DNA of 64,000 nt from a virus, in IMG/VR virus record IMGVR_UViG_3300010885_076238, positions 62,001-126,000 of that record, one strand, 5' to 3'. The position numbers and the translations under genes were made by a program. Below the pieces are notes generated by a model. The model had not been told where the DNA came from, searched no databases, and was given only the letters and a program-made list of their open reading frames with translations. Below, piece by piece: positions 1-64,000 of the stretch (the first letter of the stretch is position 1; each line of letters starts with the position of its first letter).

Positions 1-239
1 ATCACAAGTGTCATCCTGATAATCTTAGCGAAAAAGACGCTGTAGCCGCTTGTTGCAACACTTGGGGTGAATACAAGCCTTTATTTCACTACTCAGAAAG
101 CAAAGAAGGCAAAAATCCACGCGCCCACGCAGATTATGCCATTAATAAATTTGACAACTACGGATTTGATTTTGATATTGACTTTGAATTGAAAATGAAA
201 GACCAAGCCATAGCAAAATATTTGCAAGAAGTAGCATGA
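1..239 (+). CDS. uvdE: UV damage endonuclease UvdE-like, C-terminal part
   Basis: Open at the left window edge, reading from base 3 to the TGA at 237-239, so about 78 C-terminal residues are visible. The segment KPLFHYSESKEG followed by RAHADY resembles the end of UvdE-type TIM-barrel endonucleases, which nick DNA next to UV photoproducts with bound divalent metals. In that family the histidines and acidic residues in this segment help bind metal. The stop overlaps the start of the RNA ligase gene, so the two are probably translated together. The N-terminal half of the barrel lies outside the window, so the family call rests on the C-terminal motif only. Confidence 0.7.
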   Translation, partial: HKCHPDNLSEKDAVAACCNTWGEYKPLFHYSESKEGKNPRAHADYAINKFDNYGFDFDIDFELKMKDQAIAKYLQEVA

Positions 240-1204
240 TTGATTTATTAGAAAAATACCACGATCAAAAATTACTAATTAAACAGAGCCACCCTACTCT
301 TCCTTTAATTATTTGGAATTATTCTCCAAAAGTTCAATATGATCGGCTATGGAACGAAACAACCCTCATGTGCCGAGCTTTGGTTACTGATCAAGAAGGC
401 AATATAGTAGCTAGAAGCTTCAATAAATTTTTTAATTTAGAAGAAGAAAAGCAAATACCAAACGAGCCTTATGAAATTTATGAAAAATTAGACGGATCAT
501 TAATTGTTCTTTTCTGGTACAAAGACGAATTGATTGTATCTTCTAAAGGATCATTCATTAGTGATCATGCTTTGCAAGCTAAAAGGTTATTGAATAATTA
601 TGATTTATCCTGTTTAGATTCTACGAAAACTTATTGTTTTGAACTTGTGGCTCCTTGGAATCGAATAGTTTGCTCTTATCCTAAAGAAGAATTGTTTTTA
701 TTAGCTAAATTCGACAATTCTGGAAAAGAATACCCAATAGACACTTACACGAACTTTCCTTTTGTTAAAAAATATAATTCTTTAGATATTAATAAAATAA
801 AAGAAACTATAACCGACGATAGAGAAGGTGTGGTTGTTCGTTTTGATTCTGGGAAAAGAATTAAAATAAAAGGAAGCGAATATGTCAGATTGCACAAACT
901 GGTTACTGGGCTATCTGAAAGTTCTATTTTAGAACTATTAAAAAATAATCAATCCGTCGAATCCATATTAGACAAAGTTCCTGACGAATTCTATCAGTGG
1001 GCCAAAAGTGTCGAACAAAAATTTAAATTTGAATTTAATGAAATATTAAATGAGTGTAAAAATTCCTACAAGGAAATGGGAACCAGAAAAGAAACTGCCT
1101 TGTATTTTTTGAGTCAAAAATATCCTCAAATTTTATTTGCTTTGCTTGATAAAAAGGAAACAAATGATATAATTTGGAAAATAGTTGAGAAAAATCATGC
1201 TTGA
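236..1204 (+). CDS. T4 Rnl1-like RNA ligase
   Basis: A 322-residue nucleotidyltransferase-superfamily ligase. Motif I is EKLDGS at residues 83-88, with K84 the expected adenylated lysine. Motif IIIa is FELV (135-138), motif IV EGVVVR (197-202) and motif V RIKIKG (208-213). Motif spacing and length fit the RNA_lig_T4_1 group, whose members seal RNA breaks, classically tRNA nicked by host anticodon nucleases. It overlaps the upstream UvdE-like gene by four bases (ATGA) and the next small gene by eight. The repair substrate here is inferred from the family. An RNA or DNA ligase relative is certain; the Rnl1 subgroup is likely. Confidence 0.88.
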   Translation: MIDLLEKYHDQKLLIKQSHPTLPLIIWNYSPKVQYDRLWNETTLMCRALVTDQEGNIVARSFNKFFNLEEEKQIPNEPYEIYEKLDGSLIVLFWYKDELIVSSKGSFISDHALQAKRLLNNYDLSCLDSTKTYCFELVAPWNRIVCSYPKEELFLLAKFDNSGKEYPIDTYTNFPFVKKYNSLDINKIKETITDDREGVVVRFDSGKRIKIKGSEYVRLHKLVTGLSESSILELLKNNQSVESILDKVPDEFYQWAKSVEQKFKFEFNEILNECKNSYKEMGTRKETALYFLSQKYPQILFALLDKKETNDIIWKIVEKNHA

Positions 1205-1472
1205 ACACAGAGAAAGTTGCGGACATACTGAAGGGGGTTGGTGTTCTTATTGTATTGAGTTGTGGAAAGAAGCATATTATAAAGGCAAAAAAGATGGAGT
1301 AGTTGGGAAAAAAGCGTTCATGTGCGTTACAGATTATGAGTATGATCTAGAATCAGCAAGTGGTGGCTGTAGGATTTATCCAAGTGAAACAGACTTGAAA
1401 AAGCATTCCAAGTGCTGGGCAGAGTGCGGAATAGTTGAAGTTGAAGTAACACTAAAGAAAGAAGAGTCATGA
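1197..1472 (+). CDS. Small Cys/His-rich protein
   Basis: 91 residues from ATG 1197; an in-frame TTG at 1185 is less likely because the ATG overlaps the ligase stop in the usual phage way. The N-terminus SCGHTEGGWCSYC carries a CxH...CxxC set that could bind zinc. The C-terminal part has conserved-looking GGCRIYPS and KCWAECGIVEVEV segments of a kind common in phage hypotheticals. No enzyme motif is seen. It is translationally coupled to both neighbours (next start at 1469). Confidence 0.8.
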   Translation: MLEHRESCGHTEGGWCSYCIELWKEAYYKGKKDGVVGKKAFMCVTDYEYDLESASGGCRIYPSETDLKKHSKCWAECGIVEVEVTLKKEES

Positions 1473-1933
1473 AAGAAGAACTTGAGCAAAAATTATTTGA
1501 TAAATATCCTTATTTATTTGAAAATCGTCATAAGTCCATTCAAGAAAGCTGTATGGCTTGGGGAATTGAATTTTCCGATGGGTGGTTTGATATTATTAAT
1601 AATTTGTGTTTTGAAGTAGAGCAATATGAAAAAGAAGTCGCAAATGAAAAGTCTTCAAGATATAACAAGGATTACCAAAAGGTAAAATTTGATCAAACTA
1701 AAGAAAAATTTGGCGGGCTTAGAGTTTATTATTCTGGCGGGGACGAATACGTCAGAGGACTAATCAACATGGCAGAAGCAATGAGTTATTCTACTTGTGA
1801 AAATTGTGGAAATAAAGGCAAGCCCAATGAAGGTGGTTGGATATCAACTCTTTGTGAAAATTGTAGAACCAAGGCAAGACTAGATTCTTTGCAAAAATTA
1901 TCAGACTCGGATCAGGAATTGGGATTCGTATGA
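1469..1933 (+). CDS. Conserved phage-type protein with Cys-pair zinc site
   Basis: 154 residues. It has a FSDGWFDIINNLC segment, then KEKFGGLRVYYSGGDEYVRG, and ends with a CENCG...CENC four-cysteine ribbon (about residues 110-132). This layout is familiar from many phage and bacterial hypotheticals of unknown role. The last part probably binds one zinc. The start ATG overlaps the upstream stop, so it belongs to the 0.2-2.7 kb cotranscribed run. Confidence 0.85.
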   Translation: MKEELEQKLFDKYPYLFENRHKSIQESCMAWGIEFSDGWFDIINNLCFEVEQYEKEVANEKSSRYNKDYQKVKFDQTKEKFGGLRVYYSGGDEYVRGLINMAEAMSYSTCENCGNKGKPNEGGWISTLCENCRTKARLDSLQKLSDSDQELGFV

Positions 1934-2382
1934 AATATCACACCAGCCCAGAAAGATTCAGCTTTCTGAAAAACAATAAAGAAAATGACTTGTCTTTAAC
2001 TCCTGAACAAAAACAAGAATGGGCAAGTTATGTTGAGCAATGTCGTGCTAATGACAGCATTCCAAACACAACTCAGCCATGTTTGGAACATGATTTGAGA
2101 TATTCTGAAACTATCGCCAATAAATGCAAGAATTCAGACAGCTACAGTCAAAATTTGTACGCAGCATTGTGCAACAATGAGTTTGTTAAGAATGATGTAA
2201 ACTGGCATTGTTCTTGGCGACATTCGGGCGGTATTGTTTCTAATTTAAGAGAGGAAGGCGACTATATTGATTGGTACTGTAGTGGAATTCATGTCGAATC
2301 TCCTTTTGTTGAAGAAGGAAGCATTACCGAAGAAGTTCGTAAAGATTTAGAAAATTTAGGCTGGATAGCAAAAAATGAATAG
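1930..2382 (+). CDS. Hypothetical protein
   Basis: 150 residues, overlapping the previous gene by four bases and the next by eight. The middle is rich in Cys and His (CLEHDLRYSETIANKC, NWHCSWRHSGG, DWYCSGIHVES), and the GG-I-V-x-x-L-R-E segment is reminiscent of small phage proteins. I do not recognise the family. The spread of Cys/His would allow metal binding. Confidence 0.75.
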   Translation: MKYHTSPERFSFLKNNKENDLSLTPEQKQEWASYVEQCRANDSIPNTTQPCLEHDLRYSETIANKCKNSDSYSQNLYAALCNNEFVKNDVNWHCSWRHSGGIVSNLREEGDYIDWYCSGIHVESPFVEEGSITEEVRKDLENLGWIAKNE

Positions 2383-2713
2383 GCGCGACTTACTACAGTG
2401 GATTACAGGACTTTTGGCCGGAACTTTGGCCGGAACTGAACCAAAGACCATATCTACCCCCAAAACGCTTCCTATGCCCAAAGATGCGGGGTTTAACGGT
2501 TCGTTCATGCTCTATAGGAACAAGTGGACATCAGGATATAATGTAAAATTGGCCAGATGTTTGGCCGTTAACCCAAATAGATTTAAAATACCCCCAAATC
2601 AAATGGTCGTGTGGCAATCCGAAGACAAATCCATAGAAAAATTAGTGTATCGAAACAACGAAGGAAAATTATTTTCCTTAGAATTCGCCCCAATGGAAGA
2701 AACTATGATTTAG
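2375..2713 (+). CDS. Hypothetical protein with a twin-arginine-like N-terminus
   Basis: 112 residues. The N-terminus MNRRDLLQW followed by ITGLLAGTLAGTE resembles a twin-arginine (Tat) export signal: RR, hydrophobic run, then Ala/Thr. A folded, exported or membrane-tethered protein is possible. The remaining 85 residues (VVWQSEDKSIEKLVYR, GKLFSLEF) show no known motif. It is the last gene of the first plus-strand run and its end overlaps the convergent gene at 2703. The Tat reading is inferred from the N-terminus alone. Confidence 0.65.
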   Translation: MNRRDLLQWITGLLAGTLAGTEPKTISTPKTLPMPKDAGFNGSFMLYRNKWTSGYNVKLARCLAVNPNRFKIPPNQMVVWQSEDKSIEKLVYRNNEGKLFSLEFAPMEETMI

Positions 2714-2909
2714 CTTTCGATTCGGCCTCAGTTTTTAATTTCTCTAACTCGGACTTCAACTTTTTTACTTCTGCTCTTAGTCCTGCCGCTTCGCTTTCTA
2801 ATTTATTAATGGCATTAATAATTCGGTAAATTTGTGAACTTTTTTCTTGTTCGTAGGTGTTAGCTGCCAATCTCTTTAGTTCCATCATGTCATCATTTGA
2901 AAGGTACAT
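2703..2909 (-). CDS. Small coiled-coil protein
   Basis: 68 residues on the minus strand. A good ribosome site (AGGAG, eight bases before the ATG) supports it. From about residue 25 to the end it is a heptad-rich helix (INKLESEAAGLRAEVKKLKSELEKLK), so it should form a coiled coil. Eleven bases overlap the convergent gene. Function unknown. Confidence 0.8.
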   Translation of the reverse strand: MYLSNDDMMELKRLAANTYEQEKSSQIYRIINAINKLESEAAGLRAEVKKLKSELEKLKTEAESKAKS

Positions 2910-2968
2910 AAAATTCTCCTGTTTGTTTATTAGAGTAATAATTATTTAAAATAACAAGAATTTGCTTA

Positions 2969-2993
2969 AATATTTTTTTGTGTCTTTCGTTAT
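2969..2993 (+). promoter_or_regulatory. AATAATAATT-N10-GTTAT promoter, degenerate upstream box
   Basis: Upstream box AATATTTTTT, ten-base spacer, GTTAT at 2989-2993. A leader with AAGGAG leads to the ATG at 3015. Confidence 0.6.
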
Positions 2994-3014
2994 CATATCA
3001 ACCAAGGAGATAAA

Positions 3015-3221
3015 ATGAAGACATCCAAGTTGATTAGCTACATGAAAGAAAGAGCGACTTTTGAAAATGTTGGTTGGGAAATGCCCGATGAGATTCTTGA
3101 AAATTTCTTTGTTCAAAAGGGAACTAGAATCTTTTTTGGTGTGATCCTTGACGATTTGGGCAACATTCTTAAAGATCAGCAACAGCCGGAGTTTTACACT
3201 TCTTATTGTGAGAGAAATTAA
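3015..3221 (+). CDS. Hypothetical protein
   Basis: 68 residues with a strong AAGGAG site seven bases upstream and its own promoter. It has no recognised domain; the segment GTRIFFGVILDDLGNILKD looks like a beta-strand pair. It is probably cotranscribed with the DNA ligase gene that follows the small ORF at 3225. Confidence 0.8.
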   Translation: MKTSKLISYMKERATFENVGWEMPDEILENFFVQKGTRIFFGVILDDLGNILKDQQQPEFYTSYCERN

Positions 3222-3224
3222 ATA

Positions 3225-3302
3225 ATGACAAGGACAAGGATATTCCTTTTTATTGTTTTTGTAATGGGTTGTGCATTTGCTTATTTGATTGATTCAAAGT
3301 AA
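3225..3302 (+). CDS. 25-residue membrane peptide
   Basis: Starts four bases after the previous stop. After MTRTR comes a single hydrophobic helix (IFLFIVFVMGCAFAYLI) and a short DSK tail, so a one-pass membrane peptide. A weak ribosome site makes it less certain; coupling to the upstream stop could serve instead. Confidence 0.5.
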   Translation: MTRTRIFLFIVFVMGCAFAYLIDSK

Positions 3303-3316
3303 ATAGAAAGAAAAAA

Positions 3317-4591
3317 ATGTTTGAAAAGTTATCTGATCTTGTTCAAGACTTGAAGGCCACTTCATCTTCAAATTCTAAAGTTTCAATTATTAGAGATTAT
3401 TTAAAAGAAGACAAAGACCTTCAAAATATTTTTTATTATGTCTATCATCCCTTTTATCAATTTTATGTTTCAAGTGATAACTGTAAGAAAAATAAAGAAT
3501 TAAAAAATAAGCAGCATGACTGTATTTTTAAATTGTTAGATGATCTTAGAAATAGAAAAATCACTGGTCACGATGCTGTTAGTGCCATTAATGGGTATTT
3601 AGAAAATCATGATCACGTTTCGCTTGTTCATGATATCTTGGACAAAGATTTAAAAATTAGAGCTGCCGATAAATTAATTAATAAAGCAATCCCCGGATTG
3701 ATCCCGGAATTTGAGGTTGCTTTAGCTGAGAAATACACACCGGAAATTATGAATCTCAATGAAGATTGGTATGCGAGTCATAAGCTCGACGGTTGCCGCT
3801 GTGTTTGTGTAGTCGATGATTCTGGTGTGGTGAGCATCTCAAGGCAGGGGAAAATTTTTACAACCTTGGGCTTGGTTGAAGATGCCATTAAAAACTTAAA
3901 CATTAAAAATGTTGTTTTTGACGGAGAGATTTGTCTACTTGATGAAAACGGAAAAGAAAGCTTTCAAGGAATAATGAAGCTTATTCGCAAGAAAGATCAT
4001 GTTATTCAAAACCCTGTTTATAAAATTTTTGATTTGCTAACTACAGGAGAATTTTATAATAAGAAAAGTGAAAGAAAACTATCTGATCGACTTGAATTTC
4101 TCAAGAGTGTTATCAAGGAAGATTCAAATCCTTGTTTGACTGTTTTAGAGCAAATTAAAATTAAAAATAACGAGCATTTTGAAGAGTTAACAAAGAAAGC
4201 AACAGATAGTGGGTGGGAAGGACTAATTCTCAGAAAAGACACAGGATACGCAGGAAAGAGGAGCAAGGATTTATTGAAGTATAAAAACTTCTTTGATGCT
4301 GAGTATGTTGTTGAAGACCTTGAATTCGGCCCGTTCAGATATGTTTTTGAAAACAAGGAAAAAGAAGAGATTATGCTTAGTTGTGCAACAATCAAGCATA
4401 AAGACAATGTCGTGAGAGTGGGCAGCGGCTTTACAATTGATCAAAGAAAGCATTATTACAAAAATCCTCAGGATCTTTTGGGAAAAACAATCAATGTTCA
4501 GTATTTTGAAGAAACCTTCAATCAAGAAGGAGGAATAAGTCTCAGGTTTCCTGTTGTTAAACACATTTATGAAAATGGTAGGGATACATAA
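3317..4591 (+). CDS. ATP-dependent DNA ligase
   Basis: 424 residues. Motif I is KLDG with K156 as the AMP-bound lysine, motif III FDGEI (201-205), motif IV EGLILRK (301-307) and motif V LLKYK (319-323). An OB-fold region follows, ending in RFPVVKHIYENGRD. The first 140 residues are helical and match the DNA-binding region of T4/T7-type phage ligases. It should seal 3'-OH/5'-phosphate nicks during replication and repair. This is one of three ligase-superfamily genes in the window (others at 236 and 45433). Confidence 0.93.
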   Translation: MFEKLSDLVQDLKATSSSNSKVSIIRDYLKEDKDLQNIFYYVYHPFYQFYVSSDNCKKNKELKNKQHDCIFKLLDDLRNRKITGHDAVSAINGYLENHDHVSLVHDILDKDLKIRAADKLINKAIPGLIPEFEVALAEKYTPEIMNLNEDWYASHKLDGCRCVCVVDDSGVVSISRQGKIFTTLGLVEDAIKNLNIKNVVFDGEICLLDENGKESFQGIMKLIRKKDHVIQNPVYKIFDLLTTGEFYNKKSERKLSDRLEFLKSVIKEDSNPCLTVLEQIKIKNNEHFEELTKKATDSGWEGLILRKDTGYAGKRSKDLLKYKNFFDAEYVVEDLEFGPFRYVFENKEKEEIMLSCATIKHKDNVVRVGSGFTIDQRKHYYKNPQDLLGKTINVQYFEETFNQEGGISLRFPVVKHIYENGRDT

Positions 4592-4598
4592 ATATAAC

Positions 4599-4970
4599 AT
4601 GGAAGACATTGATGACTTTTGCCAAAGAATTAGAAATTTTGTGTTCGATAGAATTAGACACACCATAGCAAAGATGCTAAATATTGATGTCAATTCTTTA
4701 GACGACGCAGATAAATATATTTCTCAAAAAGAAACAATAATGATTTTTAATGATGTCGTAGAAAATTTTGATGGAAAAATTTCTCAAAAAAAAATTGTTA
4801 AAATTTGTGAAGACATAAATAAAAGAATTTTTAGTAACATTCTCAATAAGATGTCGATTGACGGAGATTTGGATTGTGCGTGGTCAGAGGCAGATCAGTC
4901 GTTTGTTTTTAAAGTTTCACAAGAGGGTCAAAAAAAGGGATTATCTATTCCCAAGATATTTGAAAAATGA
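4599..4970 (+). CDS. Hypothetical helical protein
   Basis: 123 residues from ATG 4599, seven bases after the ligase stop; an in-frame start at 4554 would overlap the ligase. It is helix-rich with two ISQK segments (about residues 41 and 64) and a C-terminal DLDCAWSEADQSFVFKVSQEGQKKG. No family recognised. Its stop overlaps the next small gene. Confidence 0.75.
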   Translation: MEDIDDFCQRIRNFVFDRIRHTIAKMLNIDVNSLDDADKYISQKETIMIFNDVVENFDGKISQKKIVKICEDINKRIFSNILNKMSIDGDLDCAWSEADQSFVFKVSQEGQKKGLSIPKIFEK

Positions 4971-5089
4971 AAAAGTTTTTTATATTGCTTCGTTTTGCCT
5001 TTAGTATTATAATGATATTTTATGGAATTATGTTGATTTCTTTTTTTACCTATAAAGAAATTATAGAAAAATATGCAAACCAATTATGA
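4967..5089 (+). CDS. 40-residue membrane protein
   Basis: The start overlaps the upstream stop (ATGA). Residues 4-28 are almost entirely hydrophobic (ILLRFAFSIIMIFYGIMLISFF), forming one membrane helix with a short charged tail. It overlaps the next membrane gene at 5073. The pair could be a two-component membrane system, but no lysis motif is visible. Confidence 0.65.
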   Translation: MKKFFILLRFAFSIIMIFYGIMLISFFTYKEIIEKYANQL

Positions 5090-5309
5090 AGAAAAAGCTG
5101 CCTTCAAGGCTTTTTTTGTTGCTTTTTTTGCTCTTTTACTGATTTTAACAAGTGGAATTTATTTGAACTATAAATATCCACTTGTTCCGCCAATTTCAGA
5201 TGACCCAGTAAAAGCTGCGTACGATAAAAGTTCAAACAACAAAATTGAAATCAAAATAAATCAAATTGAAAAAAGATTAGATAAATTAGAGAAACTAAAG
5301 ATTAGATAA
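5073..5309 (+). CDS. Single-pass membrane protein with coiled-coil tail
   Basis: 78 residues: a membrane helix at about residues 11-31 (AFFVAFFALLLILTSGIYL), a proline-rich linker, then a short heptad coil (IEIKINQIEKRLDKLEKLK). The layout resembles inner-membrane spanin or Rz-like proteins, but it is shorter and the resemblance is not diagnostic. Its end overlaps the convergent methyltransferase gene by 15 bases. Confidence 0.7.
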   Translation: MQTNYEEKAAFKAFFVAFFALLLILTSGIYLNYKYPLVPPISDDPVKAAYDKSSNNKIEIKINQIEKRLDKLEKLKIR

Positions 5310-6032
5310 AGAGTTCAATCTTTTAATGGATTTTTCATAATATTCTTTTGACAATTCGCATCCTAAAAAAGTGCGATTTGTATTTTTGCAAGCGATCATA
5401 GTAGACCCAGACCCACTAAATATGTCTAAAACTTTATTTTTTTTATTTGTATATGCTTTTATTATTCTTTCCAAAATTAGAAGCGGCTTTTGTGTTGGAT
5501 GCCAATTGACATACTCTTTGGATTTTGTATGATTATTTTTTTCCCATACACAAGTGGGGATTGTTCCTCTCTCGTACGGTTCGCCAGTTCTTATATTTAT
5601 TTTTTGTTTTCTTTCAACCATAACATCATCGGAATTAAATAAAAATTTATTTCCTTTGGAATAACACCAAATGTATTCGTGTTTTCTAGCAAAATTAACT
5701 TTTGATCTTCCTCCCCAATTATACGACCAAATAATTTCATTTTGTGATTTTGCTTCTTTTATATTGTTAATTATATTTAATTTGTACTTAATAAATGTGT
5801 CTGTTTTTAGTGTTCCGAAAACAGCAAACATTCTGTTTTCTTTCAGAACTCTGAAACATTCCTTTGTCCAAACTTCACACCAATCTAGGTATTCCCCTTC
5901 GCTTTTCCATTGCGAATCCCATCCTTTTCCTCCATCGAATCCTATGAAATATGGGGGATCGGTAAGAATTAAGTCAATGGAATTTGATCTTATTTTTTTT
6001 AAATAACTAATACAATCAATGTTTTCCAGCAT
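5295..6032 (-). CDS. DNA (adenine-N6 or cytosine-N4) methyltransferase
   Basis: 245 residues on the minus strand. The catalytic motif DPPY is at 25-28 and the SAM-binding FSGSGST near residue 205, the DPPY-first order of beta-class amino-methyltransferases. A target-recognition region lies between, with YIWCYSKGNKFLF. No restriction endonuclease is adjacent, so it is an orphan methylase, probably protecting phage DNA or altering regulatory sites. The target sequence cannot be read from the gene. Confidence 0.9.
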   Translation of the reverse strand: MLENIDCISYLKKIRSNSIDLILTDPPYFIGFDGGKGWDSQWKSEGEYLDWCEVWTKECFRVLKENRMFAVFGTLKTDTFIKYKLNIINNIKEAKSQNEIIWSYNWGGRSKVNFARKHEYIWCYSKGNKFLFNSDDVMVERKQKINIRTGEPYERGTIPTCVWEKNNHTKSKEYVNWHPTQKPLLILERIIKAYTNKKNKVLDIFSGSGSTMIACKNTNRTFLGCELSKEYYEKSIKRLNSLSNL

Positions 6033-6050
6033 TAATTAAAGGAGTTAAAT

Positions 6051-6227
6051 ATGATTAGTTTTTCACTTAGAGAACCTATAAATTATCAAAAAATTTGCCA
6101 AGAAATTGATAGGCTATTAAAAAAAGAAATTAATAGCCAGAAACAAGCAGAATCTACGCTACTTGTTATTAAATTAATCGAAACAAAAGAAGTAGAAGAA
6201 ATTAAAAAAATAGAGTTAAACGCATAG
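6051..6227 (+). CDS. Small helical protein
   Basis: 58 residues, preceded by AAAGGAG at a good distance. Composition is Lys/Glu/Ile-rich, consistent with one or two long helices (QEIDRLLKKEINSQKQAEST). It is divergent from the methyltransferase. No family recognised. Confidence 0.7.
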   Translation: MISFSLREPINYQKICQEIDRLLKKEINSQKQAESTLLVIKLIETKEVEEIKKIELNA

Positions 6228-6256
6228 CCGCACAAAATAAATCTTGATTTTAATTA

Positions 6257-6281
6257 AATTTTATTTATTACCAAGCGTTAT
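6257..6281 (+). promoter_or_regulatory. GTTAT-type promoter, weak upstream box
   Basis: AATTTTATTT, ten bases, GTTAT at 6277-6281. A short leader with GTAGGGAG precedes the ATG at 6303; a TATAAATT box also sits at 6294-6301. Confidence 0.6.
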
Positions 6282-6302
6282 GATGGTAGGGAGTATAAAT
6301 TT

Positions 6303-6938
6303 ATGGTTCGTTTGCCAAAGTACAAAAAAGATGCCGAAGCAGCATACAAATATGCGAAAAAAAATAATATAATTTTTTCTTCAGAGGAAGAAAACGTACT
6401 AACACAAAACCCAGAAGTAGCAATCAAATATGCTTTGAATCTTAAGAAAGAAAGACTATCTGATTTTGTTAACAAAAAGGTTTTTGAATATTATTCTTCA
6501 TTGATCAAGAAAACTCAAAAAAATAAACACTCTTCCGTCTTGCATAATTTTTTTGACTATTTGAAAATGATCAAGGACGTTCCTGATTTTTGTAAAAATG
6601 AAATTTTAGAAAATATTGACCCTGAGCTTTTATATATTTTTGCACAAATTTTAGACAACAAATTAACTGAAAAATACGAAAAAAGAATGTTTCAAAAATG
6701 CCAACAACATAATAATCTTTGGCCTTTGGTAGAATATCAATTTTACTTGAAAACAAAACTACCAGACTATATGCACAATTTTATGATAGCTAAAAATTTA
6801 GAATCGAATTGTAATTCTTCAAAAAATGCCATAGAGGCATATTTTCTAAACCTAAAAGATATTAAAAATATCTTGTTAAAAATTTCTTTGGTATTTGGAA
6901 AAGAAACCAAACTTAAAGAAATTATAGAAGAGCTATGA
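6303..6938 (+). CDS. Divergent GRW-repeat family protein
   Basis: 211 residues. The N-terminus LPKYKKDAEAAYKYAKKNN matches the start of family members at 53572 and 62895 (LPKF/PKFR...A..A). One unit (EVAIKYALNLKKERLSDFV) is clear and the middle is degenerate. The cap LPDYMHNFMIAKNLES is near the C-terminus, and the ending KETKLKEIIEEL resembles the family tail TVKELL. The GRW core itself is largely lost, so this is a diverged paralogue. Confidence 0.75.
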   Translation: MVRLPKYKKDAEAAYKYAKKNNIIFSSEEENVLTQNPEVAIKYALNLKKERLSDFVNKKVFEYYSSLIKKTQKNKHSSVLHNFFDYLKMIKDVPDFCKNEILENIDPELLYIFAQILDNKLTEKYEKRMFQKCQQHNNLWPLVEYQFYLKTKLPDYMHNFMIAKNLESNCNSSKNAIEAYFLNLKDIKNILLKISLVFGKETKLKEIIEEL

Positions 6939-6941
6939 GTA

Positions 6942-7073
6942 TCAGTAAGAACACTCTTTTTGGTCTCGTTCTGTCTTTTCAATGAGTTCGTTGATAAACT
7001 CAAAATCGTAAACTCTTATTTTGTATTCTTCCATGATTTTGGCAATTTTTTCACTGAGTTCGTTGTTTTGCAT
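6942..7073 (-). CDS. 43-residue protein on the minus strand
   Basis: Begins at CAT 7071-7073 with AGGAG eight bases upstream, and ends four bases beyond the convergent gene. Composition is acidic and helical (NELSEKIAKIMEEYKIRVYDFEFINELIEKTERDQKE). The ribosome site and the clean fit between neighbours support it. Function unknown. Confidence 0.6.
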   Translation of the reverse strand: MQNNELSEKIAKIMEEYKIRVYDFEFINELIEKTERDQKECSY

Positions 7074-7166
7074 CTTGCATTCTCCTAGGTCTTGCCTTCA
7101 TTGAAGATATCCTAGCTGATTTTAGATTGACTGTAAAGACCTGCTTTAAAAATATTAAAAAATTAA

Positions 7167-7191
7167 AATAATAATTGGCTGATTCCGTTAT
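7167..7191 (+). promoter_or_regulatory. AATAATAATT-N10-GTTAT promoter, exact match
   Basis: AATAATAATT at 7167-7176 and GTTAT at 7187-7191. A leader of about 70 bases, unusually long for this window, precedes the ATG at 7266; I see no clear structure in it. Confidence 0.75.
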
Positions 7192-7265
7192 CTCTTTGTC
7201 CGCTTGCTTTACAAGTCTAATTTCTGGTCTATATTTATTCCAGCTTCACTAACAAAGGAGAAATC

Positions 7266-7454
7266 ATGAAAGTTTTTACTCTTGAAAATGTTGTTGATCG
7301 ACTCGTCAACGCAAAATCCCCGGCCCACAAAGCCCATGCTACTCGCGCACTCAAAACCTATGCTGTAATGAGAGCATTAGAGATTGGATCCACTCCATCC
7401 AGAGTAATCGCTGGGGTTCGTGCGGTTGTTACAAAGCGCAAGCAAATTGCCTAA
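7266..7454 (+). CDS. Small basic protein in a GC-rich patch
   Basis: 62 residues, Arg/Lys-rich and helical (HKAHATRALKTYAVMRALEIG, then VIAGVRAVVTKRKQIA), with a good AAGGAG site. The codons are C- and G-rich compared with neighbours (32 of 60 bases are G or C at 7321-7380). The charge suits nucleic-acid binding, but no fold is recognised. The composition may reflect recent transfer or high expression. Confidence 0.75.
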   Translation: MKVFTLENVVDRLVNAKSPAHKAHATRALKTYAVMRALEIGSTPSRVIAGVRAVVTKRKQIA

Positions 7455-7483
7455 AAAATTAGAAAAGAAAAGCAGGGATGCTT

Positions 7484-8230
7484 ATGAAAACAATGTCGGT
7501 ATCTAGACAACCAAAATATTGTGAGTCTCCACATAAGTTTATGGCTAGAGATATAATCCCAAGCCTTTATAGACTTTTTAGTGGAAATGAATCAATTCCT
7601 GAAGGAAAACAATATTTGACTTTAGCCTCCATACAGGACAAAAGTCCTCGTAGCGAAGTTAATCAAATGGTTAATTCCGGCGTGTGTACCCGCAAACAAT
7701 TTGTAGGAATTGATAACAACAAAAAATACATCAAAAGAAATAAAAAAGCCCATCCAGAAGCAACTTTTATTTGTGAAGATTGGAATGTTTTGTTGGCAAC
7801 TAGACAATTCGATCCTGCGATTGTTTATTTGGACTCTACTCATTTCGGTGACAAATTACCAGCACTTAGAACCTTAAAGAATACGTTAGACATTTGCAAA
7901 AATGAAACATTAGTTGTTTGCAATGTTATGGAATCAAACCCCCGATCAGGATTAGGTGAGTTCCTAGATTCTAAAGTCTTACTGGAAAGCCTTCTTTATA
8001 GAGAGATTCCAGCAAAATATAAAGACTGGAACAGGAGCAGAGATTGCAAATCTTGGAGTCAGGAAGAAAACTCAAATATTTATATACCAAGCTACACATA
8101 TCAGACGGCCAAGACCTTAATGAAAAGTTATATTTTTTATAAAGGTTTTATGCCTACAGAAGAAGAAATCGAAAGTTTATTTTCTGAATTTAAAATTTGG
8201 TGTAATGATATTGAGAAAACATTTTGCTAA
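7484..8230 (+). CDS. Possible Rossmann-fold methyltransferase-like protein
   Basis: 248 residues from ATG 7484 (AGGG six bases upstream); ATG 7478 is also in frame. The segment FVGIDNNKKYIKRNKKAHPEA, then FICEDWN and AIVYLDSTHF, resembles the SAM-binding GxD strand, the D/E-containing motif II and a motif IV-like strand of class I methyltransferases. The classical glycine loop is not obvious, so activity is unproven. Similar phage hypotheticals occur next to helicases. Its end overlaps the in-frame extension of the helicase. Confidence 0.6.
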   Translation: MKTMSVSRQPKYCESPHKFMARDIIPSLYRLFSGNESIPEGKQYLTLASIQDKSPRSEVNQMVNSGVCTRKQFVGIDNNKKYIKRNKKAHPEATFICEDWNVLLATRQFDPAIVYLDSTHFGDKLPALRTLKNTLDICKNETLVVCNVMESNPRSGLGEFLDSKVLLESLLYREIPAKYKDWNRSRDCKSWSQEENSNIYIPSYTYQTAKTLMKSYIFYKGFMPTEEEIESLFSEFKIWCNDIEKTFC

Positions 8231-8249
8231 AAGAAAGAAGAAAGACATC

Positions 8250-10502
8250 ATGTTAAAAACCATTGGTAATACTAGCTATAGCTTTTCAGATCCTAAAAGG
8301 AAAGGATTATCTTTCCCGCCTAGAAAGTCTGGAAAAAAGCCTGAACTTTCCACTCCTACATTCTTGAAAAGAATGAAGAAGCCAATAACTGTAAGAGTTT
8401 TTAGGTATTGGCAAGATAAAGCTTTTAATAAATTATTCAATTCAAGGTTTTTCTTGGTGAAAGCATTTTGTGGCAGCGGAAAAACAACTCTTTCTGTTGC
8501 TCTGGCTCTTTATGATGTTATTAAAAATCGTAGGAAGCAAATTTTTATCGTGCCGCAATCGCACATTGGTGATGGCTTTTCAATTAGCGGCAAGTTTTAT
8601 GTTCCAGGTTTAGGAATAGTTAATCTTTGTTCTGCTACAAATTATTGTGAAAATTCACCTAGCAAAGTTCAAATGTTGGCGGATTTCATGACTAGACCTG
8701 CAAGTTTTTCAAATTTCGATCTGGATGAGGAACTTAGGGTTGACGGAACAGAGGGCATGGTCGTTTGTACCCACGCGGCATTCAACGCTGCAATGAAAAA
8801 AGTTATAGCAGATGGAAATTTTGATTTGGCCTGTAAGGACACGGCATTTTATATTGACGAGGCCCATCATGTTAAGGGTGGCGAAACCAAAGAAGATGAC
8901 GAAGAATTTGAAGATTACAATCAATTAGGAAAAGTTTTATATAAAATTATAGCAAGTGCTGAGTCGAACAACTCTAGAGTTGGATTGACAACCGCTACTT
9001 TCTTCAGAGGAGATCAAGGAATCATTGTATCAAGTGACTATTTAGCTAAGTTCGATAGATATGAGCTTGATTTTTTGAGTCATTTTGAAACGCTAGGAAT
9101 TGAGAAGGTATTTATTAATTTTGAAGAATATGAAGATGACCCCATAAATCAAATTGTTGAGAATATTAGAAAAGAAATTCACACCGAGCGTCATTTGCTG
9201 GTTGTTCCTACCATTGTAGGAAAGTGGAGGAAGCATAAAGATCCGAATCTGGAAATTCTTCTTGCTAAAATTAGAAAAATGTTAGTAGAAGAAGGGCTGA
9301 ATCCAGATGAGGCCATTTTGGATTTAGTTCCTGAAAACACGCAAGACAAGAATAAGGCTATTTTACTCAAAGAGCCTAAAGAAAGATATGACGAAGAAAA
9401 TAATTCTAAAATTAGAATTGTAATAACTTGTATGCTTGGCCGCGAAGGAACAGATTGGTGTCCATGTTCTCGCTTGCACAACGCATCAATTGAATTAGGC
9501 TCGCCTACTCTGGCCGTTCAAACTCTGGGCAGATTGTTTAGGGCGTTTGAAGGCAAAGATACTGTGGGAATAACCTACTATATTAAGAAATTCAATAATT
9601 TGAAAAATGCTAGTTCTAAAAGAGAATTTCTAATGGATAGAATCAATGCTATGCTTACTTTGATGATTATTGATGATTTGTTGAACCCGATTATTTTGCC
9701 AGAAATTCCAACTCCTGCCAACAAAAGTAGTCGATCAACTAATTCTTCAAAAAATAAATCAAGCGTAGCAATTAGATTGTCTGATGTTTTTGGCGATAAT
9801 TTTGAAAGTGTGAAAAGGAAAATTTTAGACTCAATATCGATGCAGTCTAATTTTGATGAAAAAACTGTAAATCGCATTATTAATTCTGTAATTGCTGAGT
9901 ATGGTCTTGATAAAGTTGTACAAGTTCAAACTGAAGATGGCATCAAAGAGACTGACATAGACAGTGTTGCTGCTGGTCTTAAACTTTTTCTACTCAGGGC
10001 CAGATCGGAAATACTTAGGTCAAAAAGCATAGACATTAGCGTTATCAGAGAACGCGGCTTTGACAAATTGGTTCAGGAAACCGGTTCAAACGGAAATTTT
10101 TGGTGTGGTGTTTTCGATATGGAAACCCTTATTGAATTTAGGGAATTGATCGGAAAAACTTTTTGGAATAGAGAAGAAAATAACCAGATCAAATCTAATC
10201 TATTGGAAATTCTATCTAAAAATATTGGCAGTGAAATTGATGCGAAAAACAAAAGCCACGAAAGAATTATAAGAAAAAATCTTTTAGACTTTGTGAAATT
10301 TCATGGAGCCTATAATGAGATTTCGGAATCTACTGGGTTGGTAGTTCCGAGTAAAAAAGATGTTGCCGAAAGACTTAGGATTTCAACAACGGAATTAGAT
10401 AAAAAAGTTGATCATTTCAATAAAATAGTTCCGAAAGGATTTGAATTCTTTGAAGAAGGTTCAAAGCTTTCAAATAAGGTAGCAATAGATCACGCAGCGT
10501 GA
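8250..10502 (+). CDS. SF2 DNA/RNA helicase (DEAH)
   Basis: 750 residues from ATG 8250; upstream ATG 8205 would overlap the previous gene. Walker A is CGSGKTT (about 74-80), Walker B DEAH (203-206), motif III TAT in GLTTATFF, and the C-terminal RecA domain has GREGTDW and QTLGRLFRAF (motifs V and VI). The architecture resembles type III restriction Res subunits and phage UvsW-like helicases, without a nuclease domain. The last 250 residues are helical and unassigned. It leads directly into the repeat-protein genes (gap of seven bases), which hints at a shared DNA-related task. Confidence 0.88.
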   Translation: MLKTIGNTSYSFSDPKRKGLSFPPRKSGKKPELSTPTFLKRMKKPITVRVFRYWQDKAFNKLFNSRFFLVKAFCGSGKTTLSVALALYDVIKNRRKQIFIVPQSHIGDGFSISGKFYVPGLGIVNLCSATNYCENSPSKVQMLADFMTRPASFSNFDLDEELRVDGTEGMVVCTHAAFNAAMKKVIADGNFDLACKDTAFYIDEAHHVKGGETKEDDEEFEDYNQLGKVLYKIIASAESNNSRVGLTTATFFRGDQGIIVSSDYLAKFDRYELDFLSHFETLGIEKVFINFEEYEDDPINQIVENIRKEIHTERHLLVVPTIVGKWRKHKDPNLEILLAKIRKMLVEEGLNPDEAILDLVPENTQDKNKAILLKEPKERYDEENNSKIRIVITCMLGREGTDWCPCSRLHNASIELGSPTLAVQTLGRLFRAFEGKDTVGITYYIKKFNNLKNASSKREFLMDRINAMLTLMIIDDLLNPIILPEIPTPANKSSRSTNSSKNKSSVAIRLSDVFGDNFESVKRKILDSISMQSNFDEKTVNRIINSVIAEYGLDKVVQVQTEDGIKETDIDSVAAGLKLFLLRARSEILRSKSIDISVIRERGFDKLVQETGSNGNFWCGVFDMETLIEFRELIGKTFWNREENNQIKSNLLEILSKNIGSEIDAKNKSHERIIRKNLLDFVKFHGAYNEISESTGLVVPSKKDVAERLRISTTELDKKVDHFNKIVPKGFEFFEEGSKLSNKVAIDHAA

Positions 10503-10509
10503 GGTCAAA

Positions 10510-11133
10510 ATGATATCTAGCATAAATACAAGCTATGATTCTTTATGCAGATTGTTTGATTTTAGTAACGGCAAAATTTCAAGTAATAAAAAATTATTAC
10601 TTAGTCTTGCAAGAAGAGGGAAGCCTAAGCCAAGTTACAAAACAAGCTTGTATGTTTACTTATGCAGTTGCACAAATAAGAATAATTGTCTTTACGACGA
10701 TGTTTTTAGCGAAAGCATTAGACAAATTAGACCAGACTGGTTTGTAAGAAGACAAGAAACAACAAGGAAGAAAAAAGAAAATCTAATAAAAATTGCAAAA
10801 AAGATGATGCCTAGACCTAATCATTCTGATGCCTCTTATAGAGATCTTTTTTCTTATACTAATAAAAATAGCAATGTTTATGACGAAGATTTTGATTCTA
10901 TTATCAGGAAACTCAGACCAGATTGGTTTTTTACTAGAACTCACTTATCGGAAATAAAGAAACAAAACATACTAAAATTAGCAAAAGAAAGAAAGCCTAA
11001 GCCTAGTAGAAATCATGTTCTTGGAATAGCAATCAAAAATTATACAAACAAAAGCAGCCCAGCCTATGATTCTAACTTTGAAGTTGAGTTAAAAAAACTC
11101 AGACCAGATTGGTTTAAAAATTCGGTAAAATAA
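10510..11133 (+). CDS. Repeat protein with three RPDWF units
   Basis: 207 residues. The N-terminus MISSINTSYDSLCRLFDF is nearly shared with the next two genes. Then come three units of about 55-60 residues, each shaped as LA..KPKPS...YTNK....YD..F...LRPDWF, ending near residues 78, 140 and 203. The pattern recalls DNA-binding repeats associated with phage and homing-endonuclease proteins. It probably binds DNA or helps the helicase upstream; this is inferred. Confidence 0.75.
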   Translation: MISSINTSYDSLCRLFDFSNGKISSNKKLLLSLARRGKPKPSYKTSLYVYLCSCTNKNNCLYDDVFSESIRQIRPDWFVRRQETTRKKKENLIKIAKKMMPRPNHSDASYRDLFSYTNKNSNVYDEDFDSIIRKLRPDWFFTRTHLSEIKKQNILKLAKERKPKPSRNHVLGIAIKNYTNKSSPAYDSNFEVELKKLRPDWFKNSVK

Positions 11134-11153
11134 TTTCTTGATCAATGCGTTAT
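11129..11153 (+). promoter_or_regulatory. GTTAT-type promoter
   Basis: AATAATTTCT, ten bases, GTTAT at 11149-11153. AAGGAG then precedes the ATG at 11173. The upstream box overlaps the previous stop codon region. Confidence 0.65.
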
Positions 11154-11172
11154 AGAAACAAGGAGAAATCCA

Positions 11173-12729
11173 ATGATAAACGATATTAGTTCAAATTACG
11201 AAGCTCTTTGCAAGTTATTTGACTTCACTAAAAAGAGCCGTGCAAGCGGCGTTAAAAAGACTCGCATTATTGTAAAACAAAAACTTTCCTATGAAGATTG
11301 CAAAAAAGAAGTTATTAGTTTGGGAATTGAAGGTGAAAAACAATATAGAAAAAAGAGAAATGAATTAAAAAAACATAATTGGCCTGCTTTGCCGTATGTT
11401 TTTTATAAAGAGTGGATAGATTGGGATAACTTTTGTGGAACTAAAAAAATAGAAATATTAAATTGGAATGATTTCTTATCCAGCTTCAGAGAAGAATGTC
11501 GCAATAATAAAATAAACAGTCGCAATTATCGTGAATTTAGGAAAGAAAATTGGCCTAAAGACCCACGTTCGTATTATCGTGAATGGTCAGGATGGGATTA
11601 TTTATGTGGCGGCGTTGTAGTTGAGCCATATCGTTGCAAAGACATTTCTTTTGAAGATCTAAAAGAAGAAGTAAAGAATTGTAATGTCACTTCTTTCCCA
11701 GAATATAGAAAATGCTATAAAAATCACAATTGGCCTGCTTCTCCTCGTTCTATGTACGAGAACGAATGGGTTTCTTTCAATCATTTTTTCGGAAAAGAAA
11801 AGAAATTTTTGTCTTATGAAGATTTAGTAGTAGAAGTTAGAAAAGCTGAGATCAGTAGTATGACTCAGTATCACGAATACAGAATAAAAAATAATAAAAA
11901 ATCATGGAACTCTACTCCTCATAAATTTGCAGAGTGGACTAATAATTTTGATTTCTTCGGAAAAGATAAAGATCATTGGGCTAAAAAAGGTATTTCTTCT
12001 TATAAAGATGCAAAGACTCTTGAGCAGCTTGTCAAGGAGATTAGAGACAATGGGGTAAAAACCAGAAAAGAGTATAGGAAAAATTGTAAAAAATTAGGAT
12101 GGCCTGCTAATCCCGATGATGCCTACAAGGATTGTTGGAAGGGATGGGATTTCCTATTTAGCAGGGAAGAAAAAGTTGAATTGTCTTGGAACGAATTTGT
12201 CGCACAAGTTAGAGACGCAAAAATCAAGGGATTTTGGGACTATAGAAATAGATATAAAAACTATAAAGGCTGGGTCTCTCATCCTATGAAAAAATACGCT
12301 GAAGATTGGACAACTTGGATGGACTTGCTTGGCGAGCATTTTTCTAAAAAAAACTCAGAAAACGAACATAAAAACAAAATTTCTTGGGAAGAACTCAAGA
12401 GACAAGTTAGAGCCGTAGAAATAGAAACGCAACTAGAATACAGAACGAGATATAAAGAGTATGGATGGACTTCAAGCCCAGAAAAAAGCTATCCAGATAA
12501 CTGGAATGGCTGGGATGATTTTATTGGAAAAAGACAAATTACTTTTTCTCAACTGAAAGAAGAAGTCAAATTAAATAATATAAAAGGACAGGTAGAATAT
12601 AGAAAAAGACACAAAGAATTTGATGGCTGGCCTTCTGCTCCTGAACGTGTTTTTGAAAATGAATGGAAAGATTGGTTTGACTTTTTGAGCAAGCCAAGAG
12701 ATAAGTATCACCAAGAGGCTCAAAGATGA
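11173..12729 (+). CDS. Eight-unit phage-integrase-repeat (INT_rpt-like) protein
   Basis: 518 residues. It has the shared N-terminal segment MINDISSNYEALCKLFDF, then eight units of about 55 residues. Each unit reads [LI]S[YWF]E[ED]L..EV...I.S...YR..YK...WP..P...Y...W.GWD.F.G. This is the pattern of the phage-integrase repeat unit family, associated with DNA binding. No integrase catalytic domain is present, so the protein is repeats only. It overlaps the next paralogue by four bases. Confidence 0.8.
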   Translation: MINDISSNYEALCKLFDFTKKSRASGVKKTRIIVKQKLSYEDCKKEVISLGIEGEKQYRKKRNELKKHNWPALPYVFYKEWIDWDNFCGTKKIEILNWNDFLSSFREECRNNKINSRNYREFRKENWPKDPRSYYREWSGWDYLCGGVVVEPYRCKDISFEDLKEEVKNCNVTSFPEYRKCYKNHNWPASPRSMYENEWVSFNHFFGKEKKFLSYEDLVVEVRKAEISSMTQYHEYRIKNNKKSWNSTPHKFAEWTNNFDFFGKDKDHWAKKGISSYKDAKTLEQLVKEIRDNGVKTRKEYRKNCKKLGWPANPDDAYKDCWKGWDFLFSREEKVELSWNEFVAQVRDAKIKGFWDYRNRYKNYKGWVSHPMKKYAEDWTTWMDLLGEHFSKKNSENEHKNKISWEELKRQVRAVEIETQLEYRTRYKEYGWTSSPEKSYPDNWNGWDDFIGKRQITFSQLKEEVKLNNIKGQVEYRKRHKEFDGWPSAPERVFENEWKDWFDFLSKPRDKYHQEAQR

Positions 12730-13796
12730 TAAACAATATTAGTTCAAATTATAAAGCTCTTTGCGAACTGTTTAATTTCAGCAAAAAAAGCTATAGTCGC
12801 CCGAAGAGCCGAAGACTCCGCGTAGTGGAATTTTTATTATTTGAAGAATGCAAAAAAGAAGTTAGACAACAAGGGATAAAAAGTTCGACTGAATACAAAA
12901 AGCTCTATGCTAAAAGAAGCTGGCCGTCTGATCCTACGAAATACTATAAAGAACAATGGAAAGGTTGGCATGACTTTTTGGATAAAGAATGTTTGATTTC
13001 TTTTGAAGAACTTAAAAAAGAGGTTGCTTTAAAAGACATCCAGTCTTCTAGTCAATATCAAAAAACTTTCAAAAGTAACAAATGGCCTCGTCAACCATTT
13101 GTTACTTTTGAAAAAGATTGGAAAGGCTGGGATGATTTTTTTGGTAGAGCCAAAAAACTTTCATACGAAGAAATTAAAAAACAATTGAGATTAAAGGGTG
13201 TTATTTCTATGCCCCAATACAAAAAAGTATATAAAAATAATGGATGGCCCTCCAATCCAAACTCGTTTTATAAAAAAGAATGGAAAGGTTGTTATGATTT
13301 TTTCAATACGAAGAAGCCAAAATTTATTTCGTTTGCACAACTAAAAAAAATATTAAAATTTGAGCATGTTGATTCTTGGATTAAGTATAATAAAATATAT
13401 AAAAAAAGAAATTGGCCATCATCTCCGCGAGATTCTTATAAAAGAGAATGGAAAGGAGGGCATGACTTTTTTGGAAATACAGAGCCGACAAAGTTTCCTT
13501 CTTTCGAAGAAATAAAAAAAGAAATGAAAAAAGAAAAAATTAAATTTTGGAGTCAATATAAAAAACTATACAAAGAAAAGGGCTGGCCTTCTAGGCCACA
13601 AGATTATTACAAAGAGTGGAAAAATTGGCGTGGAAAAAAATTTCCTTCTTTTAACGAGTTTAAAGAAAAAATAAAAATAGAGGGCATTGAAATTTTTTCG
13701 AATCAATATAAAAAATTATACAAAAAAAGAGGATGGCCTTCTAACCCAAATAAATTTTATGAAAAAGAGTGGAAGAAAGGTTTGTTTAAAAAATGA
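12726..13796 (+). CDS. Six-unit phage-integrase-repeat (INT_rpt-like) protein
   Basis: 356 residues, paralogous to the gene before it. It has the same N-terminal segment (MINNISSNYKALCELFNF) and six units with strongly conserved Y[KR]K.YK...WPS.P...YK.EWKG..DFF. It is very lysine-rich, and the last two units are shorter. Start ATGATAAAC overlaps the upstream stop. The three neighbouring genes look like a set of DNA-binding arrays produced by duplication and unit gain or loss. Confidence 0.8.
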   Translation: MINNISSNYKALCELFNFSKKSYSRPKSRRLRVVEFLLFEECKKEVRQQGIKSSTEYKKLYAKRSWPSDPTKYYKEQWKGWHDFLDKECLISFEELKKEVALKDIQSSSQYQKTFKSNKWPRQPFVTFEKDWKGWDDFFGRAKKLSYEEIKKQLRLKGVISMPQYKKVYKNNGWPSNPNSFYKKEWKGCYDFFNTKKPKFISFAQLKKILKFEHVDSWIKYNKIYKKRNWPSSPRDSYKREWKGGHDFFGNTEPTKFPSFEEIKKEMKKEKIKFWSQYKKLYKEKGWPSRPQDYYKEWKNWRGKKFPSFNEFKEKIKIEGIEIFSNQYKKLYKKRGWPSNPNKFYEKEWKKGLFKK

Positions 13797-13803
13797 ACTC
13801 GTC

Positions 13804-13832
13804 TTTACCAATAAATTAACTTGACCTACAAT
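13804..13832 (+). promoter_or_regulatory. Sigma70-like promoter (TTTACC-N17-TACAAT)
   Basis: TTTACC at 13804-13809 and TACAAT at 13827-13832, spacing 17. The expected start point falls at or next to the ATG at 13839, so this transcript may also be leaderless. Confidence 0.5.
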
Positions 13833-13838
13833 GATAGC

Positions 13839-14438
13839 ATGAACATAAAGAACGAACAGTTTTTGAAGCTAATCGATCAATACCCAGATGTTGCTTTTAG
13901 CTATTGTTCAGTAGCAAACAGATTCGCAGATAAAATTAATAAAAAAATATTTGATTCTGCTGAGTCGGTTTTGTTGCGTGATCCAAAGTATTGCTATAGG
14001 TACGCAGACGAAGTTATAAGAGGAAGATGGAAAAAAGCAGAAAACACTTTGTCTAAAGATATCGATTTTGCTTATAATTATGCTAAAAATATCTTAAAAA
14101 AAAGATTTTTATTGGCTGAAAATTTAATTTCTCAAGACCCTGAATATTCTTTATATTATGCTGAATTTGTTGTTAAAAAAAGATGGATGAAGGGCGAACA
14201 AGCAATATCAAGTAACCCAGCTTTCGCATATAAATATGCAGAATTTATAAAAAAAAGATTCTACAAAGGAGAAGAAGCAATAGGAGATAGTCCTGAATAT
14301 TCGTTTTATTATGCACAAAATATTATTCACGGAAAGTTGCCAGTAAAAATGCACTCAAAAATGATTGCGTATGCTTTGGATAATCCAAAAAATGAATTTA
14401 TTAATAAGTATTTTCAATTAATAAAATCTTCTGCTTGA
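13839..14438 (+). CDS. GRW-repeat protein
   Basis: 200 residues from ATG 13839; the in-frame TTG at 13821 is part of the promoter. Five repeats are readable (YADEVIRGRWKKAENTLS, YAKNILKKRFLLAENLIS, YAEFVVKKRWMKGEQAIS, YAEFIKKRFYKGEEAIG, YAQNIIHGKLPVKMHSKM). The last merges into the cap with MIAYALDNPKNEFINKYF. A clean, medium-length member with no extra domain. Confidence 0.85.
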   Translation: MNIKNEQFLKLIDQYPDVAFSYCSVANRFADKINKKIFDSAESVLLRDPKYCYRYADEVIRGRWKKAENTLSKDIDFAYNYAKNILKKRFLLAENLISQDPEYSLYYAEFVVKKRWMKGEQAISSNPAFAYKYAEFIKKRFYKGEEAIGDSPEYSFYYAQNIIHGKLPVKMHSKMIAYALDNPKNEFINKYFQLIKSSA

Positions 14439-14462
14439 CTTGTGATAACTGTAGGATACAAT
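14435..14462 (+). promoter_or_regulatory. Sigma70-like promoter (TTGACT-N16-TACAAT)
   Basis: TTGACT at 14435-14440 and TACAAT at 14457-14462, spacing 16. It is the best host-type promoter seen in the window and lies before a DNA-binding regulator gene at 14481 or 14496. Confidence 0.7.
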
Positions 14463-14480
14463 CAAATTTGACACAGCAAA

Positions 14481-15206
14481 ATGAGAAGAAATATGAACGA
14501 AATCAAAAAAACAATCAACACAGCAAAAATTATCGTCATCGCAGAAGAATTAAAAAGAAATAATAAGGACATTTCTATCTACGCAATCAAAGAAATTGCC
14601 AAGCAAAAAAATATAGAAATGGAAATGAATTATGCTACTATTACAAAAACTCTAAAAGAGAAAGGGTACGAATTTGTAAAAGTTTTTGATAAAAATAAGT
14701 TTTCTCAAAGAAGAATTGAAATGGCCCAGCTAACCAGATTGGGCTGGACTTTGCAAATGATTGCTGATAAATATGGAATAACGAGACAAGGCGTTTCTTT
14801 ATTGCTTAAGAAAGCAGCTTTGGATGACAATCAAGTTGTTGTAAAAAGCAGGACAGTTAAGAGTAACCTTGTTGAAAAGAATGTTGTTTTTGTTAAGAGA
14901 AGCAAAAAAGAATCTTGCATTTGTCAAACTTGTGGAAAACAGTTTTTTTCAAAAAACAAGAAAAGGAAAAACTGTAGCAAGGTGTGTTTGAAAAAGTCAA
15001 TCGAAAAAAGAACTGGCGGCGAGTGGAGTCGAATTGAAAAAGTTGATTTAGTTTGCAGTTTTTGTAGCAAACCTTTTCAAAGATCAAAGTATTTGCATAA
15101 AATTGTAACGCGATCAAAAGGCAACTCAGACAAAAATTATTGTAGCAGAGAATGTTACCACAGTAAAAATCGAACCGTCCCAGTGCAGGGAGTTTTGGTT
15201 TCTTGA
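14481..15206 (+). CDS. HTH and zinc-finger DNA-binding protein
   Basis: 241 residues from ATG 14481 (ATG 14496 also possible). The middle holds a helix-turn-helix, RLGWTLQMIADKYGITRQGVS (about residues 86-106), like resolvase or sigma-type HTH. The C-terminal third carries two CxxC...C...C fingers (CQTCGKQF with CSKVC; CSFCSKPF with CSREC). It is likely a transcription regulator, and its host-type promoter suggests early expression. The target is unknown. Confidence 0.75.
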   Translation: MRRNMNEIKKTINTAKIIVIAEELKRNNKDISIYAIKEIAKQKNIEMEMNYATITKTLKEKGYEFVKVFDKNKFSQRRIEMAQLTRLGWTLQMIADKYGITRQGVSLLLKKAALDDNQVVVKSRTVKSNLVEKNVVFVKRSKKESCICQTCGKQFFSKNKKRKNCSKVCLKKSIEKRTGGEWSRIEKVDLVCSFCSKPFQRSKYLHKIVTRSKGNSDKNYCSRECYHSKNRTVPVQGVLVS

Positions 15207-15251
15207 AACTAAAATGCACTTTTTAGTTTCAACTCTAAGGAGAGAGATAGA

Positions 15252-15629
15252 ATGAGAATTTTACTCGTTTGTTTAGTGGTTGGATTGTTTTGTTCTGACG
15301 CTCATGCAAAGCCCAGAAAAACTTATAATTATTCGACACCAACGTATTCGAATAATTATTCTATTCCTAACGCCAAAACTTCAACTTATACTTCATTAGT
15401 TGAAAATGGCGGATCCGATCAGGCCAGATGCCAAGCAGAAGCAGATCATATGGCTGCAAATAATATTACGGGCCATGTATGGAGCTGTATCGGTAGATTT
15501 GAAGGGGTTGGCTATGGGTCATCTCCTAATTGCAAAACTTGCACCCCTAGCAGTAGCATGACTCCAACCGGAGATGCCTCTGCTCAGGGCAGAAATGGTA
15601 TGTGGTACAGAGTTCGTTCGTGGAGATAA
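15252..15629 (+). CDS. Secreted protein of planctomycete type
   Basis: 125 residues with a clear signal peptide (MRILLVCLVVGLFCSDAHA, cleavage likely after AHA). A Ser/Thr/Tyr-rich stretch follows, then the segment RCQAEADHMAANNITGHVW ending in GRFEGVGYG and a CKTC pair. I associate the A.HMA.N...GH...GRFEGVG pattern with small CAP-like exported proteins of planctomycetes. It has AAGGAGAG before its ATG and is followed at once by a strong terminator, so this gene ends a transcription unit. Confidence 0.7.
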   Translation: MRILLVCLVVGLFCSDAHAKPRKTYNYSTPTYSNNYSIPNAKTSTYTSLVENGGSDQARCQAEADHMAANNITGHVWSCIGRFEGVGYGSSPNCKTCTPSSSMTPTGDASAQGRNGMWYRVRSWR

Positions 15630-15635
15630 GTTCTT

Positions 15636-15687
15636 AAAAAAGCCCCCTGTCTATGATTTTTCATAGACAGGGGGCTTTTATTTTTTT
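15636..15687 (+). terminator. Strong Rho-independent terminator
   Basis: A perfect 16-base stem (AGCCCCCTGTCTATGA and its complement) at 15641-15656 and 15661-15676, with a TTTT loop. It is flanked by A-run and T-run, so it could act in both directions. Confidence 0.93.
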
Positions 15688-15728
15688 AATTTGTCACTAT
15701 ATAATTCTTCACAAGGAGTTAATTTATT

Positions 15729-16388
15729 TTGGCAAATCAAATCTCTTTTTTTACATCTTTCAACCCAAAAAATTACGGAAATCAATATAAAACTTGGGCT
15801 AGTTATGCTTATAAAACTTACGCCATCCAAGATCCTAAAGATACAAAGATAGATGTTGACTGTAGCATAATACTAAACAAAGCTAATGAAATAGAAAACA
15901 AGAGATTGCACAAAATTTCTGATATAATTAAAATAGCTAGGCTTTTAGAAGAAAATGAAAAATTTGTACTGTTAAATAGTGATATTGAATTAAACTTTCA
16001 AGATGAAACTTGGAGCAATATTTGTGAAATGGCAAATGAAGGTATGGTTGTCGGCTACAGATCAGATTACAAATTAGATCGTAAAAAAAATAAAAAATAT
16101 ATTTATGGTTTAGATTTTTTTGTCATAAATAAAAAAATACAGGTCGCAGACGCTCCATTCGTTATGGGTTCTTGCGGTTGGGACTGGTGGATGGTTTACT
16201 TGTGTATGTCTCAAGACATACCTGTTTATTCCATAAAAGGGGAAGGCAATATATATCATAAGATGCACGAAAGAAACTGGACAGATGAGATGTTATTAGA
16301 ATCTCAAAAGTGGTTTCAAGAAACCGCCAACTTAGATAAAAATTCAATAAAAATAAATTTAGTTAATTATATTGAGAATATAGTATAA
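15729..16388 (+). CDS. Glycosyltransferase-like protein
   Basis: 219 residues from a TTG start at 15729, with AAGGAG ten bases upstream; no ATG fits. The segment KFVLLNSDIEL resembles the DxD-like strand of GT-A sugar-nucleotide transferases, followed by VVGYRSDY, YGLDFFVINK and MGSCGWDWWMVYL, a W/D-rich acceptor region. Such proteins occur in phages and capsule clusters. The donor and acceptor are unknown. It stands alone between a terminator and convergent genes. Confidence 0.6.
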   Translation: MANQISFFTSFNPKNYGNQYKTWASYAYKTYAIQDPKDTKIDVDCSIILNKANEIENKRLHKISDIIKIARLLEENEKFVLLNSDIELNFQDETWSNICEMANEGMVVGYRSDYKLDRKKNKKYIYGLDFFVINKKIQVADAPFVMGSCGWDWWMVYLCMSQDIPVYSIKGEGNIYHKMHERNWTDEMLLESQKWFQETANLDKNSIKINLVNYIENIV

Positions 16389-16396
16389 TCCTTGAC

Positions 16397-16546
16397 TTAG
16401 TTATTTTCTTCCTTGTCTTGATTCTGATATTGTTCTCTCTTCTTTAATTCTTCTTCTGAAAAGGGTGTCCAACCCCTAATGTTTCCCTGCGGCCCATTAG
16501 TGCGCCAGTGAATAACTCCATTAATAATTGATTCTTCGTAGTTCAT
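16397..16546 (-). CDS. 49-residue hypothetical protein
   Basis: Minus strand, ending next to the convergent gene and starting two bases after the stop of the minus gene at 16549, so cotranscribed with it. The sequence contains HWRTNGPQGNIRGWTPFSEEELKK and a Gln/Glu/Asn-rich tail. No family recognised. Confidence 0.6.
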   Translation of the reverse strand: MNYEESIINGVIHWRTNGPQGNIRGWTPFSEEELKKREQYQNQDKEENN

Positions 16547-16548
16547 GA

Positions 16549-16944
16549 TCAGTAGGGACATCTTTTAGCGTCAAAATTTTCGCAAGCCTTATGGTATCCG
16601 TCTGCATAGCCTTTAGTAATAATTTCCTCGTATTTTGCTTCATCTTCTTCTGAAATTTCTTTTGATACTGTATAGCTGAAAATTTTTTCATCGTCATTTT
16701 TAATACCCATTTGTTTTTGGAAATTTCTTCTGCCTCGCTGGTAGGCAGTAATATAAATTTTTTCTTCAACGGGAATTTCTTCGACAGGAATTTCTTCAAC
16801 GGGAATTTCTTCGATTTGTACGTTTTTTGACGTTGCAACATCTTGTTGCACAATTTTTTTATTACTTTGACCTAATAAAAAGTATCCGCTCAAAATTACA
16901 AAAAAACAACCAAAAATAACGATAAATCCTTTTATTTTTTTCAT
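16549..16944 (-). CDS. Membrane-anchored protein with EEIPV repeats
   Basis: 131 residues. A membrane helix lies at about 6-25 (GFIVIFGCFFVILSGYFLL), followed by a tandem EEIPV/EEIPV/EEIPV/EEK spacer near residues 45-61 and a charged domain with YQRGRRNFQKQ and two late cysteines. The repeats (GGAATTTCTTC-type 15-base units on the plus strand) probably expand and shrink by slippage. Role unknown; a tethered periplasmic or cytoplasmic domain on a stalk is likely. Confidence 0.75.
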   Translation of the reverse strand: MKKIKGFIVIFGCFFVILSGYFLLGQSNKKIVQQDVATSKNVQIEEIPVEEIPVEEIPVEEKIYITAYQRGRRNFQKQMGIKNDDEKIFSYTVSKEISEEDEAKYEEIITKGYADGYHKACENFDAKRCPY

Positions 16945-17037
16945 TTAAATTTCCCTAAAAAATAGAGCGGAGTTCAGTGTGCAGGCATGAATATACACTT
17001 ATCTTTTAGGTTTTTCAACAGCGATGTGAGCACATAA

Positions 17038-17062
17038 AATAATATTTTGCTCAAGACGTTGT
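17038..17062 (+). promoter_or_regulatory. GTTAT-type promoter, GTTGT variant
   Basis: AATAATATTT, ten bases, GTTGT at 17058-17062. A leader with AAAGG precedes the ATG at 17099. Confidence 0.6.
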
Positions 17063-17098
17063 GCATTTATCCGAAGACACCCAACAAAGGAAAAAACA

Positions 17099-17524
17099 AT
17101 GGAAATCGAACCACCAGACCCCTCTATCATGCTCAATAGTTTTCTTTGCATTCAAAAAGAAATTTTCGTAAATATTTGTGCTCATTTTAGCAAAAATGTT
17201 TGCACCAGTAATCAGGGAGTTTACAAGAGAGCTTTAGACTTCAGCACCGACTTCAATAATTGTGAGCCGTTTGATTTTCAAAGCTTGATGATCAGTGACG
17301 AAAATTTCCCTTTGTTTTGCAATTTTATGTTCGATTTCATAAACTACATTAGGAAGATTGACCAAAACCTCTATAATGAGAGTCTTGGATTCGCCAGAGA
17401 ACAAATGAAATTTCCCTCCATGCCTACTCTGGACATGGCTATTGTAGGTTGTGGAAATTCCATTACTATGTTCTTGGACATGAGAGAAAATGGGCTTTTG
17501 CCAAAAAAAGAGGATTTTGAATGA
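17099..17524 (+). CDS. Hypothetical protein
   Basis: 141 residues with its own promoter. It is rich in Phe and Cys with no repeated or catalytic motif (FNNCEPFDFQSLMISDENF; MAIVGCGNSITMFLDM). It overlaps the next gene by four bases, so the two are likely cotranslated. Confidence 0.75.
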   Translation: MEIEPPDPSIMLNSFLCIQKEIFVNICAHFSKNVCTSNQGVYKRALDFSTDFNNCEPFDFQSLMISDENFPLFCNFMFDFINYIRKIDQNLYNESLGFAREQMKFPSMPTLDMAIVGCGNSITMFLDMRENGLLPKKEDFE

Positions 17525-18084
17525 TGGAAAATAGAGTTGAGAAATACAAATTAAACGCAAAAAAAGCCTTTGAGTTTGCCGGGGGTTTTAGAGAAGTAAT
17601 TCCCGGTAGAGACAGAACCAGAAGAATTTATGGGAAAAAAGCTGGAAGGCCAGAATATACCAAGAAGATAGAGCTTAATTCAGAGGAGCAACTTGTTTTA
17701 TTGTTGGACTTAGAATACGCCTATCGTTATTCTGTAAAATTAATGGGCAAGAGACTTGCCGAAGAGGTTGAGGAAAAGTTTTTATCTCAAGCTGAAACTG
17801 TATTGGATGTTAAATACGCCATAGAATATTGCAATCGTTTTGAAATTGCTCTTCCTTCTTGTTTGCACAACAGAATATTAATGCACTCAGCTGTGCCAGT
17901 TGATAAAAAAGGAATGGCTTGGAGAGAAAGATATCAAATTGAAAGATCAGAAAGAAGGCAAAAAAAATATTTAGTTAAATTTCAAGAACAAAGAAAATCT
18001 TTCAAGATTATTTTAGAGGGAATAATTAAAGAAAATAATCTACATGAAAGCAATACTATAAAAGATTTACTTGATTCGATTTAG
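17521..18084 (+). CDS. Divergent GRW-repeat family protein
   Basis: 187 residues (ATG 17521 or 17524). One unit, LEYAYRYSVKLMGKRLAEEVEEKFLS, and a cap-like LPSCLHNRILMHSAVP are present. The tail LEGIIKENNLHESNTIKDLLDSI matches the family ending with T[VI]K[ED]LL. A basic linker (EVIPGRDRTRRIYGKKAGRP) is inserted near the N-terminus. This is a short, decayed or specialised member. Confidence 0.7.
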   Translation: MMENRVEKYKLNAKKAFEFAGGFREVIPGRDRTRRIYGKKAGRPEYTKKIELNSEEQLVLLLDLEYAYRYSVKLMGKRLAEEVEEKFLSQAETVLDVKYAIEYCNRFEIALPSCLHNRILMHSAVPVDKKGMAWRERYQIERSERRQKKYLVKFQEQRKSFKIILEGIIKENNLHESNTIKDLLDSI

Positions 18085-18105
18085 CATTAATTTAGAAAGA
18101 AATTT

Positions 18106-18381
18106 ATGGACATTTCAGAATTAGATACTTCAAAGTTCACTCAGGTTTGTTCCGGGTATGTTTTGCGATGCATAAAAAATAATAGTTACGCATCACTTGG
18201 AGAAATTAAGAAAGTTGACAAGAACACAGAGGCGTTCTATAGTATGATGGTTGGCAATGAATACTTTGAAATCGTCTCAAAAGGCGAAAAACATACGCAA
18301 AGAGCCTTGAAAGATGCTTTCGTGATAGGAAATGACAAAATGAATGATGATTTCAAGAACGCTTTGATTAGAGGTTGCTAA
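18106..18381 (+). CDS. Hypothetical protein
   Basis: 91 residues, AGAAAG upstream of the ATG. The pattern YASLGEIKKVDKNTEAFYSMMVGNEYF suggests a small alpha/beta fold, but no family is recognised. One base separates it from the next gene. Confidence 0.7.
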   Translation: MDISELDTSKFTQVCSGYVLRCIKNNSYASLGEIKKVDKNTEAFYSMMVGNEYFEIVSKGEKHTQRALKDAFVIGNDKMNDDFKNALIRGC

Positions 18382-18382
18382 A

Positions 18383-18661
18383 ATGGACAGGCACTCAACA
18401 TTATTTAATGTTTTGAAAATTTTGCCAACTGATTATGAAGCATATGGTGGGCAAATTATAAGATGGGAAGATTCTGAAAAAAACTACCCAGACTGTTCTG
18501 GTGGGTGTAAACATTTTGTTCCTCTTGATGGCGACTTAAAATTTGATTGGGGCGTTTGTGCTAATAAAAAATCTCCAAGGGCTGGACTATTAACTTGGGA
18601 ACACCAAGCTGGCGTGGATTGTTTCGAGAAAGAGGAAGAAAATGAAGAAAATTACAATTAA
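18383..18661 (+). CDS. DUF3027-like protein
   Basis: 92 residues. NYPDCSGGCKHFVPL, then DWGVCANKKSPRAGLLTWEHQAG, is the hallmark of DUF3027: conserved Cys, DWGVC, SPR.GLLT.EHQ. The family is spread through bacteria, including planctomycetes, and has no known role. The conserved Cys/His may bind metal. It overlaps the next gene by 20 bases. Confidence 0.75.
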   Translation: MDRHSTLFNVLKILPTDYEAYGGQIIRWEDSEKNYPDCSGGCKHFVPLDGDLKFDWGVCANKKSPRAGLLTWEHQAGVDCFEKEEENEENYN

Positions 18662-19001
18662 AGACTGTTTTGAAGCAATTAAATATAAAATAAATGATGG
18701 TGCAGAGTATCTCTGGACTTGTTACGGCAAAAATGCCTATATCTTAGACAGTCTAAATTCAAAGGGTTCTGTCGCATTTATTTTCGATAAAAAAGACCAG
18801 ACTATTTATGAACTTTCCGTTTGTGATTATGTAAAAAATACCGCTTATAAATGGGTAAATCCTAGTTTTATAGAAAAAAATAGGAAAGAAATGAAAAAAA
18901 GAGGGTTTTCTGAAGATCAAGCATGGGATTCTATTAATTACCAACCAACAGATATTGAAAAAATAATTAAACTTACCAAGGCTATTGCTAATAGAAAATG
19001 A
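18642..19001 (+). CDS. Hypothetical protein
   Basis: 119 residues. An N-terminal alpha/beta region (LWTCYGKNAYILDSL; VAFIFDKKDQTIYELSVCDY) is followed by a charged helical C-terminus. The first 20 bases lie inside the DUF3027-like gene and its end overlaps the next start, typical of a phage operon. No family recognised. Confidence 0.75.
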   Translation: MKKITIKDCFEAIKYKINDGAEYLWTCYGKNAYILDSLNSKGSVAFIFDKKDQTIYELSVCDYVKNTAYKWVNPSFIEKNRKEMKKRGFSEDQAWDSINYQPTDIEKIIKLTKAIANRK

Positions 19002-19255
19002 ATTACTATAATAACTGCATGAAATCCACAGCAAATTGTAAAAAACTTGAAAATCTTCCGTTTTCCGAGAATGAAATTCTTAATATTTTAAGAATTGCAG
19101 ATGTTGCTTTGGCAGACGAAAACTTAGAAAAAGAAGTTTGTAATTGGCTTAATGTTCTACATGAGCCAATTGCTCTTGAAAATTTAGAGGATTTGCATAA
19201 AAAAGTTAATATTTATTTGCAAACAATAAATAGTAAGTATGAATATAAAAGATGA
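18998..19255 (+). CDS. Hypothetical helical protein
   Basis: 85 residues, start overlapping the upstream stop; an inner ATG at 19019 is an alternative. It is helical (ENEILNILRIADVALADENLEKEVCNWL) with no recognised family. It overlaps the following small ORF by 17 bases. Confidence 0.65.
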   Translation: MNYYNNCMKSTANCKKLENLPFSENEILNILRIADVALADENLEKEVCNWLNVLHEPIALENLEDLHKKVNIYLQTINSKYEYKR

Positions 19256-19409
19256 TGGCAGTGGCGGCTCACTGATAAATGAATTAAAAGGAAAAATTAC
19301 AAATTGGGTAAGCACAGAAGTGCCCAATGCAATCAATAATTCAATTGAAAATTCAGAAATAACAAAAAGTATGAAAATTTCTGCCGAGTTTGAAAATAAT
19401 AAAAAATAA
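19239..19409 (+). CDS. 56-residue hypothetical protein
   Basis: Starts inside the previous gene. It begins MNIKDDGSGGSLINELKGK and is polar and Asn/Glu-rich with one amphipathic helix. Its stop codon lies within the promoter of the calpain gene, so it ends the operon that began at 17099. Confidence 0.55.
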   Translation: MNIKDDGSGGSLINELKGKITNWVSTEVPNAINNSIENSEITKSMKISAEFENNKK

Positions 19410-19419
19410 AGCTCGTTAT
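19395..19419 (+). promoter_or_regulatory. AATAATAATT-N10-GTTAT promoter, leaderless class
   Basis: AATAATAAAA, ten bases, GTTAT at 19415-19419, then exactly six bases to the ATG at 19426. It fixes that ATG as the start of the calpain gene. Confidence 0.75.
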
Positions 19420-19425
19420 AGCCTT

Positions 19426-20466
19426 ATGAAGCTATTTATTGAAACTCTTGAAGCACGAACCGTTTTGTCTGTAGTGTTTTTTGATAAAGAAACCAAAGCA
19501 GCGGTGGCAAATGCTTATAAAGACAAAATTATTTCAAGAGATGAGCTTGTTTCTATTTTTAGGCAGACCACCGATCAGAACACAATCACCGCCAATGAAC
19601 TATCAGATTTGAGAAAAGTTACGACGTTGAGAATGCCAGAGCATGTTCGATACTTGGCTAAAGATGTCGTTTTTGCGAATATTGCAAATGCAAAGTTTCA
19701 AGGCAATACTTTGGGCAACTTGACGGCAAATTCTCCCGCTCAAAAGATTAATAATCTTATAGATAAATGGTTTTATGGAAAAGACCGTCCAGCCTTGCCT
19801 AACAATCTATCATATAAAGAAAGCAAATTGCCTTTATTCGACAATGGAGCGACAAGCACGGATGTTATTCAAGGTCAACTTGGAGATTGTTATTTATTGG
19901 CATCATTAGCCTCTGTTGCAGATAAATTAGGCATAAGAACTTCGTTTATCGACAATGGCGACAGAACATGGACGATTAGGCTTTATGATTTGAATGGCAT
20001 ACGCAAGGTGGATTATATCACCGTTGACAGTTACCTTCCGGTTGATGCGAATGGGTCATCCATTTATGCAAATTTTGATAAAGAATTATGGGTTGCACTA
20101 ATCGAAAAAGCATATGCACAATATAATGAAACGGGTGGCACATGGCATTTAGAAAAGTCAAATAGTTATCAAGCAATAGTGGGTGGCTATCCTGTTCTTG
20201 CACTAGAAAGCATAACGGGAGTGCCTACTAAATGTAATTTTTTCTCTGATGCTATGGCTCAAACAACATTGAACAAATCACTTTATCGCGGCGATGCTGT
20301 TGTTTTATCTGCCCCAGTTAAAGATAAAGATGTTTCTCATTCTTATTATGTAAAATCCTATTTAAATGGCTTGTATTATTTGTATAATCCTTGGGGCTTT
20401 AGTCATTTAGAAGTTACTTGGGATCAATTGAAAACAAACATAAACTTTGTTATAGAGGCAAAATGA
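19426..20466 (+). CDS. Calpain-like cysteine protease, planctomycete-type N-terminus
   Basis: 346 residues from ATG 19426, chosen because the promoter ends six bases before it. The N-terminus MKLFIETLEARTVLS matches the short LExRxxLS segment at the start of planctomycete surface proteins. A helical prodomain follows, then the calpain C2 catalytic core: QGQLGDCYLLAS with Cys155, SHSYYVK with His305 and NPWG with Asn321. All three triad residues are present, so activity is expected. Calcium-binding C2-like domains are absent. It may act outside the cell or on host surface proteins; this is inferred from the N-terminus. Confidence 0.87.
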   Translation: MKLFIETLEARTVLSVVFFDKETKAAVANAYKDKIISRDELVSIFRQTTDQNTITANELSDLRKVTTLRMPEHVRYLAKDVVFANIANAKFQGNTLGNLTANSPAQKINNLIDKWFYGKDRPALPNNLSYKESKLPLFDNGATSTDVIQGQLGDCYLLASLASVADKLGIRTSFIDNGDRTWTIRLYDLNGIRKVDYITVDSYLPVDANGSSIYANFDKELWVALIEKAYAQYNETGGTWHLEKSNSYQAIVGGYPVLALESITGVPTKCNFFSDAMAQTTLNKSLYRGDAVVLSAPVKDKDVSHSYYVKSYLNGLYYLYNPWGFSHLEVTWDQLKTNINFVIEAK

Positions 20467-20822
20467 CTCCTTTTTTAGCTTATCAAAAAATCGTTCTTGC
20501 AATGAACAACCTTCATGACAAAAGCGATAAATTCGCCAAAAGAATAAATAAAAAATCGAAAAAGTATAAATATTTTCGCATTCCAGAGTACGAAAAGTTT
20601 TTAATAAATGACGTTAAATTTTCTTATTATTATGCTAGGGATGTGGTGCATGGAAAATTGCCAGAGGACATGCACAATTTAATGCTTTGTGAAGCATTAG
20701 CTAATTCAAATAACGCTTATGTTAAAAACTATTTTGAAATTTGTAAAGGAAATTTTCCAATCACGAATCAAAATCTTGGCTTGAACTCATTGAAAATGGA
20801 AAGACAACTTTATGGAACATAA
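20463..20822 (+). CDS. Minimal GRW-family protein (one unit plus cap)
   Basis: 119 residues from ATG 20463, which overlaps the calpain stop. It holds a basic N-terminus, a single unit (VKFSYYYARDVVHGK) and the cap LPEDMHNLMLCEALANSNNAYVKNYFE. It shows that the cap can stand almost alone. Coupling to the calpain gene suggests joint expression. Confidence 0.75.
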   Translation: MTPFLAYQKIVLAMNNLHDKSDKFAKRINKKSKKYKYFRIPEYEKFLINDVKFSYYYARDVVHGKLPEDMHNLMLCEALANSNNAYVKNYFEICKGNFPITNQNLGLNSLKMERQLYGT

Positions 20823-21630
20823 AATAATTACGCATGATGGCAAGGCTCATCAAGACGATTTTCTAGGAACTTGCGTTTGTATTTTTAAATTGAACGCACC
20901 TGCATTTAGAAAAAAATTTACATCTGAAGAGTTGTCTGATCCTAGTTGTTGGATTTTAGACCAAGGAAGAAGTTTTGAATCAGAGCTTCATAATTTTGAC
21001 CATCATCAATTAGAAGAAGAGATTTGTGCTTTTACAATGGTTTTAGACCATTTTTATGGCAAAGAATATAGAAAATTTTTACCACAACTTAAATACGTTG
21101 AAATATTTGATAGTTACGGCCCCTCTGCTGCCGCCAAGTTCGCAGAAATGCCAGTAGATAGTATTGAAATTATTTCTTCTCCTGTTCACACTTCAATGAT
21201 GAGAGTTTTTTCTAAAATAGATGGAGAAATATTAAATCCAATTTATTCGGTAATGAAAGAAATTGGAAGGGATATTTGCGAACAAATAGAAAATGTTGAT
21301 TTGTTTTTCAAAATTCTTGGAGACTCAAGATTTTTTGATTATAACGGAATTAAAATTTTTGATGTGACACAGTGCGAGATGCCACAAGGATTTAAGCACG
21401 ATCAACTTCCAACTAAAATGTTTTGTAAAACAAGAGGGCTAGAGCCTCAACTAATTCTTACAAAAGATTCAAGGCAAAATGGATTTAGACTTGTTAGCAT
21501 TAATACAAATTCTATCAAGTTCTTACAGAATGAGTTGTCTTATTTTACTCACAACAGTGGTTTTTTGACTAACTTTTTTAAATACGAAGACTATAGAAAA
21601 ATAATAGATAATTATGTCGAAAAATTCTGA
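20812..21630 (+). CDS. MYG1/UPF0160-like metal-dependent hydrolase
   Basis: 272 residues. The N-terminus has THDGKAHQDDFLGTC, like the THxGxFHxDE start of MYG1 proteins, and HNFDHHQ (about residue 61) supplies the DHH-like metal ligands. MYG1 members are DHH-type phosphoesterases and nucleases acting on RNA. The expected ligands His8, His12, Asp14/15 and the DHH are all present. It overlaps both neighbours and probably belongs to the calpain operon. The substrate in this phage is unknown. Confidence 0.75.
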   Translation: MEHKIITHDGKAHQDDFLGTCVCIFKLNAPAFRKKFTSEELSDPSCWILDQGRSFESELHNFDHHQLEEEICAFTMVLDHFYGKEYRKFLPQLKYVEIFDSYGPSAAAKFAEMPVDSIEIISSPVHTSMMRVFSKIDGEILNPIYSVMKEIGRDICEQIENVDLFFKILGDSRFFDYNGIKIFDVTQCEMPQGFKHDQLPTKMFCKTRGLEPQLILTKDSRQNGFRLVSINTNSIKFLQNELSYFTHNSGFLTNFFKYEDYRKIIDNYVEKF

Positions 21631-22042
21631 GGAAAACAGAGAAAAAATTAACTTCGCTATAGGTTCTATTGAAAAGCTTCTTGAGGAAGCTATAGACAAA
21701 TGTTTTTATAGAGATCTTAATTCTTTTTGCTCTCTGAGTAGGCTAACCGTATCAGATACTTTTTTGAGCCAAGAGCCAACAAAAATTAAAACTTACCTAT
21801 TTGATTTTGTCGATAAAATAAAAAATAAATATGAAAAAGTAGTTCGCACAAATGGAGAAAGAGATATTTTCGCTGATTTTTGCGAAATTATAAATACATT
21901 ATTTCCTTTTGTTTTTCCAATAAATTTGGAAGAATTTCAATTTAGGAAATTAATGGAAAAGACTTTTTTAGATAAAAAAATTAATAAAATGCCGTACTTA
22001 AATAAAGACGAATTTAAAAATAAAGATATCAAAAAATATTAG
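21614..22042 (+). CDS. Hypothetical helical protein
   Basis: 142 residues, starting inside the previous gene. The composition is helical and charged (GSIEKLLEEAIDKCFYRDLNSF; YLFDFVDKIKNKYEKVV), with no recognised domain. It ends ten bases before the next gene's TTG start. Confidence 0.7.
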   Translation: MSKNSEENREKINFAIGSIEKLLEEAIDKCFYRDLNSFCSLSRLTVSDTFLSQEPTKIKTYLFDFVDKIKNKYEKVVRTNGERDIFADFCEIINTLFPFVFPINLEEFQFRKLMEKTFLDKKINKMPYLNKDEFKNKDIKKY

Positions 22043-22052
22043 GAGAACTAAC

Positions 22053-22412
22053 TTGTACAAGGTAAGATTTCATTTGGGACGAGGTCAAAATTACAAAAAG
22101 TGGCAAGTCTCCTCCTTAGATGGAGCGGCAGTATACTTCGATCCAGAAACAACAAAACTAAAACTGATTAATTGCAAGCTTAAGAATAATAAAAATATTT
22201 CTAGAAAAATATTTGAAGGCCAAAATAAAATGGTTTGTGCTTGGGTTGAGTGCGAAGAAATTCAAATAAACCCAAATTCAAATACTATTAAAAACAAAAT
22301 ATCTTACAATCCTAAAAAAGCTCCTTATTGGTGCGACGAAAGCGGGGCAGATATTGACAATCAAAAATTTGATATGATTTTTAGTGAAGGCAACGCTTTG
22401 TATATGGGCTAA
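22053..22412 (+). CDS. Conserved phage-type protein
   Basis: 119 residues from a TTG start with AGGAG nine bases upstream. The blocks VRFHLGRGQNYKKWQV, KMVCAWVECEEI and SYNPKKAPYW are familiar from hypothetical proteins of many phages and planctomycetes; no function is known. The Cys-Trp pair and the YNP..APYW block look structural. Confidence 0.8.
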   Translation: MYKVRFHLGRGQNYKKWQVSSLDGAAVYFDPETTKLKLINCKLKNNKNISRKIFEGQNKMVCAWVECEEIQINPNSNTIKNKISYNPKKAPYWCDESGADIDNQKFDMIFSEGNALYMG

Positions 22413-22437
22413 AATAATAATTTCTCTTAGACGTTAT
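22413..22437 (+). promoter_or_regulatory. AATAATAATT-N10-GTTAT promoter, exact match
   Basis: AATAATAATT directly after the previous stop and GTTAT at 22433-22437. A TAGGAGA ribosome site follows. Confidence 0.75.
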
Positions 22438-22457
22438 GATTCTAGGAGAAAAATGAA

Positions 22458-22913
22458 GTGAATACAGAAAAGCTACTCATTAGAGGGGAAGAACATGAGA
22501 TTGAAGTCAAGCCTATAAATCTGATCTTCAATTCCTCAGTTGATGAGTCCGTTTATTTAGATCGGATTATGATAACTCCTGATATGACCTTGGAGCATTT
22601 CAAATCTCTCAAGGAAGTAGACCCATACTCAGCGAGATTTTTTAAGATAGTCGTTCCAGATTTTCCATATGAAATTACTAAAGAAAAATTAGAAGGATGT
22701 TCTTTAGCCTTTCAGCATATCATTGGACTTTTTTCTTTGAGTTTTGTTTTATTGTCTCAAAACATAAAGTTTGGATGGAAATATCCAGAGTCATTTCTTC
22801 ATCCAAAATATCAAGGAAATATTGCTGACGCACTAATAGCTTTCTCAGATAAAGAAAAGTTTATTAGAATTATTACAGAAGTCAAAGAAGAACTCTTAAA
22901 AAAGGGCAAATAA
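22458..22913 (+). CDS. Hypothetical protein with GTG start
   Basis: 151 residues from GTG 22458. The nearer ATG at 22453 opens only a two-codon ORF (ATG-AAG-TGA) that overlaps the GTG, so re-initiation may control this gene. The protein is alpha/beta with a hydrophobic helix near residues 90-105 (FQHIIGLFSLSFVLLSQN). No family recognised. Confidence 0.7.
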   Translation: MNTEKLLIRGEEHEIEVKPINLIFNSSVDESVYLDRIMITPDMTLEHFKSLKEVDPYSARFFKIVVPDFPYEITKEKLEGCSLAFQHIIGLFSLSFVLLSQNIKFGWKYPESFLHPKYQGNIADALIAFSDKEKFIRIITEVKEELLKKGK

Positions 22914-22916
22914 TTT

Positions 22917-23276
22917 ATGAAAGAAAAGCCTTTAATTTTTATCGATAAGATAGAAAAAATAGAGTTTTTTGATGTTTTAGTTGAAGATATTCATTCTGCT
23001 GGAGAAAAATCAAATCATCATTGTTTAGAGGGTAGTTCTAAATTAACCTACCATGAAGTTTGGGAGTGGATAAGTCGAGGTGGAGATTGGAGCTTCATCG
23101 TGACAGAGCATAACAACCCAGAGAAAGTTTTCATGCGTGGCTCTGCATATGAAGATATGGACGCTGCAAGAAAAGGGGAACACCAACTATCGTTGGGACA
23201 GGTAACAGATGCGGAACTTTCTGATCTGCAAAAATTATTACATAGAAAAAGAAAAGAACAATACGGAATCAAATAA
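22917..23276 (+). CDS. Hypothetical protein
   Basis: 119 residues, three bases after the previous gene. The middle (KLTYHEVWEWISRGGDWSFIVTEHNNPEKVF) looks like a small domain with conserved Trp and Gly; the C-terminus is a charged helix (DAELSDLQKLLHRKRKEQ). No family recognised. Confidence 0.7.
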   Translation: MKEKPLIFIDKIEKIEFFDVLVEDIHSAGEKSNHHCLEGSSKLTYHEVWEWISRGGDWSFIVTEHNNPEKVFMRGSAYEDMDAARKGEHQLSLGQVTDAELSDLQKLLHRKRKEQYGIK

Positions 23277-23296
23277 TAAAAAATCAACATCGTTAT
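23272..23296 (+). promoter_or_regulatory. AATAATAATT-N10-GTTAT promoter
   Basis: AATAATAAAA and GTTAT at 23292-23296. GAGGGA then precedes the ATG at 23317. Confidence 0.72.
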
Positions 23297-23316
23297 GTAA
23301 TTGAGGGAAATTTAAA

Positions 23317-24438
23317 ATGTCTAAACCAAAAGAAATAGTAAAAAGTGCGATGGATGGTAAGCTTCTTACAAAAGAAGAAAAGTCCATAGTTGCATCTAAT
23401 GCTCAATGCTCAAAAATCTATGCAGAAAAGGTTTTGCAAGAAAGATTTATTGAGGGCGAAGAAGTAATTAAAACTAGTGCTTCTCAAACCTACCTTTATG
23501 CAAAAGACGTTATAAAAGGAAGGTGGAAAGAAGGGGAAGACACTCTATCTAAAGATGCCCATTACGCAGTAAAATATGCTGCAAATGTTTTATTTGGAAG
23601 ATTTCCAAAAGGCGAAAATGAAATTGCAAAAAATCCTAAGGCGGCATATCAATACGCAGTGGCAAGGAGTGCGAGATTTGAAAAAGCAGAACAAAAAATG
23701 ATAGAAGAACTTCCGGCCATGGATTTGGTTGAATATAGCTTAAGTATTATCGGAGATAGATGGCCGGAAGCAGAAGAAAAGATATTAAAATCTTCGCGTC
23801 GTTCTGAGTCTTCCGTCGCCTTCGCTGAGACAATCGTCTATAGTCCATCTACTTCTTCCTATAGCTCTCCGGCGTGTCATTATGCTTGTGGGCATGAATT
23901 CAAATGGAAAGAAGCTGAGTCCGAAATCTTAAAGAATCCTGTGGAGTCTTCTCAATATGCAATTAACGCCTTAAAAGGAAGGTGGGAAGAAGGAGAAGAA
24001 ATTATTTCTACTTGTGGGTCTTCCTCTCTTACTTATGCTTTGTATTTAGAACAAGAGTTTGAAAAAGGAGAGGACGCAATAATCAATTTGATTGCAGAAG
24101 AAAACTCTTGGAGTTCTAATCACCTTATAAATAATTATGTTGGTCGAGTTTTACATGGGAAAAGATGGCTGAAGTTTGAAAGCTTTATCGATAAAGCAAA
24201 TATTGATGATGAAAAATTAACTACGCTAATACAATACTATAGCGATAATGTTAACGCAAAGCTGCCCGACTTCATTCACAATAGAATGATTGCCGCCGCT
24301 ATAAGCAACCCAGAAGATTGGGGCATTCGCAAATATTTCGATTCATTGGAAGAAAGAGAAGATAACGAAAAATTGCTTTTGGTCAAAAGATTTAGTTTAG
24401 ATCAACTTAGGGAAATATTGAGTTCAGTAAATGATTGA
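23317..24438 (+). CDS. GRW-repeat protein
   Basis: 373 residues. Repeats run from about residue 30 (YAEKVLQERFIEGEEVIK, YAKDVIKGRWKEGEDTLS, YAANVLFGRFPKGENEIA), with an irregular Ser/Cys-rich insertion near residues 165-200 (SSRRSESSVAFAETIVYSP), more units (YAINALKGRWEEGEEIIS), then the cap LPDFIHNRMIAAAISNP. A helical tail ends RFSLDQLREILSSVND. The insertion sets it apart from the regular members. It overlaps the next gene by eight bases. Confidence 0.85.
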   Translation: MSKPKEIVKSAMDGKLLTKEEKSIVASNAQCSKIYAEKVLQERFIEGEEVIKTSASQTYLYAKDVIKGRWKEGEDTLSKDAHYAVKYAANVLFGRFPKGENEIAKNPKAAYQYAVARSARFEKAEQKMIEELPAMDLVEYSLSIIGDRWPEAEEKILKSSRRSESSVAFAETIVYSPSTSSYSSPACHYACGHEFKWKEAESEILKNPVESSQYAINALKGRWEEGEEIISTCGSSSLTYALYLEQEFEKGEDAIINLIAEENSWSSNHLINNYVGRVLHGKRWLKFESFIDKANIDDEKLTTLIQYYSDNVNAKLPDFIHNRMIAAAISNPEDWGIRKYFDSLEEREDNEKLLLVKRFSLDQLREILSSVND

Positions 24439-24907
24439 AAACATTACAAAAGAGTGGAAAACCGAGACTGGCTTGGTTGCAAGGGTCATTCAACACCCTC
24501 TTTTATATCATTTTTGTGGTTATGTAGGACTTGATAAGGGTTCTGGTTTTTATGAACTGGACTATGCCAAAATAGAAAACCGCATATATGTTCATGGAGG
24601 CGTAACATTCACAGGAACCTTTAAAGACTCTGCTTTATGGTGGATTGGTTATGACTGTGCGCACTCTTGCGACTTTAGTAAGTATAATCCAAGTGGCGTA
24701 AAAAGAGACTTGAATTTTTGTGTGGATGAGTGCGAATATTTAGCGAAACAAATTTTTCAAACTCCTATTGACTACTATTTTTTAGCTAAGAGAATAGGAA
24801 GACTACCGGAAGACCTTCACAATAAAATGATTGCTTGGGCAATTGAGAATCCTAATGATGAAATAATTAAGGAGTATTTTGAAAATTATGGAATGCCACT
24901 TCTTTGA
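24431..24907 (+). CDS. Phage-type domain fused to a GRW-family cap
   Basis: 158 residues. The first 115 contain HFCGYVGLDKGSGFYELDY, YVHGGVTFTG and WWIGYDCAHSCD, a pattern seen in stand-alone phage hypotheticals. They are followed directly by the GRW-family cap LPEDLHNKMIAWAIENPNDE. No GRW repeat unit is present. The fusion indicates that the cap is a portable domain. Confidence 0.75.
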   Translation: MIENITKEWKTETGLVARVIQHPLLYHFCGYVGLDKGSGFYELDYAKIENRIYVHGGVTFTGTFKDSALWWIGYDCAHSCDFSKYNPSGVKRDLNFCVDECEYLAKQIFQTPIDYYFLAKRIGRLPEDLHNKMIAWAIENPNDEIIKEYFENYGMPLL

Positions 24908-25139
24908 ATGCCATTGTCACAGCCCAGAACACACTTTGGTTTTTCATCTTTTTGATGATGATCCAAAAATGCTTTACGCCCATGTGTTTTTGAATCCAGA
25001 TACTTTTTTTAAGAGAATTTGGAATTCAATTAAATATATTTTTGGATATAAATGTGTGTATGGTCATTTCGATGAATTTATTTTCAATCCAAAAGATGCT
25101 CAAAAATTAATAAATTTATTAGAACAAATAAAGGAATGA
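24888..25139 (+). CDS. Conserved phage-type protein
   Basis: 83 residues from ATG 24888; TTG 24879 is in frame but less likely. The N-terminus CHFFECHCHSPEHTLVFHLFDDD and the block FFKRIWNSIKYIFGYKCVYGHFDEF resemble a common small phage protein of unknown role. The His/Cys-rich N-terminus may bind metal. Confidence 0.75.
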   Translation: MECHFFECHCHSPEHTLVFHLFDDDPKMLYAHVFLNPDTFFKRIWNSIKYIFGYKCVYGHFDEFIFNPKDAQKLINLLEQIKE

Positions 25140-25145
25140 CTTAAA

Positions 25146-25493
25146 ATGATCACCGAATTTAGACTGCCCTATCACGGAACCTATGTCCGTGAGATCAAAT
25201 ACTCTGTTCAGGTCATGTGCTTGCCAGAAAACAGCAACGACCTTATCGTCGCTCTCCTACGCCGCTGCTACCCTGAGATCACCGAAGAAGCGATCAACGA
25301 ACTCGCCTACAAGAACAAGGCGTTCACAATCTTCGGAACGATCAAGATTTTCAACGGCGGGCCAATGTACGCAGTTCTCTACCGTCACGATGAGAAGTGG
25401 TTCATCTACTACGTTCCACAATCCATTCGCAACTCAAAAAGCTTCACGGATCACGACATTCCGAAGAATATTCCTTGCTTCATGGGTTTCTGA
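25146..25493 (+). CDS. GC-rich hypothetical protein
   Basis: 115 residues with no recognised family. The base composition stands out: 33 of 60 bases at 25261-25320 are G or C, against roughly a third in the surroundings, and codons such as CTC, CGC, ATC and GAG are used. A long open frame in another register (25183-25530) is a by-product of that composition. It may have been acquired recently or be under codon selection for high expression. Confidence 0.75.
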   Translation: MITEFRLPYHGTYVREIKYSVQVMCLPENSNDLIVALLRRCYPEITEEAINELAYKNKAFTIFGTIKIFNGGPMYAVLYRHDEKWFIYYVPQSIRNSKSFTDHDIPKNIPCFMGF

Positions 25494-25514
25494 GGAAGTC
25501 AACAAATTACTTAA

Positions 25515-25539
25515 AATAATAATAAATTAGAGTCGTTAT
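25515..25539 (+). promoter_or_regulatory. AATAATAATT-N10-GTTAT promoter, leaderless class
   Basis: AATAATAATA and GTTAT at 25535-25539, six bases before the ATG at 25546. No ribosome site is present. Confidence 0.75.
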
Positions 25540-25545
25540 CTGATT

Positions 25546-26511
25546 ATGAACATGAACTCAAAAATAATTTCGATAATCAATCACGCTCAGTATTCTGATC
25601 GGGATGCTTGGGAAAAAGCTATAAGCGGAAACAAAGATTTTTTTGAACGAGAATTTATAGCAAAAAGTGCTCACATTTCTTTTGATTATGCCAAATCACT
25701 TGGAGAAAGATTTTCTCTTGGTGAAAAAGTGATTAGCGAAAGTGCAGAAAAAAGCTATAGATATGCCAAAGAAGTTTTGCTATCTAGGTTTGAATTAGGC
25801 GAGGAAAAAGTTCAAAAAGATATTGAATATTGTTACAGATATGCAAAAGATGTTATAAAAAATAGGTGGGAGCCAGCAGAAAAAAATCTCTTGAACTTAA
25901 AGTCATCGGAAGCAAATGAATTTTTAGTTTCCTATGCAATTAATATAATCAAAAGCCAATGGCCCGAGGCAGAGGAAAGAATCAAAAGTATTGAGCCTTA
26001 CCGAATTCACGATTATTGTGTAAATGCTCGAAAAAGCAGATGGGAAGAAGTAGAGCCTCAAATTTTGAACATGAGTGCAACTTCAATTATTGATTATTGT
26101 AAAAACTGCGTAAAAGGACGATGGGAAAAGGCCGAGGAAAAAATTCTAAAGTCTAAACCAACACATAATTTTATTGTTGATTATGCAAAGGAAGTTGTGT
26201 GCGGTCGATGGGTTGAGGGAGAAAAAGAAATGTTGACCGATAAAAAGGTCGCCATTAAAATTAAATATTGCGATGAAGTTCTTGAAGGAAGATGGAAAGA
26301 ATTAGAAGATATTTTATTTGAAAAAGAAAGTACCCAAAGATTATATCAATACGCAAAAGATGTAATAAAAGGGAAGCTGCCTGAGATTCTTCATAATAAA
26401 ATGCTTATGATAGCAATGCTCAAAAAAGACGATTGGACGAACAAGTATTTGAAAGCCAAAAAATACAAGATTGAAAAGAAACTAAAACTTTACGAGACCA
26501 ACAATGCCTAA
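25546..26511 (+). CDS. GRW-repeat protein
   Basis: 321 residues from ATG 25546 (leaderless). About nine units, among them YAKSLGERFSLGEKVIS, YAKEVLLSRFELGEEKVQ, YAKDVIKNRWEPAEKNLL and YCKNCVKGRWEKAEEKIL, several with Cys in place of Ala. The cap LPEILHNKMLMIAM is followed by a basic tail (KAKKYKIEKKLKLYE). It overlaps the next gene by eight bases. Confidence 0.87.
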   Translation: MNMNSKIISIINHAQYSDRDAWEKAISGNKDFFEREFIAKSAHISFDYAKSLGERFSLGEKVISESAEKSYRYAKEVLLSRFELGEEKVQKDIEYCYRYAKDVIKNRWEPAEKNLLNLKSSEANEFLVSYAINIIKSQWPEAEERIKSIEPYRIHDYCVNARKSRWEEVEPQILNMSATSIIDYCKNCVKGRWEKAEEKILKSKPTHNFIVDYAKEVVCGRWVEGEKEMLTDKKVAIKIKYCDEVLEGRWKELEDILFEKESTQRLYQYAKDVIKGKLPEILHNKMLMIAMLKKDDWTNKYLKAKKYKIEKKLKLYETNNA

Positions 26512-27037
26512 AGACAAAAGCAAACTGCCCCTTCCGATTCTTTATGAATTTCTTGTGACTGCAACAAATAACAATGGCTTTCTTTATTATAATCTAAGGA
26601 CTGCTCTGAAGTCTAGATTTAATTTAGACACAGAAGCCAAAGCGGAAGAAAAGTACGAAGAATTGAAGAGTGATTTCGACAAAGACCCAGACAAGTATTT
26701 CTTGCAGCTTTTAAAAAGTAAAAATGTAACTTCAAATTGGCTTGAAAAAAAAAGAATTAGATTTACTGAAAACGTAGAAAAGCAATTTTTTGAAAAATAT
26801 AAAGATACCCCTTTGTATTTTAGATATTGTGAAATTTTCAATATTATTGTCGGCAATTACGAACAAGTTGTGACCGAGGTTGCATTGGGCTGCGAAGTTT
26901 CTTATAATAAAAAGCGTTACTTAGAAACCTTGTTGAAGAGAAGAAAAATGATGAAAGAATGGATTAATGAATTTTTGTCGCACAAGACAGAGATCACACA
27001 GGACGATTCTATCAAAACGTTATTGGAAAATTTATGA
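26504..27037 (+). CDS. Helical protein with GRW-family-like tail
   Basis: 177 residues, start overlapping the repeat protein. It is highly charged and helical. No GRW unit is visible, but the ending ITQDDSIKTLLENL resembles the tail (TVKELLxxL) of family members at 17521, 52734 and 60595. It is perhaps a partner of the repeat protein or a product of domain loss. Confidence 0.7.
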   Translation: MPKDKSKLPLPILYEFLVTATNNNGFLYYNLRTALKSRFNLDTEAKAEEKYEELKSDFDKDPDKYFLQLLKSKNVTSNWLEKKRIRFTENVEKQFFEKYKDTPLYFRYCEIFNIIVGNYEQVVTEVALGCEVSYNKKRYLETLLKRRKMMKEWINEFLSHKTEITQDDSIKTLLENL

Positions 27038-27222
27038 GTCAAGAAGAAGTCGAAAGCCTTAAGATGCAGCTTGAAGAACTAAAAAATAGTTTCAAGGTTG
27101 TTGCGTATGCAAAAACAAATGAGCATGGGGATTTGTTTGATCTTAGATTACAGAACAACCCGTACAACGATCAGAAAACTATTGTACCGCTTTTCAGACT
27201 AATTGATTCCGTTAATAATTAA
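27034..27222 (+). CDS. Small conserved phage-type protein
   Basis: 62 residues; the start overlaps the upstream stop. An N-terminal helix is followed by VVAYAKTNEHGDLFDLRLQNNPY, which matches a common small phage protein pattern (GDLYDLR...NPY). Function unknown. Confidence 0.7.
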   Translation: MSQEEVESLKMQLEELKNSFKVVAYAKTNEHGDLFDLRLQNNPYNDQKTIVPLFRLIDSVNN

Positions 27223-27230
27223 GGTAAGAA

Positions 27231-27416
27231 ATGACTTATATTTGGATGGTTTTAGTTAATAATAGTAGAATTATTGGCTATGTAAGATCAGAAAGCGAAA
27301 CCAGTGCTTTTAACATTGCAAAAGAAAAGGTTGCGAAGGATGTTCCCTTTTTTTTAGAGAGGGTTTATTTAGGAAGCCCCATACCAGTTGGCGAAGAATT
27401 CTTTATTTCCAATTAA
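27231..27416 (+). CDS. Small hypothetical protein
   Basis: 61 residues, GGTAAG before the ATG. Short beta-rich sequence (YIWMVLVNNSRIIGYVRSE) with no known family. Confidence 0.6.
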   Translation: MTYIWMVLVNNSRIIGYVRSESETSAFNIAKEKVAKDVPFFLERVYLGSPIPVGEEFFISN

Positions 27417-27434
27417 ATAGCTGGACGGTGATGT

Positions 27435-28043
27435 TTGACAAATAACATATCTTTGATTGGAGATGTTCATGGTAAATATAAAAGATACCATGAAATAATT
27501 AGGGAGAAAGATCGCCATGAATACACTGTGCAAATTGGAGATTTTGGATTCAATTATGAAACTTTAAAAAATGTTGATCCAAATAATCATAAAATTATAG
27601 GTGGCAACCATGATAATTATGATAAAATAATAAATACTCCACATTATCTTGGAGACTATGGAAATACAACTCTAAATGGAGTAGAGTTTTTCTTTTATAG
27701 AGGGGCTTATAGCATAGACCGCCAATATCGCACAATTGGAGTGGATTGGTGGGAATCTGAGCAATTAAAAATTGAACAGTTCATGGAGGCAAGAGAACTC
27801 TATAGAAGCATCAAGCCAAAAATTGTTATAACTCATGATTGTCCTGAGTGCATTGTTCCATATTACATAGGTTTTCAAGGAAAAATATATCAGAACATAA
27901 CCAGTTGGGGATTGAATGAATTACTTAATATTCATCAACCAGAACTTTGGATTCATGGTCATTTTCATCAATCCAAAACCACAAAATATGGAAATACAAA
28001 CTTTATTTGTTTGAATGAATTAGAAGTTTTTAAAATTAAATAA
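27435..28043 (+). CDS. Calcineurin-like metallophosphoesterase
   Basis: 202 residues from TTG 27435; the ATG at 27431 opens only a four-codon ORF. All core metal motifs are present: GDVHG (9-13), GDFG, GGNHD, a THDCP segment and HGHFH. This is the two-metal phosphoesterase fold of Ser/Thr phosphatases and phosphodiesterases. Phage members include protein phosphatases such as lambda NinI. The substrate cannot be told from sequence. Confidence 0.9.
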   Translation: MTNNISLIGDVHGKYKRYHEIIREKDRHEYTVQIGDFGFNYETLKNVDPNNHKIIGGNHDNYDKIINTPHYLGDYGNTTLNGVEFFFYRGAYSIDRQYRTIGVDWWESEQLKIEQFMEARELYRSIKPKIVITHDCPECIVPYYIGFQGKIYQNITSWGLNELLNIHQPELWIHGHFHQSKTTKYGNTNFICLNELEVFKIK

Positions 28044-28063
28044 TAAATTGTGCAGATCGTTAT
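28039..28063 (+). promoter_or_regulatory. AATAATAATT-N10-GTTAT promoter
   Basis: AATAATAAAT across the previous stop and GTTAT at 28059-28063. A 40-base leader contains the near-repeat CTGCAAGTTG/CTGCAAAAGG. Confidence 0.7.
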
Positions 28064-28103
28064 CTCTGCAAGTTGAAAAATAATCTGCAAAAGGAATTAA
28101 AAT

Positions 28104-28328
28104 ATGATAATAATGCCAGCTTGGATAATTAGTGAAGATGAAAATGGATATGTCGCTCTTTTGGGTAGCGAACCTAAGATGGATGCAGAAAAAGAGTTTT
28201 TGCCCAAAGAATGTGTTGACAAAATTGTTTACGCTCCTATGATTCACGAATCTGGTTACAAATTTTCTTTGCTTACTCTCAACCCAGACAAAGTTCCAGA
28301 AAAAATTAAAAACATGATCAATCACTGA
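28104..28328 (+). CDS. Small hypothetical protein
   Basis: 74 residues with AAGGAA upstream (inner ATG 28113 possible). Its start (PAWIISEDENGYVALLGSEPKM) and end (LLTLNPDKVPEKIKNMINH) suggest a compact alpha/beta protein. The last segment VPEKIKNMI weakly resembles the GRW-family cap. No known function. Confidence 0.65.
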   Translation: MIIMPAWIISEDENGYVALLGSEPKMDAEKEFLPKECVDKIVYAPMIHESGYKFSLLTLNPDKVPEKIKNMINH

Positions 28329-28329
28329 A

Positions 28330-28354
28330 AATAAAAATTTATTCAAGCCGTTAT
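28330..28354 (+). promoter_or_regulatory. AATAATAATT-N10-GTTAT promoter
   Basis: AATAAAAATT and GTTAT at 28350-28354. AAGGAG precedes the ATG at 28373. Confidence 0.72.
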
Positions 28355-28372
28355 GTGTATAAGGAGACAAAA

Positions 28373-29497
28373 ATGAACGAACAATTTGCCAATGTCATTC
28401 GCCAAAGAATTTACCAGCGTGTTCCTCTTGAGCAACTCGCAGAAGCAGGAATTAAGGAATTTTATGTTGCTGGCAATTCTTTGAATAAACAGCCCCCTAA
28501 CGATATTGATATTTTCCCAGTGGGAAATCTCTTTACTCAAGAGCAAGCTGAAAAGCTTGGAAATATCGTTAGTTCAACTAAAAACGCAATCACTGTTAAG
28601 GTTGGTCTTGATAAAAAAATCAACCATCAAACCGTAGATGGTCAGAATGAAATTGAAGTTAGTGGCAAAAACATTGTGGTTCAACTTTGTAATTACCAAC
28701 ACGGTGAACTTGAGTCTTTAGTTAATTCTTTTGATTTTTCTCATATCCAAATTGGAGCCAAGGTAGACAATCTTGGCATCACAGTCTATTACACTAAGGA
28801 ATATGAGAATGCAAAAATGTGTCAATCTACCGAATATGTCGGTAGCGAATACCCTTTGTCTTCTATGATTAGAATGTTCAAATACGCAAAGCGTGGCGAC
28901 TTTGCTGGAAATTCTCATATTTTTTCTGCTTTCAAAATCGTCACAGATGTTGTAGACAGAGGGTTTGATGACTTCGATGACTTCAAGAATCAATTGGATG
29001 CTATTGATCTTGGATTGGTTCCAGAAAATCAAAAGGAACTTGTTGATGCAGGCTTGGCATCAGAAGAATCCGGCTTGGATTTTTCTGAAGAAGGCAAAAA
29101 AGTTCTTAATAAACTGATGAGCTTTTTGATTTTGAGCAAGAAGGCGATTTGCAAAGACGCACAGGCTGCGTATGATTACGCACAAAGCTCTGGCGAACGA
29201 TTTGAAAAGGGCGAAGATGCGATTAGCAAAGATGAAAAATTGGCTCTTGCATATGCAAAAAATATATTGAAAGGTAGGTTTGAAAAAGGCGAAGAAGCCA
29301 TTTCTAACAATCCTTATTTGGTTCATGATTATTGGTGCAATGTGATTAACAAATCAATTCATGTATATGATGTATATAATAATAGCGATATGCAAAAACT
29401 GCCTGAATTTTTGCATAATAAAATGATCGCTTATGGGATGGATAATAATCATTATGCAAAAGACTATCTTTTTAGAATTTCAAAAATCGCAGCGTAA
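28373..29497 (+). CDS. Nucleotidyltransferase domain fused to GRW repeats
   Basis: 374 residues from ATG 28373. The N-terminus KEFYVAGNSLNKQPPNDIDIFPV carries the G[NS]S...DID signature of the pol-beta-like nucleotidyltransferase fold: the glycine-serine loop and two catalytic acids. A middle region (SFDFSHIQIGA, then GSEYPLSSMIRMFKYAKRGDF) matches phage proteins of this group. Two or three GRW units follow (YAQSSGERFEKGEDAIS, YAKNILKGRFEKGEEAIS) and the cap LPEFLHNKMIAYGM. The repeats may recognise the substrate or partner of the transferase. Confidence 0.8.
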   Translation: MNEQFANVIRQRIYQRVPLEQLAEAGIKEFYVAGNSLNKQPPNDIDIFPVGNLFTQEQAEKLGNIVSSTKNAITVKVGLDKKINHQTVDGQNEIEVSGKNIVVQLCNYQHGELESLVNSFDFSHIQIGAKVDNLGITVYYTKEYENAKMCQSTEYVGSEYPLSSMIRMFKYAKRGDFAGNSHIFSAFKIVTDVVDRGFDDFDDFKNQLDAIDLGLVPENQKELVDAGLASEESGLDFSEEGKKVLNKLMSFLILSKKAICKDAQAAYDYAQSSGERFEKGEDAISKDEKLALAYAKNILKGRFEKGEEAISNNPYLVHDYWCNVINKSIHVYDVYNNSDMQKLPEFLHNKMIAYGMDNNHYAKDYLFRISKIAA

Positions 29498-29503
29498 ATT
29501 CTT

Positions 29504-29803
29504 TCATTTGTGCTTCTTCTTCTTTTTGATTCTCTCTAATTCATCTAAATATTGATTTTGATACATCGCTTGATTTTTTTCTTTGAGTTTTCTTGCTTTT
29601 TTATGCTGCTTATCTTCTATTAATTTAATTTTAATAGTTTTTATTCCAGAGAATATTAGAAAAAATGGCACAATGGCAATTAAAAAAAGTATTACATAAG
29701 AAAAATAAAATAGCATCTTAAGAACGAAAGATGTAAACAGAATACAATAGTAGCAAAATGGAGCGTCTCTCTGAAAATATTCCATCCATTCTGGTTCATA
29801 CAT
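29504..29803 (-). CDS. Membrane protein with basic tail
   Basis: 99 residues on the minus strand. Two adjacent hydrophobic helices (about 19-55: CILFTSFVLKMLFYFSYVILFLIAIVPFFLIF, given here as separate stretches of the same hairpin) are followed by a Lys-rich cytoplasmic tail ending KKKKKHK. First of three small membrane genes on this strand. Function unknown. Confidence 0.65.
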   Translation of the reverse strand: MYEPEWMEYFQRDAPFCYYCILFTSFVLKMLFYFSYVILFLIAIVPFFLIFSGIKTIKIKLIEDKQHKKARKLKEKNQAMYQNQYLDELERIKKKKKHK

Positions 29804-29815
29804 AATTTATTATAG

Positions 29816-29908
29816 TTAGCTTCTTAAAACTAAATAACATATAGCCAATGTCAAAAACGCTTCTCTTACATGAAACCAAAATTCAATATCATAAAACATA
29901 TAAAACAT
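29816..29908 (-). CDS. 30-residue membrane peptide
   Basis: Minus strand, starting at CAT 29906-29908 with GGAG seven bases upstream. The sequence MFYMFYDIEFWFHVREAF is followed by LTLAICYLVLRS: a mostly hydrophobic peptide in the same run as its neighbours. Confidence 0.5.
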   Translation of the reverse strand: MFYMFYDIEFWFHVREAFLTLAICYLVLRS

Positions 29909-29922
29909 TTTAATTCTCCAAA

Positions 29923-29997
29923 TTAGGAGTACCAGAAAAGAAAAGTTATCCAAACAGCTAATATAAAATAAATCCAAAAATTTGGCGGGCTTTTCAT
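29923..29997 (-). CDS. 24-residue membrane peptide
   Basis: Minus strand, MKSPPNFWIYFILAVWITFL and FWYS. It has one hydrophobic helix and no strong ribosome site, and is kept because it lines up with two further small membrane genes on this strand. Confidence 0.4.
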   Translation of the reverse strand: MKSPPNFWIYFILAVWITFLFWYS

Positions 29998-30049
29998 AAT
30001 AGTATATATGAAAAATCCTAACAATTTCCTAACAATTCAATTAAAAAGC

Positions 30050-32536
30050 TTATTTTTTACTAACTTGATAGCACCAAAATTTAATTGTTTTATCATTATT
30101 ATAGCCAACCTTCACACAACTCTTAATTTGTTTAATTTTTGATAAAATCTTTGCGAATTGTGGTTGGTATTTAAAAGAACCTTCTAAATTCATAACAAAT
30201 TCTAATATAACAAAAACTAAAGACTTAATTTCTGAAAATTCTTTTGTCTGTCTCCAGTGTGGGTTTAGATCAAATCTATTACTTAGCTTCACATCTACTG
30301 ATTCTAAATTAATCATAGTTTGAATAAAGCTATCAATTACATCATTTATTTCTCTAGATTTGTATGTAGCATCCATATTATTATCATAAGAAATAACTCT
30401 AAATTTTCTTTGCATTTCTCCAAGAATTCTTACAAATCTTTTGCCGATATTGGCAACACCTGTTTGGGACTTTGAAATTCCTTCTTTTGTAGAACCGATT
30501 TTGCTAAAATCTATTTTAGAATAATCGCCATCAAAAAGTCCAGAACTTATCAATTGATCACTTAATAAGATTGCTTTATTAATTTGAATCTTTAGTTCTT
30601 CTGTAATAATGCCTGGGCCGGTCATGCTTAGTATATAATTAAGATTGGTTCCGATGTAACGAACTTTATCTTTATTGAATATTCCCTTTGTAATAAGAGC
30701 TTGATATTCATCTTCGCTTATTTTTTTGGCTTCTCTCACAAGAGAAGAACATAAAACAAAAAAGTTATTGAGCACTCTTTCAATTTTACCCATTCCATAA
30801 TATTTCACATTGCCTAATTCAGTCTGAACTTTGCTAAGATTACGCTCCAATCCCATAAACCATTTTTCTTTAGGAGTGGCATCTAGTCCAAAACGGATTT
30901 CGTCTTTTTTTTGTTTATCATAATAGTCATTGTCACACTCGCCAATTTGATTAATAATAATTGTAGAAATTAATTCGATATTTTTTGTGCTAAAAAATAC
31001 TCCCTGAGTTGGCTCTGAGGGATATATTGATCCTGTATCGTGCGAGTCTAAAAGACCATCAATCCCTAGTTTTCTTAGTAGTCCCGTCCACATTGCCCAA
31101 GGGCGATATTTTTTTTGATTACGTTCGGGCTTTTCTTTTTCCCCTCTGTTTGAACCTATGTAGCCTTTTTTTGCTATTATCATATCTGATATTTTTTTTG
31201 TGATCACATAAAGAAATTTACCGGAAACGTCCTGCTTCCCAGATGATCTCAGACTGATTAGAGACTTCATTAAAGCTTGATTCCAATCTATATCATTTTT
31301 TTCACAAAAATCTTGTAGTTCTTTGCCAAATGGAACTTTTATGGATTCTGATATTTCTTTTTTTCTTTTTGCTATTTCAACTTCAAAATTACCAATTTTT
31401 TTTACCCAATAATCTAATAATTTTTTTACTTTTTTATTTGATAATAAGAAATAACTTTCAATGTAAGTATTGAAATTAGGGCTTGCATCAATATCTCTAA
31501 AATAAGATCCTAAATTAACATAAGATCTCAGACTTTTTGAAATTTTAGTTAATTCTTCTAAAGAAATTTTATCATTTCCAAGCATTTCGAGCATTTTGCG
31601 ATCATTTTCTCTTGAAATGCCCCCAGTACCGCTAGAAAAAGGCTCGGTTTTTATCATTTTATTTGCAAAATTTCTAACCTCGTCAGACAATGCAAAAGAA
31701 TTATTGTCTAAATTAGTGAATAAAGGTAGTTTTTGCGAAGAACCGGGCCATGGCGATAAACTAGAAATCAAATTATCAAGACCAAAATTAATCATCATTC
31801 TTGTTGCGTTGAAAGTCAATTCAGAAATTATTCTTTCAAAATTTTCTTTCGATGAAAGTTTTTCAATTCTATCAACAGAATATTTTTTAATTGATTTTTC
31901 TTCTTCTGAGTAGTCGTCCATCTCGCTCTTAGCAGTTGATACTGTGTTATGATAGAAATTATAAACAATATCATCGCTATACAATTCTGCTCCGCTTTTT
32001 AATAATTCCTCTTTTATTGTTTTTTTTAATAATTTAATTTTTAAATTTTCATGCTTGTAAATATAGTTGCTTATTTGTTGTTTTATGGTTTTGTTTATTT
32101 CATCAACATCGGAAATTTCTTTTATTTCTCCTTCTCCTGGCTTCATAGAAATATAACTTTCTTTATTTTTAATTTTAAAAATGTGAAGATACTTTCTGCT
32201 TCCGGCCATAGGAACGCCTGAGACATTCTTTTTAATAATATACTCAAGAGGAAAAGCATATAATCCTAAAGGAGTTCCACCATCGTCAGCAGAATATTTT
32301 GGCCCAAGTCTTTGAACACAAGAAAAATTACCCCATATGTCTTCGGGCTTAGTGTTATTGTTCACAGCTTTTTCAAAGACAGTCTTTATTTGTTTGATTT
32401 TTTCAAACTTTCTGTAAGGTTTTCCTGTTTGAGGATCGGCTATAGATGGATCAACTCTGCCCACGGCTCTTGAAAGGAGTTGTGGTTCTTCTATCAAATA
32501 TGTGTCTATTGGTTGAAAATATTCTTTAAAATTCAT
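30050..32536 (-). CDS. Giant tagged protein A (probable internal virion protein)
   Basis: 828 residues. The N-terminus MNFKEYFQPIDTYLIEEP fits the capsid-targeting tag shared by eight proteins here, with LIE|E as a possible prohead-protease site. The region near residues 70-95 has RLGPKYSADDGGTPLGLYAFP and the C-terminal half has LGIDGLLDSHDTGSIYPSEP then TQGVFFS. Both blocks recur in the paralogue at 34149. The GYDG-like...PTQ.VFF layout resembles toxin-like ADP-ribosyltransferase regions of phage head proteins, but catalytic residues cannot be assigned. The rest is helical. It is likely injected or packaged rather than structural. Confidence 0.65.
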   Translation of the reverse strand: MNFKEYFQPIDTYLIEEPQLLSRAVGRVDPSIADPQTGKPYRKFEKIKQIKTVFEKAVNNNTKPEDIWGNFSCVQRLGPKYSADDGGTPLGLYAFPLEYIIKKNVSGVPMAGSRKYLHIFKIKNKESYISMKPGEGEIKEISDVDEINKTIKQQISNYIYKHENLKIKLLKKTIKEELLKSGAELYSDDIVYNFYHNTVSTAKSEMDDYSEEEKSIKKYSVDRIEKLSSKENFERIISELTFNATRMMINFGLDNLISSLSPWPGSSQKLPLFTNLDNNSFALSDEVRNFANKMIKTEPFSSGTGGISRENDRKMLEMLGNDKISLEELTKISKSLRSYVNLGSYFRDIDASPNFNTYIESYFLLSNKKVKKLLDYWVKKIGNFEVEIAKRKKEISESIKVPFGKELQDFCEKNDIDWNQALMKSLISLRSSGKQDVSGKFLYVITKKISDMIIAKKGYIGSNRGEKEKPERNQKKYRPWAMWTGLLRKLGIDGLLDSHDTGSIYPSEPTQGVFFSTKNIELISTIIINQIGECDNDYYDKQKKDEIRFGLDATPKEKWFMGLERNLSKVQTELGNVKYYGMGKIERVLNNFFVLCSSLVREAKKISEDEYQALITKGIFNKDKVRYIGTNLNYILSMTGPGIITEELKIQINKAILLSDQLISSGLFDGDYSKIDFSKIGSTKEGISKSQTGVANIGKRFVRILGEMQRKFRVISYDNNMDATYKSREINDVIDSFIQTMINLESVDVKLSNRFDLNPHWRQTKEFSEIKSLVFVILEFVMNLEGSFKYQPQFAKILSKIKQIKSCVKVGYNNDKTIKFWCYQVSKK

Positions 32537-32537
32537 G

Positions 32538-32545
32538 TATCTATA
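32538..32545 (-). promoter_or_regulatory. Possible T4-late-like box (TATAGATA)
   Basis: One mismatch to TATAAATA on the minus strand, one base before the start of giant protein A. Very close to the ATG, so weak evidence. Confidence 0.25.
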
Positions 32546-32586
32546 TCTATGTTTTTACTGAAATAAATTAGTCGATCTATTTCGTA

Positions 32587-32594
32587 TATAAATT
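32587..32594 (+). promoter_or_regulatory. Possible T4-late-like box (TATAAATT)
   Basis: One mismatch to TATAAATA, 13 bases before the ATG at 32608, with TAGGAGA between. Confidence 0.4.
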
Positions 32595-32607
32595 TATAGG
32601 AGATTCT

Positions 32608-32994
32608 ATGTATAAAATTGTATTGCGATCTATATTTTACCATTGGTTTGCCTTATTTATTGGAATTTCCATAGGTTTTATAGCTAATTCGGAGTGGGTT
32701 GGGGACAAATATGCGATTGTAGAAAGATCGGTCAGAAACATATTTTTCCCAATTCAATATGACGAGAATATTGAGGCTTTTGTAAAACAGGCTGGAAAAG
32801 TGAGGTTGTGGTCTAGTTTAGAATGCCCCGAGGATTTTGTTGTATTAGACGATTTGGTAAAGGGCGAAGAATTTTATTGGGCATTGTATAAATATAAGGA
32901 TAAGAACGGAAAAGAAGTCAAGGATGTTGGAAGCATTAGAGTCAAATGGAAAACTTGGGAATATTATTATAAGCTAGATGAAATAATTAAATAA
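32608..32994 (+). CDS. Membrane-anchored hypothetical protein
   Basis: 128 residues with TAGGAGA upstream. A membrane helix lies at about residues 9-27 (IFYHWFALFIGISIGFIA). The outer or inner domain that follows contains a beta-rich stretch (VRLWSSLECPEDFVVLDDL; EFYWALYKYKDKNGKEV). It sits between tagged genes and ends ten bases before the next tagged gene. Function unknown. Confidence 0.75.
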   Translation: MYKIVLRSIFYHWFALFIGISIGFIANSEWVGDKYAIVERSVRNIFFPIQYDENIEAFVKQAGKVRLWSSLECPEDFVVLDDLVKGEEFYWALYKYKDKNGKEVKDVGSIRVKWKTWEYYYKLDEIIK

Positions 32995-33003
32995 AGGTAA
33001 AAT

Positions 33004-33273
33004 ATGAAAACTTTCAATGAATGGCTAAAAAACAGAGTATTGAGCGAAGGCAATCAAAAAAACGCAAGAGAACTCAGAGCGTTATTAGAAAAAGAGGGCT
33101 TTATTTTTGTGCGAGACGGTGACGAGCTTATAATGAAAAAAGACGACATTCCAATCACAGTAAGCAAACAATCGGATCGCGTTTTGCCAAGAAAACTTGT
33201 AAAAACCGTCCTGCGAGATTGGCAAAGAAACAAGGATAAAATAGACGCACTAAGAGCCAGACGAGCCGTATAA
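33004..33273 (+). CDS. Tagged small protein with HicA-like fold
   Basis: 89 residues. The N-terminus MKTFNEWLKNRVLSEG is an excellent match to T4 capsid-targeting peptides (compare MKTYQEFIAE), with LSE|G as a prohead-protease-type site. After the cut, ARELRALLEKEGFIFVRDGDELIMKKDDIPITV resembles the dsRBD-like HicA toxin fold. The catalytic GSHH histidine is replaced by GDEL, so RNase activity is doubtful. It may be an internal head protein that binds RNA or a HicB-like partner. Confidence 0.6.
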   Translation: MKTFNEWLKNRVLSEGNQKNARELRALLEKEGFIFVRDGDELIMKKDDIPITVSKQSDRVLPRKLVKTVLRDWQRNKDKIDALRARRAV

Positions 33274-33294
33274 TATTATTTACAAATTCCTTAA

Positions 33295-33319
33295 AATAAT
33301 AATTTATTATATGCGTTAT
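33295..33319 (+). promoter_or_regulatory. AATAATAATT-N10-GTTAT promoter, exact match
   Basis: AATAATAATT and GTTAT at 33315-33319, then TAGGAGG before the ATG at 33339. Confidence 0.75.
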
Positions 33320-33338
33320 ACCATAGGAGGAAACTTTT

Positions 33339-33701
33339 ATGTGGCTTTTTACTAAATATGGGTTTTTCAGTGTTGTTTGTGCAAGAAAGAACAATGGTTT
33401 GAGTTCTGACGTAGATACAGAAACTCTTATGATCAGAGCTAGATCAAAAAATCATCTTGAAAATTTGATCAATAGTTTTCAAGATTTGAATGATTGTCAA
33501 ATAGCAACAACACACGACACAGATTACCGATACAGAATCTTTGTTCCAAAGAAGATATGGAGCAATGTGATGCTAGAATTATCAAGTGAAATTGATTATG
33601 GAAACTTCAAGAGCAAAGTTCACAAATCTTTGCAAGACCAAGAATTTTCTCATTGCTTGGGTGATATTTGGAGTGTAATGTATAGGTATCAAGATGAGTA
33701 A
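33339..33701 (+). CDS. Conserved MWLFTKYGFFS-type protein
   Basis: 120 residues starting MWLFTKYGFFSVVCA, with MIRARSKNHLENLI, DTDYRYRIFV and IDYGNFKSKVH further on. This succession of blocks marks a family widespread in actinobacteria, planctomycetes and their phages, with no known function. It overlaps the alpha/beta hydrolase gene by eight bases. Confidence 0.8.
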   Translation: MWLFTKYGFFSVVCARKNNGLSSDVDTETLMIRARSKNHLENLINSFQDLNDCQIATTHDTDYRYRIFVPKKIWSNVMLELSSEIDYGNFKSKVHKSLQDQEFSHCLGDIWSVMYRYQDE

Positions 33702-34152
33702 GGTTCTATTTTTGCACGGGATGTTTGGTCAAAATAGTTCCAAGCCTTATTTTATAAGATCTTTAGGATTAGAGGTTTTTCATCCATTTTTGAATGATTG
33801 GAGCTTTGAAGATTCTATCAAAGAAGCCCAAAAACATCTAAATGAAACAGAGCCAGACCTAATCGTAGGTTCTTCAAGAGGCGGTGCGGTTGCGATGAAC
33901 ATTGATTCAAAAAATATACCAATTATTTTATTGGCTCCTGCTTGGAGGTTTTTTGGCAAGAAAGATCGAACCAAAGATAATGCAACTATAATTCATAGCG
34001 AAAATGACAACTTGATTCCGATTAGTGATAGCATAAAATTATCAGCAAATTCAAATTGCAAATTGGTAATTGCAGGAAAAGACCATAGACTAAATTGCGA
34101 AGATGGCAAAAATGCAATCAAAAAAATAATTAATACATATTTGAACTGCTAA
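33694..34152 (+). CDS. Small alpha/beta hydrolase
   Basis: 152 residues. FLHGMFGQNSSK gives the oxyanion region, GSSRGGAVA the nucleophile elbow (Ser about 60), HSENDNLIP the acid and KDHRL the catalytic His. It is like YqiA-type esterases. It is paralogous to the tagged hydrolase at 36453 (shared G[ST]S[RQ]GGAVAM and APAW/CPAW), but lacks the tag. It overlaps the convergent giant gene by four bases. Confidence 0.8.
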   Translation: MSKVLFLHGMFGQNSSKPYFIRSLGLEVFHPFLNDWSFEDSIKEAQKHLNETEPDLIVGSSRGGAVAMNIDSKNIPIILLAPAWRFFGKKDRTKDNATIIHSENDNLIPISDSIKLSANSNCKLVIAGKDHRLNCEDGKNAIKKIINTYLNC

Positions 34153-36446
34153 AGTATATCGGGGTCAAACATTTTAGAGCCATCTGGGTTAAGCGGCTCA
34201 GAGTCCTCGCTTGGCTTTCTAGGTGGTTTTGGCTTCTTATGCTGCGGATGCGTAGTCATTCTAAGTTGAGATGGCTTCAAAAACTCTGCGTTTTGGGGAA
34301 TATCGGGAGTGTATGGAAACATTCCAATCTTTATCAAATATCCAATAACATAAGAATGGTGTTCTATAATCTTTCTTAATTGCTCAAGACTCAACCCAGA
34401 AGAATTGGTTTGCAATTCATCAGCTTGAACGGTTCCAGATATTGGCTCGACTAGGTTCCCTTTATTATCATAAGAATAGCCATCCCCATAACGATCACAA
34501 AACATTATCAAATATCTATCAGAATCGACTTTTTCTAAAACTTTCCCGTAGTCATAATTTTGAAATGGCTTTATGAGCCTTACGACCGCTCCAATTTTTG
34601 GAATTAATAATTTTTCTATATTTGTCTTATTGGCAAGTAAAGTTGAAGACACTCTCTTAATTTCTTGTTCTATTGCATTTTTTAAATCTTGATCACTATC
34701 GGGATTATCTCTTTGTTTCATGAATGAATCAAATAAAATTTGAAATTTTGTTAAAAGTTTCATTGAGCTTAATGGCGATTCTCCTTCATATCTAATACTA
34801 TCTCGATAATTTCCAACAAGCTCTGAAAATCCTTTTTTGATTCCTTTAAGAAATCTATTTGCAGGCGTATCTTCAATATCCCAATCTAAAGGTTCTCCTG
34901 ATTTTCTTTTTTGATTTCTTGTTTGTTTTGGATGCTGCCAACTTTGTGAAAGATCTCTTGGGTTAAATTTATTATTTTGTAAGACTTTCAAAAGTTTAAA
35001 TTGCCTTGGATTAAAAAATGCTCCCTGAGTCGGCTCTCCACTGTGAATAGTGGATGTTCCTTCTGTATCTATTACTCCATCGATTCCCAATTCCCTTAAT
35101 ATTTTTGTCCACAATGCCCATTGTCTAATTGAACTATCGTCTTTATCAGTAACTTCTTGAGACATTATTTTTGTTATTTGATAAACGAAAGCCCCAGAAA
35201 TTGTGCTTAGTCCCCGTCGAGACATTTCTTCAACAGTTGTTGCTAAAACTTCCAGCCAATCAATTTTGTACTTATCACAGAGTTGTTTGATCTTATGATC
35301 AAGGGGGAAGTGAATATCTTTTAAATATTTGCCTTTTTGTGAATTAAATTCATCAAGACTTTTTTCTAGTGACTTTTTGATTTTTTTAGAAATCATTAAA
35401 GCCTTATCAAAAATTTCTGGATTTTTGAGAAATTCTGTTTGGGTTGCCATTTTACTGCGATCTTCGATGTAAGGCGTTCCTATTCTAATATTACCATCCG
35501 CCCCAGAAAAATTCGCTAGACTCATTATTTTATCGATATTAAAATTAAAAAATGATTCTTCTTCGTTTTCTTCATTCCAATTCAAACCATATAATTTTAT
35601 TAAGCTTTGCTTGTCTTCATCACCTGCACTTTTTATTATTTGTATTGCTCCACTAGACAAATAAATTCTAAGCTTTTCTTCATCTAACTTGCCAATGTTC
35701 ACAAATTGAGTTGGGCCATTGCTGGATCCATATCTTTTAATTATCATGTTATCCACAAATTTTTTAATTTCTTTTAATATTTCTGATTTTTCTGGAATGT
35801 CTAAAAGTTTTAATTTTTCTTTTATGCCAAAATAGCCACCTTGCAAACTATCATAATAAACATTTGAATGTAAATCGCCCAATGAATCTTCTATTAGCTC
35901 AAGAATTACTGGGGCATTTCTAAGATTAGATCGCACGAACTTTTTAAGAAAATCAATTTTTTTTGAAAAAACTTTTTTGAAATTTTTGCTAAGAAAATCT
36001 TTCTCTTCTCTTATATTTTTACGAATAGACTCTAAATTAGAAACTTCCATTTGCCCTCTTTTCATAGAAACTACATTATCACTAACCATCTCAAATATAA
36101 GAATGTATTTTCTACTGTATCCATAAGGGACTCTTAATCCGTTTTCTAAAACGTAATTTATAGGATAAGCATAAAGGCCCAAAGGGGTTTGTCCGTTTTT
36201 TGCGTTATAATAAATACCCAATCTTTGATAATCACTAAAACTAGCCCAAATTTTATCTTTAGGAACCTTTAGTTTGCTTACTATATTTTCTAGTTCTTTC
36301 TTTTTATTATTAGCTCTCCAAGGCTTGCCGGTTTCTGGCTCTACGAGCGAACTGTCTACGTCACCAATTCTTTTTTTAACTATGGCTTCAACGATTGTTT
36401 CAAAATAACTTGCGTCATATGTTGTGTAATATTCTTTGAAATTCAT
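34149..36446 (-). CDS. Giant tagged protein B (paralogue of A)
   Basis: 765 residues. Tag MNFKEYYTTYDASYFETIVEA, with IVE|A as a possible processing site. The same blocks as the 828-residue paralogue are in the same order: YQRLGIYYNAKNGQTPLGLY, WALWTKILRELGIDGVID and HSGEPTQGAFF. It has an extra C-terminal Pro/Lys-rich tail (HKKPKPPRKPSEDSEPLNPD). A six-base gap joins it to the tagged hydrolase upstream, so the two are cotranscribed. It is likely packaged in the head and delivered with DNA. Enzymatic activity is not established. Confidence 0.65.
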   Translation of the reverse strand: MNFKEYYTTYDASYFETIVEAIVKKRIGDVDSSLVEPETGKPWRANNKKKELENIVSKLKVPKDKIWASFSDYQRLGIYYNAKNGQTPLGLYAYPINYVLENGLRVPYGYSRKYILIFEMVSDNVVSMKRGQMEVSNLESIRKNIREEKDFLSKNFKKVFSKKIDFLKKFVRSNLRNAPVILELIEDSLGDLHSNVYYDSLQGGYFGIKEKLKLLDIPEKSEILKEIKKFVDNMIIKRYGSSNGPTQFVNIGKLDEEKLRIYLSSGAIQIIKSAGDEDKQSLIKLYGLNWNEENEEESFFNFNIDKIMSLANFSGADGNIRIGTPYIEDRSKMATQTEFLKNPEIFDKALMISKKIKKSLEKSLDEFNSQKGKYLKDIHFPLDHKIKQLCDKYKIDWLEVLATTVEEMSRRGLSTISGAFVYQITKIMSQEVTDKDDSSIRQWALWTKILRELGIDGVIDTEGTSTIHSGEPTQGAFFNPRQFKLLKVLQNNKFNPRDLSQSWQHPKQTRNQKRKSGEPLDWDIEDTPANRFLKGIKKGFSELVGNYRDSIRYEGESPLSSMKLLTKFQILFDSFMKQRDNPDSDQDLKNAIEQEIKRVSSTLLANKTNIEKLLIPKIGAVVRLIKPFQNYDYGKVLEKVDSDRYLIMFCDRYGDGYSYDNKGNLVEPISGTVQADELQTNSSGLSLEQLRKIIEHHSYVIGYLIKIGMFPYTPDIPQNAEFLKPSQLRMTTHPQHKKPKPPRKPSEDSEPLNPDGSKMFDPDIL

Positions 36447-36452
36447 AAATTT

Positions 36453-37067
36453 TTAGGAGGTAGTAGGAATATTTTTTGGAATGGTTATGCCCAAACTAAT
36501 CAGGTGTTTATCTATTGCTAATTTAACAATTGGCAAAGGAATTCCGTGGCCGATATTACTATAGGTTGTTAGTCTAAATCCATAATTATATGCCAACTCA
36601 ATACTATCTTCTACTGGAACCGTAATGTCTTTTTTTCCATGAATAACTATGGTATCACTTGGTAATTTGTCTGGTTTTGAATTGAATATTTTCCAAGCAG
36701 GGCATCCTAAAACAAATTTAGCGTTTGGGTATCTGTAGCCTAATTTCATTGCAACAGCCCCGCCTTGACTTGTTCCAACAACCACATCTGGCACAAAATT
36801 TTTAATTTCTTCATCATGCTTTTTAACATTATCCTGCATATGCTGACTTCCCCAAGTATCTACCTTTTTTCTAATCATAAAAAATGGCTGATACCTCTTA
36901 ATTCTACCCAAATAAGCAGCAAAATAGTGATTTGTAGTGCCTATGGATTTAACATCATAGCCCAGAGTAGCTAGTTTTTTGGGTTTAGAGCCGCTACTAT
37001 TCATTCCGGTAAACCATAAGACCCTTGGTGGTCTTTCTTTTTCTTGAAGCCAGGTTTTAAATTCCAT
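36453..37067 (-). CDS. Tagged alpha/beta hydrolase
   Basis: 204 residues from ATG at 37065-37067; an upstream in-frame ATG would add 22 unrelated residues ahead of the tag. Tag MEFKTWLQEKERPP with LQE|K. Catalytic blocks are GMNSSG, GTSQGGAVAM (Ser nucleophile), HGKKDITVP (acid) and GHGIPLP (His). A probable esterase or lipase-like enzyme placed in the virion. Upstream on this strand is a TACAAT-containing AT-rich stretch that may hold its promoter. Confidence 0.78.
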   Translation of the reverse strand: MEFKTWLQEKERPPRVLWFTGMNSSGSKPKKLATLGYDVKSIGTTNHYFAAYLGRIKRYQPFFMIRKKVDTWGSQHMQDNVKKHDEEIKNFVPDVVVGTSQGGAVAMKLGYRYPNAKFVLGCPAWKIFNSKPDKLPSDTIVIHGKKDITVPVEDSIELAYNYGFRLTTYSNIGHGIPLPIVKLAIDKHLISLGITIPKNIPTTS

Positions 37068-37138
37068 ATTTAATATATATATTGTAGTAGATAAAAAGTG
37101 CAAAAAACAATGATTTAATAAATAACTAGGCACTCATA

Positions 37139-37146
37139 TATAAATA
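37139..37146 (+). promoter_or_regulatory. T4-late-like promoter box TATAAATA
   Basis: Exact TATAAATA 16 bases before the ATG at 37163, with AGAGGG between. This is the late consensus of T4. The AT-rich background makes chance matches possible. Confidence 0.45.
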
Positions 37147-37162
37147 TAAAAAAGAGGGTTGA

Positions 37163-38764
37163 ATGATTAATTTTTATGAATTCTTAAATATTATAAACGT
37201 CAAAAACGAAGCTTTTGAAAAAGATTTATTCGACCCTCATCCAGATAACTCCGATCCAGAAGGCGGCTCATCTCACGATGTTTACAGACTAAAAAATAAA
37301 AAGGGAGAAGACTTTTGGAGCAAATCTGCTGCGTCTAACCTACAGACGGTTAATGAGTATTTGGCTTGGAAAATTTATAAATTATTTGACATTAGCGTTG
37401 CCTCAAACGCTCATTTAGTTGTTAATAATAATAAAATGAGATTGGTTTCTAGCCAAGTTTCTGGAAAGCAAATTCCTTTGGACTATAGTTCAAGTTTCTC
37501 AAGTGCTTTATCTGGTTCTGATATTCATAAAGGATTTTTTGTTGATGCCTTTTTAGGACATTGGGATGTTGTTGGAAACGCTCCTAGATCGAATTTATTT
37601 ATAGATGATCAAAAACGGGTTGTAAGAATTGATTTGGGCGGTTTAGATTTTAGAGCTACTGGCCCAAGAAAAAGCAAAACAATTCCTGGCTCTTGGGGTG
37701 GAGAAGTTGGAGAATTAAAAACAATGGGCGGATTAGGTGGCCCAATAATGAAAAGTAATGCTTCTGCCGTGTTGGGAAATCTACAAAAAGATCAACTTTT
37801 AGAATCTGCTAAGATTTTTTCAAGAGTAGGTTGGTCACAAATAGAAAACGTACTGAAGCAAGTAGAAGCAGAGGTAGTAGATATTTCCAAAGAACATAAC
37901 TTGCCTGAAGTCGCAGAAGAAACTTCTAAATACATAAAAGAAATAGAAGAAGTTCTATACAGTCGTTTTCAAGACATGCACAAAAAAATAAAAGAACTAG
38001 GATTGGATCAATTTTCAGAATGGCAAAAACTAGCAGGAGTGCAAATCTTTTCAGAAGAAATAGCGACTTACAATCAAATCGAAGATAAGGAGATGCTCTA
38101 CAAGACATATTACGACACATATGCAGATGCAAATGCAAAAGATGGCAAAGGTCTAAAGCCTTGGAGCAAAAGCGATTTTGAATGGCGAGCAGAAAAATGG
38201 ACATATGCAGGAATACTTCCAAAAGAAGGAGTTCCTTTTGAGCAATTAGGATTCATTACAGCAAGAGAAAAAGGCGGGGTCTTTAAATTAACTGGTATGC
38301 AAGGCCCAAACACAAAAGCAAAAATAAAAGGATTGATGGAGCTTGCTGCTTTAGCAAGACCAATTTGGGGAGCGATGGATAAAGACTTTACAGAAAGACT
38401 TAAGAAATTAGGATTTTTAACTCCTCCGAAAAAAATCATGACTTTCCTTCTTCCTGTTATACAAAGTGATCCTCAATTTTCTTCAGGTGGCGAATGGGGA
38501 AATCTGAACGATGATGGTGGAATAAATTTTGAATTAAGCGGCATAGGAAGCACTATCAAATATTTTACAGCTAACAAACAATTTTATAAATTGATCATAG
38601 ACAAAATGGTTTCTAAAGGTAAGATTGATGCAAAAATGATTAAATTATTAGAAAAATGGCCGACCATGCCAGAAGCAATGAAGCAAATGTCTTTATCGTT
38701 TTTGCCAAAAAACTTAGACTTGGACGTTGAATCTTTAGATTGGCTATCGTTTGTTTTAGCTTAA
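37163..38764 (+). CDS. Tagged atypical kinase-like (HipA/PI-kinase fold) protein
   Basis: 533 residues. Tag MINFYEFLNIINVKNE. GGSSHDVYRLKNKKGEDFWSK resembles the Gly-loop and ATP-binding Lys, and NEYLAWKIYKLFDI is the helix with a conserved Glu. DAFLGHWDVVGNAPRSNLF has the catalytic Asp and the metal-binding Asn, and VVRIDLGGLDFRATGP is the DFG-like RID. This matches the WDxxG..N...RID.GG series of HipA- and PI3K-like phage proteins. The last 250 residues are helical with a Trp-rich segment (WRAEKWTYAGILP). A virion-borne protein kinase acting on host targets is the inference. Confidence 0.65.
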   Translation: MINFYEFLNIINVKNEAFEKDLFDPHPDNSDPEGGSSHDVYRLKNKKGEDFWSKSAASNLQTVNEYLAWKIYKLFDISVASNAHLVVNNNKMRLVSSQVSGKQIPLDYSSSFSSALSGSDIHKGFFVDAFLGHWDVVGNAPRSNLFIDDQKRVVRIDLGGLDFRATGPRKSKTIPGSWGGEVGELKTMGGLGGPIMKSNASAVLGNLQKDQLLESAKIFSRVGWSQIENVLKQVEAEVVDISKEHNLPEVAEETSKYIKEIEEVLYSRFQDMHKKIKELGLDQFSEWQKLAGVQIFSEEIATYNQIEDKEMLYKTYYDTYADANAKDGKGLKPWSKSDFEWRAEKWTYAGILPKEGVPFEQLGFITAREKGGVFKLTGMQGPNTKAKIKGLMELAALARPIWGAMDKDFTERLKKLGFLTPPKKIMTFLLPVIQSDPQFSSGGEWGNLNDDGGINFELSGIGSTIKYFTANKQFYKLIIDKMVSKGKIDAKMIKLLEKWPTMPEAMKQMSLSFLPKNLDLDVESLDWLSFVLA

Positions 38765-38785
38765 ATATTAATTATTTTTACCAGC

Positions 38786-38814
38786 TTGATTTGAATCTGC
38801 GTATAGAGTAAGAT
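38786..38814 (+). promoter_or_regulatory. Sigma70-like promoter (TTGATT-N17-TAAGAT)
   Basis: TTGATT at 38786-38791 and TAAGAT at 38809-38814. A leader with AAGGAGG precedes the regulator gene at 38846. A near-match of the AATAATAATT box (AATATTAATT, 38764-38773) has no GTTAT. Confidence 0.5.
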
Positions 38815-38845
38815 ACCGTCTTCATTAAATTTTCAAGGAGGAAAA

Positions 38846-39505
38846 ATGAGTAAAAGACGTTGGACTCAGAGTGAGATAAATCTCTTAAAAGAAGGAAAAA
38901 TTCCTTCAAATCGCTCTGAAAATTCCATTAGCAATATGCGAAAAAGACTTGGATTGACAAGGAAATCTTATTCAAGATGGCTTAAAGAACACAAAGATCA
39001 ACTTGCAGCTTTGCTGGAAAAAGGAATGCAGCAAAAAGAAATTTATAAAATTTTGCCTTATTCTCCAAGAGCAATTCAAAAGCAAGTAATGAGAATGAAA
39101 CTGCAAAAAACTCATCAATACAAGTTCACCAGAAAAGAACTTGAAAAATTTATAGATTTCTTAAAAAATAATTGGCAACAAAAAACTCCAAAAGAACTAA
39201 CTGAAATTTGGAACAAAGATAACAAAAAGATCCACAAAAAAAAGGTAGAATACCATCTTGCCAAATTAGGAATTAAAATTCCAAAGCGTGAAAGTTTACG
39301 AATGGGATTTTTAAGAAAGAAAGAAGAAGAAATTTACAAAAATTATAAAACTACAAAAAAATCTGAAGAAAAAATTAAGTCTTTGAGAATAGAATTAATG
39401 AAAAAAAGAATTGAAGAAAACAAAGATTTGTGGACAGGATTGCCGGGACATAATACATTTAGTTGGGAAGACGAATCGGAAATGGAGGAAATTATCAATG
39501 GCTAA
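38846..39505 (+). CDS. Myb/HTH-like DNA-binding protein
   Basis: 219 residues with strong AAGGAGG. The N-terminus RRWTQSEINLLKEGKIPSNRS then SISNMRKRLGL resembles a SANT/Myb or HTH module. A second helix-turn-helix-like part (LEKGMQQKEIYKILPYSPRA) and a third (TPKELTEIWNKDNKKIHKKK) follow. Very lysine-rich. It is probably a transcription regulator and has a host-type promoter. Its end overlaps the next gene. Confidence 0.7.
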   Translation: MSKRRWTQSEINLLKEGKIPSNRSENSISNMRKRLGLTRKSYSRWLKEHKDQLAALLEKGMQQKEIYKILPYSPRAIQKQVMRMKLQKTHQYKFTRKELEKFIDFLKNNWQQKTPKELTEIWNKDNKKIHKKKVEYHLAKLGIKIPKRESLRMGFLRKKEEEIYKNYKTTKKSEEKIKSLRIELMKKRIEENKDLWTGLPGHNTFSWEDESEMEEIING

Positions 39506-39848
39506 GAAAAAGAAATCCGCTAAACCAAAGAAGAAAGTAACTAGCCCGCAAGAATTATTTAACGATTGGTGGGCAAAAGTTGCATCAAAAAAAGCGGAAA
39601 AAATAGAGTCTGCTTATTTAAAAGAAAATCCAGACTATGACCCCGAAGATGATGATATGAGTGATAGCGGGTGCGTCCACAGAATGATGCACGAAGGCGA
39701 AGCTGAAAATATATCATACGACGAATCTCAAACAGCTTTTATTCAAGGATTCAATAACGAAAAGTTTGATGCTGGATACCTTTATTGCGAATTAGACGAT
39801 ATTGTTGCCGAAGCGTACGAAGCTGGAAAAGCACATGCACAAAATTAG
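39498..39848 (+). CDS. Hypothetical protein
   Basis: 116 residues from ATG 39498 with GGAGG nine bases upstream; upstream in-frame starts lie inside the regulator gene. A Lys-rich head (AKKKKSAKPKKK) is followed by an acidic, Cys/His-containing body (DDDMSDSGCVHRMMHEGEAE). No family recognised. Confidence 0.7.
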   Translation: MAKKKKSAKPKKKVTSPQELFNDWWAKVASKKAEKIESAYLKENPDYDPEDDDMSDSGCVHRMMHEGEAENISYDESQTAFIQGFNNEKFDAGYLYCELDDIVAEAYEAGKAHAQN

Positions 39849-40149
39849 TTTGAAATTAAAAGAGAGCAAAACAGAGCCTCTAATTTACAATTTAAAAAAT
39901 TTGAATTTTATTTTTGGTCTTGTTGTGCAAGAACAAACTAATATTAATATTACTTTTTATTCTCAATACCAAATTGAAAGATTGTTAAACATAACAGACC
40001 TAAAAAAATACAGTCTGCAAACTTTTGTAGAAAATTTTCCATCAGAAAATGAAAGCCATTATAAAATAGGATTTATTTTTTCTTTTGGCTTAGATGAAGT
40101 TGAATTAATTAATAATAAGCTTGAGTGCTGGTTTAAGCCGAAACAATAG
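39835..40149 (+). CDS. Hypothetical protein
   Basis: 104 residues from ATG 39835, overlapping the previous gene by 14 bases. It is mostly beta-rich (LNFIFGLVVQEQTNINITFYS) with a C-terminal EVELINNKLECWFKPKQ. No recognised domain. Confidence 0.65.
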   Translation: MHKISLKLKESKTEPLIYNLKNLNFIFGLVVQEQTNINITFYSQYQIERLLNITDLKKYSLQTFVENFPSENESHYKIGFIFSFGLDEVELINNKLECWFKPKQ

Positions 40150-40151
40150 CT

Positions 40152-40176
40152 AATATTATTTTGCCGCAATCGTTAT
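40152..40176 (+). promoter_or_regulatory. AATAATAATT-N10-GTTAT promoter
   Basis: AATATTATTT and GTTAT at 40172-40176, followed by AAGGAG and the ATG at 40195. Confidence 0.7.
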
Positions 40177-40194
40177 CTGTGTAAGGAGAACAAC

Positions 40195-40470
40195 ATGGAT
40201 AACATTGCTAATCTTTTGCGACAGGTTGAAAGCGAGTACGAGGCTCAGTCTAGGCAAAATTCAAAGATGATCGAGAGAAATCTTGAATATCTCAAGATCA
40301 TGGCTACAGTCAAGAACGATTTGGAAAAGACCCTAAAGAAGCCGGAAACTCTCAAAGAGACTGTATACAATTGCATAAATCTTTTACGAGCCAACACTCC
40401 GTATTATTCGGCAACAGAGGCGGTCAATAAGATAGACCCTCCTTTGAGTGATGAGCAGAAAACTTTGTGA
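40195..40470 (+). CDS. Hypothetical helical protein
   Basis: 91 residues, helical (NLLRQVESEYEAQSRQNSKM; NLEYLKIMATVKNDLEKTLKK), good ribosome site and own promoter. No known family. Confidence 0.75.
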   Translation: MDNIANLLRQVESEYEAQSRQNSKMIERNLEYLKIMATVKNDLEKTLKKPETLKETVYNCINLLRANTPYYSATEAVNKIDPPLSDEQKTL

Positions 40471-40507
40471 ACCCGCAATTTTATCAAAAACCAATAAGGA
40501 GCTAAAC

Positions 40508-40690
40508 ATGAGTGCTAACGATTTGCTTGATATTTTGAAAAGTCTTGAACATAATGATGTTGTTGAGTCTGGCGAAGATTACGAAGGAAACTCAGTCTTT
40601 TCTGTTAGGATCGGCAACAGAGTTTCAACTCTAATCATTGGCAACCAAGATGCAGCAGACTATCCAGAATTTTATGAGGAAGCATACTGA
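40508..40690 (+). CDS. Small hypothetical protein
   Basis: 60 residues from ATG 40508 with AAGGAG six bases upstream. It has an alpha-then-beta pattern (NDLLDILKSLEHNDVVESGE; SVFSVRIGNRVSTLIIGNQ). Its stop overlaps the next gene, whose start is non-canonical. Confidence 0.7.
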   Translation: MSANDLLDILKSLEHNDVVESGEDYEGNSVFSVRIGNRVSTLIIGNQDAADYPEFYEEAY

Positions 40691-40953
40691 ACACCATTCA
40701 AGAATTCGTTGATTTTATTGATCAACTTGAAAATTCTAATGTTCGACTTGAGTCTGCTGACTTTCAAAGTGAATTGTTTCACACAATAAATTTAAAAGTT
40801 TTGACCAAAGATATTAAAGATTTTGAATCTTTTCAAACATGGTGGAAAAGTAAAAACTTAACAGATCATCTTCACAAAAAATTAGTTAACACATTATTAA
40901 AAATAAACCCACCAGATAATGTAAAGAACGAACTTTTAGCTATGATGATCTAA
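40687..40953 (+). CDS. Hypothetical protein with non-canonical start
   Basis: The frame is open from the stop upstream of 40678 to TAA 40951-40953 and encodes a plausible protein of 88 residues (NTIQEFVDFIDQLENSN...LTDHLHKKLVNTLLK). It has no ATG, GTG or TTG near its start. The ribosome site GAGGAAG points to CTG 40687 (overlapping the upstream TGA) or ATA 40684. LTDHLHKKLVN and DNVKNELLAMMI resemble the GRW-family cap. A sequencing error or a fusion with the previous frame is the alternative. Confidence 0.55.
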   Translation: MNTIQEFVDFIDQLENSNVRLESADFQSELFHTINLKVLTKDIKDFESFQTWWKSKNLTDHLHKKLVNTLLKINPPDNVKNELLAMMI

Positions 40954-40986
40954 AATAATAATTAACTCAGTTCGCACATCTGTGCG
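40954..40986 (+). promoter_or_regulatory. AATAATAATT box with a palindrome in place of GTTAT
   Basis: Exact AATAATAATT at 40954-40963 and the usual ten-base spacer. Then GCACA stands where GTTAT is expected, as part of the inverted repeat CGCACA-TC-TGTGCG (40973-40986). It may be a repressible or switched-off promoter. Confidence 0.5.
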
Positions 40987-41009
40987 GACATAAACAAGGG
41001 GAGAGCGAT

Positions 41010-41390
41010 ATGGGTGCTTGGGGATATGAACCATTTGAAAATGATGGGGCCGTGGATTGGCTTTGTAACTTAGAGAAGTTTCTCATACAATCCATAAATG
41101 GAGAGAATGCTCCAATAAAAGAATCGGGCATAGACGAAAAGATTGCAGCCATAGAAGTTGTTACTATGCTTGAATTAAAACCAAATTTCAATGAATTTGG
41201 AACTTGTCCTCTAGGATATAAATTTCCTAACAATAGGGTACTAGATGCTTGCTTAAAATCAATTGCTAAAATGAGAAAGCAAATCAAGAAAAAAGAATAT
41301 TGGTCTGACGAGGCTCCAACAAAATTGTTGGATAAACTTCAAGATAAAGTAGAAACTATTAAAAATAAATTGTTGATGGAACACATATGA
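41010..41390 (+). CDS. DUF4259-like protein
   Basis: 126 residues starting MGAWGYEPFENDGAVDWL, the signature of DUF4259 (MGAWG...F.ND.A.DW). The family is common in bacteria and sometimes found among immunity-type genes; its function is unknown. Ribosome site AAGGGGAG. The palindrome upstream suggests separate regulation. Confidence 0.8.
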   Translation: MGAWGYEPFENDGAVDWLCNLEKFLIQSINGENAPIKESGIDEKIAAIEVVTMLELKPNFNEFGTCPLGYKFPNNRVLDACLKSIAKMRKQIKKKEYWSDEAPTKLLDKLQDKVETIKNKLLMEHI

Positions 41391-41415
41391 AATAAAAATT
41401 AATGAGCGTCGTTAT
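41391..41415 (+). promoter_or_regulatory. AATAATAATT-N10-GTTAT promoter, leaderless class
   Basis: AATAAAAATT and GTTAT at 41411-41415, six bases before the ATG at 41422. Confidence 0.75.
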
Positions 41416-41421
41416 CAAACT

Positions 41422-42345
41422 ATGGAACCAAAAGAAGCACATAAGGCCGCAAGGTCTGGCGAAATGCGTTGGACAGACGCAATAGAAATTTTCAAGAAAG
41501 ATCCCCAAACTGCTTTCGATTATGCGTCAGAAAATCGATCTAGATTTCTAGAAGCAGAAGAATACATCAAAACCAATGCTGAATTAGCTTGTGCATATGC
41601 ACAACGATTTATCAATGGAAGGTTTCCAGAAGCAGAAGAATACATTAAAAAAGATGCTCAACAGGCTTATAATTATGCCAGATATGTGATTAAAGGTAGA
41701 TTCCCAGAAGCAGAAGAACATATCAAAATCAACCCTGCGGTCGCTTGCAATTATGCAGATAGTGTGCTTGACGAAAGATTCTTAGAAGCAGAAGAATTTA
41801 TCAAACAAGACCCAAGAATTGCATTTGAGTACGCAAGAAGAGTAATTAGGGGAAGATGGATTGAAGCAGAAGATCATATTAAAATAGATGCTCAATCTGC
41901 TTACTTATATGCAAGAGATATTCTAGATCGAAGATGGGAAGAAGCAGAAGAATATATTAAAAAGCAGCCTGACTATGCCTGTGCATATGCAAGAAATGTA
42001 ATCAGAGGCAGATGGGAAGAAGCAGAGCCTTTTATCAAGAACGAAGTATTTGAAGCATTTGGTTATGCAAAAGATATTATCAGAGGTAGATTCTTAGAAG
42101 CAGAGAGCTTGATTAAAAAGAATTTGAGCATTGCTTTTGATTATGTTGAAGAAGTAGTAAAAGGAAGATGGATTGAAGCAGAAGATACCATTCTTAATGG
42201 CAAAAAGAAATCTCTAGAATATTGTTTGCGATATAACGCAAAATTGCCAGAAGCAATTCATAACAAAGTGTTAACAGAAGTTGCTTTTGATAGTAAAGTG
42301 CCAAACCTTGATCTTAAAAAGAAATATGTGAACAGGATCAAGTGA
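41422..42345 (+). CDS. GRW-repeat protein, regular nine-unit array
   Basis: 307 residues from ATG 41422. Nine near-perfect 26-residue units run from about residue 30 (for example YARYVIKGRFPEAEEHIK, YARRVIRGRWIEAEDHIK, YAKDIIRGRFLEAESLIK). The cap LPEAIHNKVLTEVAF and a short tail follow. With the gene at 48121 it is the best specimen for modelling the fold: each unit predicts two short helices with G-R-W/F at the turn and an acidic A-E-x-x-I helix. The stop overlaps the next start. Confidence 0.9.
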   Translation: MEPKEAHKAARSGEMRWTDAIEIFKKDPQTAFDYASENRSRFLEAEEYIKTNAELACAYAQRFINGRFPEAEEYIKKDAQQAYNYARYVIKGRFPEAEEHIKINPAVACNYADSVLDERFLEAEEFIKQDPRIAFEYARRVIRGRWIEAEDHIKIDAQSAYLYARDILDRRWEEAEEYIKKQPDYACAYARNVIRGRWEEAEPFIKNEVFEAFGYAKDIIRGRFLEAESLIKKNLSIAFDYVEEVVKGRWIEAEDTILNGKKKSLEYCLRYNAKLPEAIHNKVLTEVAFDSKVPNLDLKKKYVNRIK

Positions 42346-42830
42346 TGCACAAAAACTCTTCTAAATTAAATAAAAATTTAATCAAAGACGCTCAACAATT
42401 TGATGTTGTTAGGAAAGAATTCGAAAAAAAAGAAAAAAAATTCAAAAAAGATTTTAGTAGGATAAAAGACAGGGTTGACTTTATTTTAAATAAACTAGCA
42501 AATGTTTACAAAATGTGCATCGGCAGTTGGGGCTTTAGTAATTGTTGCTACGATGACCTCAATTCAAAATACGACTCTAGCGGTTATTTTGTGAGTGCCA
42601 TGTTGCTAGAAAAGGACTTTATAGTTTGTGTTAATTTTAATATAGATCGCAAAAGTCATATTGGTGAGTTTGATTCTAAAATAATTATAAATGATGGCGA
42701 ATACGAGCCATTCAAACTTTATCAAGACGAGGTGAGTTCGCATGTGCAATTTCCTACAAGATGGATTTTTGAAGACTTTGAAAAAGAACTTGAGAAAAGC
42801 AAAATTTTATACGAAATAGGCAAAAAATAA
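42345..42830 (+). CDS. Hypothetical protein
   Basis: 161 residues from ATG 42345 (GTG 42342 also in frame). An N-terminal charged coil (KKEKKFKKDFSRIKDRVDFI) precedes a beta-rich domain (IGSWGFSNCCYDDLNSKYDS; EKDFIVCVNFNID). No known family. It is cotranslated with the repeat protein upstream. Confidence 0.7.
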   Translation: MHKNSSKLNKNLIKDAQQFDVVRKEFEKKEKKFKKDFSRIKDRVDFILNKLANVYKMCIGSWGFSNCCYDDLNSKYDSSGYFVSAMLLEKDFIVCVNFNIDRKSHIGEFDSKIIINDGEYEPFKLYQDEVSSHVQFPTRWIFEDFEKELEKSKILYEIGKK

Positions 42831-42850
42831 TAATTTTGTTTGCGAGTTAT
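42826..42850 (+). promoter_or_regulatory. AATAATAATT-N10-GTTAT promoter, exact match
   Basis: AATAATAATT overlapping the previous stop and GTTAT at 42846-42850. AAGGAG precedes the ATG at 42870. Confidence 0.75.
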
Positions 42851-42869
42851 ACCAATAAGGAGACATGAA

Positions 42870-43415
42870 ATGAGCGAAAACGGAAGCCAAAAATACTTTG
42901 ATTTTCTTCACAAGTTAGAAAACGACGCTTCTTTTTGTTATAGTTATCTCGGAAATTGCCAAAGGGGTAGCGAAACATGGAACCAATGCTTGCAGACTAT
43001 TGCTAAAGACGCAAGCATTTCCTATACTTGGGCTGCCGCACTAAAATCAAGATTTGAACTTGGTGAACTTGCTATTTCAAAAGTGCCTCAATACTCTATT
43101 CCATATGCAAAAGATATTATAAAGGGCAGGTTCGTATTGGCAGAGCCAAAAATTTTAGAATCTTCTGCCGACTCTTTTAGGTACGCATCGACCGTAATAC
43201 ATGGAAGATGGTTAGAAGCAGAGCCAATAATTGCAAAAGATCCAAATCATTCTTTTCTTTATGCAAGAGATATAATCAAAGGAAGATTTGAACTTGGAGA
43301 AGAAACCATTGCTCACGATGAAGATGCTGCTTTTAGATACGCAACCGATATAATCAAGGGCAAGTTGCCAGAAAAAATGCACAATATTATGATTGCAAAA
43401 GGAGTGGCGGCATGA
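42870..43415 (+). CDS. GRW-repeat protein
   Basis: 181 residues from ATG 42870; an in-frame TTG at 42840 lies in the promoter. Four clear units (YAKDIIKGRFVLAEPKIL, YASTVIHGRWLEAEPIIA, YARDIIKGRFELGEETIA, YATDIIKGK) run into the cap LPEKMHNIMIAKGVAA. The N-terminal 60 residues are a degenerate start with Cys-Trp features. The stop overlaps the next gene. Confidence 0.87.
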   Translation: MSENGSQKYFDFLHKLENDASFCYSYLGNCQRGSETWNQCLQTIAKDASISYTWAAALKSRFELGELAISKVPQYSIPYAKDIIKGRFVLAEPKILESSADSFRYASTVIHGRWLEAEPIIAKDPNHSFLYARDIIKGRFELGEETIAHDEDAAFRYATDIIKGKLPEKMHNIMIAKGVAA

Positions 43416-43825
43416 GCGAAGATTATGAAGAAGATTACCTAATCGAAGACATAGAAGTATTTGCAGAATTCTTAAGAAGTCAATACGTAAAAGTTTATAC
43501 AGCTTATCCACCAGAAACCTCAAAAAATCCCACTGAACAAGAAAAATTCAATTATGATGTGCGAGAGCAAATCAAAGACGTAATGCAGCAATACGAATTA
43601 GACCAACTAATCACCATTTCTCAAATCGCAGAAATAATTACTAATGATCCTAATGTAGAAAAAATAGATCAAGGATTTTTGGTCAATATGGATTCTGTAG
43701 TTGAAATCACACAAAAAATTGAAGGAGCCATATTTCAATCTGCTTTTTCTAAATTATCAGCACAAGACAAAATAAATTGTGGTTGGAATCCAGAAACAAA
43801 TAAGATGGAATTTTGGCCCAAATGA
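43412..43825 (+). CDS. Acidic hypothetical protein
   Basis: 137 residues, start overlapping the repeat protein. Acidic N-terminus (SEDYEEDYLIEDIEVFAEFL) and helical middle (REQIKDVMQQYELDQLITIS). No recognised domain; likely expressed with the repeat protein. Confidence 0.7.
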   Translation: MSEDYEEDYLIEDIEVFAEFLRSQYVKVYTAYPPETSKNPTEQEKFNYDVREQIKDVMQQYELDQLITISQIAEIITNDPNVEKIDQGFLVNMDSVVEITQKIEGAIFQSAFSKLSAQDKINCGWNPETNKMEFWPK

Positions 43826-43832
43826 AGCACAA

Positions 43833-43857
43833 AATAATAACTGAGCAGGTTCGTTAT
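43833..43857 (+). promoter_or_regulatory. AATAATAATT-N10-GTTAT promoter with leader ORF
   Basis: AATAATAACT and GTTAT at 43853-43857. Seven bases later a nine-codon ORF begins at 43865. Confidence 0.72.
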
Positions 43858-43864
43858 ACCATAT

Positions 43865-43894
43865 ATGACTGCCACGGCTCATAACAAGGAATAA
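43865..43894 (+). CDS. Nine-codon leader ORF (MTATAHNKE)
   Basis: Starts seven bases after GTTAT, where leaderless starts lie in other genes, and stops two bases before the ATG at 43897. AAGGAA inside it is the ribosome site for the main gene. One of four such leader ORFs. Confidence 0.4.
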   Translation: MTATAHNKE

Positions 43895-43896
43895 AA

Positions 43897-44325
43897 ATGT
43901 ATTTCAAGTGTGTTTTTGAAGACGGAACAGAAACTTATAAAGATCTTAACAATGATGATCTTAGAAAAGTAATAGATGAAGATGTTATGGTTGATCTTAT
44001 CTGTGAAGAAACCGGAGAGAATGTAGAAGAATGGGACTTCACTGAAAGACCAATTACGTATTCGGACATTGTTGAAATTGACGTTAGTTCTGCCGTTATT
44101 AAAGAAAACCCAGGATTGATTATTAACGACAAAAAAGTATTAAAAATTGATCTTTTAGAAGGTTCAACATACGAACACGCTTTGGCTACACTTAGTTTGA
44201 CAAATCCTAAAGCCTTAGTGTATTCAACAAACGTCCTTTATGTTTCTCAAGTCGATGATGATGATTATGAAAACTATGAAGAAGATGATGGTGGCTATAA
44301 TGACGAACCACCAGACTACGATTAA
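43897..44325 (+). CDS. Acidic hypothetical protein
   Basis: 142 residues, AAGGAA eight bases upstream. It has an alpha/beta body and a very acidic C-terminal tail (VDDDDYENYEEDDGGYNDEP). Acidic tails like this also end the genes at 49693 and 61950, possibly as DNA mimics or chaperone contacts. No family recognised. Confidence 0.75.
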   Translation: MYFKCVFEDGTETYKDLNNDDLRKVIDEDVMVDLICEETGENVEEWDFTERPITYSDIVEIDVSSAVIKENPGLIINDKKVLKIDLLEGSTYEHALATLSLTNPKALVYSTNVLYVSQVDDDDYENYEEDDGGYNDEPPDYD

Positions 44326-44336
44326 TAGGAAATAAA

Positions 44337-44699
44337 ATGCCTACAAAAAAGAAAAATGCAAAAGAACAGAGACTTGCCAACATTGAATACGATATTGGTT
44401 GGTATCGAATTCGCAAGCCTATCGCAAACGCAATTCGTAAATGCGGAGAATTAGGCTTTTCAATGGCAGGACACGGATGCGGATTTGGTGGCGAAGATTT
44501 TAGCCTAATCAATAAAAGCAAGGATATGTATGTGAACTTTTGTGACACAGGAAATAGTTGTGAGGTTACTATAAGCACCGTCAAAACCACCGACAAAGAA
44601 GGCTACCCTATCCTGTTGTTTACAGGAACTACTAAGAAGGCAATGGATTTTATTGAGAATACCTTGACAGCATCCTTAGACTATGGTAATTTTGGCTAA
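44337..44699 (+). CDS. Hypothetical protein
   Basis: 120 residues. A basic head (PTKKKNAKEQRLANIEYDIGW) precedes a Gly/Cys segment (SMAGHGCGFGGEDFSL) and a beta-rich end. The H-G-C-G-F-G-G turn is striking, but I do not recognise the family. Confidence 0.7.
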   Translation: MPTKKKNAKEQRLANIEYDIGWYRIRKPIANAIRKCGELGFSMAGHGCGFGGEDFSLINKSKDMYVNFCDTGNSCEVTISTVKTTDKEGYPILLFTGTTKKAMDFIENTLTASLDYGNFG

Positions 44700-44725
44700 T
44701 CCCAATTCTTTTCAGAGAATAACCA

Positions 44726-44917
44726 ATGAGCATCGTAATTAAAGATTCTTATAAGGCCGATGTTTTTAATTTTACTGCCGAGCAAAATGGCGGCATAATT
44801 GACCTTACCATCAATAATGTTATCTCTTGGGAGTGGGTTAATATGAAACTAACAAGAGAAGAAATTAAGGGTCTGGCTCAATTTCTCAACAACTTTTCAG
44901 ATATTAAGGCTAATTAA
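44726..44917 (+). CDS. Small beta-rich protein
   Basis: 63 residues (YKADVFNFTAEQNGGIIDL; LTREEIKGLAQFLNNF). The layout of beta strands followed by L..EE...L...L resembles small phage modulators. Unknown role. It overlaps the next start by one base. Confidence 0.65.
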   Translation: MSIVIKDSYKADVFNFTAEQNGGIIDLTINNVISWEWVNMKLTREEIKGLAQFLNNFSDIKAN

Positions 44918-45096
44918 TGAACGATTGGAAATTTGTTCTAATTGTTGTTGATTCAAATGAAAAAACAAAATATTTTGGCCCATTTGATGATGGTGAAAAG
45001 GCATTAGAGTGGGGTCAAAAACACTTTAGTGGTATTGATTATTTTCTAACGTCAACTACATTGTATAATCCGGCAAGGTTGGATTTCAATGAATAA
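44917..45096 (+). CDS. 59-residue hypothetical protein
   Basis: The TAATG overlap joins it to the previous gene. The sequence WKFVLIVVDSNEKTKYFGPF followed by DDGEKALEWGQKHF resembles small phage proteins. It overlaps the next gene by eight bases. Confidence 0.65.
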   Translation: MNDWKFVLIVVDSNEKTKYFGPFDDGEKALEWGQKHFSGIDYFLTSTTLYNPARLDFNE

Positions 45097-45304
45097 AGAC
45101 CACAATACAGTGATCTCTTTGGTGGGAGGGCCGCTATGTGGGACAAGTCTCACAATGAAAGAAGGCCGATTACCCAACAGCGTTCCCGTATTTAATAATG
45201 GGAAATTTTATGTCTACAATCTTTTTCTAGAACAAGGCAAAGATTGGACTACGCTGCACTATGAATATTCCAATGAAATTATAGAAACCTTCTTGAAAAA
45301 CTAA
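45089..45304 (+). CDS. Small conserved phage-type protein
   Basis: 71 residues. LVGGPLCGTSLTMKEGRLPN resembles the VGGPxDG start common in small phage and actinobacterial proteins of unknown role. It overlaps the previous gene by eight bases. Confidence 0.7.
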   Translation: MNKDHNTVISLVGGPLCGTSLTMKEGRLPNSVPVFNNGKFYVYNLFLEQGKDWTTLHYEYSNEIIETFLKN

Positions 45305-45312
45305 GGTTTTGA

Positions 45313-45390
45313 ATGAGATTATATAGAGTTGTTTGTAAAATTTGTGGGGGCAACTGGAAAAGATGCCCTAAGTGTCAATTTGGAACTTAA
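45313..45390 (+). CDS. 25-residue zinc-ribbon peptide
   Basis: MRLYRVVCKICGGNWKRCPK and CQFGT: two CxxC pairs, enough for one zinc knuckle. TAAGG lies nine bases upstream. Its stop codon touches the ligase promoter. Confidence 0.55.
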   Translation: MRLYRVVCKICGGNWKRCPKCQFGT

Positions 45391-45415
45391 AATAATAATT
45401 TTGTAATGCCGTTAT
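45391..45415 (+). promoter_or_regulatory. AATAATAATT-N10-GTTAT promoter, exact match
   Basis: AATAATAATT and GTTAT at 45411-45415; TTAGGAG then precedes the ATG at 45433. Confidence 0.75.
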
Positions 45416-45432
45416 TGGTTTAGGAGACAACA

Positions 45433-46521
45433 ATGCCTAATACAATTACGCCAATCGAAGCAGCAAGCCTTTACTTCAAAGAAGGCTCAAGTGATAAAGT
45501 TTACAATGCTACCTTGGAAAAAGAGGATGACAACAAATATGTTGTTAATTTCTCTTACGGCAGACGAGGAAGTGCATTGAAGTCTGGATCCAAAACCTCA
45601 AGCCCCGTTTCTCTTAAGGAAGCCAAGACCATCTTTGACAAAATTGTCAGAGAGAAAACTTCTAAGGGCTATAAATACGTCACCGACGCTGTTGCTAAAG
45701 AAATTCATGTTGCCGACAACCCACCGGACACGCCTACTGAGTCCAAGTGCGTTTTGCTCAATCCAATCAGCGAAGAAGAACTTGAAAAGTATTTGAACGA
45801 TCCAGATTGGATTGCCCAACAGAAAATTGATGGAGTTAGATTTATGCTCCATAAGGTAAAAGATAAAATTACTGCGTATAACCGTCGCGGACTTTACGCA
45901 AACATTCCAACCGATCTTTATAATTTCGCAAAAAACACTCAAGAAGATTTTCTAGTTGATGGAGAATTGATTGGAGATGTTTTTCACACCTTCGATATTC
46001 TTGAATATAACGGCAAAGACCTTACTCAAAACTCAGTTGTCGAAAGGCTTGAGGTTTTGTTGAATTGGGTTAATAATAATCCGTGCGAACTTGTAAAGTA
46101 TACAGAAACTCAAAGTTCAAGCAAAATTGAATTTTATGATCGTCTTGTTCGTGAAAACCAAGAAGGAATTGTTTTCAAACATAAAGACGCAAAGTATTAT
46201 GCTGGTAGGCCCGCCAGCGGTGGAAAGTATGTAAAATATAAGTTTTACAGCACTTGTAGTTGTGTCGTGACTGATGTGAATAATAAAAGAAGCGTAAGTA
46301 TAGGCTTGCTCAATGGCAAAAAATTAGTTGATGCTGGGAATGTTACTATTCCTATCAATTTTGAAATTCCTAATAAGGATGACATTGTGGAAGTCAGATA
46401 CCTTTATGCAAGAAAGCAGTCTGGCTCTCTTTATCAGCCTGTGTATCTTGGCAAAAGAACCGATATTGTTAGAGAAGATTGCAAGCAAAGTCAACTGAAG
46501 TATAAATTTGATGATGAATAA
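45433..46521 (+). CDS. WGR-domain ATP-dependent DNA ligase
   Basis: 362 residues. Residues 12-80 form a WGR-like domain (LYFKEGSSDKVYNATLEK; FSYGRRGSALKSGSK), known from PARPs and bacterial MolR-type proteins for nucleic-acid contact. The ligase core follows: KIDG with K131, VDGEL (175-179), EGIVFKH (244-250) and KYVKYK (265-270), then an OB-fold. The fusion occurs in planctomycetes and some phages. It probably repairs breaks with WGR-guided end binding. Distinct from the ligase at 3317. Confidence 0.9.
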   Translation: MPNTITPIEAASLYFKEGSSDKVYNATLEKEDDNKYVVNFSYGRRGSALKSGSKTSSPVSLKEAKTIFDKIVREKTSKGYKYVTDAVAKEIHVADNPPDTPTESKCVLLNPISEEELEKYLNDPDWIAQQKIDGVRFMLHKVKDKITAYNRRGLYANIPTDLYNFAKNTQEDFLVDGELIGDVFHTFDILEYNGKDLTQNSVVERLEVLLNWVNNNPCELVKYTETQSSSKIEFYDRLVRENQEGIVFKHKDAKYYAGRPASGGKYVKYKFYSTCSCVVTDVNNKRSVSIGLLNGKKLVDAGNVTIPINFEIPNKDDIVEVRYLYARKQSGSLYQPVYLGKRTDIVREDCKQSQLKYKFDDE

Positions 46522-46524
46522 ACT

Positions 46525-46758
46525 ATGAGATCAAGTCGAATGAGGGGCTACGGTAGCTGGTGCATAGGCTGGAACGAAGCGAACAGAAAGCCATCCCCGC
46601 CCAATGATAATGGGGGTTGTGTGATTGTCGCATTAGGCTTGTTTTTTATATTATTAGTTCTATGCCTTTTTAAGGCATCTCTCGACACCGGAAGTCCCCT
46701 AGGATTTTTATTTGGAATCTGTGTTATAGCAGGTTTTATAAAGGGATTGAACAAATGA
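46525..46758 (+). CDS. Small membrane protein
   Basis: 77 residues. A hydrophilic head rich in Arg/Trp/Asn is followed by two membrane helices (about 32-49 and 57-73: VIVALGLFFILLVLCLF; LGFLFGICVIAGFI). It lies three bases after the ligase stop and overlaps the next gene by four bases. Confidence 0.7.
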   Translation: MRSSRMRGYGSWCIGWNEANRKPSPPNDNGGCVIVALGLFFILLVLCLFKASLDTGSPLGFLFGICVIAGFIKGLNK

Positions 46759-47318
46759 AAAAATATTATTATCACGTTACTGAAAAGTTTTGGGGAAAGC
46801 AAATTACCCTCAATCCCCGAATTACTGGCAAAAAACGAGATTTAGATTATGAACCCAAAGTAAAAAGAATCTGCGTTAGTTCAACCATCGAAGGATGCTT
46901 GACTGCTGTATATCTTTACGAAATGACCGAATGGAATATTTATAGAACCAAAAGAAAAGTCATAGCACACAAAACAAAAGATATTCCAGATAGTAAAATA
47001 ACAAATGAATTTTGGCTCAAAAGACCAACGCAATTTGTTTACCACGGCTCAGTCAGAGGAAGACATTTTGCAAAAATTATTAAAAAGTCGTTCGACTTTT
47101 TTAACAAAAATGACTTGCTGATTGGCGACGGAGAAAAGAAAACTTTCAATCACCAAATAATTATTAAGAACCAACTAAAGAAATTAATAAAAGAAAACAA
47201 GATAACATTTGAAAAATTACCTAAGAACGAAATGCACGACATGACAGATTTCATCTTAGAGTTATCAGACAGTAAAAAATTTGAAGGCATCGAAGAACTT
47301 GAAGAAGATTATACTTAA
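46755..47318 (+). CDS. Hypothetical protein, possibly ART/KptA-like
   Basis: 187 residues. YYYHVTEKFWGKQITLNPRI, then RICVSSTIEGCLTAVYLYE and WNIYRTKRKVIAHKTKDIP, is the order of blocks in a family found in many phages and bacteria. The H-x-T and R-I-C-V-S pattern recalls RNA 2'-phosphotransferase and other ADP-ribosyltransferase-like folds. The catalytic assignment is uncertain. The C-terminal 80 residues are helical and lysine-rich. Confidence 0.65.
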   Translation: MKKYYYHVTEKFWGKQITLNPRITGKKRDLDYEPKVKRICVSSTIEGCLTAVYLYEMTEWNIYRTKRKVIAHKTKDIPDSKITNEFWLKRPTQFVYHGSVRGRHFAKIIKKSFDFFNKNDLLIGDGEKKTFNHQIIIKNQLKKLIKENKITFEKLPKNEMHDMTDFILELSDSKKFEGIEELEEDYT

Positions 47319-47331
47319 TTCGGAGCGTTGT
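47307..47331 (+). promoter_or_regulatory. GTTAT-type promoter (GTTGT), leaderless class
   Basis: GATTATACTT, ten bases, GTTGT at 47327-47331, six bases before the ATG at 47338. It lies inside the end of the previous gene. Confidence 0.5.
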
Positions 47332-47337
47332 GCATCT

Positions 47338-47535
47338 ATGAACACGATTGACCAGCATCTTTCCGCTCTGATTCTAAAGCAAAGAGGCGATAATAGAAAA
47401 TTGGTTGACGAAGTTCTAAGTCTGTCGGCAGATAGTAAAAATAAAATTTTTCATATTCTTCTTGACTTAGACAACGAAAATAAAAGATTAAAAAATGATG
47501 CTCGTAGAGCAAAGTTTTATCCAAGTTTCAGATGA
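47338..47535 (+). CDS. Small helical protein
   Basis: 65 residues from ATG 47338, a leaderless-type start. An upstream in-frame start at 47281 would lie deep in the previous gene. It is helical with a basic end (LLDLDNENKRLKNDARRAKF). No known family. Confidence 0.6.
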   Translation: MNTIDQHLSALILKQRGDNRKLVDEVLSLSADSKNKIFHILLDLDNENKRLKNDARRAKFYPSFR

Positions 47536-47541
47536 TAAAAA

Positions 47542-47575
47542 ATCATGGCTACCAATCCATCATGGCTACCAATCC
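47542..47575 (+). repeat. 17-bp tandem duplication over a start codon
   Basis: ATCATGGCTACCAATCC occurs twice in a row (47542-47558 and 47559-47575). Only the second ATG (47562) is in the long frame; the first gives an 11-codon ORF. Confidence 0.9.
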
Positions 47576-48074
47576 TATAGATTTCAAAAAAGCAACGCTT
47601 AATTATGGCAAGGAAGCCATAGAAGGTGTTCTAGTAATTGCGAATGATCCAGCAATAACTAAACTAGATAAAAAGTCAAGCGTTAAGATTCCTAAAAAAA
47701 TATTCGTGCCTGTAAAGGAGTCTGTTTTTTACACGAATAGTCCTGCTCATATGAATGAAGTTCTTGAAAGATGCAAACAAAGCGATATGTTAGAATTGCT
47801 TAGTTATTTAGACTTATCCGTACCTTTTATAGATGATTATTTCTTTGACGGCGACTCAGGATTTATAGTTAATTTTTATCAGCCAGATCAAGGAGATTGT
47901 CTGGCAGATCAGCGTTATCATAAATGTCCAGTTTGTATTCAATTGCTTGACCCAATCGAATGGCTAAACAATTGGGATATGAGCGACGATGATAAAAATA
48001 AATGGATCGTCGCCATGATAAACCAAAACCTACCAGAAAATATTAAAAATAAACTGCTTTTGATAGGCCTTTAA
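47562..48074 (+). CDS. Hypothetical protein with GRW-family-like cap
   Basis: 170 residues from ATG 47562, the second copy of a duplicated start region; ATG 47532 is also in frame and would add ten residues encoded by the duplication. The body is alpha/beta (IEGVLVIANDPAITKLDKKS; FIVNFYQPDQGDCLADQRYH with CPVC). The ending NLPENIKNKLLLIGL resembles the GRW cap without repeats. Confidence 0.7.
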   Translation: MATNPIDFKKATLNYGKEAIEGVLVIANDPAITKLDKKSSVKIPKKIFVPVKESVFYTNSPAHMNEVLERCKQSDMLELLSYLDLSVPFIDDYFFDGDSGFIVNFYQPDQGDCLADQRYHKCPVCIQLLDPIEWLNNWDMSDDDKNKWIVAMINQNLPENIKNKLLLIGL

Positions 48075-48097
48075 TATTAATTATTAAAACGCGTTAT
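48073..48097 (+). promoter_or_regulatory. AATAATAATT-N10-GTTAT promoter
   Basis: AATATTAATT and GTTAT at 48093-48097, then a leader with AAGGAC before the ATG at 48121. Confidence 0.72.
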
Positions 48098-48120
48098 CAA
48101 GTATCAAGCAAGGACAACAA

Positions 48121-49137
48121 ATGAATAGCTACCACAAGCAATATAGAGAATTTGTCAAAGAACTCAACCCAACCGATGCAGAAGTTAATAATTTTTTGTG
48201 GGGACATAAAGCAGATTTCTCTCAACATAAGAAATTAGGAATAATTAAAAAAATTCTCACCAGTCCAAAATGGTGTTACGAATACGCAAAACTTATAAAT
48301 AAAGATAGATGGGAAAAGGGCGAAAAAACCATACTGACTGATGCCCAACATTCACACCTTTACGCAAGAGATATAATCAAAGGTAGATGGATCGAAGCAG
48401 AAGAAATTATCAAAACAGAATCCTCAATTGCGTATGATTATGCAGCAAACATAATCAAAGGCAGATGGATCGAAGCAGAAGAAATTATCAAAGAGGATTC
48501 ATATAGAACATATTTTTACGCAGCAAACATAATCAAAGGCAGATGGATCGAAGGCGAAGAAATTATCAAAACAGCCGGTGACGCTGACGCTGCTTATCAT
48601 TATGCAAAAGATATAATTAAAGGTAGATGGATAGAAGCAGAAGATTTTATTAAAACAAATCCAGGTTGTGCTTTTGGTTACGCAAATGATGTTATCAAAG
48701 GTAGATGGATCGAAGCAGAAGATTTTATTAAAACAAATCCATGCTATGCTTATGAGTATGCAAAAGATGTGATCAAAGGCAGATGGATCGAAGCAGAAGA
48801 TTTTATTAAAACAGATCCATACTATGCTTATTATTACGCAAGAGATGTCATCAAAGGTAGATGGATCGAAGGCGAAGAAATTATTAAAACAGATCCACGC
48901 CATGCTTATGATTATGCAAAAGATGTGATCGAAGGCAGATGGATCGAAGGTGAAGATATTATTAAAACAGATCTGCGTTATTCATGGGATTATGTTCGAA
49001 ATTTAGTAAAAGAAAGATGGGAAAATGGAGAAGGAATCTTCGCATCTGATCCACAATATTTGTATAGATATGCCACGGAAATTCTAATAGACGAACTACC
49101 CCCCGAATTAGAAGCAGCATACGCTTTACATGAATAA
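48121..49137 (+). CDS. GRW-repeat protein, most regular array
   Basis: 338 residues with ten units and a modified cap (ELPPELEAAYALHE). Units 2-9 are almost identical (YAKDVIKGRWIEAEDFIK followed by TDP/TNP); one has a two-residue insertion (TAGDADAAYHYA). The N-terminal 55 residues are a capping region with a Trp. Near identity at the DNA level shows recent unit duplication or gene conversion. Confidence 0.92.
   Translation: MNSYHKQYREFVKELNPTDAEVNNFLWGHKADFSQHKKLGIIKKILTSPKWCYEYAKLINKDRWEKGEKTILTDAQHSHLYARDIIKGRWIEAEEIIKTESSIAYDYAANIIKGRWIEAEEIIKEDSYRTYFYAANIIKGRWIEGEEIIKTAGDADAAYHYAKDIIKGRWIEAEDFIKTNPGCAFGYANDVIKGRWIEAEDFIKTNPCYAYEYAKDVIKGRWIEAEDFIKTDPYYAYYYARDVIKGRWIEGEEIIKTDPRHAYDYAKDVIEGRWIEGEDIIKTDLRYSWDYVRNLVKERWENGEGIFASDPQYLYRYATEILIDELPPELEAAYALHE
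48360..48990 (+). repeat. 78-bp tandem DNA repeats within a GRW gene
   Basis: Eight or so 78-base units share long identical runs, such as ATCAAAGGCAGATGGATCGA, coding for one 26-residue unit each. They are candidates for slippage and recombination. Confidence 0.85.
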
Positions 49138-49146
49138 GGAAATAAA

Positions 49147-49671
49147 ATGAAAATTATTAAGAAGATAGAAAAAAAATCAGAATACAGTGACAGGTTAGTA
49201 GCCACTACAATTTTATTTAAAAATGAACACGGAATTTTTCAACTAGACGATAGTAAAAATATTTTGCACAAGTGGAATGATAACGAAGGTTGGGTTTACG
49301 TTACCAACGAAACGACAGGCATTAATGACGCAAAAAATTTAATAGAAGAAATGTTTACGCCAGAAACGATCCTGCCTAAAGAAATTGAAGAGCCTCAAAA
49401 ATTTCTTATAAGTAACGATTCGATTTTATCCGACGAAGAAGTGATGATAGTAGTAAACATTGTGAAAAAAGCAGTGAATGAATGGAGACTGTTTCCCGGC
49501 ATGAACGAAGAAAAAAAAGAATGTTTACAAGAATTGGAGTATCTTAGATATTGTAATGATAACGAACTCACAGCCTTCTTTAAACACTCTGGCAAAATCT
49601 TTCTTAGTAGTCTGCCAGAAATGATTAAAAATAAACTAATCTGCAAAATGGCTTTCAAAGAAGCTGCCTAG
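49147..49671 (+). CDS. Hypothetical protein with GRW-family-like cap
   Basis: 174 residues, AAGGAA before the ATG, ten bases after the repeat gene. No GRW units are seen, but the end SLPEMIKNKLICKMAFKEAA is cap-like. The body has TTILFKNEHGIFQLDDSKNI and a helical DEEVMIVVNIVKKAVNEWRL. It may act with the upstream repeat protein. Confidence 0.7.
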   Translation: MKIIKKIEKKSEYSDRLVATTILFKNEHGIFQLDDSKNILHKWNDNEGWVYVTNETTGINDAKNLIEEMFTPETILPKEIEEPQKFLISNDSILSDEEVMIVVNIVKKAVNEWRLFPGMNEEKKECLQELEYLRYCNDNELTAFFKHSGKIFLSSLPEMIKNKLICKMAFKEAA

Positions 49672-49692
49672 TATTAAATTAAAGGAGAAACA

Positions 49693-50049
49693 ATGGAAAA
49701 TAAAGTTTTTGCGTTAATTTCTAAAGAGGAAGGCTACGAACTACTTCTTGAATTTTATAGTATCTGGTTTGCTGCAAGAAACATCAAAGATATTCTGAGT
49801 GAAGATAGACATCTTGACCTTCCTTCTTTTAGAAACTGCTCAGAGGACATTTGCTTGTTGTCACGAACATTGGGGCAAAAAGAAGTGTTTGATTTTATTA
49901 AAGAAAAACTAGATTGTGAAGAAATAGTTCTAGAAGATGAAAGAAATAAAATTCTAGTTAATTCACAAGAAGATGACGACGAAGAAGATGACGAAGATGA
50001 TGATGACGACGAATATGACGATGATGACGACGAAGAAGAAGATGAATAA
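49693..50049 (+). CDS. Hypothetical protein with poly-Asp/Glu tail
   Basis: 118 residues, AAGGAG upstream. The first 85 residues are helical (LLLEFYSIWFAARNIKDILS), while the last 30 are nearly all Asp and Glu. The tail may mimic DNA or bind basic proteins. Function unknown. Confidence 0.75.
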   Translation: MENKVFALISKEEGYELLLEFYSIWFAARNIKDILSEDRHLDLPSFRNCSEDICLLSRTLGQKEVFDFIKEKLDCEEIVLEDERNKILVNSQEDDDEEDDEDDDDDEYDDDDDEEEDE

Positions 50050-50067
50050 TTATTAAGGAATTAAAAG

Positions 50068-50292
50068 ATGTGGATAAGCCCCAATAAGCACCGTGTAAAG
50101 GTTGGAGACAGACTTAGGCTCACTAACCACCTAAGTCAAGAAAGCCTGCCTATCGGCCTATTAGGAACCGTTACCCATGTAAATGAAGGAACCTATAACC
50201 TTCATATTCATATGAAATGGGACAACGGCTCAACCCTAGCATTACTGGAAACTGACAGCGATTGCTACGAAATTGTCAAAGAAGAAAAATAA
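50068..50292 (+). CDS. DUF4314-like small protein
   Basis: 74 residues. VKVGDRLRLTNHLSQESLPI, then GLLGTVTHV and MKWDNGSTLALLETD, follows the DUF4314 pattern (GDRVRL...GTV...WDNGS.L). An SH3-like beta barrel is likely. Widespread in phages and plasmids; no known role. Confidence 0.78.
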   Translation: MWISPNKHRVKVGDRLRLTNHLSQESLPIGLLGTVTHVNEGTYNLHIHMKWDNGSTLALLETDSDCYEIVKEEK

Positions 50293-50315
50293 AAATTAGA
50301 AATGGATAATAACTA

Positions 50316-50630
50316 ATGACTAGTATTAGATTGATTACTTTTTATGAAGCCCCCGACTGCTGGGACATTGCAGAGGCCGATCTAGACAAAGAGATTGATG
50401 AACAATTAGATGAATATGTAGCCTCTAACATACAAAACATTACCAGTCCAGGCTTTGTTGTAAAAGATTTTGAAGTGCCAGAAAATTTAGAAAAACAACT
50501 AATTCTAGATATTTGTAACGGAAAGTCTATGGCAGTTTGGATCGAGAAATCCGTGGATTTTCATAGCGAATATTACCAAAATTGGATCTTTTTCAAGAAT
50601 AAAGAAAACTCTTGGGAAGACCTAAAATAA
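50316..50630 (+). CDS. Hypothetical acidic protein
   Basis: 104 residues (start ATG 50316). Acidic helix (DLDKEIDEQLDEYVASNIQN) and a C-terminal aromatic segment (WIEKSVDFHSEYYQNWIFF). No family recognised. Its stop lies in the next promoter. Confidence 0.65.
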   Translation: MTSIRLITFYEAPDCWDIAEADLDKEIDEQLDEYVASNIQNITSPGFVVKDFEVPENLEKQLILDICNGKSMAVWIEKSVDFHSEYYQNWIFFKNKENSWEDLK

Positions 50631-50650
50631 TAATTAACCCAACGCGTTAT
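50626..50650 (+). promoter_or_regulatory. AATAATAATT-N10-GTTAT promoter, exact, leaderless class
   Basis: AATAATAATT and GTTAT at 50646-50650, six bases before the ATG at 50657. Confidence 0.78.
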
Positions 50651-50656
50651 GCCACT

Positions 50657-50899
50657 ATGAGATGGAACTACAGACTGCTTGATAGGTCGCACAAAAACGG
50701 TGGAGAACCTTGGCTTGAAATCGTAGAGGTTTATTATGATGAACATAACAAACTAATAGGATTTTCTGAACCTTGTCTCAACGCAGAAAATAAAGAAGAA
50801 GTTATAAGCACCCTACAGATGATTATTAAAGATATTAGCAAAGAAAATGTGCTAAATGTTTCTGATTTCGGAATGACAATACAACAGGATACGCAATAA
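50657..50899 (+). CDS. Conserved MRWNYR-type protein
   Basis: 80 residues from ATG 50657, chosen by promoter spacing over upstream frame extensions. MRWNYRLLDRSHKNGGEPWL and IVEVYYDEHNKLIGFSEP match a small family common in phages and planctomycetes. Function unknown. Confidence 0.78.
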   Translation: MRWNYRLLDRSHKNGGEPWLEIVEVYYDEHNKLIGFSEPCLNAENKEEVISTLQMIIKDISKENVLNVSDFGMTIQQDTQ

Positions 50900-50901
50900 A
50901 T

Positions 50902-51138
50902 ATGAATATTCTTTCAAAACAACAACATTTGTTTGTTAAAAATGCTGTTGATAAACATTTGGGATTTAAAGAAAATCACAACTACTCAGAAAACGAAGAA
51001 ATCAAAATTAAAAAAGTTGTTGCAAACTTTGTGAACTCAATCAATGAAGAAGCAAGTGTGCCTAAAGTATTGGATGGATATTTAGATGATTATCTCGATT
51101 TTCTCGTAATTTGTGCTTGTGCCGATTCTGTGGAATAA
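50902..51138 (+). CDS. Small helical protein
   Basis: 78 residues, two bases after the previous stop. Helical throughout (VKNAVDKHLGFKENHNYSEN; KIKKVVANFVNSINEEA) and acidic near the end. No known family. Confidence 0.65.
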   Translation: MNILSKQQHLFVKNAVDKHLGFKENHNYSENEEIKIKKVVANFVNSINEEASVPKVLDGYLDDYLDFLVICACADSVE

Positions 51139-51146
51139 AAATAAAC

Positions 51147-51291
51147 ATGAGTGAAACCGAAAATTATTCTCTGAGTGAGTTGGCTAATTCTTTGGCAACT
51201 GCATCAAATATTGCCAAAATATTAGGAATATAGCCTAGTTACTACTGGCGATTCGTTTAATCTTTTAAGGGAAGTTTTGGAGAATAAATAA
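51147..51291 (+). pseudogene. Possible frameshifted small gene
   Basis: ATG 51147 opens a 28-codon frame ending at TAG 51231. The +1 frame continues with YSLVTTGDSFNLLREVLENK to TAA 51289. Joined, they would give one helical protein of about 47 residues, so a one-base indel or a programmed +1 shift near 51226-51232 is likely. Confidence 0.4.
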
Positions 51292-51638
51292 TCAAAATAA
51301 TCCCTCTACAAGACTGTAAAGACAGACACCTTTACATAATTAATTCTAGAAATTTTAATCTTGGTGTTTTTGACGCTAAGAACAGAGATTTTATTGGAAT
51401 AAGAATAAAAATTGGAGATACATTTTTAGACAGAGAAAACCACAGTATTGGCTGTGTCAAAGTGTTTGAAGAAATAGAAAATATTCCAGACCATATTGAA
51501 CTAAAAATAGGACACCGCTCTGAAACTGAACTTAATGTTTGGGGAGATCGTTTATGGGTGGAAAATAAAGATCTTTTTAACTATCTGGAAGATAAGTGCC
51601 GTAATCTATTAGCAAAGGATAATGACAAAATACAGTAG
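51288..51638 (+). CDS. Conserved protein with non-canonical start
   Basis: An open frame from ATA 51288 to TAG 51636-51638 (116 codons). It has coding-like sequence (LYIINSRNFNLGVFDAKNRD, then FIGIRIKIGDTFLDRE) resembling a family known to me from phages and planctomycetes. No ATG, GTG or TTG lies at the beginning. TTTTGGAG is placed for ATA 51288, ATC 51291 or ATA 51297. Either a rare AUA/AUC start or an error upstream. Confidence 0.6.
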   Translation: MIKIIPLQDCKDRHLYIINSRNFNLGVFDAKNRDFIGIRIKIGDTFLDRENHSIGCVKVFEEIENIPDHIELKIGHRSETELNVWGDRLWVENKDLFNYLEDKCRNLLAKDNDKIQ

Positions 51639-51693
51639 AATAAAAAAGCTCAATCTCTTGTCTCAAGTTCATTTTTGGCACTACAACCCCTGA

Positions 51694-51718
51694 AATAATA
51701 TTTGATCTGATCCGCTAT
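51694..51718 (+). promoter_or_regulatory. GTTAT-type promoter (GCTAT) with leader ORF
   Basis: AATAATATTT, ten bases, GCTAT at 51714-51718. Five bases later a five-codon ORF starts at 51724. Confidence 0.65.
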
Positions 51719-51723
51719 CCTCA

Positions 51724-51741
51724 ATGAAGGTAACACCATGA
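51724..51741 (+). CDS. Five-codon leader ORF (MKVTP)
   Basis: Placed exactly at the leaderless start position. Its TGA overlaps the ATG of the next gene (ATGA at 51738), and its AAGG can serve as that gene's ribosome site. Confidence 0.4.
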   Translation: MKVTP

Positions 51742-52691
51742 ACGCTAAAGAATCATACTTTCACGCAAAAAATGTTCTCAAAGGAAGAAGCAAAGACTTT
51801 GAAGATCATATATTAAAAACCAAATGGAATTGTTGGTCAGAAGATCATAAGTATTACAACCTTTATTTTAAAAATATACTCAAAGGCAGATGGGAAGAAT
51901 TAGAAAATCGCCTTGTAAAAGACATTGTGGCTCCAAAAAAAGGAGATATGCTTTCGCACAACGAGTGGAACATAGCAATAAATTATTGTGAAAATATTAA
52001 TGAAAGATGCAATGAATTAGAAGAAAAAATATTATCTCTTGTTAAAAATTGGCGCTTTGATGATATGGCAATAAACTATTGTGAAAAAGTCATCAAAGGA
52101 AGATGGGAAGAATTAGAAGAAATTATTAAAAAAGAGCCAAATTCCCTTTCTCGCGCACACACTTGCTACTTGTACGCAGAAAGAATCATAAAAGGCAGAT
52201 GGAAGGAAGCAGAAGAACTTATTAAAGAAGAACCAAGAGTCGCTGTTGATTATGCTAGAGAAATAATCAAAGGCAGATGGAATGAAGCAGAGCCATACAT
52301 TCTAAAAAATGAATTATGGGCATTCAATTATGCAAGAGACATAATCAAAGATAGATGGATCGAAGCAGAAAATATTATTACAGGCTCCGCACAAAAATAT
52401 TACAAACAACTTGTTAAAAATAAAATTCTCGACCTGTTACAAAAAAAAGATTATGACAATGTTTTGAAATACGTTGATTATAAGCACTTCACTAATATCA
52501 TTAAAAATGCAGAGAAAAAGCACCACATTCCAGATGCTATCCGAAATGCGATGATGGCATCCTGCATCACAGGAAACGACCAAAACAGCACCAGCTTTTT
52601 CAAACAAGAAAAAATCTTCAAGGAAAAAATGAAAAATTTCTTGAAAGATTATAAAGGATTACTTGTTGATGATGTAATCGACAAGCTATAA
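51738..52691 (+). CDS. GRW-repeat protein
   Basis: 317 residues. A first repeat at the very N-terminus (YFHAKNVLKGRSKDFEDHIL) is followed by less regular units with Asn/Cys (YCEKVIKGRWEELEEIIK), then three regular ones (YAERIIKGRWKEAEELIK, YAREIIKGRWNEAEPYIL, YARDIIKDRWIEAENIIT). A cap-like IPDAIRNAMMASCI and a helical tail end in GLLVDDVIDKL. Confidence 0.87.
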   Translation: MNAKESYFHAKNVLKGRSKDFEDHILKTKWNCWSEDHKYYNLYFKNILKGRWEELENRLVKDIVAPKKGDMLSHNEWNIAINYCENINERCNELEEKILSLVKNWRFDDMAINYCEKVIKGRWEELEEIIKKEPNSLSRAHTCYLYAERIIKGRWKEAEELIKEEPRVAVDYAREIIKGRWNEAEPYILKNELWAFNYARDIIKDRWIEAENIITGSAQKYYKQLVKNKILDLLQKKDYDNVLKYVDYKHFTNIIKNAEKKHHIPDAIRNAMMASCITGNDQNSTSFFKQEKIFKEKMKNFLKDYKGLLVDDVIDKL

Positions 52692-52716
52692 AATAATAAT
52701 TAATATCATTGGTTAT
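52692..52716 (+). promoter_or_regulatory. AATAATAATT-N10-GTTAT promoter, exact match
   Basis: AATAATAATT touching the previous stop and GTTAT at 52712-52716; GAGGAA precedes the ATG at 52734. Confidence 0.76.
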
Positions 52717-52733
52717 CAAGCAGAGGAACAAAT

Positions 52734-53552
52734 ATGACCCCACAAGAAGCATATTCTGAATTAATTAATCTTTTCAATAGCTCCCGACGAGGAATCGTCT
52801 TTTACTTTAAAGATTTTATTAATGCACCCGAACACAAAAAAGAAGTAGATGAACTAAAAAAAATAATTATTCAAGACCCCTTCACCGCTTCAGATTTTGC
52901 AATAAGTTCCGGCGAAAGATGGATCGAAGCAGAAGAAATTATTAAAACAAATCCAAAAATATTAAGCCATTATTTTTGTATGTTGTTTACAAGGGAATTC
53001 AAAAGAAGATGGAATGAAGCAGAAGCAGATATTCTAAAAGGAACTCCTAATAGTGTTTGGGATTATTATAAACCTGTGCAGTATCATGTGTCAAACTCTT
53101 TCCCAGACAATGTTTGGATAGAAGCAGAACCAGTTTTTGAAAAGAAAATGAGCATCTTTCATCAATATGTTCTAACCACAAAAAAGCCCAACAAAACCTA
53201 TGAACAAAAAATATTAAATGATCCAAGTTCTAAATATAATCCCAAATACATCTATGACTACTCTTCCAAAGTTCTACAAAGCAGATGGAAAGAAGCAGAA
53301 CATATAATATTAAAAAATCCAGACTACGCAGCAAAATATTGCTCGAAATTTAAGATGGTAGTTCCAGAAGAAATTCATAACCAAATAGTTGCAGAAGTCG
53401 CCTTAACCGACAAATCTTCCTCTTTCAGAAAGAAATTTCTCCAAGATCAAACCAAAAGAAAAGAAAAATTTTTAGAATATCTCAAAGAACTTGTTAGTAG
53501 TAATGTTATTAACAAAGATAGCACAGTTGAAGAATTAATAAATAATATTTAA
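52734..53552 (+). CDS. Divergent GRW-repeat protein
   Basis: 272 residues. Units are spread out and irregular (ISSGERWIEAEEIIKTNP, FKRRWNEAEADILKGTP, VWIEAEPVFEKK, YSSKVLQSRWKEAEHIILKNP). A cap (VPEEIHNQIVAEVAL) and the tail FLEYLKELVSSNVINKDSTV, with EELINNI, follow. The tail is a good example of the family ending. Confidence 0.83.
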   Translation: MTPQEAYSELINLFNSSRRGIVFYFKDFINAPEHKKEVDELKKIIIQDPFTASDFAISSGERWIEAEEIIKTNPKILSHYFCMLFTREFKRRWNEAEADILKGTPNSVWDYYKPVQYHVSNSFPDNVWIEAEPVFEKKMSIFHQYVLTTKKPNKTYEQKILNDPSSKYNPKYIYDYSSKVLQSRWKEAEHIILKNPDYAAKYCSKFKMVVPEEIHNQIVAEVALTDKSSSFRKKFLQDQTKRKEKFLEYLKELVSSNVINKDSTVEELINNI

Positions 53553-53565
53553 TCCCAACCGTTAT
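53541..53565 (+). promoter_or_regulatory. AATAATAATT-N10-GTTAT promoter, leaderless class
   Basis: AATAATATTT overlapping the previous stop and GTTAT at 53561-53565, six bases before the ATG at 53572. Confidence 0.75.
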
Positions 53566-53571
53566 AACACT

Positions 53572-54441
53572 ATGACAACTCTAAAAATCCCCAAGTTCAG
53601 AAATGCCAAAAGAGCAGCAGAGTTTGCTGTTAAACACAAAGTTACACTAAACGAAGAAACAGAAAAATTAATAGCACAAGACGCTGTAGCGTCCTACAAC
53701 TACGCATATCACGTTAAAGGCAAATTTGAACTTGCTGAACCCTTAATCGCTAAAGATTTGCATTTAGCAGTAATCTACGCCATCTATATTCTAAAAGGTA
53801 GATTCTATCTGGCCGAAAAAATGATTGCAGAATCTATCACAGAATATGGCTTGAAAAAAGAAAATTTCTATAACGCACCAGCATTTAATTACGCAAGAAG
53901 TGTTTGCCAAGGAAGATTTGAACTATTAGAACCATTAATTATTAATGATCCTGATCTTTGCTATCATTACGCCGCAGATGTTATTGGAGGAAGATGGGAG
54001 GAAGGAGAACCAACAATAGCAAAAGATTTACAACTTTCTCTGAATTATGCAAGATATGTATTAGACGGAAGATTTGAACTAGCAGAACCCTTGCTTGCAC
54101 AAGACTCAGACTACGCTTTTGAATACGCATCAGATGTTATTAACAGATATATAACTAACTGCGACTACAGAGACAGAACAAATAAACTTGCAAAAAGATT
54201 TGAACTTGGTGAAGAAGCTATTTCTAAAAATATTAAGAAATTAGCAAAATATATCGATCTAACCAAACAAGAACTAACAGGCACTATTCACAACATGATG
54301 ATCGCAAGAAGCCTAACCGATGACCTTCTTTCAAAAACATACTTCGATTACATCAGCGATAATAAAAAAACACTACTAGAGTATTTGAGCAAATATCCCG
54401 AAAATATGACCGTAAAAGAAATAACCCAATCTCTTAGTTAA
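53572..54441 (+). CDS. GRW-repeat protein with PKFR N-terminus
   Basis: 289 residues, leaderless start. The N-terminus LKIPKFRNAKRAAEFAVKHK matches genes 6303 and 62895. The units use F more than W (YAYHVKGKFELAEPLIA, YAIYILKGRFYLAEKMIA, YAADVIGGRWEEGEPTIA, YARYVLDGRFELAEPLLA), with an insertion near residue 200. The cap region LTGTIHNMMIARSLTDD and the tail NMTVKEITQSLS end the protein. Confidence 0.87.
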   Translation: MTTLKIPKFRNAKRAAEFAVKHKVTLNEETEKLIAQDAVASYNYAYHVKGKFELAEPLIAKDLHLAVIYAIYILKGRFYLAEKMIAESITEYGLKKENFYNAPAFNYARSVCQGRFELLEPLIINDPDLCYHYAADVIGGRWEEGEPTIAKDLQLSLNYARYVLDGRFELAEPLLAQDSDYAFEYASDVINRYITNCDYRDRTNKLAKRFELGEEAISKNIKKLAKYIDLTKQELTGTIHNMMIARSLTDDLLSKTYFDYISDNKKTLLEYLSKYPENMTVKEITQSLS

Positions 54442-54464
54442 TAATAATTATTCCAAACCGTTAT
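54440..54464 (+). promoter_or_regulatory. AATAATAATT-N10-GTTAT promoter, exact, leaderless class
   Basis: Box, spacer ATTCCAAACC and GTTAT at 54460-54464, five bases before the ATG at 54470. The same spacer recurs at 56574, 57271 and 57917. Confidence 0.78.
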
Positions 54465-54469
54465 GAGGT

Positions 54470-55174
54470 ATGGAAGAACTAAACGAAATTATCATCTGCT
54501 CAATCCTCAACAAACTGAAAATTGATGCTATCGCCACTGTTTCAGAACAACTCAGTTGGGCAGATGCAGATGAAGATGGAAAAGTAGACGGCGGTGTGCA
54601 TTATTTTTTGGAACTTGACGCACTAAAAGAAACAAGAGAAAGATTAGTAAAAGAAATTCTTGAAGGATTCAATCGTCCAGAAATTCGAAATTATAGATTC
54701 AACAATAGCATCAAATACTCAAAAGTGCATCAGTTACAAGAAAACGAAAAACACATAAAGGAAATAAAATTTTTCGGAATCAACAGCAAAAATAAAACAA
54801 TAGAACCAATAAGTGAAAAATTAGATAAAAATATTAAAGATCTACTGCCAGAAAAAGTATACAATTTTATTATTGCAAAATGTTTGGTAGATGAAAATCA
54901 TAAACATATACTCAGTCTAAATGGATTAGATTTAATTCTCAATTATTGGAAAAATAATCTCCCCGATACAGATAATGATTGTTGGTCGGGTGACGGAAAT
55001 TCACAATATTTTTGGGAAGTGTTGTTCAAAGAAAACAACCAAATAAACGTAGATTATGGAGGCGAATTTGGAGCAGGCGAACTAAATTTCTATAGCCACA
55101 GTCAAGATTTATTAAAATATGATTTTTGGAAGGTTTTTACCGAAAATTATCCAAAAATTACTAATAATTCATAA
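54470..55174 (+). CDS. Hypothetical protein, paralogue of the gene at 57301
   Basis: 234 residues, leaderless start. The N-terminus MEELNEIIICSILNKLKIDA matches MQEFNEIIIKSIFKKLNIDC of the gene at 57301, and LPEKVYNFIIAKCLVDE is a cap-like block in its middle. A DxDxDG-like DADEDGKVDGG (about residues 32-42) could bind calcium. The C-terminal domain is Trp/Asp-rich (WKNNLPDTDNDCWSGDGN). No known function. Confidence 0.72.
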   Translation: MEELNEIIICSILNKLKIDAIATVSEQLSWADADEDGKVDGGVHYFLELDALKETRERLVKEILEGFNRPEIRNYRFNNSIKYSKVHQLQENEKHIKEIKFFGINSKNKTIEPISEKLDKNIKDLLPEKVYNFIIAKCLVDENHKHILSLNGLDLILNYWKNNLPDTDNDCWSGDGNSQYFWEVLFKENNQINVDYGGEFGAGELNFYSHSQDLLKYDFWKVFTENYPKITNNS

Positions 55175-55177
55175 ATA
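55170..55177 (+). promoter_or_regulatory. Possible T4-late-like box (CATAAATA)
   Basis: One mismatch to TATAAATA, five bases before the ATG of the tagged gene at 55183. Confidence 0.35.
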
Positions 55178-55182
55178 AAATT

Positions 55183-55761
55183 ATGACAACATTCAAAGAA
55201 TGGCTATGGAATAAAACCAAAGAACCCGAATACAAAGACTATAGTGCCTATGCCGCTGCTGTTGCTGCCAAAGAGAAAGAGCAGAAGGATAAGGATTCTA
55301 AGTACAATACAGTAAAAATAGACGATATTGAGATTCAAGGCGATGAAGACTTTATAAATAAAACAAAAAGTGCCTTATCACTATTATCACGCTCAAAAAC
55401 CTTCCAAGAAATTAAAAAATATTTAGGAAAGATAAAACAACACCGAGCGTCAGGAATGGTTCCTTATGCAAAACCACCCACTTTTGAAGTCGCAAAACCA
55501 ACATACTCAAGCGGTTCAAAATGGTACGCATCTGGTATCGCACACGATACCTACCACTCTTATCTTTATCACAACAATCAAGAATGGCATGGCAAAAAAG
55601 CAGAACAAGAATGTATTGCAATACAAATAAAGGTACATGACGAAATAGTTGGGAAAAGAATAATTCCAAACCCAATAGATCACCTTAATAAAAGATATCT
55701 GCAATCAATAAAAGATAATCCTACCCATCAAGACATTCCTTACGAAAAACGAGATTGGTAA
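55183..55761 (+). CDS. Tagged protein with HxxxH motif
   Basis: 192 residues. Tag MTTFKEWLWNKTKEPE. An Ala/Lys-rich linker is followed by WYASGIAHDTYHSYLYHNN and GKKAEQECIAIQIKV. The H-D-T-Y-H plus later Glu could be a metal-binding HxxxH...E set as in some zinc peptidases. Probably packaged in the head. The enzymatic role is a guess. Confidence 0.6.
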   Translation: MTTFKEWLWNKTKEPEYKDYSAYAAAVAAKEKEQKDKDSKYNTVKIDDIEIQGDEDFINKTKSALSLLSRSKTFQEIKKYLGKIKQHRASGMVPYAKPPTFEVAKPTYSSGSKWYASGIAHDTYHSYLYHNNQEWHGKKAEQECIAIQIKVHDEIVGKRIIPNPIDHLNKRYLQSIKDNPTHQDIPYEKRDW

Positions 55762-55790
55762 ATTCATAAAAATAATTCTATATATGAATT

Positions 55791-55815
55791 AATAATAATT
55801 AATCAAATTCGTTAT
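55791..55815 (+). promoter_or_regulatory. AATAATAATT-N10-GTTAT promoter, exact match, with leader ORF
   Basis: Box at 55791-55800 and GTTAT at 55811-55815, six bases before the leader ORF at 55822. Confidence 0.76.
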
Positions 55816-55821
55816 AACACT

Positions 55822-55860
55822 ATGGCCCAAAACATGAACCCAAAGATAATCAATGGATAA
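55822..55860 (+). CDS. Twelve-codon leader ORF (MAQNMNPKIING)
   Basis: Starts at the leaderless position and ends eight bases inside the next gene (ATGGATAA). Probably translated first, with re-initiation at 55853. Confidence 0.4.
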   Translation: MAQNMNPKIING

Positions 55861-56068
55861 CGAAATGGTTAGTATGATTCAAACCTTAATCGATAAGTTC
55901 TCTAGTGAGCAAAAACGATTAGAACAAAAGATTATAAAAGGCTCTATTAAAGAATCTGTCTCAAACGATGAACTTTTAGCCCTAGCAAAAGACTTGGTTT
56001 CTGAAATCAAAAAGATCAAAAGAATCATACTTACGCTAGAAGATATTAAAAGTATGATGAATAATTAA
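55853..56068 (+). CDS. Small coiled-coil-like protein
   Basis: 71 residues, start ATG 55853 inside the leader ORF. Helical (VSMIQTLIDKFSSEQKRLEQ; LAKDLVSEIKKIKRIILTLE), likely a coiled coil. Function unknown. Confidence 0.65.
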   Translation: MDNEMVSMIQTLIDKFSSEQKRLEQKIIKGSIKESVSNDELLALAKDLVSEIKKIKRIILTLEDIKSMMNN

Positions 56069-56080
56069 TTGGATAACACG

Positions 56081-56329
56081 ATGAGAAAACGAATTTTGTC
56101 TGATGATGAAATTATAGAATCTATTAATATTTTCTATAATTCAAATCAATTACAAGAAAATTACGCAAGAATATCCGTTATGCGAAGAATTTTAAATAAA
56201 CCCCTACACGAAAATATAGCAAACGTGGCAGAAGAATCAATTACTGTCGCCTGCAAAGAAACACCCAAAATTATCGACCTTATACAAAACAAAGATACCA
56301 AAGAAAAAATATTACTACTCGTATTATAA
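56081..56329 (+). CDS. Small helical protein
   Basis: 82 residues from ATG 56081; TTG 56069, directly after the previous stop, would add four residues. It contains RRILNKPLHENIANVAEESI, faintly cap-like, and a helical end. Ends against the convergent tagged zinc-ribbon gene. Confidence 0.6.
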   Translation: MRKRILSDDEIIESINIFYNSNQLQENYARISVMRRILNKPLHENIANVAEESITVACKETPKIIDLIQNKDTKEKILLLVL

Positions 56330-56521
56330 TCATTTCTTATCGCTGCTGATTAGATTTAAATAACCGCCGCAATTCCTACATTTGGCTTTACCAGCATTTA
56401 TATCATACATTTTGGCCTTTTCTTTGTTTCCGCATCTACTGCACTCAGCATTACGATGGCCTTGAGGAGCATTTTTAGTTTTCGCTTCTAATATTTGTTG
56501 AAACTCATAAAAATTAATCAT
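56330..56521 (-). CDS. Tagged zinc-ribbon protein
   Basis: 63 residues, minus strand, AAGGAG upstream. Tag MINFYEFQQILEAK with ILE|A as a prohead-protease-type site. Then CSRCGNKEKAKMYDINAGKA and KCRNCGG give a four-cysteine zinc ribbon. After cleavage a 50-residue DNA- or RNA-binding peptide would remain in the head. Confidence 0.7.
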   Translation of the reverse strand: MINFYEFQQILEAKTKNAPQGHRNAECSRCGNKEKAKMYDINAGKAKCRNCGGYLNLISSDKK

Positions 56522-56539
56522 AATATCTCCTTTTATTTT

Positions 56540-56547
56540 TATTTAGA
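56540..56547 (-). promoter_or_regulatory. Possible T4-late-like box (TCTAAATA)
   Basis: One mismatch to TATAAATA on the minus strand, 18 bases before the tagged zinc-ribbon gene. Confidence 0.35.
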
Positions 56548-56573
56548 TTTGTGCAAATAAAAATCAACTTGAA

Positions 56574-56598
56574 AATATTAATAATTCCAAACCGTTAT
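56574..56598 (+). promoter_or_regulatory. AATAATAATT-N10-GTTAT promoter, leaderless class
   Basis: AATATTAATA, spacer ATTCCAAACC, GTTAT at 56594-56598, five bases (ACAGT) before the ATG at 56604. Confidence 0.76.
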
Positions 56599-56603
56599 AC
56601 AGT

Positions 56604-57272
56604 ATGAGATACGAAAAAGTAGAACCAAGAGAAATTAAATACTACTACAGCAACTATATTGAGAACGAAAATGTAACAAACTTCTTCGCACAAAAATACG
56701 CGGGAGATAAAACCACCACAGAAGAACTAAACCTACTACAAATTCTTATCTCAAATGTTACAAAAAATATACTTGAAAAAACAAAATCAACCCAAGATTG
56801 TATAGTATTTGACCCTACCACAGAAGATTTTTTTGTAACCGATCTAGATTCTTTCCAAAATCAACGCAGTTTTTTCTACCGAAGCGACTTTACTGATTTT
56901 TCAACTAAATGGAACGAAAATTGTTTACCAAGTTTACATAATGCAAAATTAATAAAAAATCGAAAAGTAGATACGCTGCTTTTTGATAATGTTCGACAAC
57001 ACCTAGATGAAAAAGTATTTAATGCTCTATTGGCTACCGCCGCTTTTTGCCAAGATGAACTCAAAAATTACACAAATGTTTCTTGCGGCTTCTTATTCAA
57101 ATTCTTATCCACTCAGCACTACAACGCACATAAAGAAAAATATTATGAGCAAATAAGTCAAGAATATTACATTTGCAAACAGTACGAAGGACAAGTTGTT
57201 ATAGCAAACAAAAAAACAGTAAATTTAATGCCTATCGAATGGAATGATGTAAATATTGATTATAACCCTTAA
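56604..57272 (+). CDS. Hypothetical protein
   Basis: 222 residues, leaderless start. It has alpha/beta features with many aromatic residues (DCIVFDPTTEDFFVTDLDSF; SCGFLFKFLSTQHYNAHKEK). No motif or family recognised. The promoter is almost identical to that of the next gene. Confidence 0.72.
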   Translation: MRYEKVEPREIKYYYSNYIENENVTNFFAQKYAGDKTTTEELNLLQILISNVTKNILEKTKSTQDCIVFDPTTEDFFVTDLDSFQNQRSFFYRSDFTDFSTKWNENCLPSLHNAKLIKNRKVDTLLFDNVRQHLDEKVFNALLATAAFCQDELKNYTNVSCGFLFKFLSTQHYNAHKEKYYEQISQEYYICKQYEGQVVIANKKTVNLMPIEWNDVNIDYNP

Positions 57273-57295
57273 TATTAATAATTCCAAACCGTTAT
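57271..57295 (+). promoter_or_regulatory. AATAATAATT-N10-GTTAT promoter, leaderless class
   Basis: Same box, spacer and ACAGT-ATG junction as at 56574; GTTAT at 57291-57295, ATG 57301. Confidence 0.76.
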
Positions 57296-57300
57296 ACAGT

Positions 57301-57921
57301 ATGCAAGAATTCAACGAAATTATTATTAAGTCAATATTTAAGAAATTAAATATTGATTGCCTCATTCTAAGCCAAAAAGATTTCGTCGCTCACGATAAAG
57401 AAGATTGCTGGGTAAATCACAAACTAAGAAAGAAAATCTTCGCCCTAAAAAATGACAAAGTGTCCCTCGTAGAACTCAGCCTAAAAGACTCATTGCCCGA
57501 AAAAGTCTACAACTATATCTTGGCAGAATCCTTGGCTAAAGATTCTAAAGAATTATTAAAAAGCCCAAGAGAAATCCTTATGGATATGTGGAAAAACTTT
57601 CGTCCAGACCTAGATGATGAATTATTTGATGATGATTGCGGCAACGACGAAAGAAACGAAAGAAACGGAGCAATGGAATTTATAAGTTATTGGATCTTCT
57701 TGTATCTAGAAAATAATGAAGTAAAAATTAAATACTCTGTGCGTGACGTTAAACGCTCAGGATGGAACAACGAAGAAGTAAAAATTCCAGATATAATATC
57801 AATAAGAACATCAGAAGATGACCTCAAATACCAAGAAAAAACCAACCTTATAATCTCAGAAGATGACCTCAAAAACCCTATGTGGGAAAAAATCTGCTGC
57901 AAAGATAATTGGATAAAATAA
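57301..57921 (+). CDS. Hypothetical protein, paralogue of the gene at 54470
   Basis: 206 residues from ATG 57301; the longer frame from 57256 overlaps the promoter. The first 18 residues and the cap-like SLPEKVYNYILAESLAKDSK match the gene at 54470. The C-terminal part is very acidic (DDELFDDDCGNDERNERN) and carries a duplicated SEDDLK segment. No known function. Confidence 0.72.
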   Translation: MQEFNEIIIKSIFKKLNIDCLILSQKDFVAHDKEDCWVNHKLRKKIFALKNDKVSLVELSLKDSLPEKVYNYILAESLAKDSKELLKSPREILMDMWKNFRPDLDDELFDDDCGNDERNERNGAMEFISYWIFLYLENNEVKIKYSVRDVKRSGWNNEEVKIPDIISIRTSEDDLKYQEKTNLIISEDDLKNPMWEKICCKDNWIK

Positions 57922-57941
57922 TAATTATTCCAAACCGTTAT
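57917..57941 (+). promoter_or_regulatory. AATAATAATT-N10-GTTAT promoter, exact match, with leader ORF
   Basis: Same spacer and ACAGT junction as the two preceding promoters; GTTAT at 57937-57941, leader ORF at 57947. Confidence 0.77.
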
Positions 57942-57946
57942 ACAGT

Positions 57947-57970
57947 ATGAACCAAAAGGAAGCCAAATGA
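57947..57970 (+). CDS. Seven-codon leader ORF (MNQKEAK)
   Basis: Begins five bases after GTTAT. Its stop overlaps the ATG of the next gene (ATGA at 57967). AAGGAAG inside it suits as that gene's ribosome site. Confidence 0.45.
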   Translation: MNQKEAK

Positions 57971-58593
57971 CTAAATACCCACCTATCGATCCAAAAGAAG
58001 TCTACGACAGCCTCTATACCCGTTCTAAGAATATTGTAGACTGGTATGAGTTTCTCGGAGATCACAATATCGAAACAATCTCATACTTAGACCCTTGCAC
58101 TATGGAATCTAAGGGAAATAAATTCGTTGTTTGTGACGATCCTGCCGGTGGACGTTCTCTTAAAATCCCTGAGCAACTTGCCCACGAAATTAGAGGAAAT
58201 CCTTATTTTGATGTTGAAGCAACCGATGCTGACCTTCCAAGAATCGAAGCCGCACTAGACAATCTCTCAGAACAAGATAAAGAAATTGTCGAAAAAGCAA
58301 AAGAATACGGCGACGGTTCTGGAAATAGAAACACAGAAGTTTCTCTCACCGTTAATCTATATTGCAATTGGGACGGCGATCTATTATTTCCAACAGTAAT
58401 CGTAGACGAAATAGCCAATCACGATACCCTCAAATATGGGGTAAATTGGGATAAAGCAAAAGAACTTGAACATAAGGCGAAAAAAGAAGTTCTTAATAAA
58501 GTCGCCCAATATAAGAACATCGTTATTAAAATCGCCACAGAACTTAAAATTAACTCACACGATGTTCATGAGTATATTATGGGATGGGGATGA
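57967..58593 (+). CDS. Hypothetical protein
   Basis: 208 residues. Helical and acidic, with DPCTMESKGNKFVVCDDPAG, then an EVSLTVNLYCNWDGDLLFPT beta-rich stretch. Unknown family. Codon use is more C-rich than most genes here. Coupled to the leader ORF and to the next gene. Confidence 0.72.
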   Translation: MTKYPPIDPKEVYDSLYTRSKNIVDWYEFLGDHNIETISYLDPCTMESKGNKFVVCDDPAGGRSLKIPEQLAHEIRGNPYFDVEATDADLPRIEAALDNLSEQDKEIVEKAKEYGDGSGNRNTEVSLTVNLYCNWDGDLLFPTVIVDEIANHDTLKYGVNWDKAKELEHKAKKEVLNKVAQYKNIVIKIATELKINSHDVHEYIMGWG

Positions 58594-58715
58594 TGAAAAT
58601 TAGATTTCAAGATGAAATTATGCAAAAGCATTACGAGTCTTTAATAAAAGATGGGTATCATTGGAAAATAGCAGAAATCAAAACAATAAAAAGATTTGAA
58701 GAATATGACCAATAA
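58593..58715 (+). CDS. 40-residue hypothetical protein
   Basis: Start overlaps the previous stop (TGATG). Helical and charged (QDEIMQKHYESLIKDGYHWK). Ends two bases from the convergent tagged gene. Confidence 0.6.
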   Translation: MKIRFQDEIMQKHYESLIKDGYHWKIAEIKTIKRFEEYDQ

Positions 58716-58717
58716 GA

Positions 58718-59098
58718 TTACCCCAATGCTTTTTTAATTTGTCCACTATCCAACGCAGGACTTCTTAATTTCGCAACAACATAATCCCTAAGTTGCTTAC
58801 TACTCACTTTTCTCAGTTCTCCCACAATGCCATTGTTTTTTATCACAGGCAGTTCCATCAAATTATCCACGCCCAAAGGCTCTGTAGCATCGTAATACCT
58901 TCCATCGTAATAAATGAAAGCATGAGCATCATCTGCAAATAATTGACCCGATTTTAAATAATATTTAGCAGCCAATGCCCAATTATAACAATGACCACGA
59001 TTAATAATCTCTGGACTCATTCCAGAAAATATTTTTTCACTTATAATCGATAAATCAACCGATTCTAATATGTTGTAAAATTTATAAAAATTAATCAT
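58718..59098 (-). CDS. Tagged papain-like/transglutaminase-like protein
   Basis: 126 residues, minus strand. Tag MINFYKFYNILESVD with ILE|S. GHCYNWALAAKYYL gives a Cys on a helix start, DDAHAFIYYDGRYYDATEPL a His and an Asp. The Cys-His-Asp order fits papain-like and transglutaminase-like folds (proteases, amidases, deamidases). Probably a small virion enzyme; the substrate is unknown. Confidence 0.62.
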   Translation of the reverse strand: MINFYKFYNILESVDLSIISEKIFSGMSPEIINRGHCYNWALAAKYYLKSGQLFADDAHAFIYYDGRYYDATEPLGVDNLMELPVIKNNGIVGELRKVSSKQLRDYVVAKLRSPALDSGQIKKALG

Positions 59099-59104
59099 CT
59101 TAAT

Positions 59105-59112
59105 TATTTATC
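59105..59112 (-). promoter_or_regulatory. Possible T4-late-like box (GATAAATA)
   Basis: One mismatch to TATAAATA on the minus strand, six bases before the tagged gene start. Confidence 0.35.
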
Positions 59113-59139
59113 CAAGAATTTAATAATTGTAAATAATGA

Positions 59140-59676
59140 GTGGAAAAAAATATATCACTCATAGGAAATTGCCAAACAACAGCATTATGTAAGTTTCTCA
59201 GACAACTAAAATATAACGCTAAATGGCTATGCTTTGAAACAGAATGGATAAATTCCAATTGGCCCAAAAACCAATCATTGTTTCAAAATCAAATTCAACA
59301 TAATATCTTCGACCAAAACGATTGTGTAAACTTCCTAAAAATATCAGATATTATCATATTCCAACCAAATTACTTACATTGCAATGTAGTTGATAATTAT
59401 AAAAATGATACCGCCCAAACTATTACACTATCTCCCGTTTTTGTTAATAATTTAGATTACATCTTAGAAAAAGAATCAAAATATCAAACCAATGTTAAAA
59501 TATCCAGTATCATCAGCCAATACCCTAAAGAAAAATTGTACGTTATAAACGATAACCACCTATCAACACTACTAACACTAGAAATACTAAAACAAATAGC
59601 CAACTTGGCTAACCTGCAATTCTTCGACAATATCACCTACCAAGAATTAATAAAAATACAATACCCTAATTATTAA
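59140..59676 (+). CDS. WcbI-like polysaccharide biosynthesis protein
   Basis: 178 residues from GTG 59140. The N-terminus ISLIGNCQTTALCKFLRQL is the hallmark GNCQ of WcbI-type proteins, which resemble SGNH acyltransferases in capsule formation. DIIIFQPNY and the late NDNHLSTL provide the expected Asp/His. It may modify host surface sugars. The strand is strikingly C-rich and G-poor here. Confidence 0.75.
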   Translation: MEKNISLIGNCQTTALCKFLRQLKYNAKWLCFETEWINSNWPKNQSLFQNQIQHNIFDQNDCVNFLKISDIIIFQPNYLHCNVVDNYKNDTAQTITLSPVFVNNLDYILEKESKYQTNVKISSIISQYPKEKLYVINDNHLSTLLTLEILKQIANLANLQFFDNITYQELIKIQYPNY

Positions 59677-59693
59677 TTTTCCCAAATCGTTAT
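59669..59693 (+). promoter_or_regulatory. AATAATAATT-N10-GTTAT promoter
   Basis: ATTATTAATT, ten bases, GTTAT at 59689-59693; leader with AAGGAT before the ATG at 59724. Confidence 0.65.
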
Positions 59694-59723
59694 CTCATAT
59701 CAACCCGACATAAGGATAAAACC

Positions 59724-60035
59724 ATGCCATTTGCTCTTTACCCCTCAAGAACGTACTCTCAAGATTTAGAACTGCTCAAAGAATTGGGCATAAAGCCATT
59801 CCAAGCACCAGACCAAGAAGAAATTCTAGTCGGTCAATATAAGCCGCCACACCACAAAAGAGCAAAAGTGAAAATATGGGTGAGTTGTATGCCTGCTCAA
59901 TTTTGGCGATTTGAGATCATCACAGAAGAAAACAAGAAGTTTGAAGTTCAAACCGGCTCAGGATGTTTATCAGAATATTGGCCGGGAGTATTGAAAATCG
60001 CAGAAGGTATGATGGAAGTGAAATCACTAAAATGA
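59724..60035 (+). CDS. Hypothetical protein
   Basis: 103 residues. LELLKELGIKPFQAPDQEEI, then KVKIWVSCMPAQFWRFEIIT, an alpha/beta pattern with a Trp-rich core. No family recognised. Last C-rich-strand gene before the skew switch. Confidence 0.7.
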   Translation: MPFALYPSRTYSQDLELLKELGIKPFQAPDQEEILVGQYKPPHHKRAKVKIWVSCMPAQFWRFEIITEENKKFEVQTGSGCLSEYWPGVLKIAEGMMEVKSLK

Positions 60036-60108
60036 ATTTATTAATTATTGTGGGTTATCTACCCAAATCTAACCTTTTATAATATTTAGCTGTGGGAAAC
60101 TAACCCAT

Positions 60109-60124
60109 CTGCACAAATTTTGGT
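60109..60124 (+). repeat. CTGCACAAATTTTGGT, copy 1
   Basis: Identical to 60436-60451; the core GCACAAATTTT occurs again at 62548. Role unknown. Confidence 0.75.
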
Positions 60125-60259
60125 TCACCTAATAAATTAAATAATGGCTAATATTTAATTATAAAAATAGGGTCTAGTTAAATTAAGTAATAAATTTATT
60201 AAAAAAGGTAGTGCTTAGACCCCCTTTATAATTATAACTAACTAACGGGGAAATATAGT

Positions 60260-60297
60260 TTTCTAATAAAATCTAAGGGTTTCTAGTAAAATCTAGG
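60260..60297 (+). repeat. Tandem direct repeat in the candidate origin
   Basis: TTTCTARTAAAATCTARG occurs twice, spaced 20 bases apart (60260, 60280), with two base differences. It could be an iteron-like site. Confidence 0.7.
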
Positions 60298-60305
60298 TAA
60301 AAACA

Positions 60306-60407
60306 ATGTATATTACTAATTATGAGTATCTGAGTGCGTTATTGAGTGTATTATTGATGGGAGTTGGGTTGGGGCTTTCATTGAGTAAGCTATTTTTTGT
60401 TGAATAA
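60306..60407 (+). CDS. 33-residue membrane peptide
   Basis: Starts ATG 60306 after CTAGGT. It is hydrophobic (LSALLSVLLMGVGLGLSLSK) with a single helix and G-rich codons like the genes downstream. Uncertain, because it lies in the candidate origin. Confidence 0.4.
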   Translation: MYITNYEYLSALLSVLLMGVGLGLSLSKLFFVE

Positions 60408-60435
60408 TTAAAAAATAAGTAGAAAATAATCTCTT

Positions 60436-60451
60436 CTGCACAAATTTTGGT
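60436..60451 (+). repeat. CTGCACAAATTTTGGT, copy 2
   Basis: Second identical copy, 327 bases from the first. Confidence 0.75.
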
Positions 60452-60545
60452 AGAGATTATATAGAAAATTAATAAAAAATAGTTTTTACGATATTGGGTG
60501 GTACTTTTTTTAAAGTAAAAAGACACCTGATGTTTATTTTGTATC

Positions 60546-60554
60546 TGGTATAAT
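60546..60554 (+). promoter_or_regulatory. Extended -10 promoter (TGGTATAAT)
   Basis: A perfect TGN-TATAAT. A weak -35 lies in CTGATGTTTATTT (60527-60539), which recurs before the gene at 62672. Likely drives the gene at 60595 with ribosome site GGAGG. Confidence 0.6.
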
Positions 60555-60594
60555 AATATTTTGTCTTATTCGATATGGTATACCGGAGGATAGA

Positions 60595-61341
60595 ATGGCT
60601 AAGATAAACTTATTGGACTTTTCTAAGACGTTCTCGTTGAATAGTCATGGATACAGGGGAGATTACTGGTCTAATTCTACTATAGGCGCTCCTGCTGGCG
60701 GGGGTGCTTGGACATTATCTTCTGATTTTGAAGTTGCTGTTATCAATAAGATAGTTAGTTGGAGTGATTGGAAGGGTTGTCCTGAGAATATTTTGTTATT
60801 GGCCTTTTTTAAGAAGGCTGGGAAGTTATCGGACAACAGTATTTTCTACAGCAATATTAATTCAATAAAGAGACATAGTCATTGGCGTGGATGTGACGTA
60901 GTTTATACATTTTGTAGGAATGTATTGAAGGGTAGGTTGCCGAGTGGAGCGGAGGGGAATTTTCTTTCGGACATATGGGATAATCATTATGGTAGTAGGT
61001 TTGCATATAAGTATGCTAAGTATGTGATTCGTGGTCGGTTGCCTGTGGAGTATGAGAAGGGTTGTCAGAGTCTTGATTACTTGGGATTTTTGGAGACTAA
61101 GGGGATAGAGATTAGTGATATATTAATTAATAGTACGGCTTTATCCTTTAGTTACTACAAGTATTTTTATCATTTGCCTGAGGTTGTTCATAATTTTATG
61201 TTGGCGATGCAGTTGAGTGGAGATGGTTATGCTTCTGCTTATTTCCGTCAGCGTAATAAGGATGATGTTTTGATAAAGAACAGGTTGAAGATGGTTGATC
61301 CTAATAAGACTGTGAAGGAAGTATTGATGGGGTTGAAATGA
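60595..61341 (+). CDS. Divergent GRW-repeat protein
   Basis: 248 residues. Units are degenerate (YTFCRNVLKGRLPSGAEGNF, YAKYVIRGRLPVEYEKGC). The cap is YHLPEVVHNFMLAMQLSGDG and the tail MVDPNKTVKEVLMGLK. The N-terminal 90 residues contain a Gly-rich loop (GAPAGGGAWTL) not seen elsewhere. Codons are strongly G-biased (AAG, GGG, TTG). Overlaps the next gene by four bases. Confidence 0.8.
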   Translation: MAKINLLDFSKTFSLNSHGYRGDYWSNSTIGAPAGGGAWTLSSDFEVAVINKIVSWSDWKGCPENILLLAFFKKAGKLSDNSIFYSNINSIKRHSHWRGCDVVYTFCRNVLKGRLPSGAEGNFLSDIWDNHYGSRFAYKYAKYVIRGRLPVEYEKGCQSLDYLGFLETKGIEISDILINSTALSFSYYKYFYHLPEVVHNFMLAMQLSGDGYASAYFRQRNKDDVLIKNRLKMVDPNKTVKEVLMGLK

Positions 61342-61829
61342 ATATATTGGGTAGAATTTTATTGATAATTCCTTTTTGTAAATTGTTATATGATTACGTT
61401 CCTTCCTTGGACTTTTATAGTCTTAATTATCCTCTTGGAGCGTGGCTATTAATTTTATTGGGTTTGATTTCAATTTTATTTAATATTAGTAGAATATTGG
61501 GTATAATTTACATATTGGTTGGGTATGGGTTATACAGTTATTTTATACAGAGTGATATTTATAGTTTGTGGCCGGTTGGTGGTTTAATTTTATTAATTAG
61601 ATCAGATGTTAGTAAGAAGGTTGTGGAGAAGGTTGTTCCTGTAAAGGAGAAGGCAGTTGAGAAGGTAGTTCCTGCAAAGAAGAAAGTTGTAGTTGAGAAG
61701 GTAGTTCCTGTAAAAATTAATAAAACGAAGTCTGATGAATATTGGGAGAGGTATGACGCTCGCAATAAAAAGAATTTGTTTTTTAACTTAAAAGACAAAT
61801 TTAATAAATTATTGGTAGTGGGTAGGTAG
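61338..61829 (+). CDS. Multi-pass membrane protein with VEKVVPVK repeats
   Basis: 163 residues. Three to four membrane helices occupy residues 3-88 (LGRILLIIPFCKLL; LGAWLLILLGLISILF; LGIIYILVGYGLYSYF). A tail of repeated VEKVVPVK/VEKVVPAK units (about 95-127) and a basic end follow. Repeats resemble in style the EEIPV array at 16549. Function unknown. Confidence 0.75.
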   Translation: MNILGRILLIIPFCKLLYDYVPSLDFYSLNYPLGAWLLILLGLISILFNISRILGIIYILVGYGLYSYFIQSDIYSLWPVGGLILLIRSDVSKKVVEKVVPVKEKAVEKVVPAKKKVVVEKVVPVKINKTKSDEYWERYDARNKKNLFFNLKDKFNKLLVVGR

Positions 61830-61875
61830 TAAATTAAAAAAAATTAAGTGTGGTTTTTTGCGGGGAAAAGTGAGC

Positions 61876-61903
61876 TTTACAAGAAAAAAAATTGGGCTAA
61901 AAT
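61876..61903 (+). promoter_or_regulatory. Sigma70-like promoter (TTTACA-N16-TAAAAT)
   Basis: TTTACA at 61876-61881 and TAAAAT at 61898-61903, 47 bases before the regulator gene at 61950. Confidence 0.5.
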
Positions 61904-61949
61904 GTTTGTTGTGTTTACGGTAAAATTTTTTTCACATGGAGGCTAAATT

Positions 61950-62423
61950 ATGCCCGCTGGAAGACCAAAGGGATCGAGTGGAACTAACAAGAGTTCGATT
62001 ATTCGGGAATACATTAAAGCTAATCCCACAGCGACTACGAATGAAGTGATGGAGGCGTTGGGTCAGAAGGGCATTGAGGTTAGTCAAGCTCTTGTGGCTG
62101 GAGTACGTTCTAGGGAGATGCGTGGCCCTGGGAATAAGAGTCGCAAGCGTGGTGAGATCACGGTTAGCGAATTGAATAGTATTAATGCGATGGTGGAGAA
62201 GTTTGATGATCGTTCTGTAATTATGAATATTATAGACGACATGACGACCTTGATTAAGGAAATTGGTGGTATTGATCGTTTTGAAGAAGCGATGAAGGAG
62301 TTCCAGAATTGGAAGCCTGAGTCTGAATCTTTGAAGGCGGAAGCTGCTTCTGACATATCTGGTGATGACGATGATGAGGATTCGGATGATGATGAGGACG
62401 AGGATGAAGACGAGGACGAATGA
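61950..62423 (+). CDS. Planctomycete-type DNA-binding protein with acidic tail
   Basis: 157 residues, GGAGG upstream. The AT-hook-like MPAGRPKGSSG is followed by an HTH-like block IREYIKANPTATTNEVMEAL, then GIEVSQALVAGVRSREMRG, a layout familiar from planctomycete hypotheticals. The tail (last 25 residues) is nearly all Asp/Glu. Probably a DNA-binding regulator with an AT-hook. Confidence 0.72.
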   Translation: MPAGRPKGSSGTNKSSIIREYIKANPTATTNEVMEALGQKGIEVSQALVAGVRSREMRGPGNKSRKRGEITVSELNSINAMVEKFDDRSVIMNIIDDMTTLIKEIGGIDRFEEAMKEFQNWKPESESLKAEAASDISGDDDDEDSDDDEDEDEDEDE

Positions 62424-62426
62424 ATT

Positions 62427-62448
62427 GGGAAGTTTTCGCTGACTTCCC
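62427..62448 (+). terminator. Hairpin after the regulator gene
   Basis: GGGAAGT (62427-62433) pairs with ACTTCCC (62442-62448) around an eight-base loop. No strong U-run follows, so termination would be weak or Rho-dependent. Confidence 0.5.
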
Positions 62449-62561
62449 ATAGTTAAGCCTTCGGGTTAGGATCGCGGGTAATCCTTTAATTAACTGCCGT
62501 AGAGTTTTTAGAAGTTTCTGTAAGACTGAAATCTTCTATTGTTGGTTGCACAAATTTTAAT

Positions 62562-62622
62562 AAAGAATATACTAGGGCCATTTCTGTGATATACTTTACA
62601 GAAGTGGCCTTAGTATTTCTTT
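62562..62622 (+). other. Long imperfect hairpin, possible structured RNA
   Basis: A 19-base stem (62569-62587 with 62598-62616, two G-U pairs, loop of ten) is extended by AAAGAA/TTCTTT (62562-62567, 62617-62622) past one bulge. GCACAAATTTT sits 3-14 bases upstream. It could be a terminator with a weak U-tract, an RNase III site or a small RNA. Confidence 0.6.
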
Positions 62623-62671
62623 AAACCAAGTAGGCATCTCCTGATGTTTATTTACTCAAGGAAGGGTAGGT

Positions 62672-62857
62672 ATGTTTAGGAATGAGAAGATAGTTGTTTT
62701 GGATATAGTTGATAGGTGTCTTAAGTTGGAGGATGATCGTGGTCAGATAATAAGTTTGATTTTTATTAAGGGTGGAAAATTAATAATTAAGGGTGAGTTG
62801 AAAGTTTCAGATAGTTCGATAGAGGCTCCAGAGATTAATTACTTGGATAAAAAATAA
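62672..62857 (+). CDS. Small beta-rich protein
   Basis: 61 residues, AAGGAAGG upstream. Short strands (KIVVLDIVDRCLKLEDDRGQ; FIKGGKLIIKGELKVSDSS) suggest a beta barrel or sandwich. No family recognised. Confidence 0.65.
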   Translation: MFRNEKIVVLDIVDRCLKLEDDRGQIISLIFIKGGKLIIKGELKVSDSSIEAPEINYLDKK

Positions 62858-62877
62858 AAATAATTATGTATCGTTAT
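62853..62877 (+). promoter_or_regulatory. GTTAT-type promoter
   Basis: AATAAAAATA, ten bases, GTTAT at 62873-62877; GTAGGAG before the ATG at 62895. It shows that the element is also used beyond the skew switch. Confidence 0.65.
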
Positions 62878-62894
62878 GGGGTAGGAGACAAAAA

Positions 62895-63608
62895 ATGGAA
62901 AATACCCCTAAGAAGCCTACTGAAATTCTTCCTTATAGGGAAGAGGATTGGGCAGGCGTTAGCGTTCCTAAGTTTAGGGATGCGAGTCGTGCGTGGAAGT
63001 TTTTGAAGAAGCATGGTTTTTATCGGCTTCCTGAGAAAACTGAATTAGTATTTTTGAAGGATTTATCATTAGCGATAGATTATGCTGTTCGGGTAGGCAC
63101 TAGGTTGCCGGTTGTTTTTGAAACTGAGTTGAAGAAGCATCCTCAGTTGAGTTATGATTATATTTCTAGGGTGATTCAGGCGCCTTTGGAGGAATTTGAA
63201 GAAACTATTAGCAAGGTTCCTTCGTTGCTTGTGAAGTATAGTCATGAAATTTTAGAGGCGCCTTTGCCGGAGCATTTGGAAAATTGTTTGGCGGGTGATC
63301 CGTATAATTGTTTTGAATATGCGTGGCAGGTTCTTGACGGACGTTTGCCGGAAACTTTGCACAACTATATGTTTTGTGCTAACATGGACAATAACTTTGG
63401 ACGTAGGTATCGTGGTGGGTATCATACTAAGTTGAAGGGAGCAGAGGAATACAGTCCTGACTATGTTAGTCCAGAGACTTATTTTGAATTTATCAAGTGG
63501 CAAAGGAAAAATTTGCACAGGCAGATTCAGCATTATCAAAAAATTTATGGTGTTGAATCGAAGCAGACTGTTGGCGAATTTTTACATGAATTAGAGCATG
63601 GTCGTTAA
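62895..63608 (+). CDS. Divergent GRW-repeat protein
   Basis: 237 residues. The N-terminus SVPKFRDASRAWKFLKKHGF matches 53572 and 6303. Units have LP or APL in place of GRW (YAVRVGTRLPVVFETELKK, YISRVIQAPLEEFEETIS, YSHEILEAPLPEHLENCL, YAWQVLDGRLPETLHNYM), the last merging with the cap. A basic helical end contains TVGEFLHELEHGR, the family tail. G-rich codons. Confidence 0.8.
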   Translation: MENTPKKPTEILPYREEDWAGVSVPKFRDASRAWKFLKKHGFYRLPEKTELVFLKDLSLAIDYAVRVGTRLPVVFETELKKHPQLSYDYISRVIQAPLEEFEETISKVPSLLVKYSHEILEAPLPEHLENCLAGDPYNCFEYAWQVLDGRLPETLHNYMFCANMDNNFGRRYRGGYHTKLKGAEEYSPDYVSPETYFEFIKWQRKNLHRQIQHYQKIYGVESKQTVGEFLHELEHGR

Positions 63609-64000
63609 ATTATTTTTTACTGATGGGTCTAGTTCTATTCGATCTTTTTCGGATGAAGAATTAAGAGATTTAAAATTAAATAATAGTTTGAAAGATTATT
63701 TCTCAGAGCATTTGAGTCCAGATTTCCCTATTGACACCTTTGAAATATTTGATATAAAGAAGTGTCCGGTGGACAATGATTATAATTTACGGACATTCAA
63801 TTATCGGGATTATTTTAATTATTCTAAATCGTTTATAGGTTTAGAGATAGATGGTTGTGTAGTGGAGCGGGTGGAATTTTTTGACTATGATAGTTACGAG
63901 TATGGTTTGGATAGTTTGGATGGTGAGCCATACGAGCGTGGTGTAATTTTTAATTACACTATGGATCATTATTATTATTCAAAGGGAACAGTTGATCCAG
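63598..64000 (+). CDS. Hypothetical protein, cut by the right edge
   Basis: 134 residues visible from ATG 63598, which overlaps the previous gene by 11 bases. It is aromatic and acidic (FNYRDYFNYSKSFIGLEIDG; FDYDSYEYGLDSLDGEPYE). No family recognised and the end is outside the window. Confidence 0.7.
   Translation, partial: MVVKLFFTDGSSSIRSFSDEELRDLKLNNSLKDYFSEHLSPDFPIDTFEIFDIKKCPVDNDYNLRTFNYRDYFNYSKSFIGLEIDGCVVERVEFFDYDSYEYGLDSLDGEPYERGVIFNYTMDHYYYSKGTVDP

Follow-up and report, generated by a model that had tools for sequence, protein, structure and literature searches.

A phage repeat family of 26-residue units, predicted to fold as an alpha/alpha solenoid and possibly serving as a protein-binding scaffold

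What could a phage gain from carrying, within one part of its genome, sixteen genes built from variants of the same short repeat? The window considered here, the whole stretch of 64,000 nucleotides that was analysed, corresponds to positions 62001–126000 of the 204,311-bp IMG/VR record IMGVR_UViG_3300010885_076238. Genes for a T4-type RNA ligase/tail-fibre attachment protein, DNA ligases, helicases and a tape-measure protein assign this record to a tailed phage; no close cultured relative was found for the proteins tried from it (top identities around 30%). An earlier note on this DNA had listed sixteen genes as sharing a 26-residue unit and/or a C-terminal cap; an ORF check located all of them, every one on the + strand (Table 1). 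Three more members lie beyond the window, namely a unit gene at record positions 154481–155164 and cap-only genes at record positions 30266 and 147286, and those tail genes that could be located sit at the ends of the record and not near the repeat family.

Table 1. Repeat-family members and an internal tandem repeat in the window (window positions; genes are named in the text by their first position; LOO, leave-one-out).
Feature	Position	Strand	Support
Degenerate units + C-terminal cap, 211 aa	6303..6938	+	cap LOO E 2.6e-6; unit E 6.5e-3
5 units + cap, 199 aa	13839..14438	+	unit E 4.6e-43; cap LOO E 2.9e-12
Marginal member, cap-like segment only, 187 aa	17521..18084	+	cap LOO E 0.041
Essentially cap only, 119 aa	20463..20822	+	cap LOO E 4.9e-13; unit E 5.4e-3
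Irregular array + cap, 373 aa	23317..24438	+	unit E 1e-49; cap LOO E 8.3e-12
N-terminal phrog_2164 domain (no function assigned) + cap, 158 aa	24431..24907	+	cap LOO E 1.2e-10; phrog_2164 3e-22
Irregular array + cap, 321 aa	25546..26511	+	unit E 3.4e-22; cap LOO E 1e-9
N-terminal phrog_4400 domain, 3 units, cap, 374 aa	28373..29497	+	unit E 2.8e-17 (non-seed); phrog_4400 5e-11
Regular 10-unit array + cap, 307 aa	41422..42345	+	unit E 1.7e-99; AF2 mean pLDDT 88.6
5 units, short cap at end, 181 aa	42870..43415	+	unit E 1.2e-50; cap LOO E 1.8e-8
Regular 11-unit array without cap, 338 aa	48121..49137	+	unit E 1.4e-116
78-bp DNA tandem repeat inside gene 48121	48360-48973	–	TRF period 78, 7.8 copies
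Units + degenerate cap, 317 aa	51738..52691	+	unit E 6.2e-29
Scattered units + degenerate cap, 272 aa	52734..53552	+	unit E 2.1e-11 (non-seed); cap LOO E 0.17
~7 units + cap, 289 aa	53572..54441	+	unit E 1.6e-47; cap LOO E 5.6e-4
Cap, vestigial units, 248 aa	60595..61341	+	cap LOO E 1.1e-3; unit E 0.051
Degenerate units + cap, 237 aa	62895..63608	+	cap LOO E 7.1e-6; unit E 8.7e-4

A unit HMM of 26 positions, seeded with 29 units from eight window genes, detects arrays in ten of the genes at E≤2e-11 (range 1e-116 to 2e-11): 48121 and 41422, where the regular arrays described earlier were recovered with 11 and 10 units, 42870 (5 units), 23317, 53572, 13839, 51738, 25546, 28373 and 52734. The last two are an independent confirmation, since neither is in the seed, and the non-seed unit gene beyond the window is likewise matched (1.2e-24); reversed ORFs yielded no unit array with this HMM, the lowest E being 0.38. 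The period is 26, with spacings of 25–28 within regular arrays, and across 185 unit ORFs a spacing of exactly 26 occurs 694 times, the runner-up being 27 with 16. As regards the cap, its HMM, scored leave-one-out, recovers it at E≤5e-5 in 13839, 20463, 23317, 24431, 25546, 28373, 41422, 42870, 6303 and 62895, at about 1e-3 in 53572 and 60595, and marginally in 17521; that of 52734 was not recovered, though this gene has units, and 48121 has no cap. The gene family is thus real, 15 of the 16 genes being supported by these HMMs with 17521 marginal, and the presence of unit and/or cap holds for most of them, although units are at most vestigial in 62895, 20463, 6303 and 60595. The ending TVKELLxxL attributed to many of the genes does not survive, as a literal TVKELL occurs in none of the 16 and inspection of the sequences gives a looser, similar ending in about six. 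The GKLPExxHNxMIA of the cap lines up with the unit start GRWxEAExxI, and because of this alignment the cap looks like a specialised terminal unit.

The form that these units would adopt was approached through structure prediction. In the AlphaFold2 model of 41422, obtained from an alignment of 41 arrays, each unit is a helical hairpin of a 7-residue helix A (positions 4–10) and a 12-residue helix B (positions 14–25), with pLDDT 95–99 in the array and about 55 in the poorly modelled cap, and the model of a fused relative (mean 92.8) repeats the same 7+12 array. As modelled, then, the array is an alpha/alpha solenoid of regularly stacked helical hairpins; for 41422, one of the proteins the earlier note had singled out for structure prediction, the predicted fold is repetitive, and a non-repetitive fold was not seen. 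Foldseek against the PDB found no match at E≤0.001, the best being designed helical repeats, TPR and PUF proteins, with a weak resemblance to PUF (probability up to 0.85, E about 0.1–0.2). A viral structure library gave two weak, probability-1 matches, an uncultured Caudovirales protein and A0A248SK38 (648 aa), which is probably gp435 of Salicola phage SCTP-2, given that the gp435 gene has an equal length.

The earlier note had remarked on the heavy paralogy in one 64-kb stretch. The repeat is, however, not restricted to that stretch but widespread in large phages, with comparable or larger sets elsewhere. A degenerate DNA pattern of the unit occurs in 101 IMG/VR stretches, many of them in records of 100–380 kb, and in only eight contigs among some 85,000 cellular genomes, four of these contigs in a single Lokiarchaeota MAG; of the suggested planctomycete link there is one Planctomycetia MAG contig among the eight and nothing further. 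With 48121 as query, 17 places match in the source record and 15–18 in two others; a further record, of 84.9 kb, has 38, which make up an 18-kb stretch of adjoining genes. Because other records thus hold 15–38 matched places, heavy paralogy is a recurring habit of the repeat and not the oddity of one phage. Against cultured phages tblastn with the arrays gave no match, probably through repeat masking, whereas a query fused to the domain described below did match. Degenerate cap patterns and a search with cap proteins found few viral relatives, the LPExxHN cap appearing only in the source record and in records L121 and L086, and it seems, from these searches, to be confined to that lineage; the source and L086 records also have in common a WGR-type DNA ligase (57% identity). 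Plasmid matches were mostly repeat noise, for example to YadA (~16% identity); a few weak units are present in one ORF of a Rhizobium megaplasmid.

Two architectures can be distinguished: (i) arrays that stand alone behind a short N-terminal piece, the form seen in the window, and (ii) arrays placed C-terminal to another domain, often in T4-type phages. The commonest partner is a domain of ~230 residues with a GxGTxWCTA motif, here named WCTA, of whose 179 ORFs 36 carry units. Although confidently modelled (mean 92.8), this domain matched no solved structure, and Foldseek with the fusion gave nothing usable. In another fusion (L042) the partner is a nucleotidyltransferase above the Pfam cut-off, and a nucleotidyltransferase-like GxS...DxD motif can be seen in the sequence of the N-terminal phrog_4400 domain of 28373. 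Readings of two further sequences as ADP-ribosyltransferase (L106) and amidoligase (L025) were not confirmed by Pfam.

Selection acts on the units unevenly. From simple counting estimates on nearest-neighbour pairs of these recombining units, core dN/dS is 0.15 (0.10–0.19) for the window and 0.16 for other contigs, and exposed dN/dS is 0.78 (0.45–1.32) and 0.82 (0.72–0.93), respectively; purifying selection on the core is strong, and exposed positions are near neutral in the window. A window value above 1 for exposed sites, obtained by pooling all unit pairs, disappeared with nearest-neighbour pairs only. The G006 paralogs of contig 3300035181_001867 do reach an exposed dN/dS of 1.94 (1.44–2.68), with 0.86 in the core. 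The idea of diversification against variable partners is thus supported only in part, exposed values above 1 being confined to that one other phage. By column entropy E7 and Y20 are invariant, with maxima at positions 15, 16, 19 and 22. Arrays also vary in length: exactly one unit separates two contigs that are 98.5–99.97% identical, and the proteins of a second contig pair are 462 and 332 residues long, assembly collapse being possible in both cases.

These data bear on a first alternative, that the family is self-propagating repeat DNA, expanded by slippage and gene duplication and tolerated with small benefit to the phage. The 78-bp tandem repeats at the DNA level, the differing unit number between close contigs and the near neutrality of exposed sites would all fit; however, the core dN/dS shows that the fold is maintained, the cap is conserved separately from the units, and the 26-residue unit is common to very different phages, all of which makes this origin decidedly unlikely in our judgement. 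A second alternative, that the units read nucleic acid in the fashion of PUF or TAL repeats, is in keeping with the modular gain and loss of single units and with the weak PUF likeness, but a structural match at the threshold given above is missing, the most regular members are acidic (pI 5.2 for 48121 and 5.9 for 41422) with charge not conserved, and a conserved basic or aromatic stripe is absent. We hold it to be very improbable, and nucleic acids, which had been proposed among the partners, are not indicated by any finding.

The N-termini of the fused proteins introduce a further element, for they resemble the capsid-targeting leaders of T4 (e.g., MRLFEFIMES, MKPTFIEFLIEA, MAMRSRDFLIEY). 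L/I-X-E is the site after which the protease gp21 cuts in T4, where the ten N-terminal residues of IPIII are enough for packaging (PMC9026906). In sets made non-redundant before counting, 67% of the 33 fusion proteins and 72% of the 133 WCTA proteins have [LI]xE within residues 4–16. Windows further along these proteins give 9–26%, and 925 other ORFs give 16%, with some noise from mechanically assigned start codons; a looser leader test on redundant data gave 34% vs. 7%. The T4-type protease PF03420 (Peptidase_S77) is encoded in 10 of the 14 unit-bearing records >180 kb, and also in PA5oct and SCTP-2, and phage PA5oct has a WCTA-domain relative whose annotation as a virion/structural protein comes from ESI-MS/MS. 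It could be proposed that the window members are themselves internal head (ejection) proteins, packed into the capsid and injected, their paralogs being cargo. The leader frequency of the fused relatives, which fits the gp21 site, the protease and the PA5oct annotation would favour this, as would the precedent of SPN3US, in which head proteins form a paralog family of 20 members (PMC5694885). However, the leader occurs in 0 of the 16 window genes, short-N-terminus array proteins in general show [LI]xE at background (12%), neither PF03420 nor PF04586 proteases appear in the window's record, which may be incomplete, and the PA5oct protein itself has no units. As leaders, protease and annotation divide in this way, packaging of the fusion class in the head is likely, packaging of the window's stand-alone class is unsupported, and we regard a head role for the window members as unlikely.

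The explanation we prefer, to which we would give about an even chance, is that the solenoid is a protein-binding scaffold, present in the window as capped stand-alone binders and appended in T4-type phages to probable head-packaged proteins. Stacking of the helical-hairpin units would give a rigid alpha/alpha solenoid with the C-terminal cap LPExxHNxMIAxA as its seal; in it, buried R2, E7, I10, Y20 and A21 would hold the fold, positions 8, 9, 15, 16, 19 and 22, being exposed, would be free to alter specificity, and the arrays could lengthen or shorten by whole units. Most members in the window phage would then be stand-alone soluble binders encoded in a non-structural accessory region, and in large T4-type phages the same solenoid would be attached to head-packaged, probably injected proteins. 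The protein-binding function is inferred, and the targets of the window members would most plausibly be host factors during infection, a guess that draws on the leaders of the relatives, on the paralogy and on a setting among accessory, non-structural genes. It counts against the scaffold that the exposed-site dN/dS of the window also fits plain relaxation, that variation at exposed sites is to be expected in any solenoid, that the model of the cap is poor, and that members range in pI from 5.2 to 9.5 and so have no common surface.

Carried one step further, on analogy with ankyrin, the unit might be a phage-specific exchangeable binding solenoid, at once a diversified interaction repertoire and a module bolted to capsid-delivered effectors in T4-type phages; this is a tentative idea, about which we are rather doubtful. 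If it were true, a single scaffold would serve both cytoplasmic and injected host-takeover proteins, and a repeat-protein system particular to large phages would have been described, its fold clear, its consensus unit ready for design and its natural variants numerous. The connection with capsid-targeting-like leaders, which was unexpected and was observed here across many uncultured T4-type phages, offers a sequence route to listing probable injected proteins, and a route to testing binding by the solenoid.

Where does this repeat stand among known systems? Searches of Pfam, NCBIfam, PADLOC and PDB sequences gave no valid match to the repeat, and in the first three no functionally assigned repeat family was found to house the unit; the PADLOC models of anti-phage defence matched none of the ten proteins tested. 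The Pfam names Phage_gp38, RepB, TruB_C and HTH_35 came from summed sub-threshold repeat matches, in which hardly any stretch or none passes by itself, and are mutually inconsistent. TPR, Sel1, PUF, LRV and other alpha solenoids likewise stack short helices into a superhelix, but the phage unit is a 26-residue 7+12 hairpin with no significant match in Pfam, NCBIfam or PDB; TPR_7 reached 20.1 bits where the cut-off asks for 27.9, none of its stretches passed singly, and the period is 26, not 34–40, in agreement with the earlier description of a heavily paralogous unit shorter than TPR, PPR or Sel1. DUF4116 (PF13475), a short repeat of ~24 residues (49-position model) placed after a WCTA domain in SCTP-2 gp45, differs in period and motif: window members have no Pfam match to it, the profile comparison shows no sequence similarity (hhalign probability 0.1 vs. 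SCTP-2 gp45), and a Fadolivirus DUF4116 protein is among the weak fold matches (probability 0.60). The T4 internal head proteins (IPI-III, Alt) and the SPN3US head paralogs have in common with the fused relatives the capsid-targeting-like leader and L/I-X-E site, together with paralog expansion, but their sequences are unrelated and window members lack the leader. In gp435 (ASV44450) of SCTP-2, an isolated phage, a WCTA domain is followed by about two recognisable units, although that unit stretch is short, the cap absent and the remainder unrelated. PHROGs also has phrog_28193 (681 aa, no function assigned), whose positions ~200–290 match the units of several window members at E from 8e-12 to 0.015 (48121 8.4e-12, 28373 2.1e-8, 13839 8.9e-5) and whose earlier positions match the WCTA domain of the fused relatives. 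On these profile matches the repeat part belongs with phrog_28193, which represents one fused architecture with few units and without stand-alone capped arrays; its N-terminal GTxWCTA-like motif is absent from all 16 window proteins. The unit strings tested were not found in the literature searched, and the repeat, which works as other alpha solenoids do, belongs to none of the alpha-solenoid families tested and makes up a phage-centred solenoid family that seems undescribed.

The domain of about 230 residues that carries the GxGTxWCTA motif (WCTA), the commonest partner fused N-terminal to the unit arrays in T4-type large phages, appears to represent a large, undescribed family; its DNA pattern matches at least 120 viral stretches (for example L087:2523-3824, and many of L134-L250). 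Its fold is confidently predicted and is without a match in the PDB, and 72% of the WCTA proteins begin with leaders resembling those that target T4 proteins to the capsid; they look like probable internal head proteins. In gp45 of Salicola phage SCTP-2 (L123:6355-7689), the WCTA domain is joined to DUF4116 repeats in place of GRW units, an arrangement which suggests that repeat types are exchanged behind one and the same domain.

Units are also present on four contigs (L127, L128, L130 and L131) of a single Lokiarchaeota MAG, RBin_111, one of which (L128) contains in addition a WCTA-like ORF; these probably derive either from phages and were placed in the archaeon's bin, or from a virus of the archaeon itself. 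The ORF of the Rhizobium plasmid, with an E of 1e-6 computed in a small set, is a possible bacterial occurrence of the unit.

Features in the window and on plasmid pRlX5
Location	Feature	Detail
window 10510-11133, 11173-12729, 12726-13796	three consecutive paralogs	common start MIxxISSxYxALCxLFxF
window 19390-20466	calpain-family cysteine protease	matches PF00648 at 1.4e-17
window 45433-46521	ATP-dependent DNA ligase	WGR domain at N-terminus
window 54470-55174, 57256-57921	gene pair, common start EFNEIII/ELNEIII	weak cap-like scores
L255:2501-2815	unannotated ORF, Rhizobium leguminosarum plasmid pRlX5	few weak GRW-like units

Within the window, the gene pair (E 0.034 and 0.0024, respectively) could represent additional degenerate members of the unit/cap family. 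Two of the three consecutive paralogs resemble PF14882, the integrase repeat unit of Pfam, with scores that reach its cut-off or come close to it, and the ligase has a relative, at 57% identity, in the L086 record, which likewise has unit-cap genes. Immediately upstream of cap gene 20463 lies the calpain-family protease gene, of a type that is uncommon for a phage.
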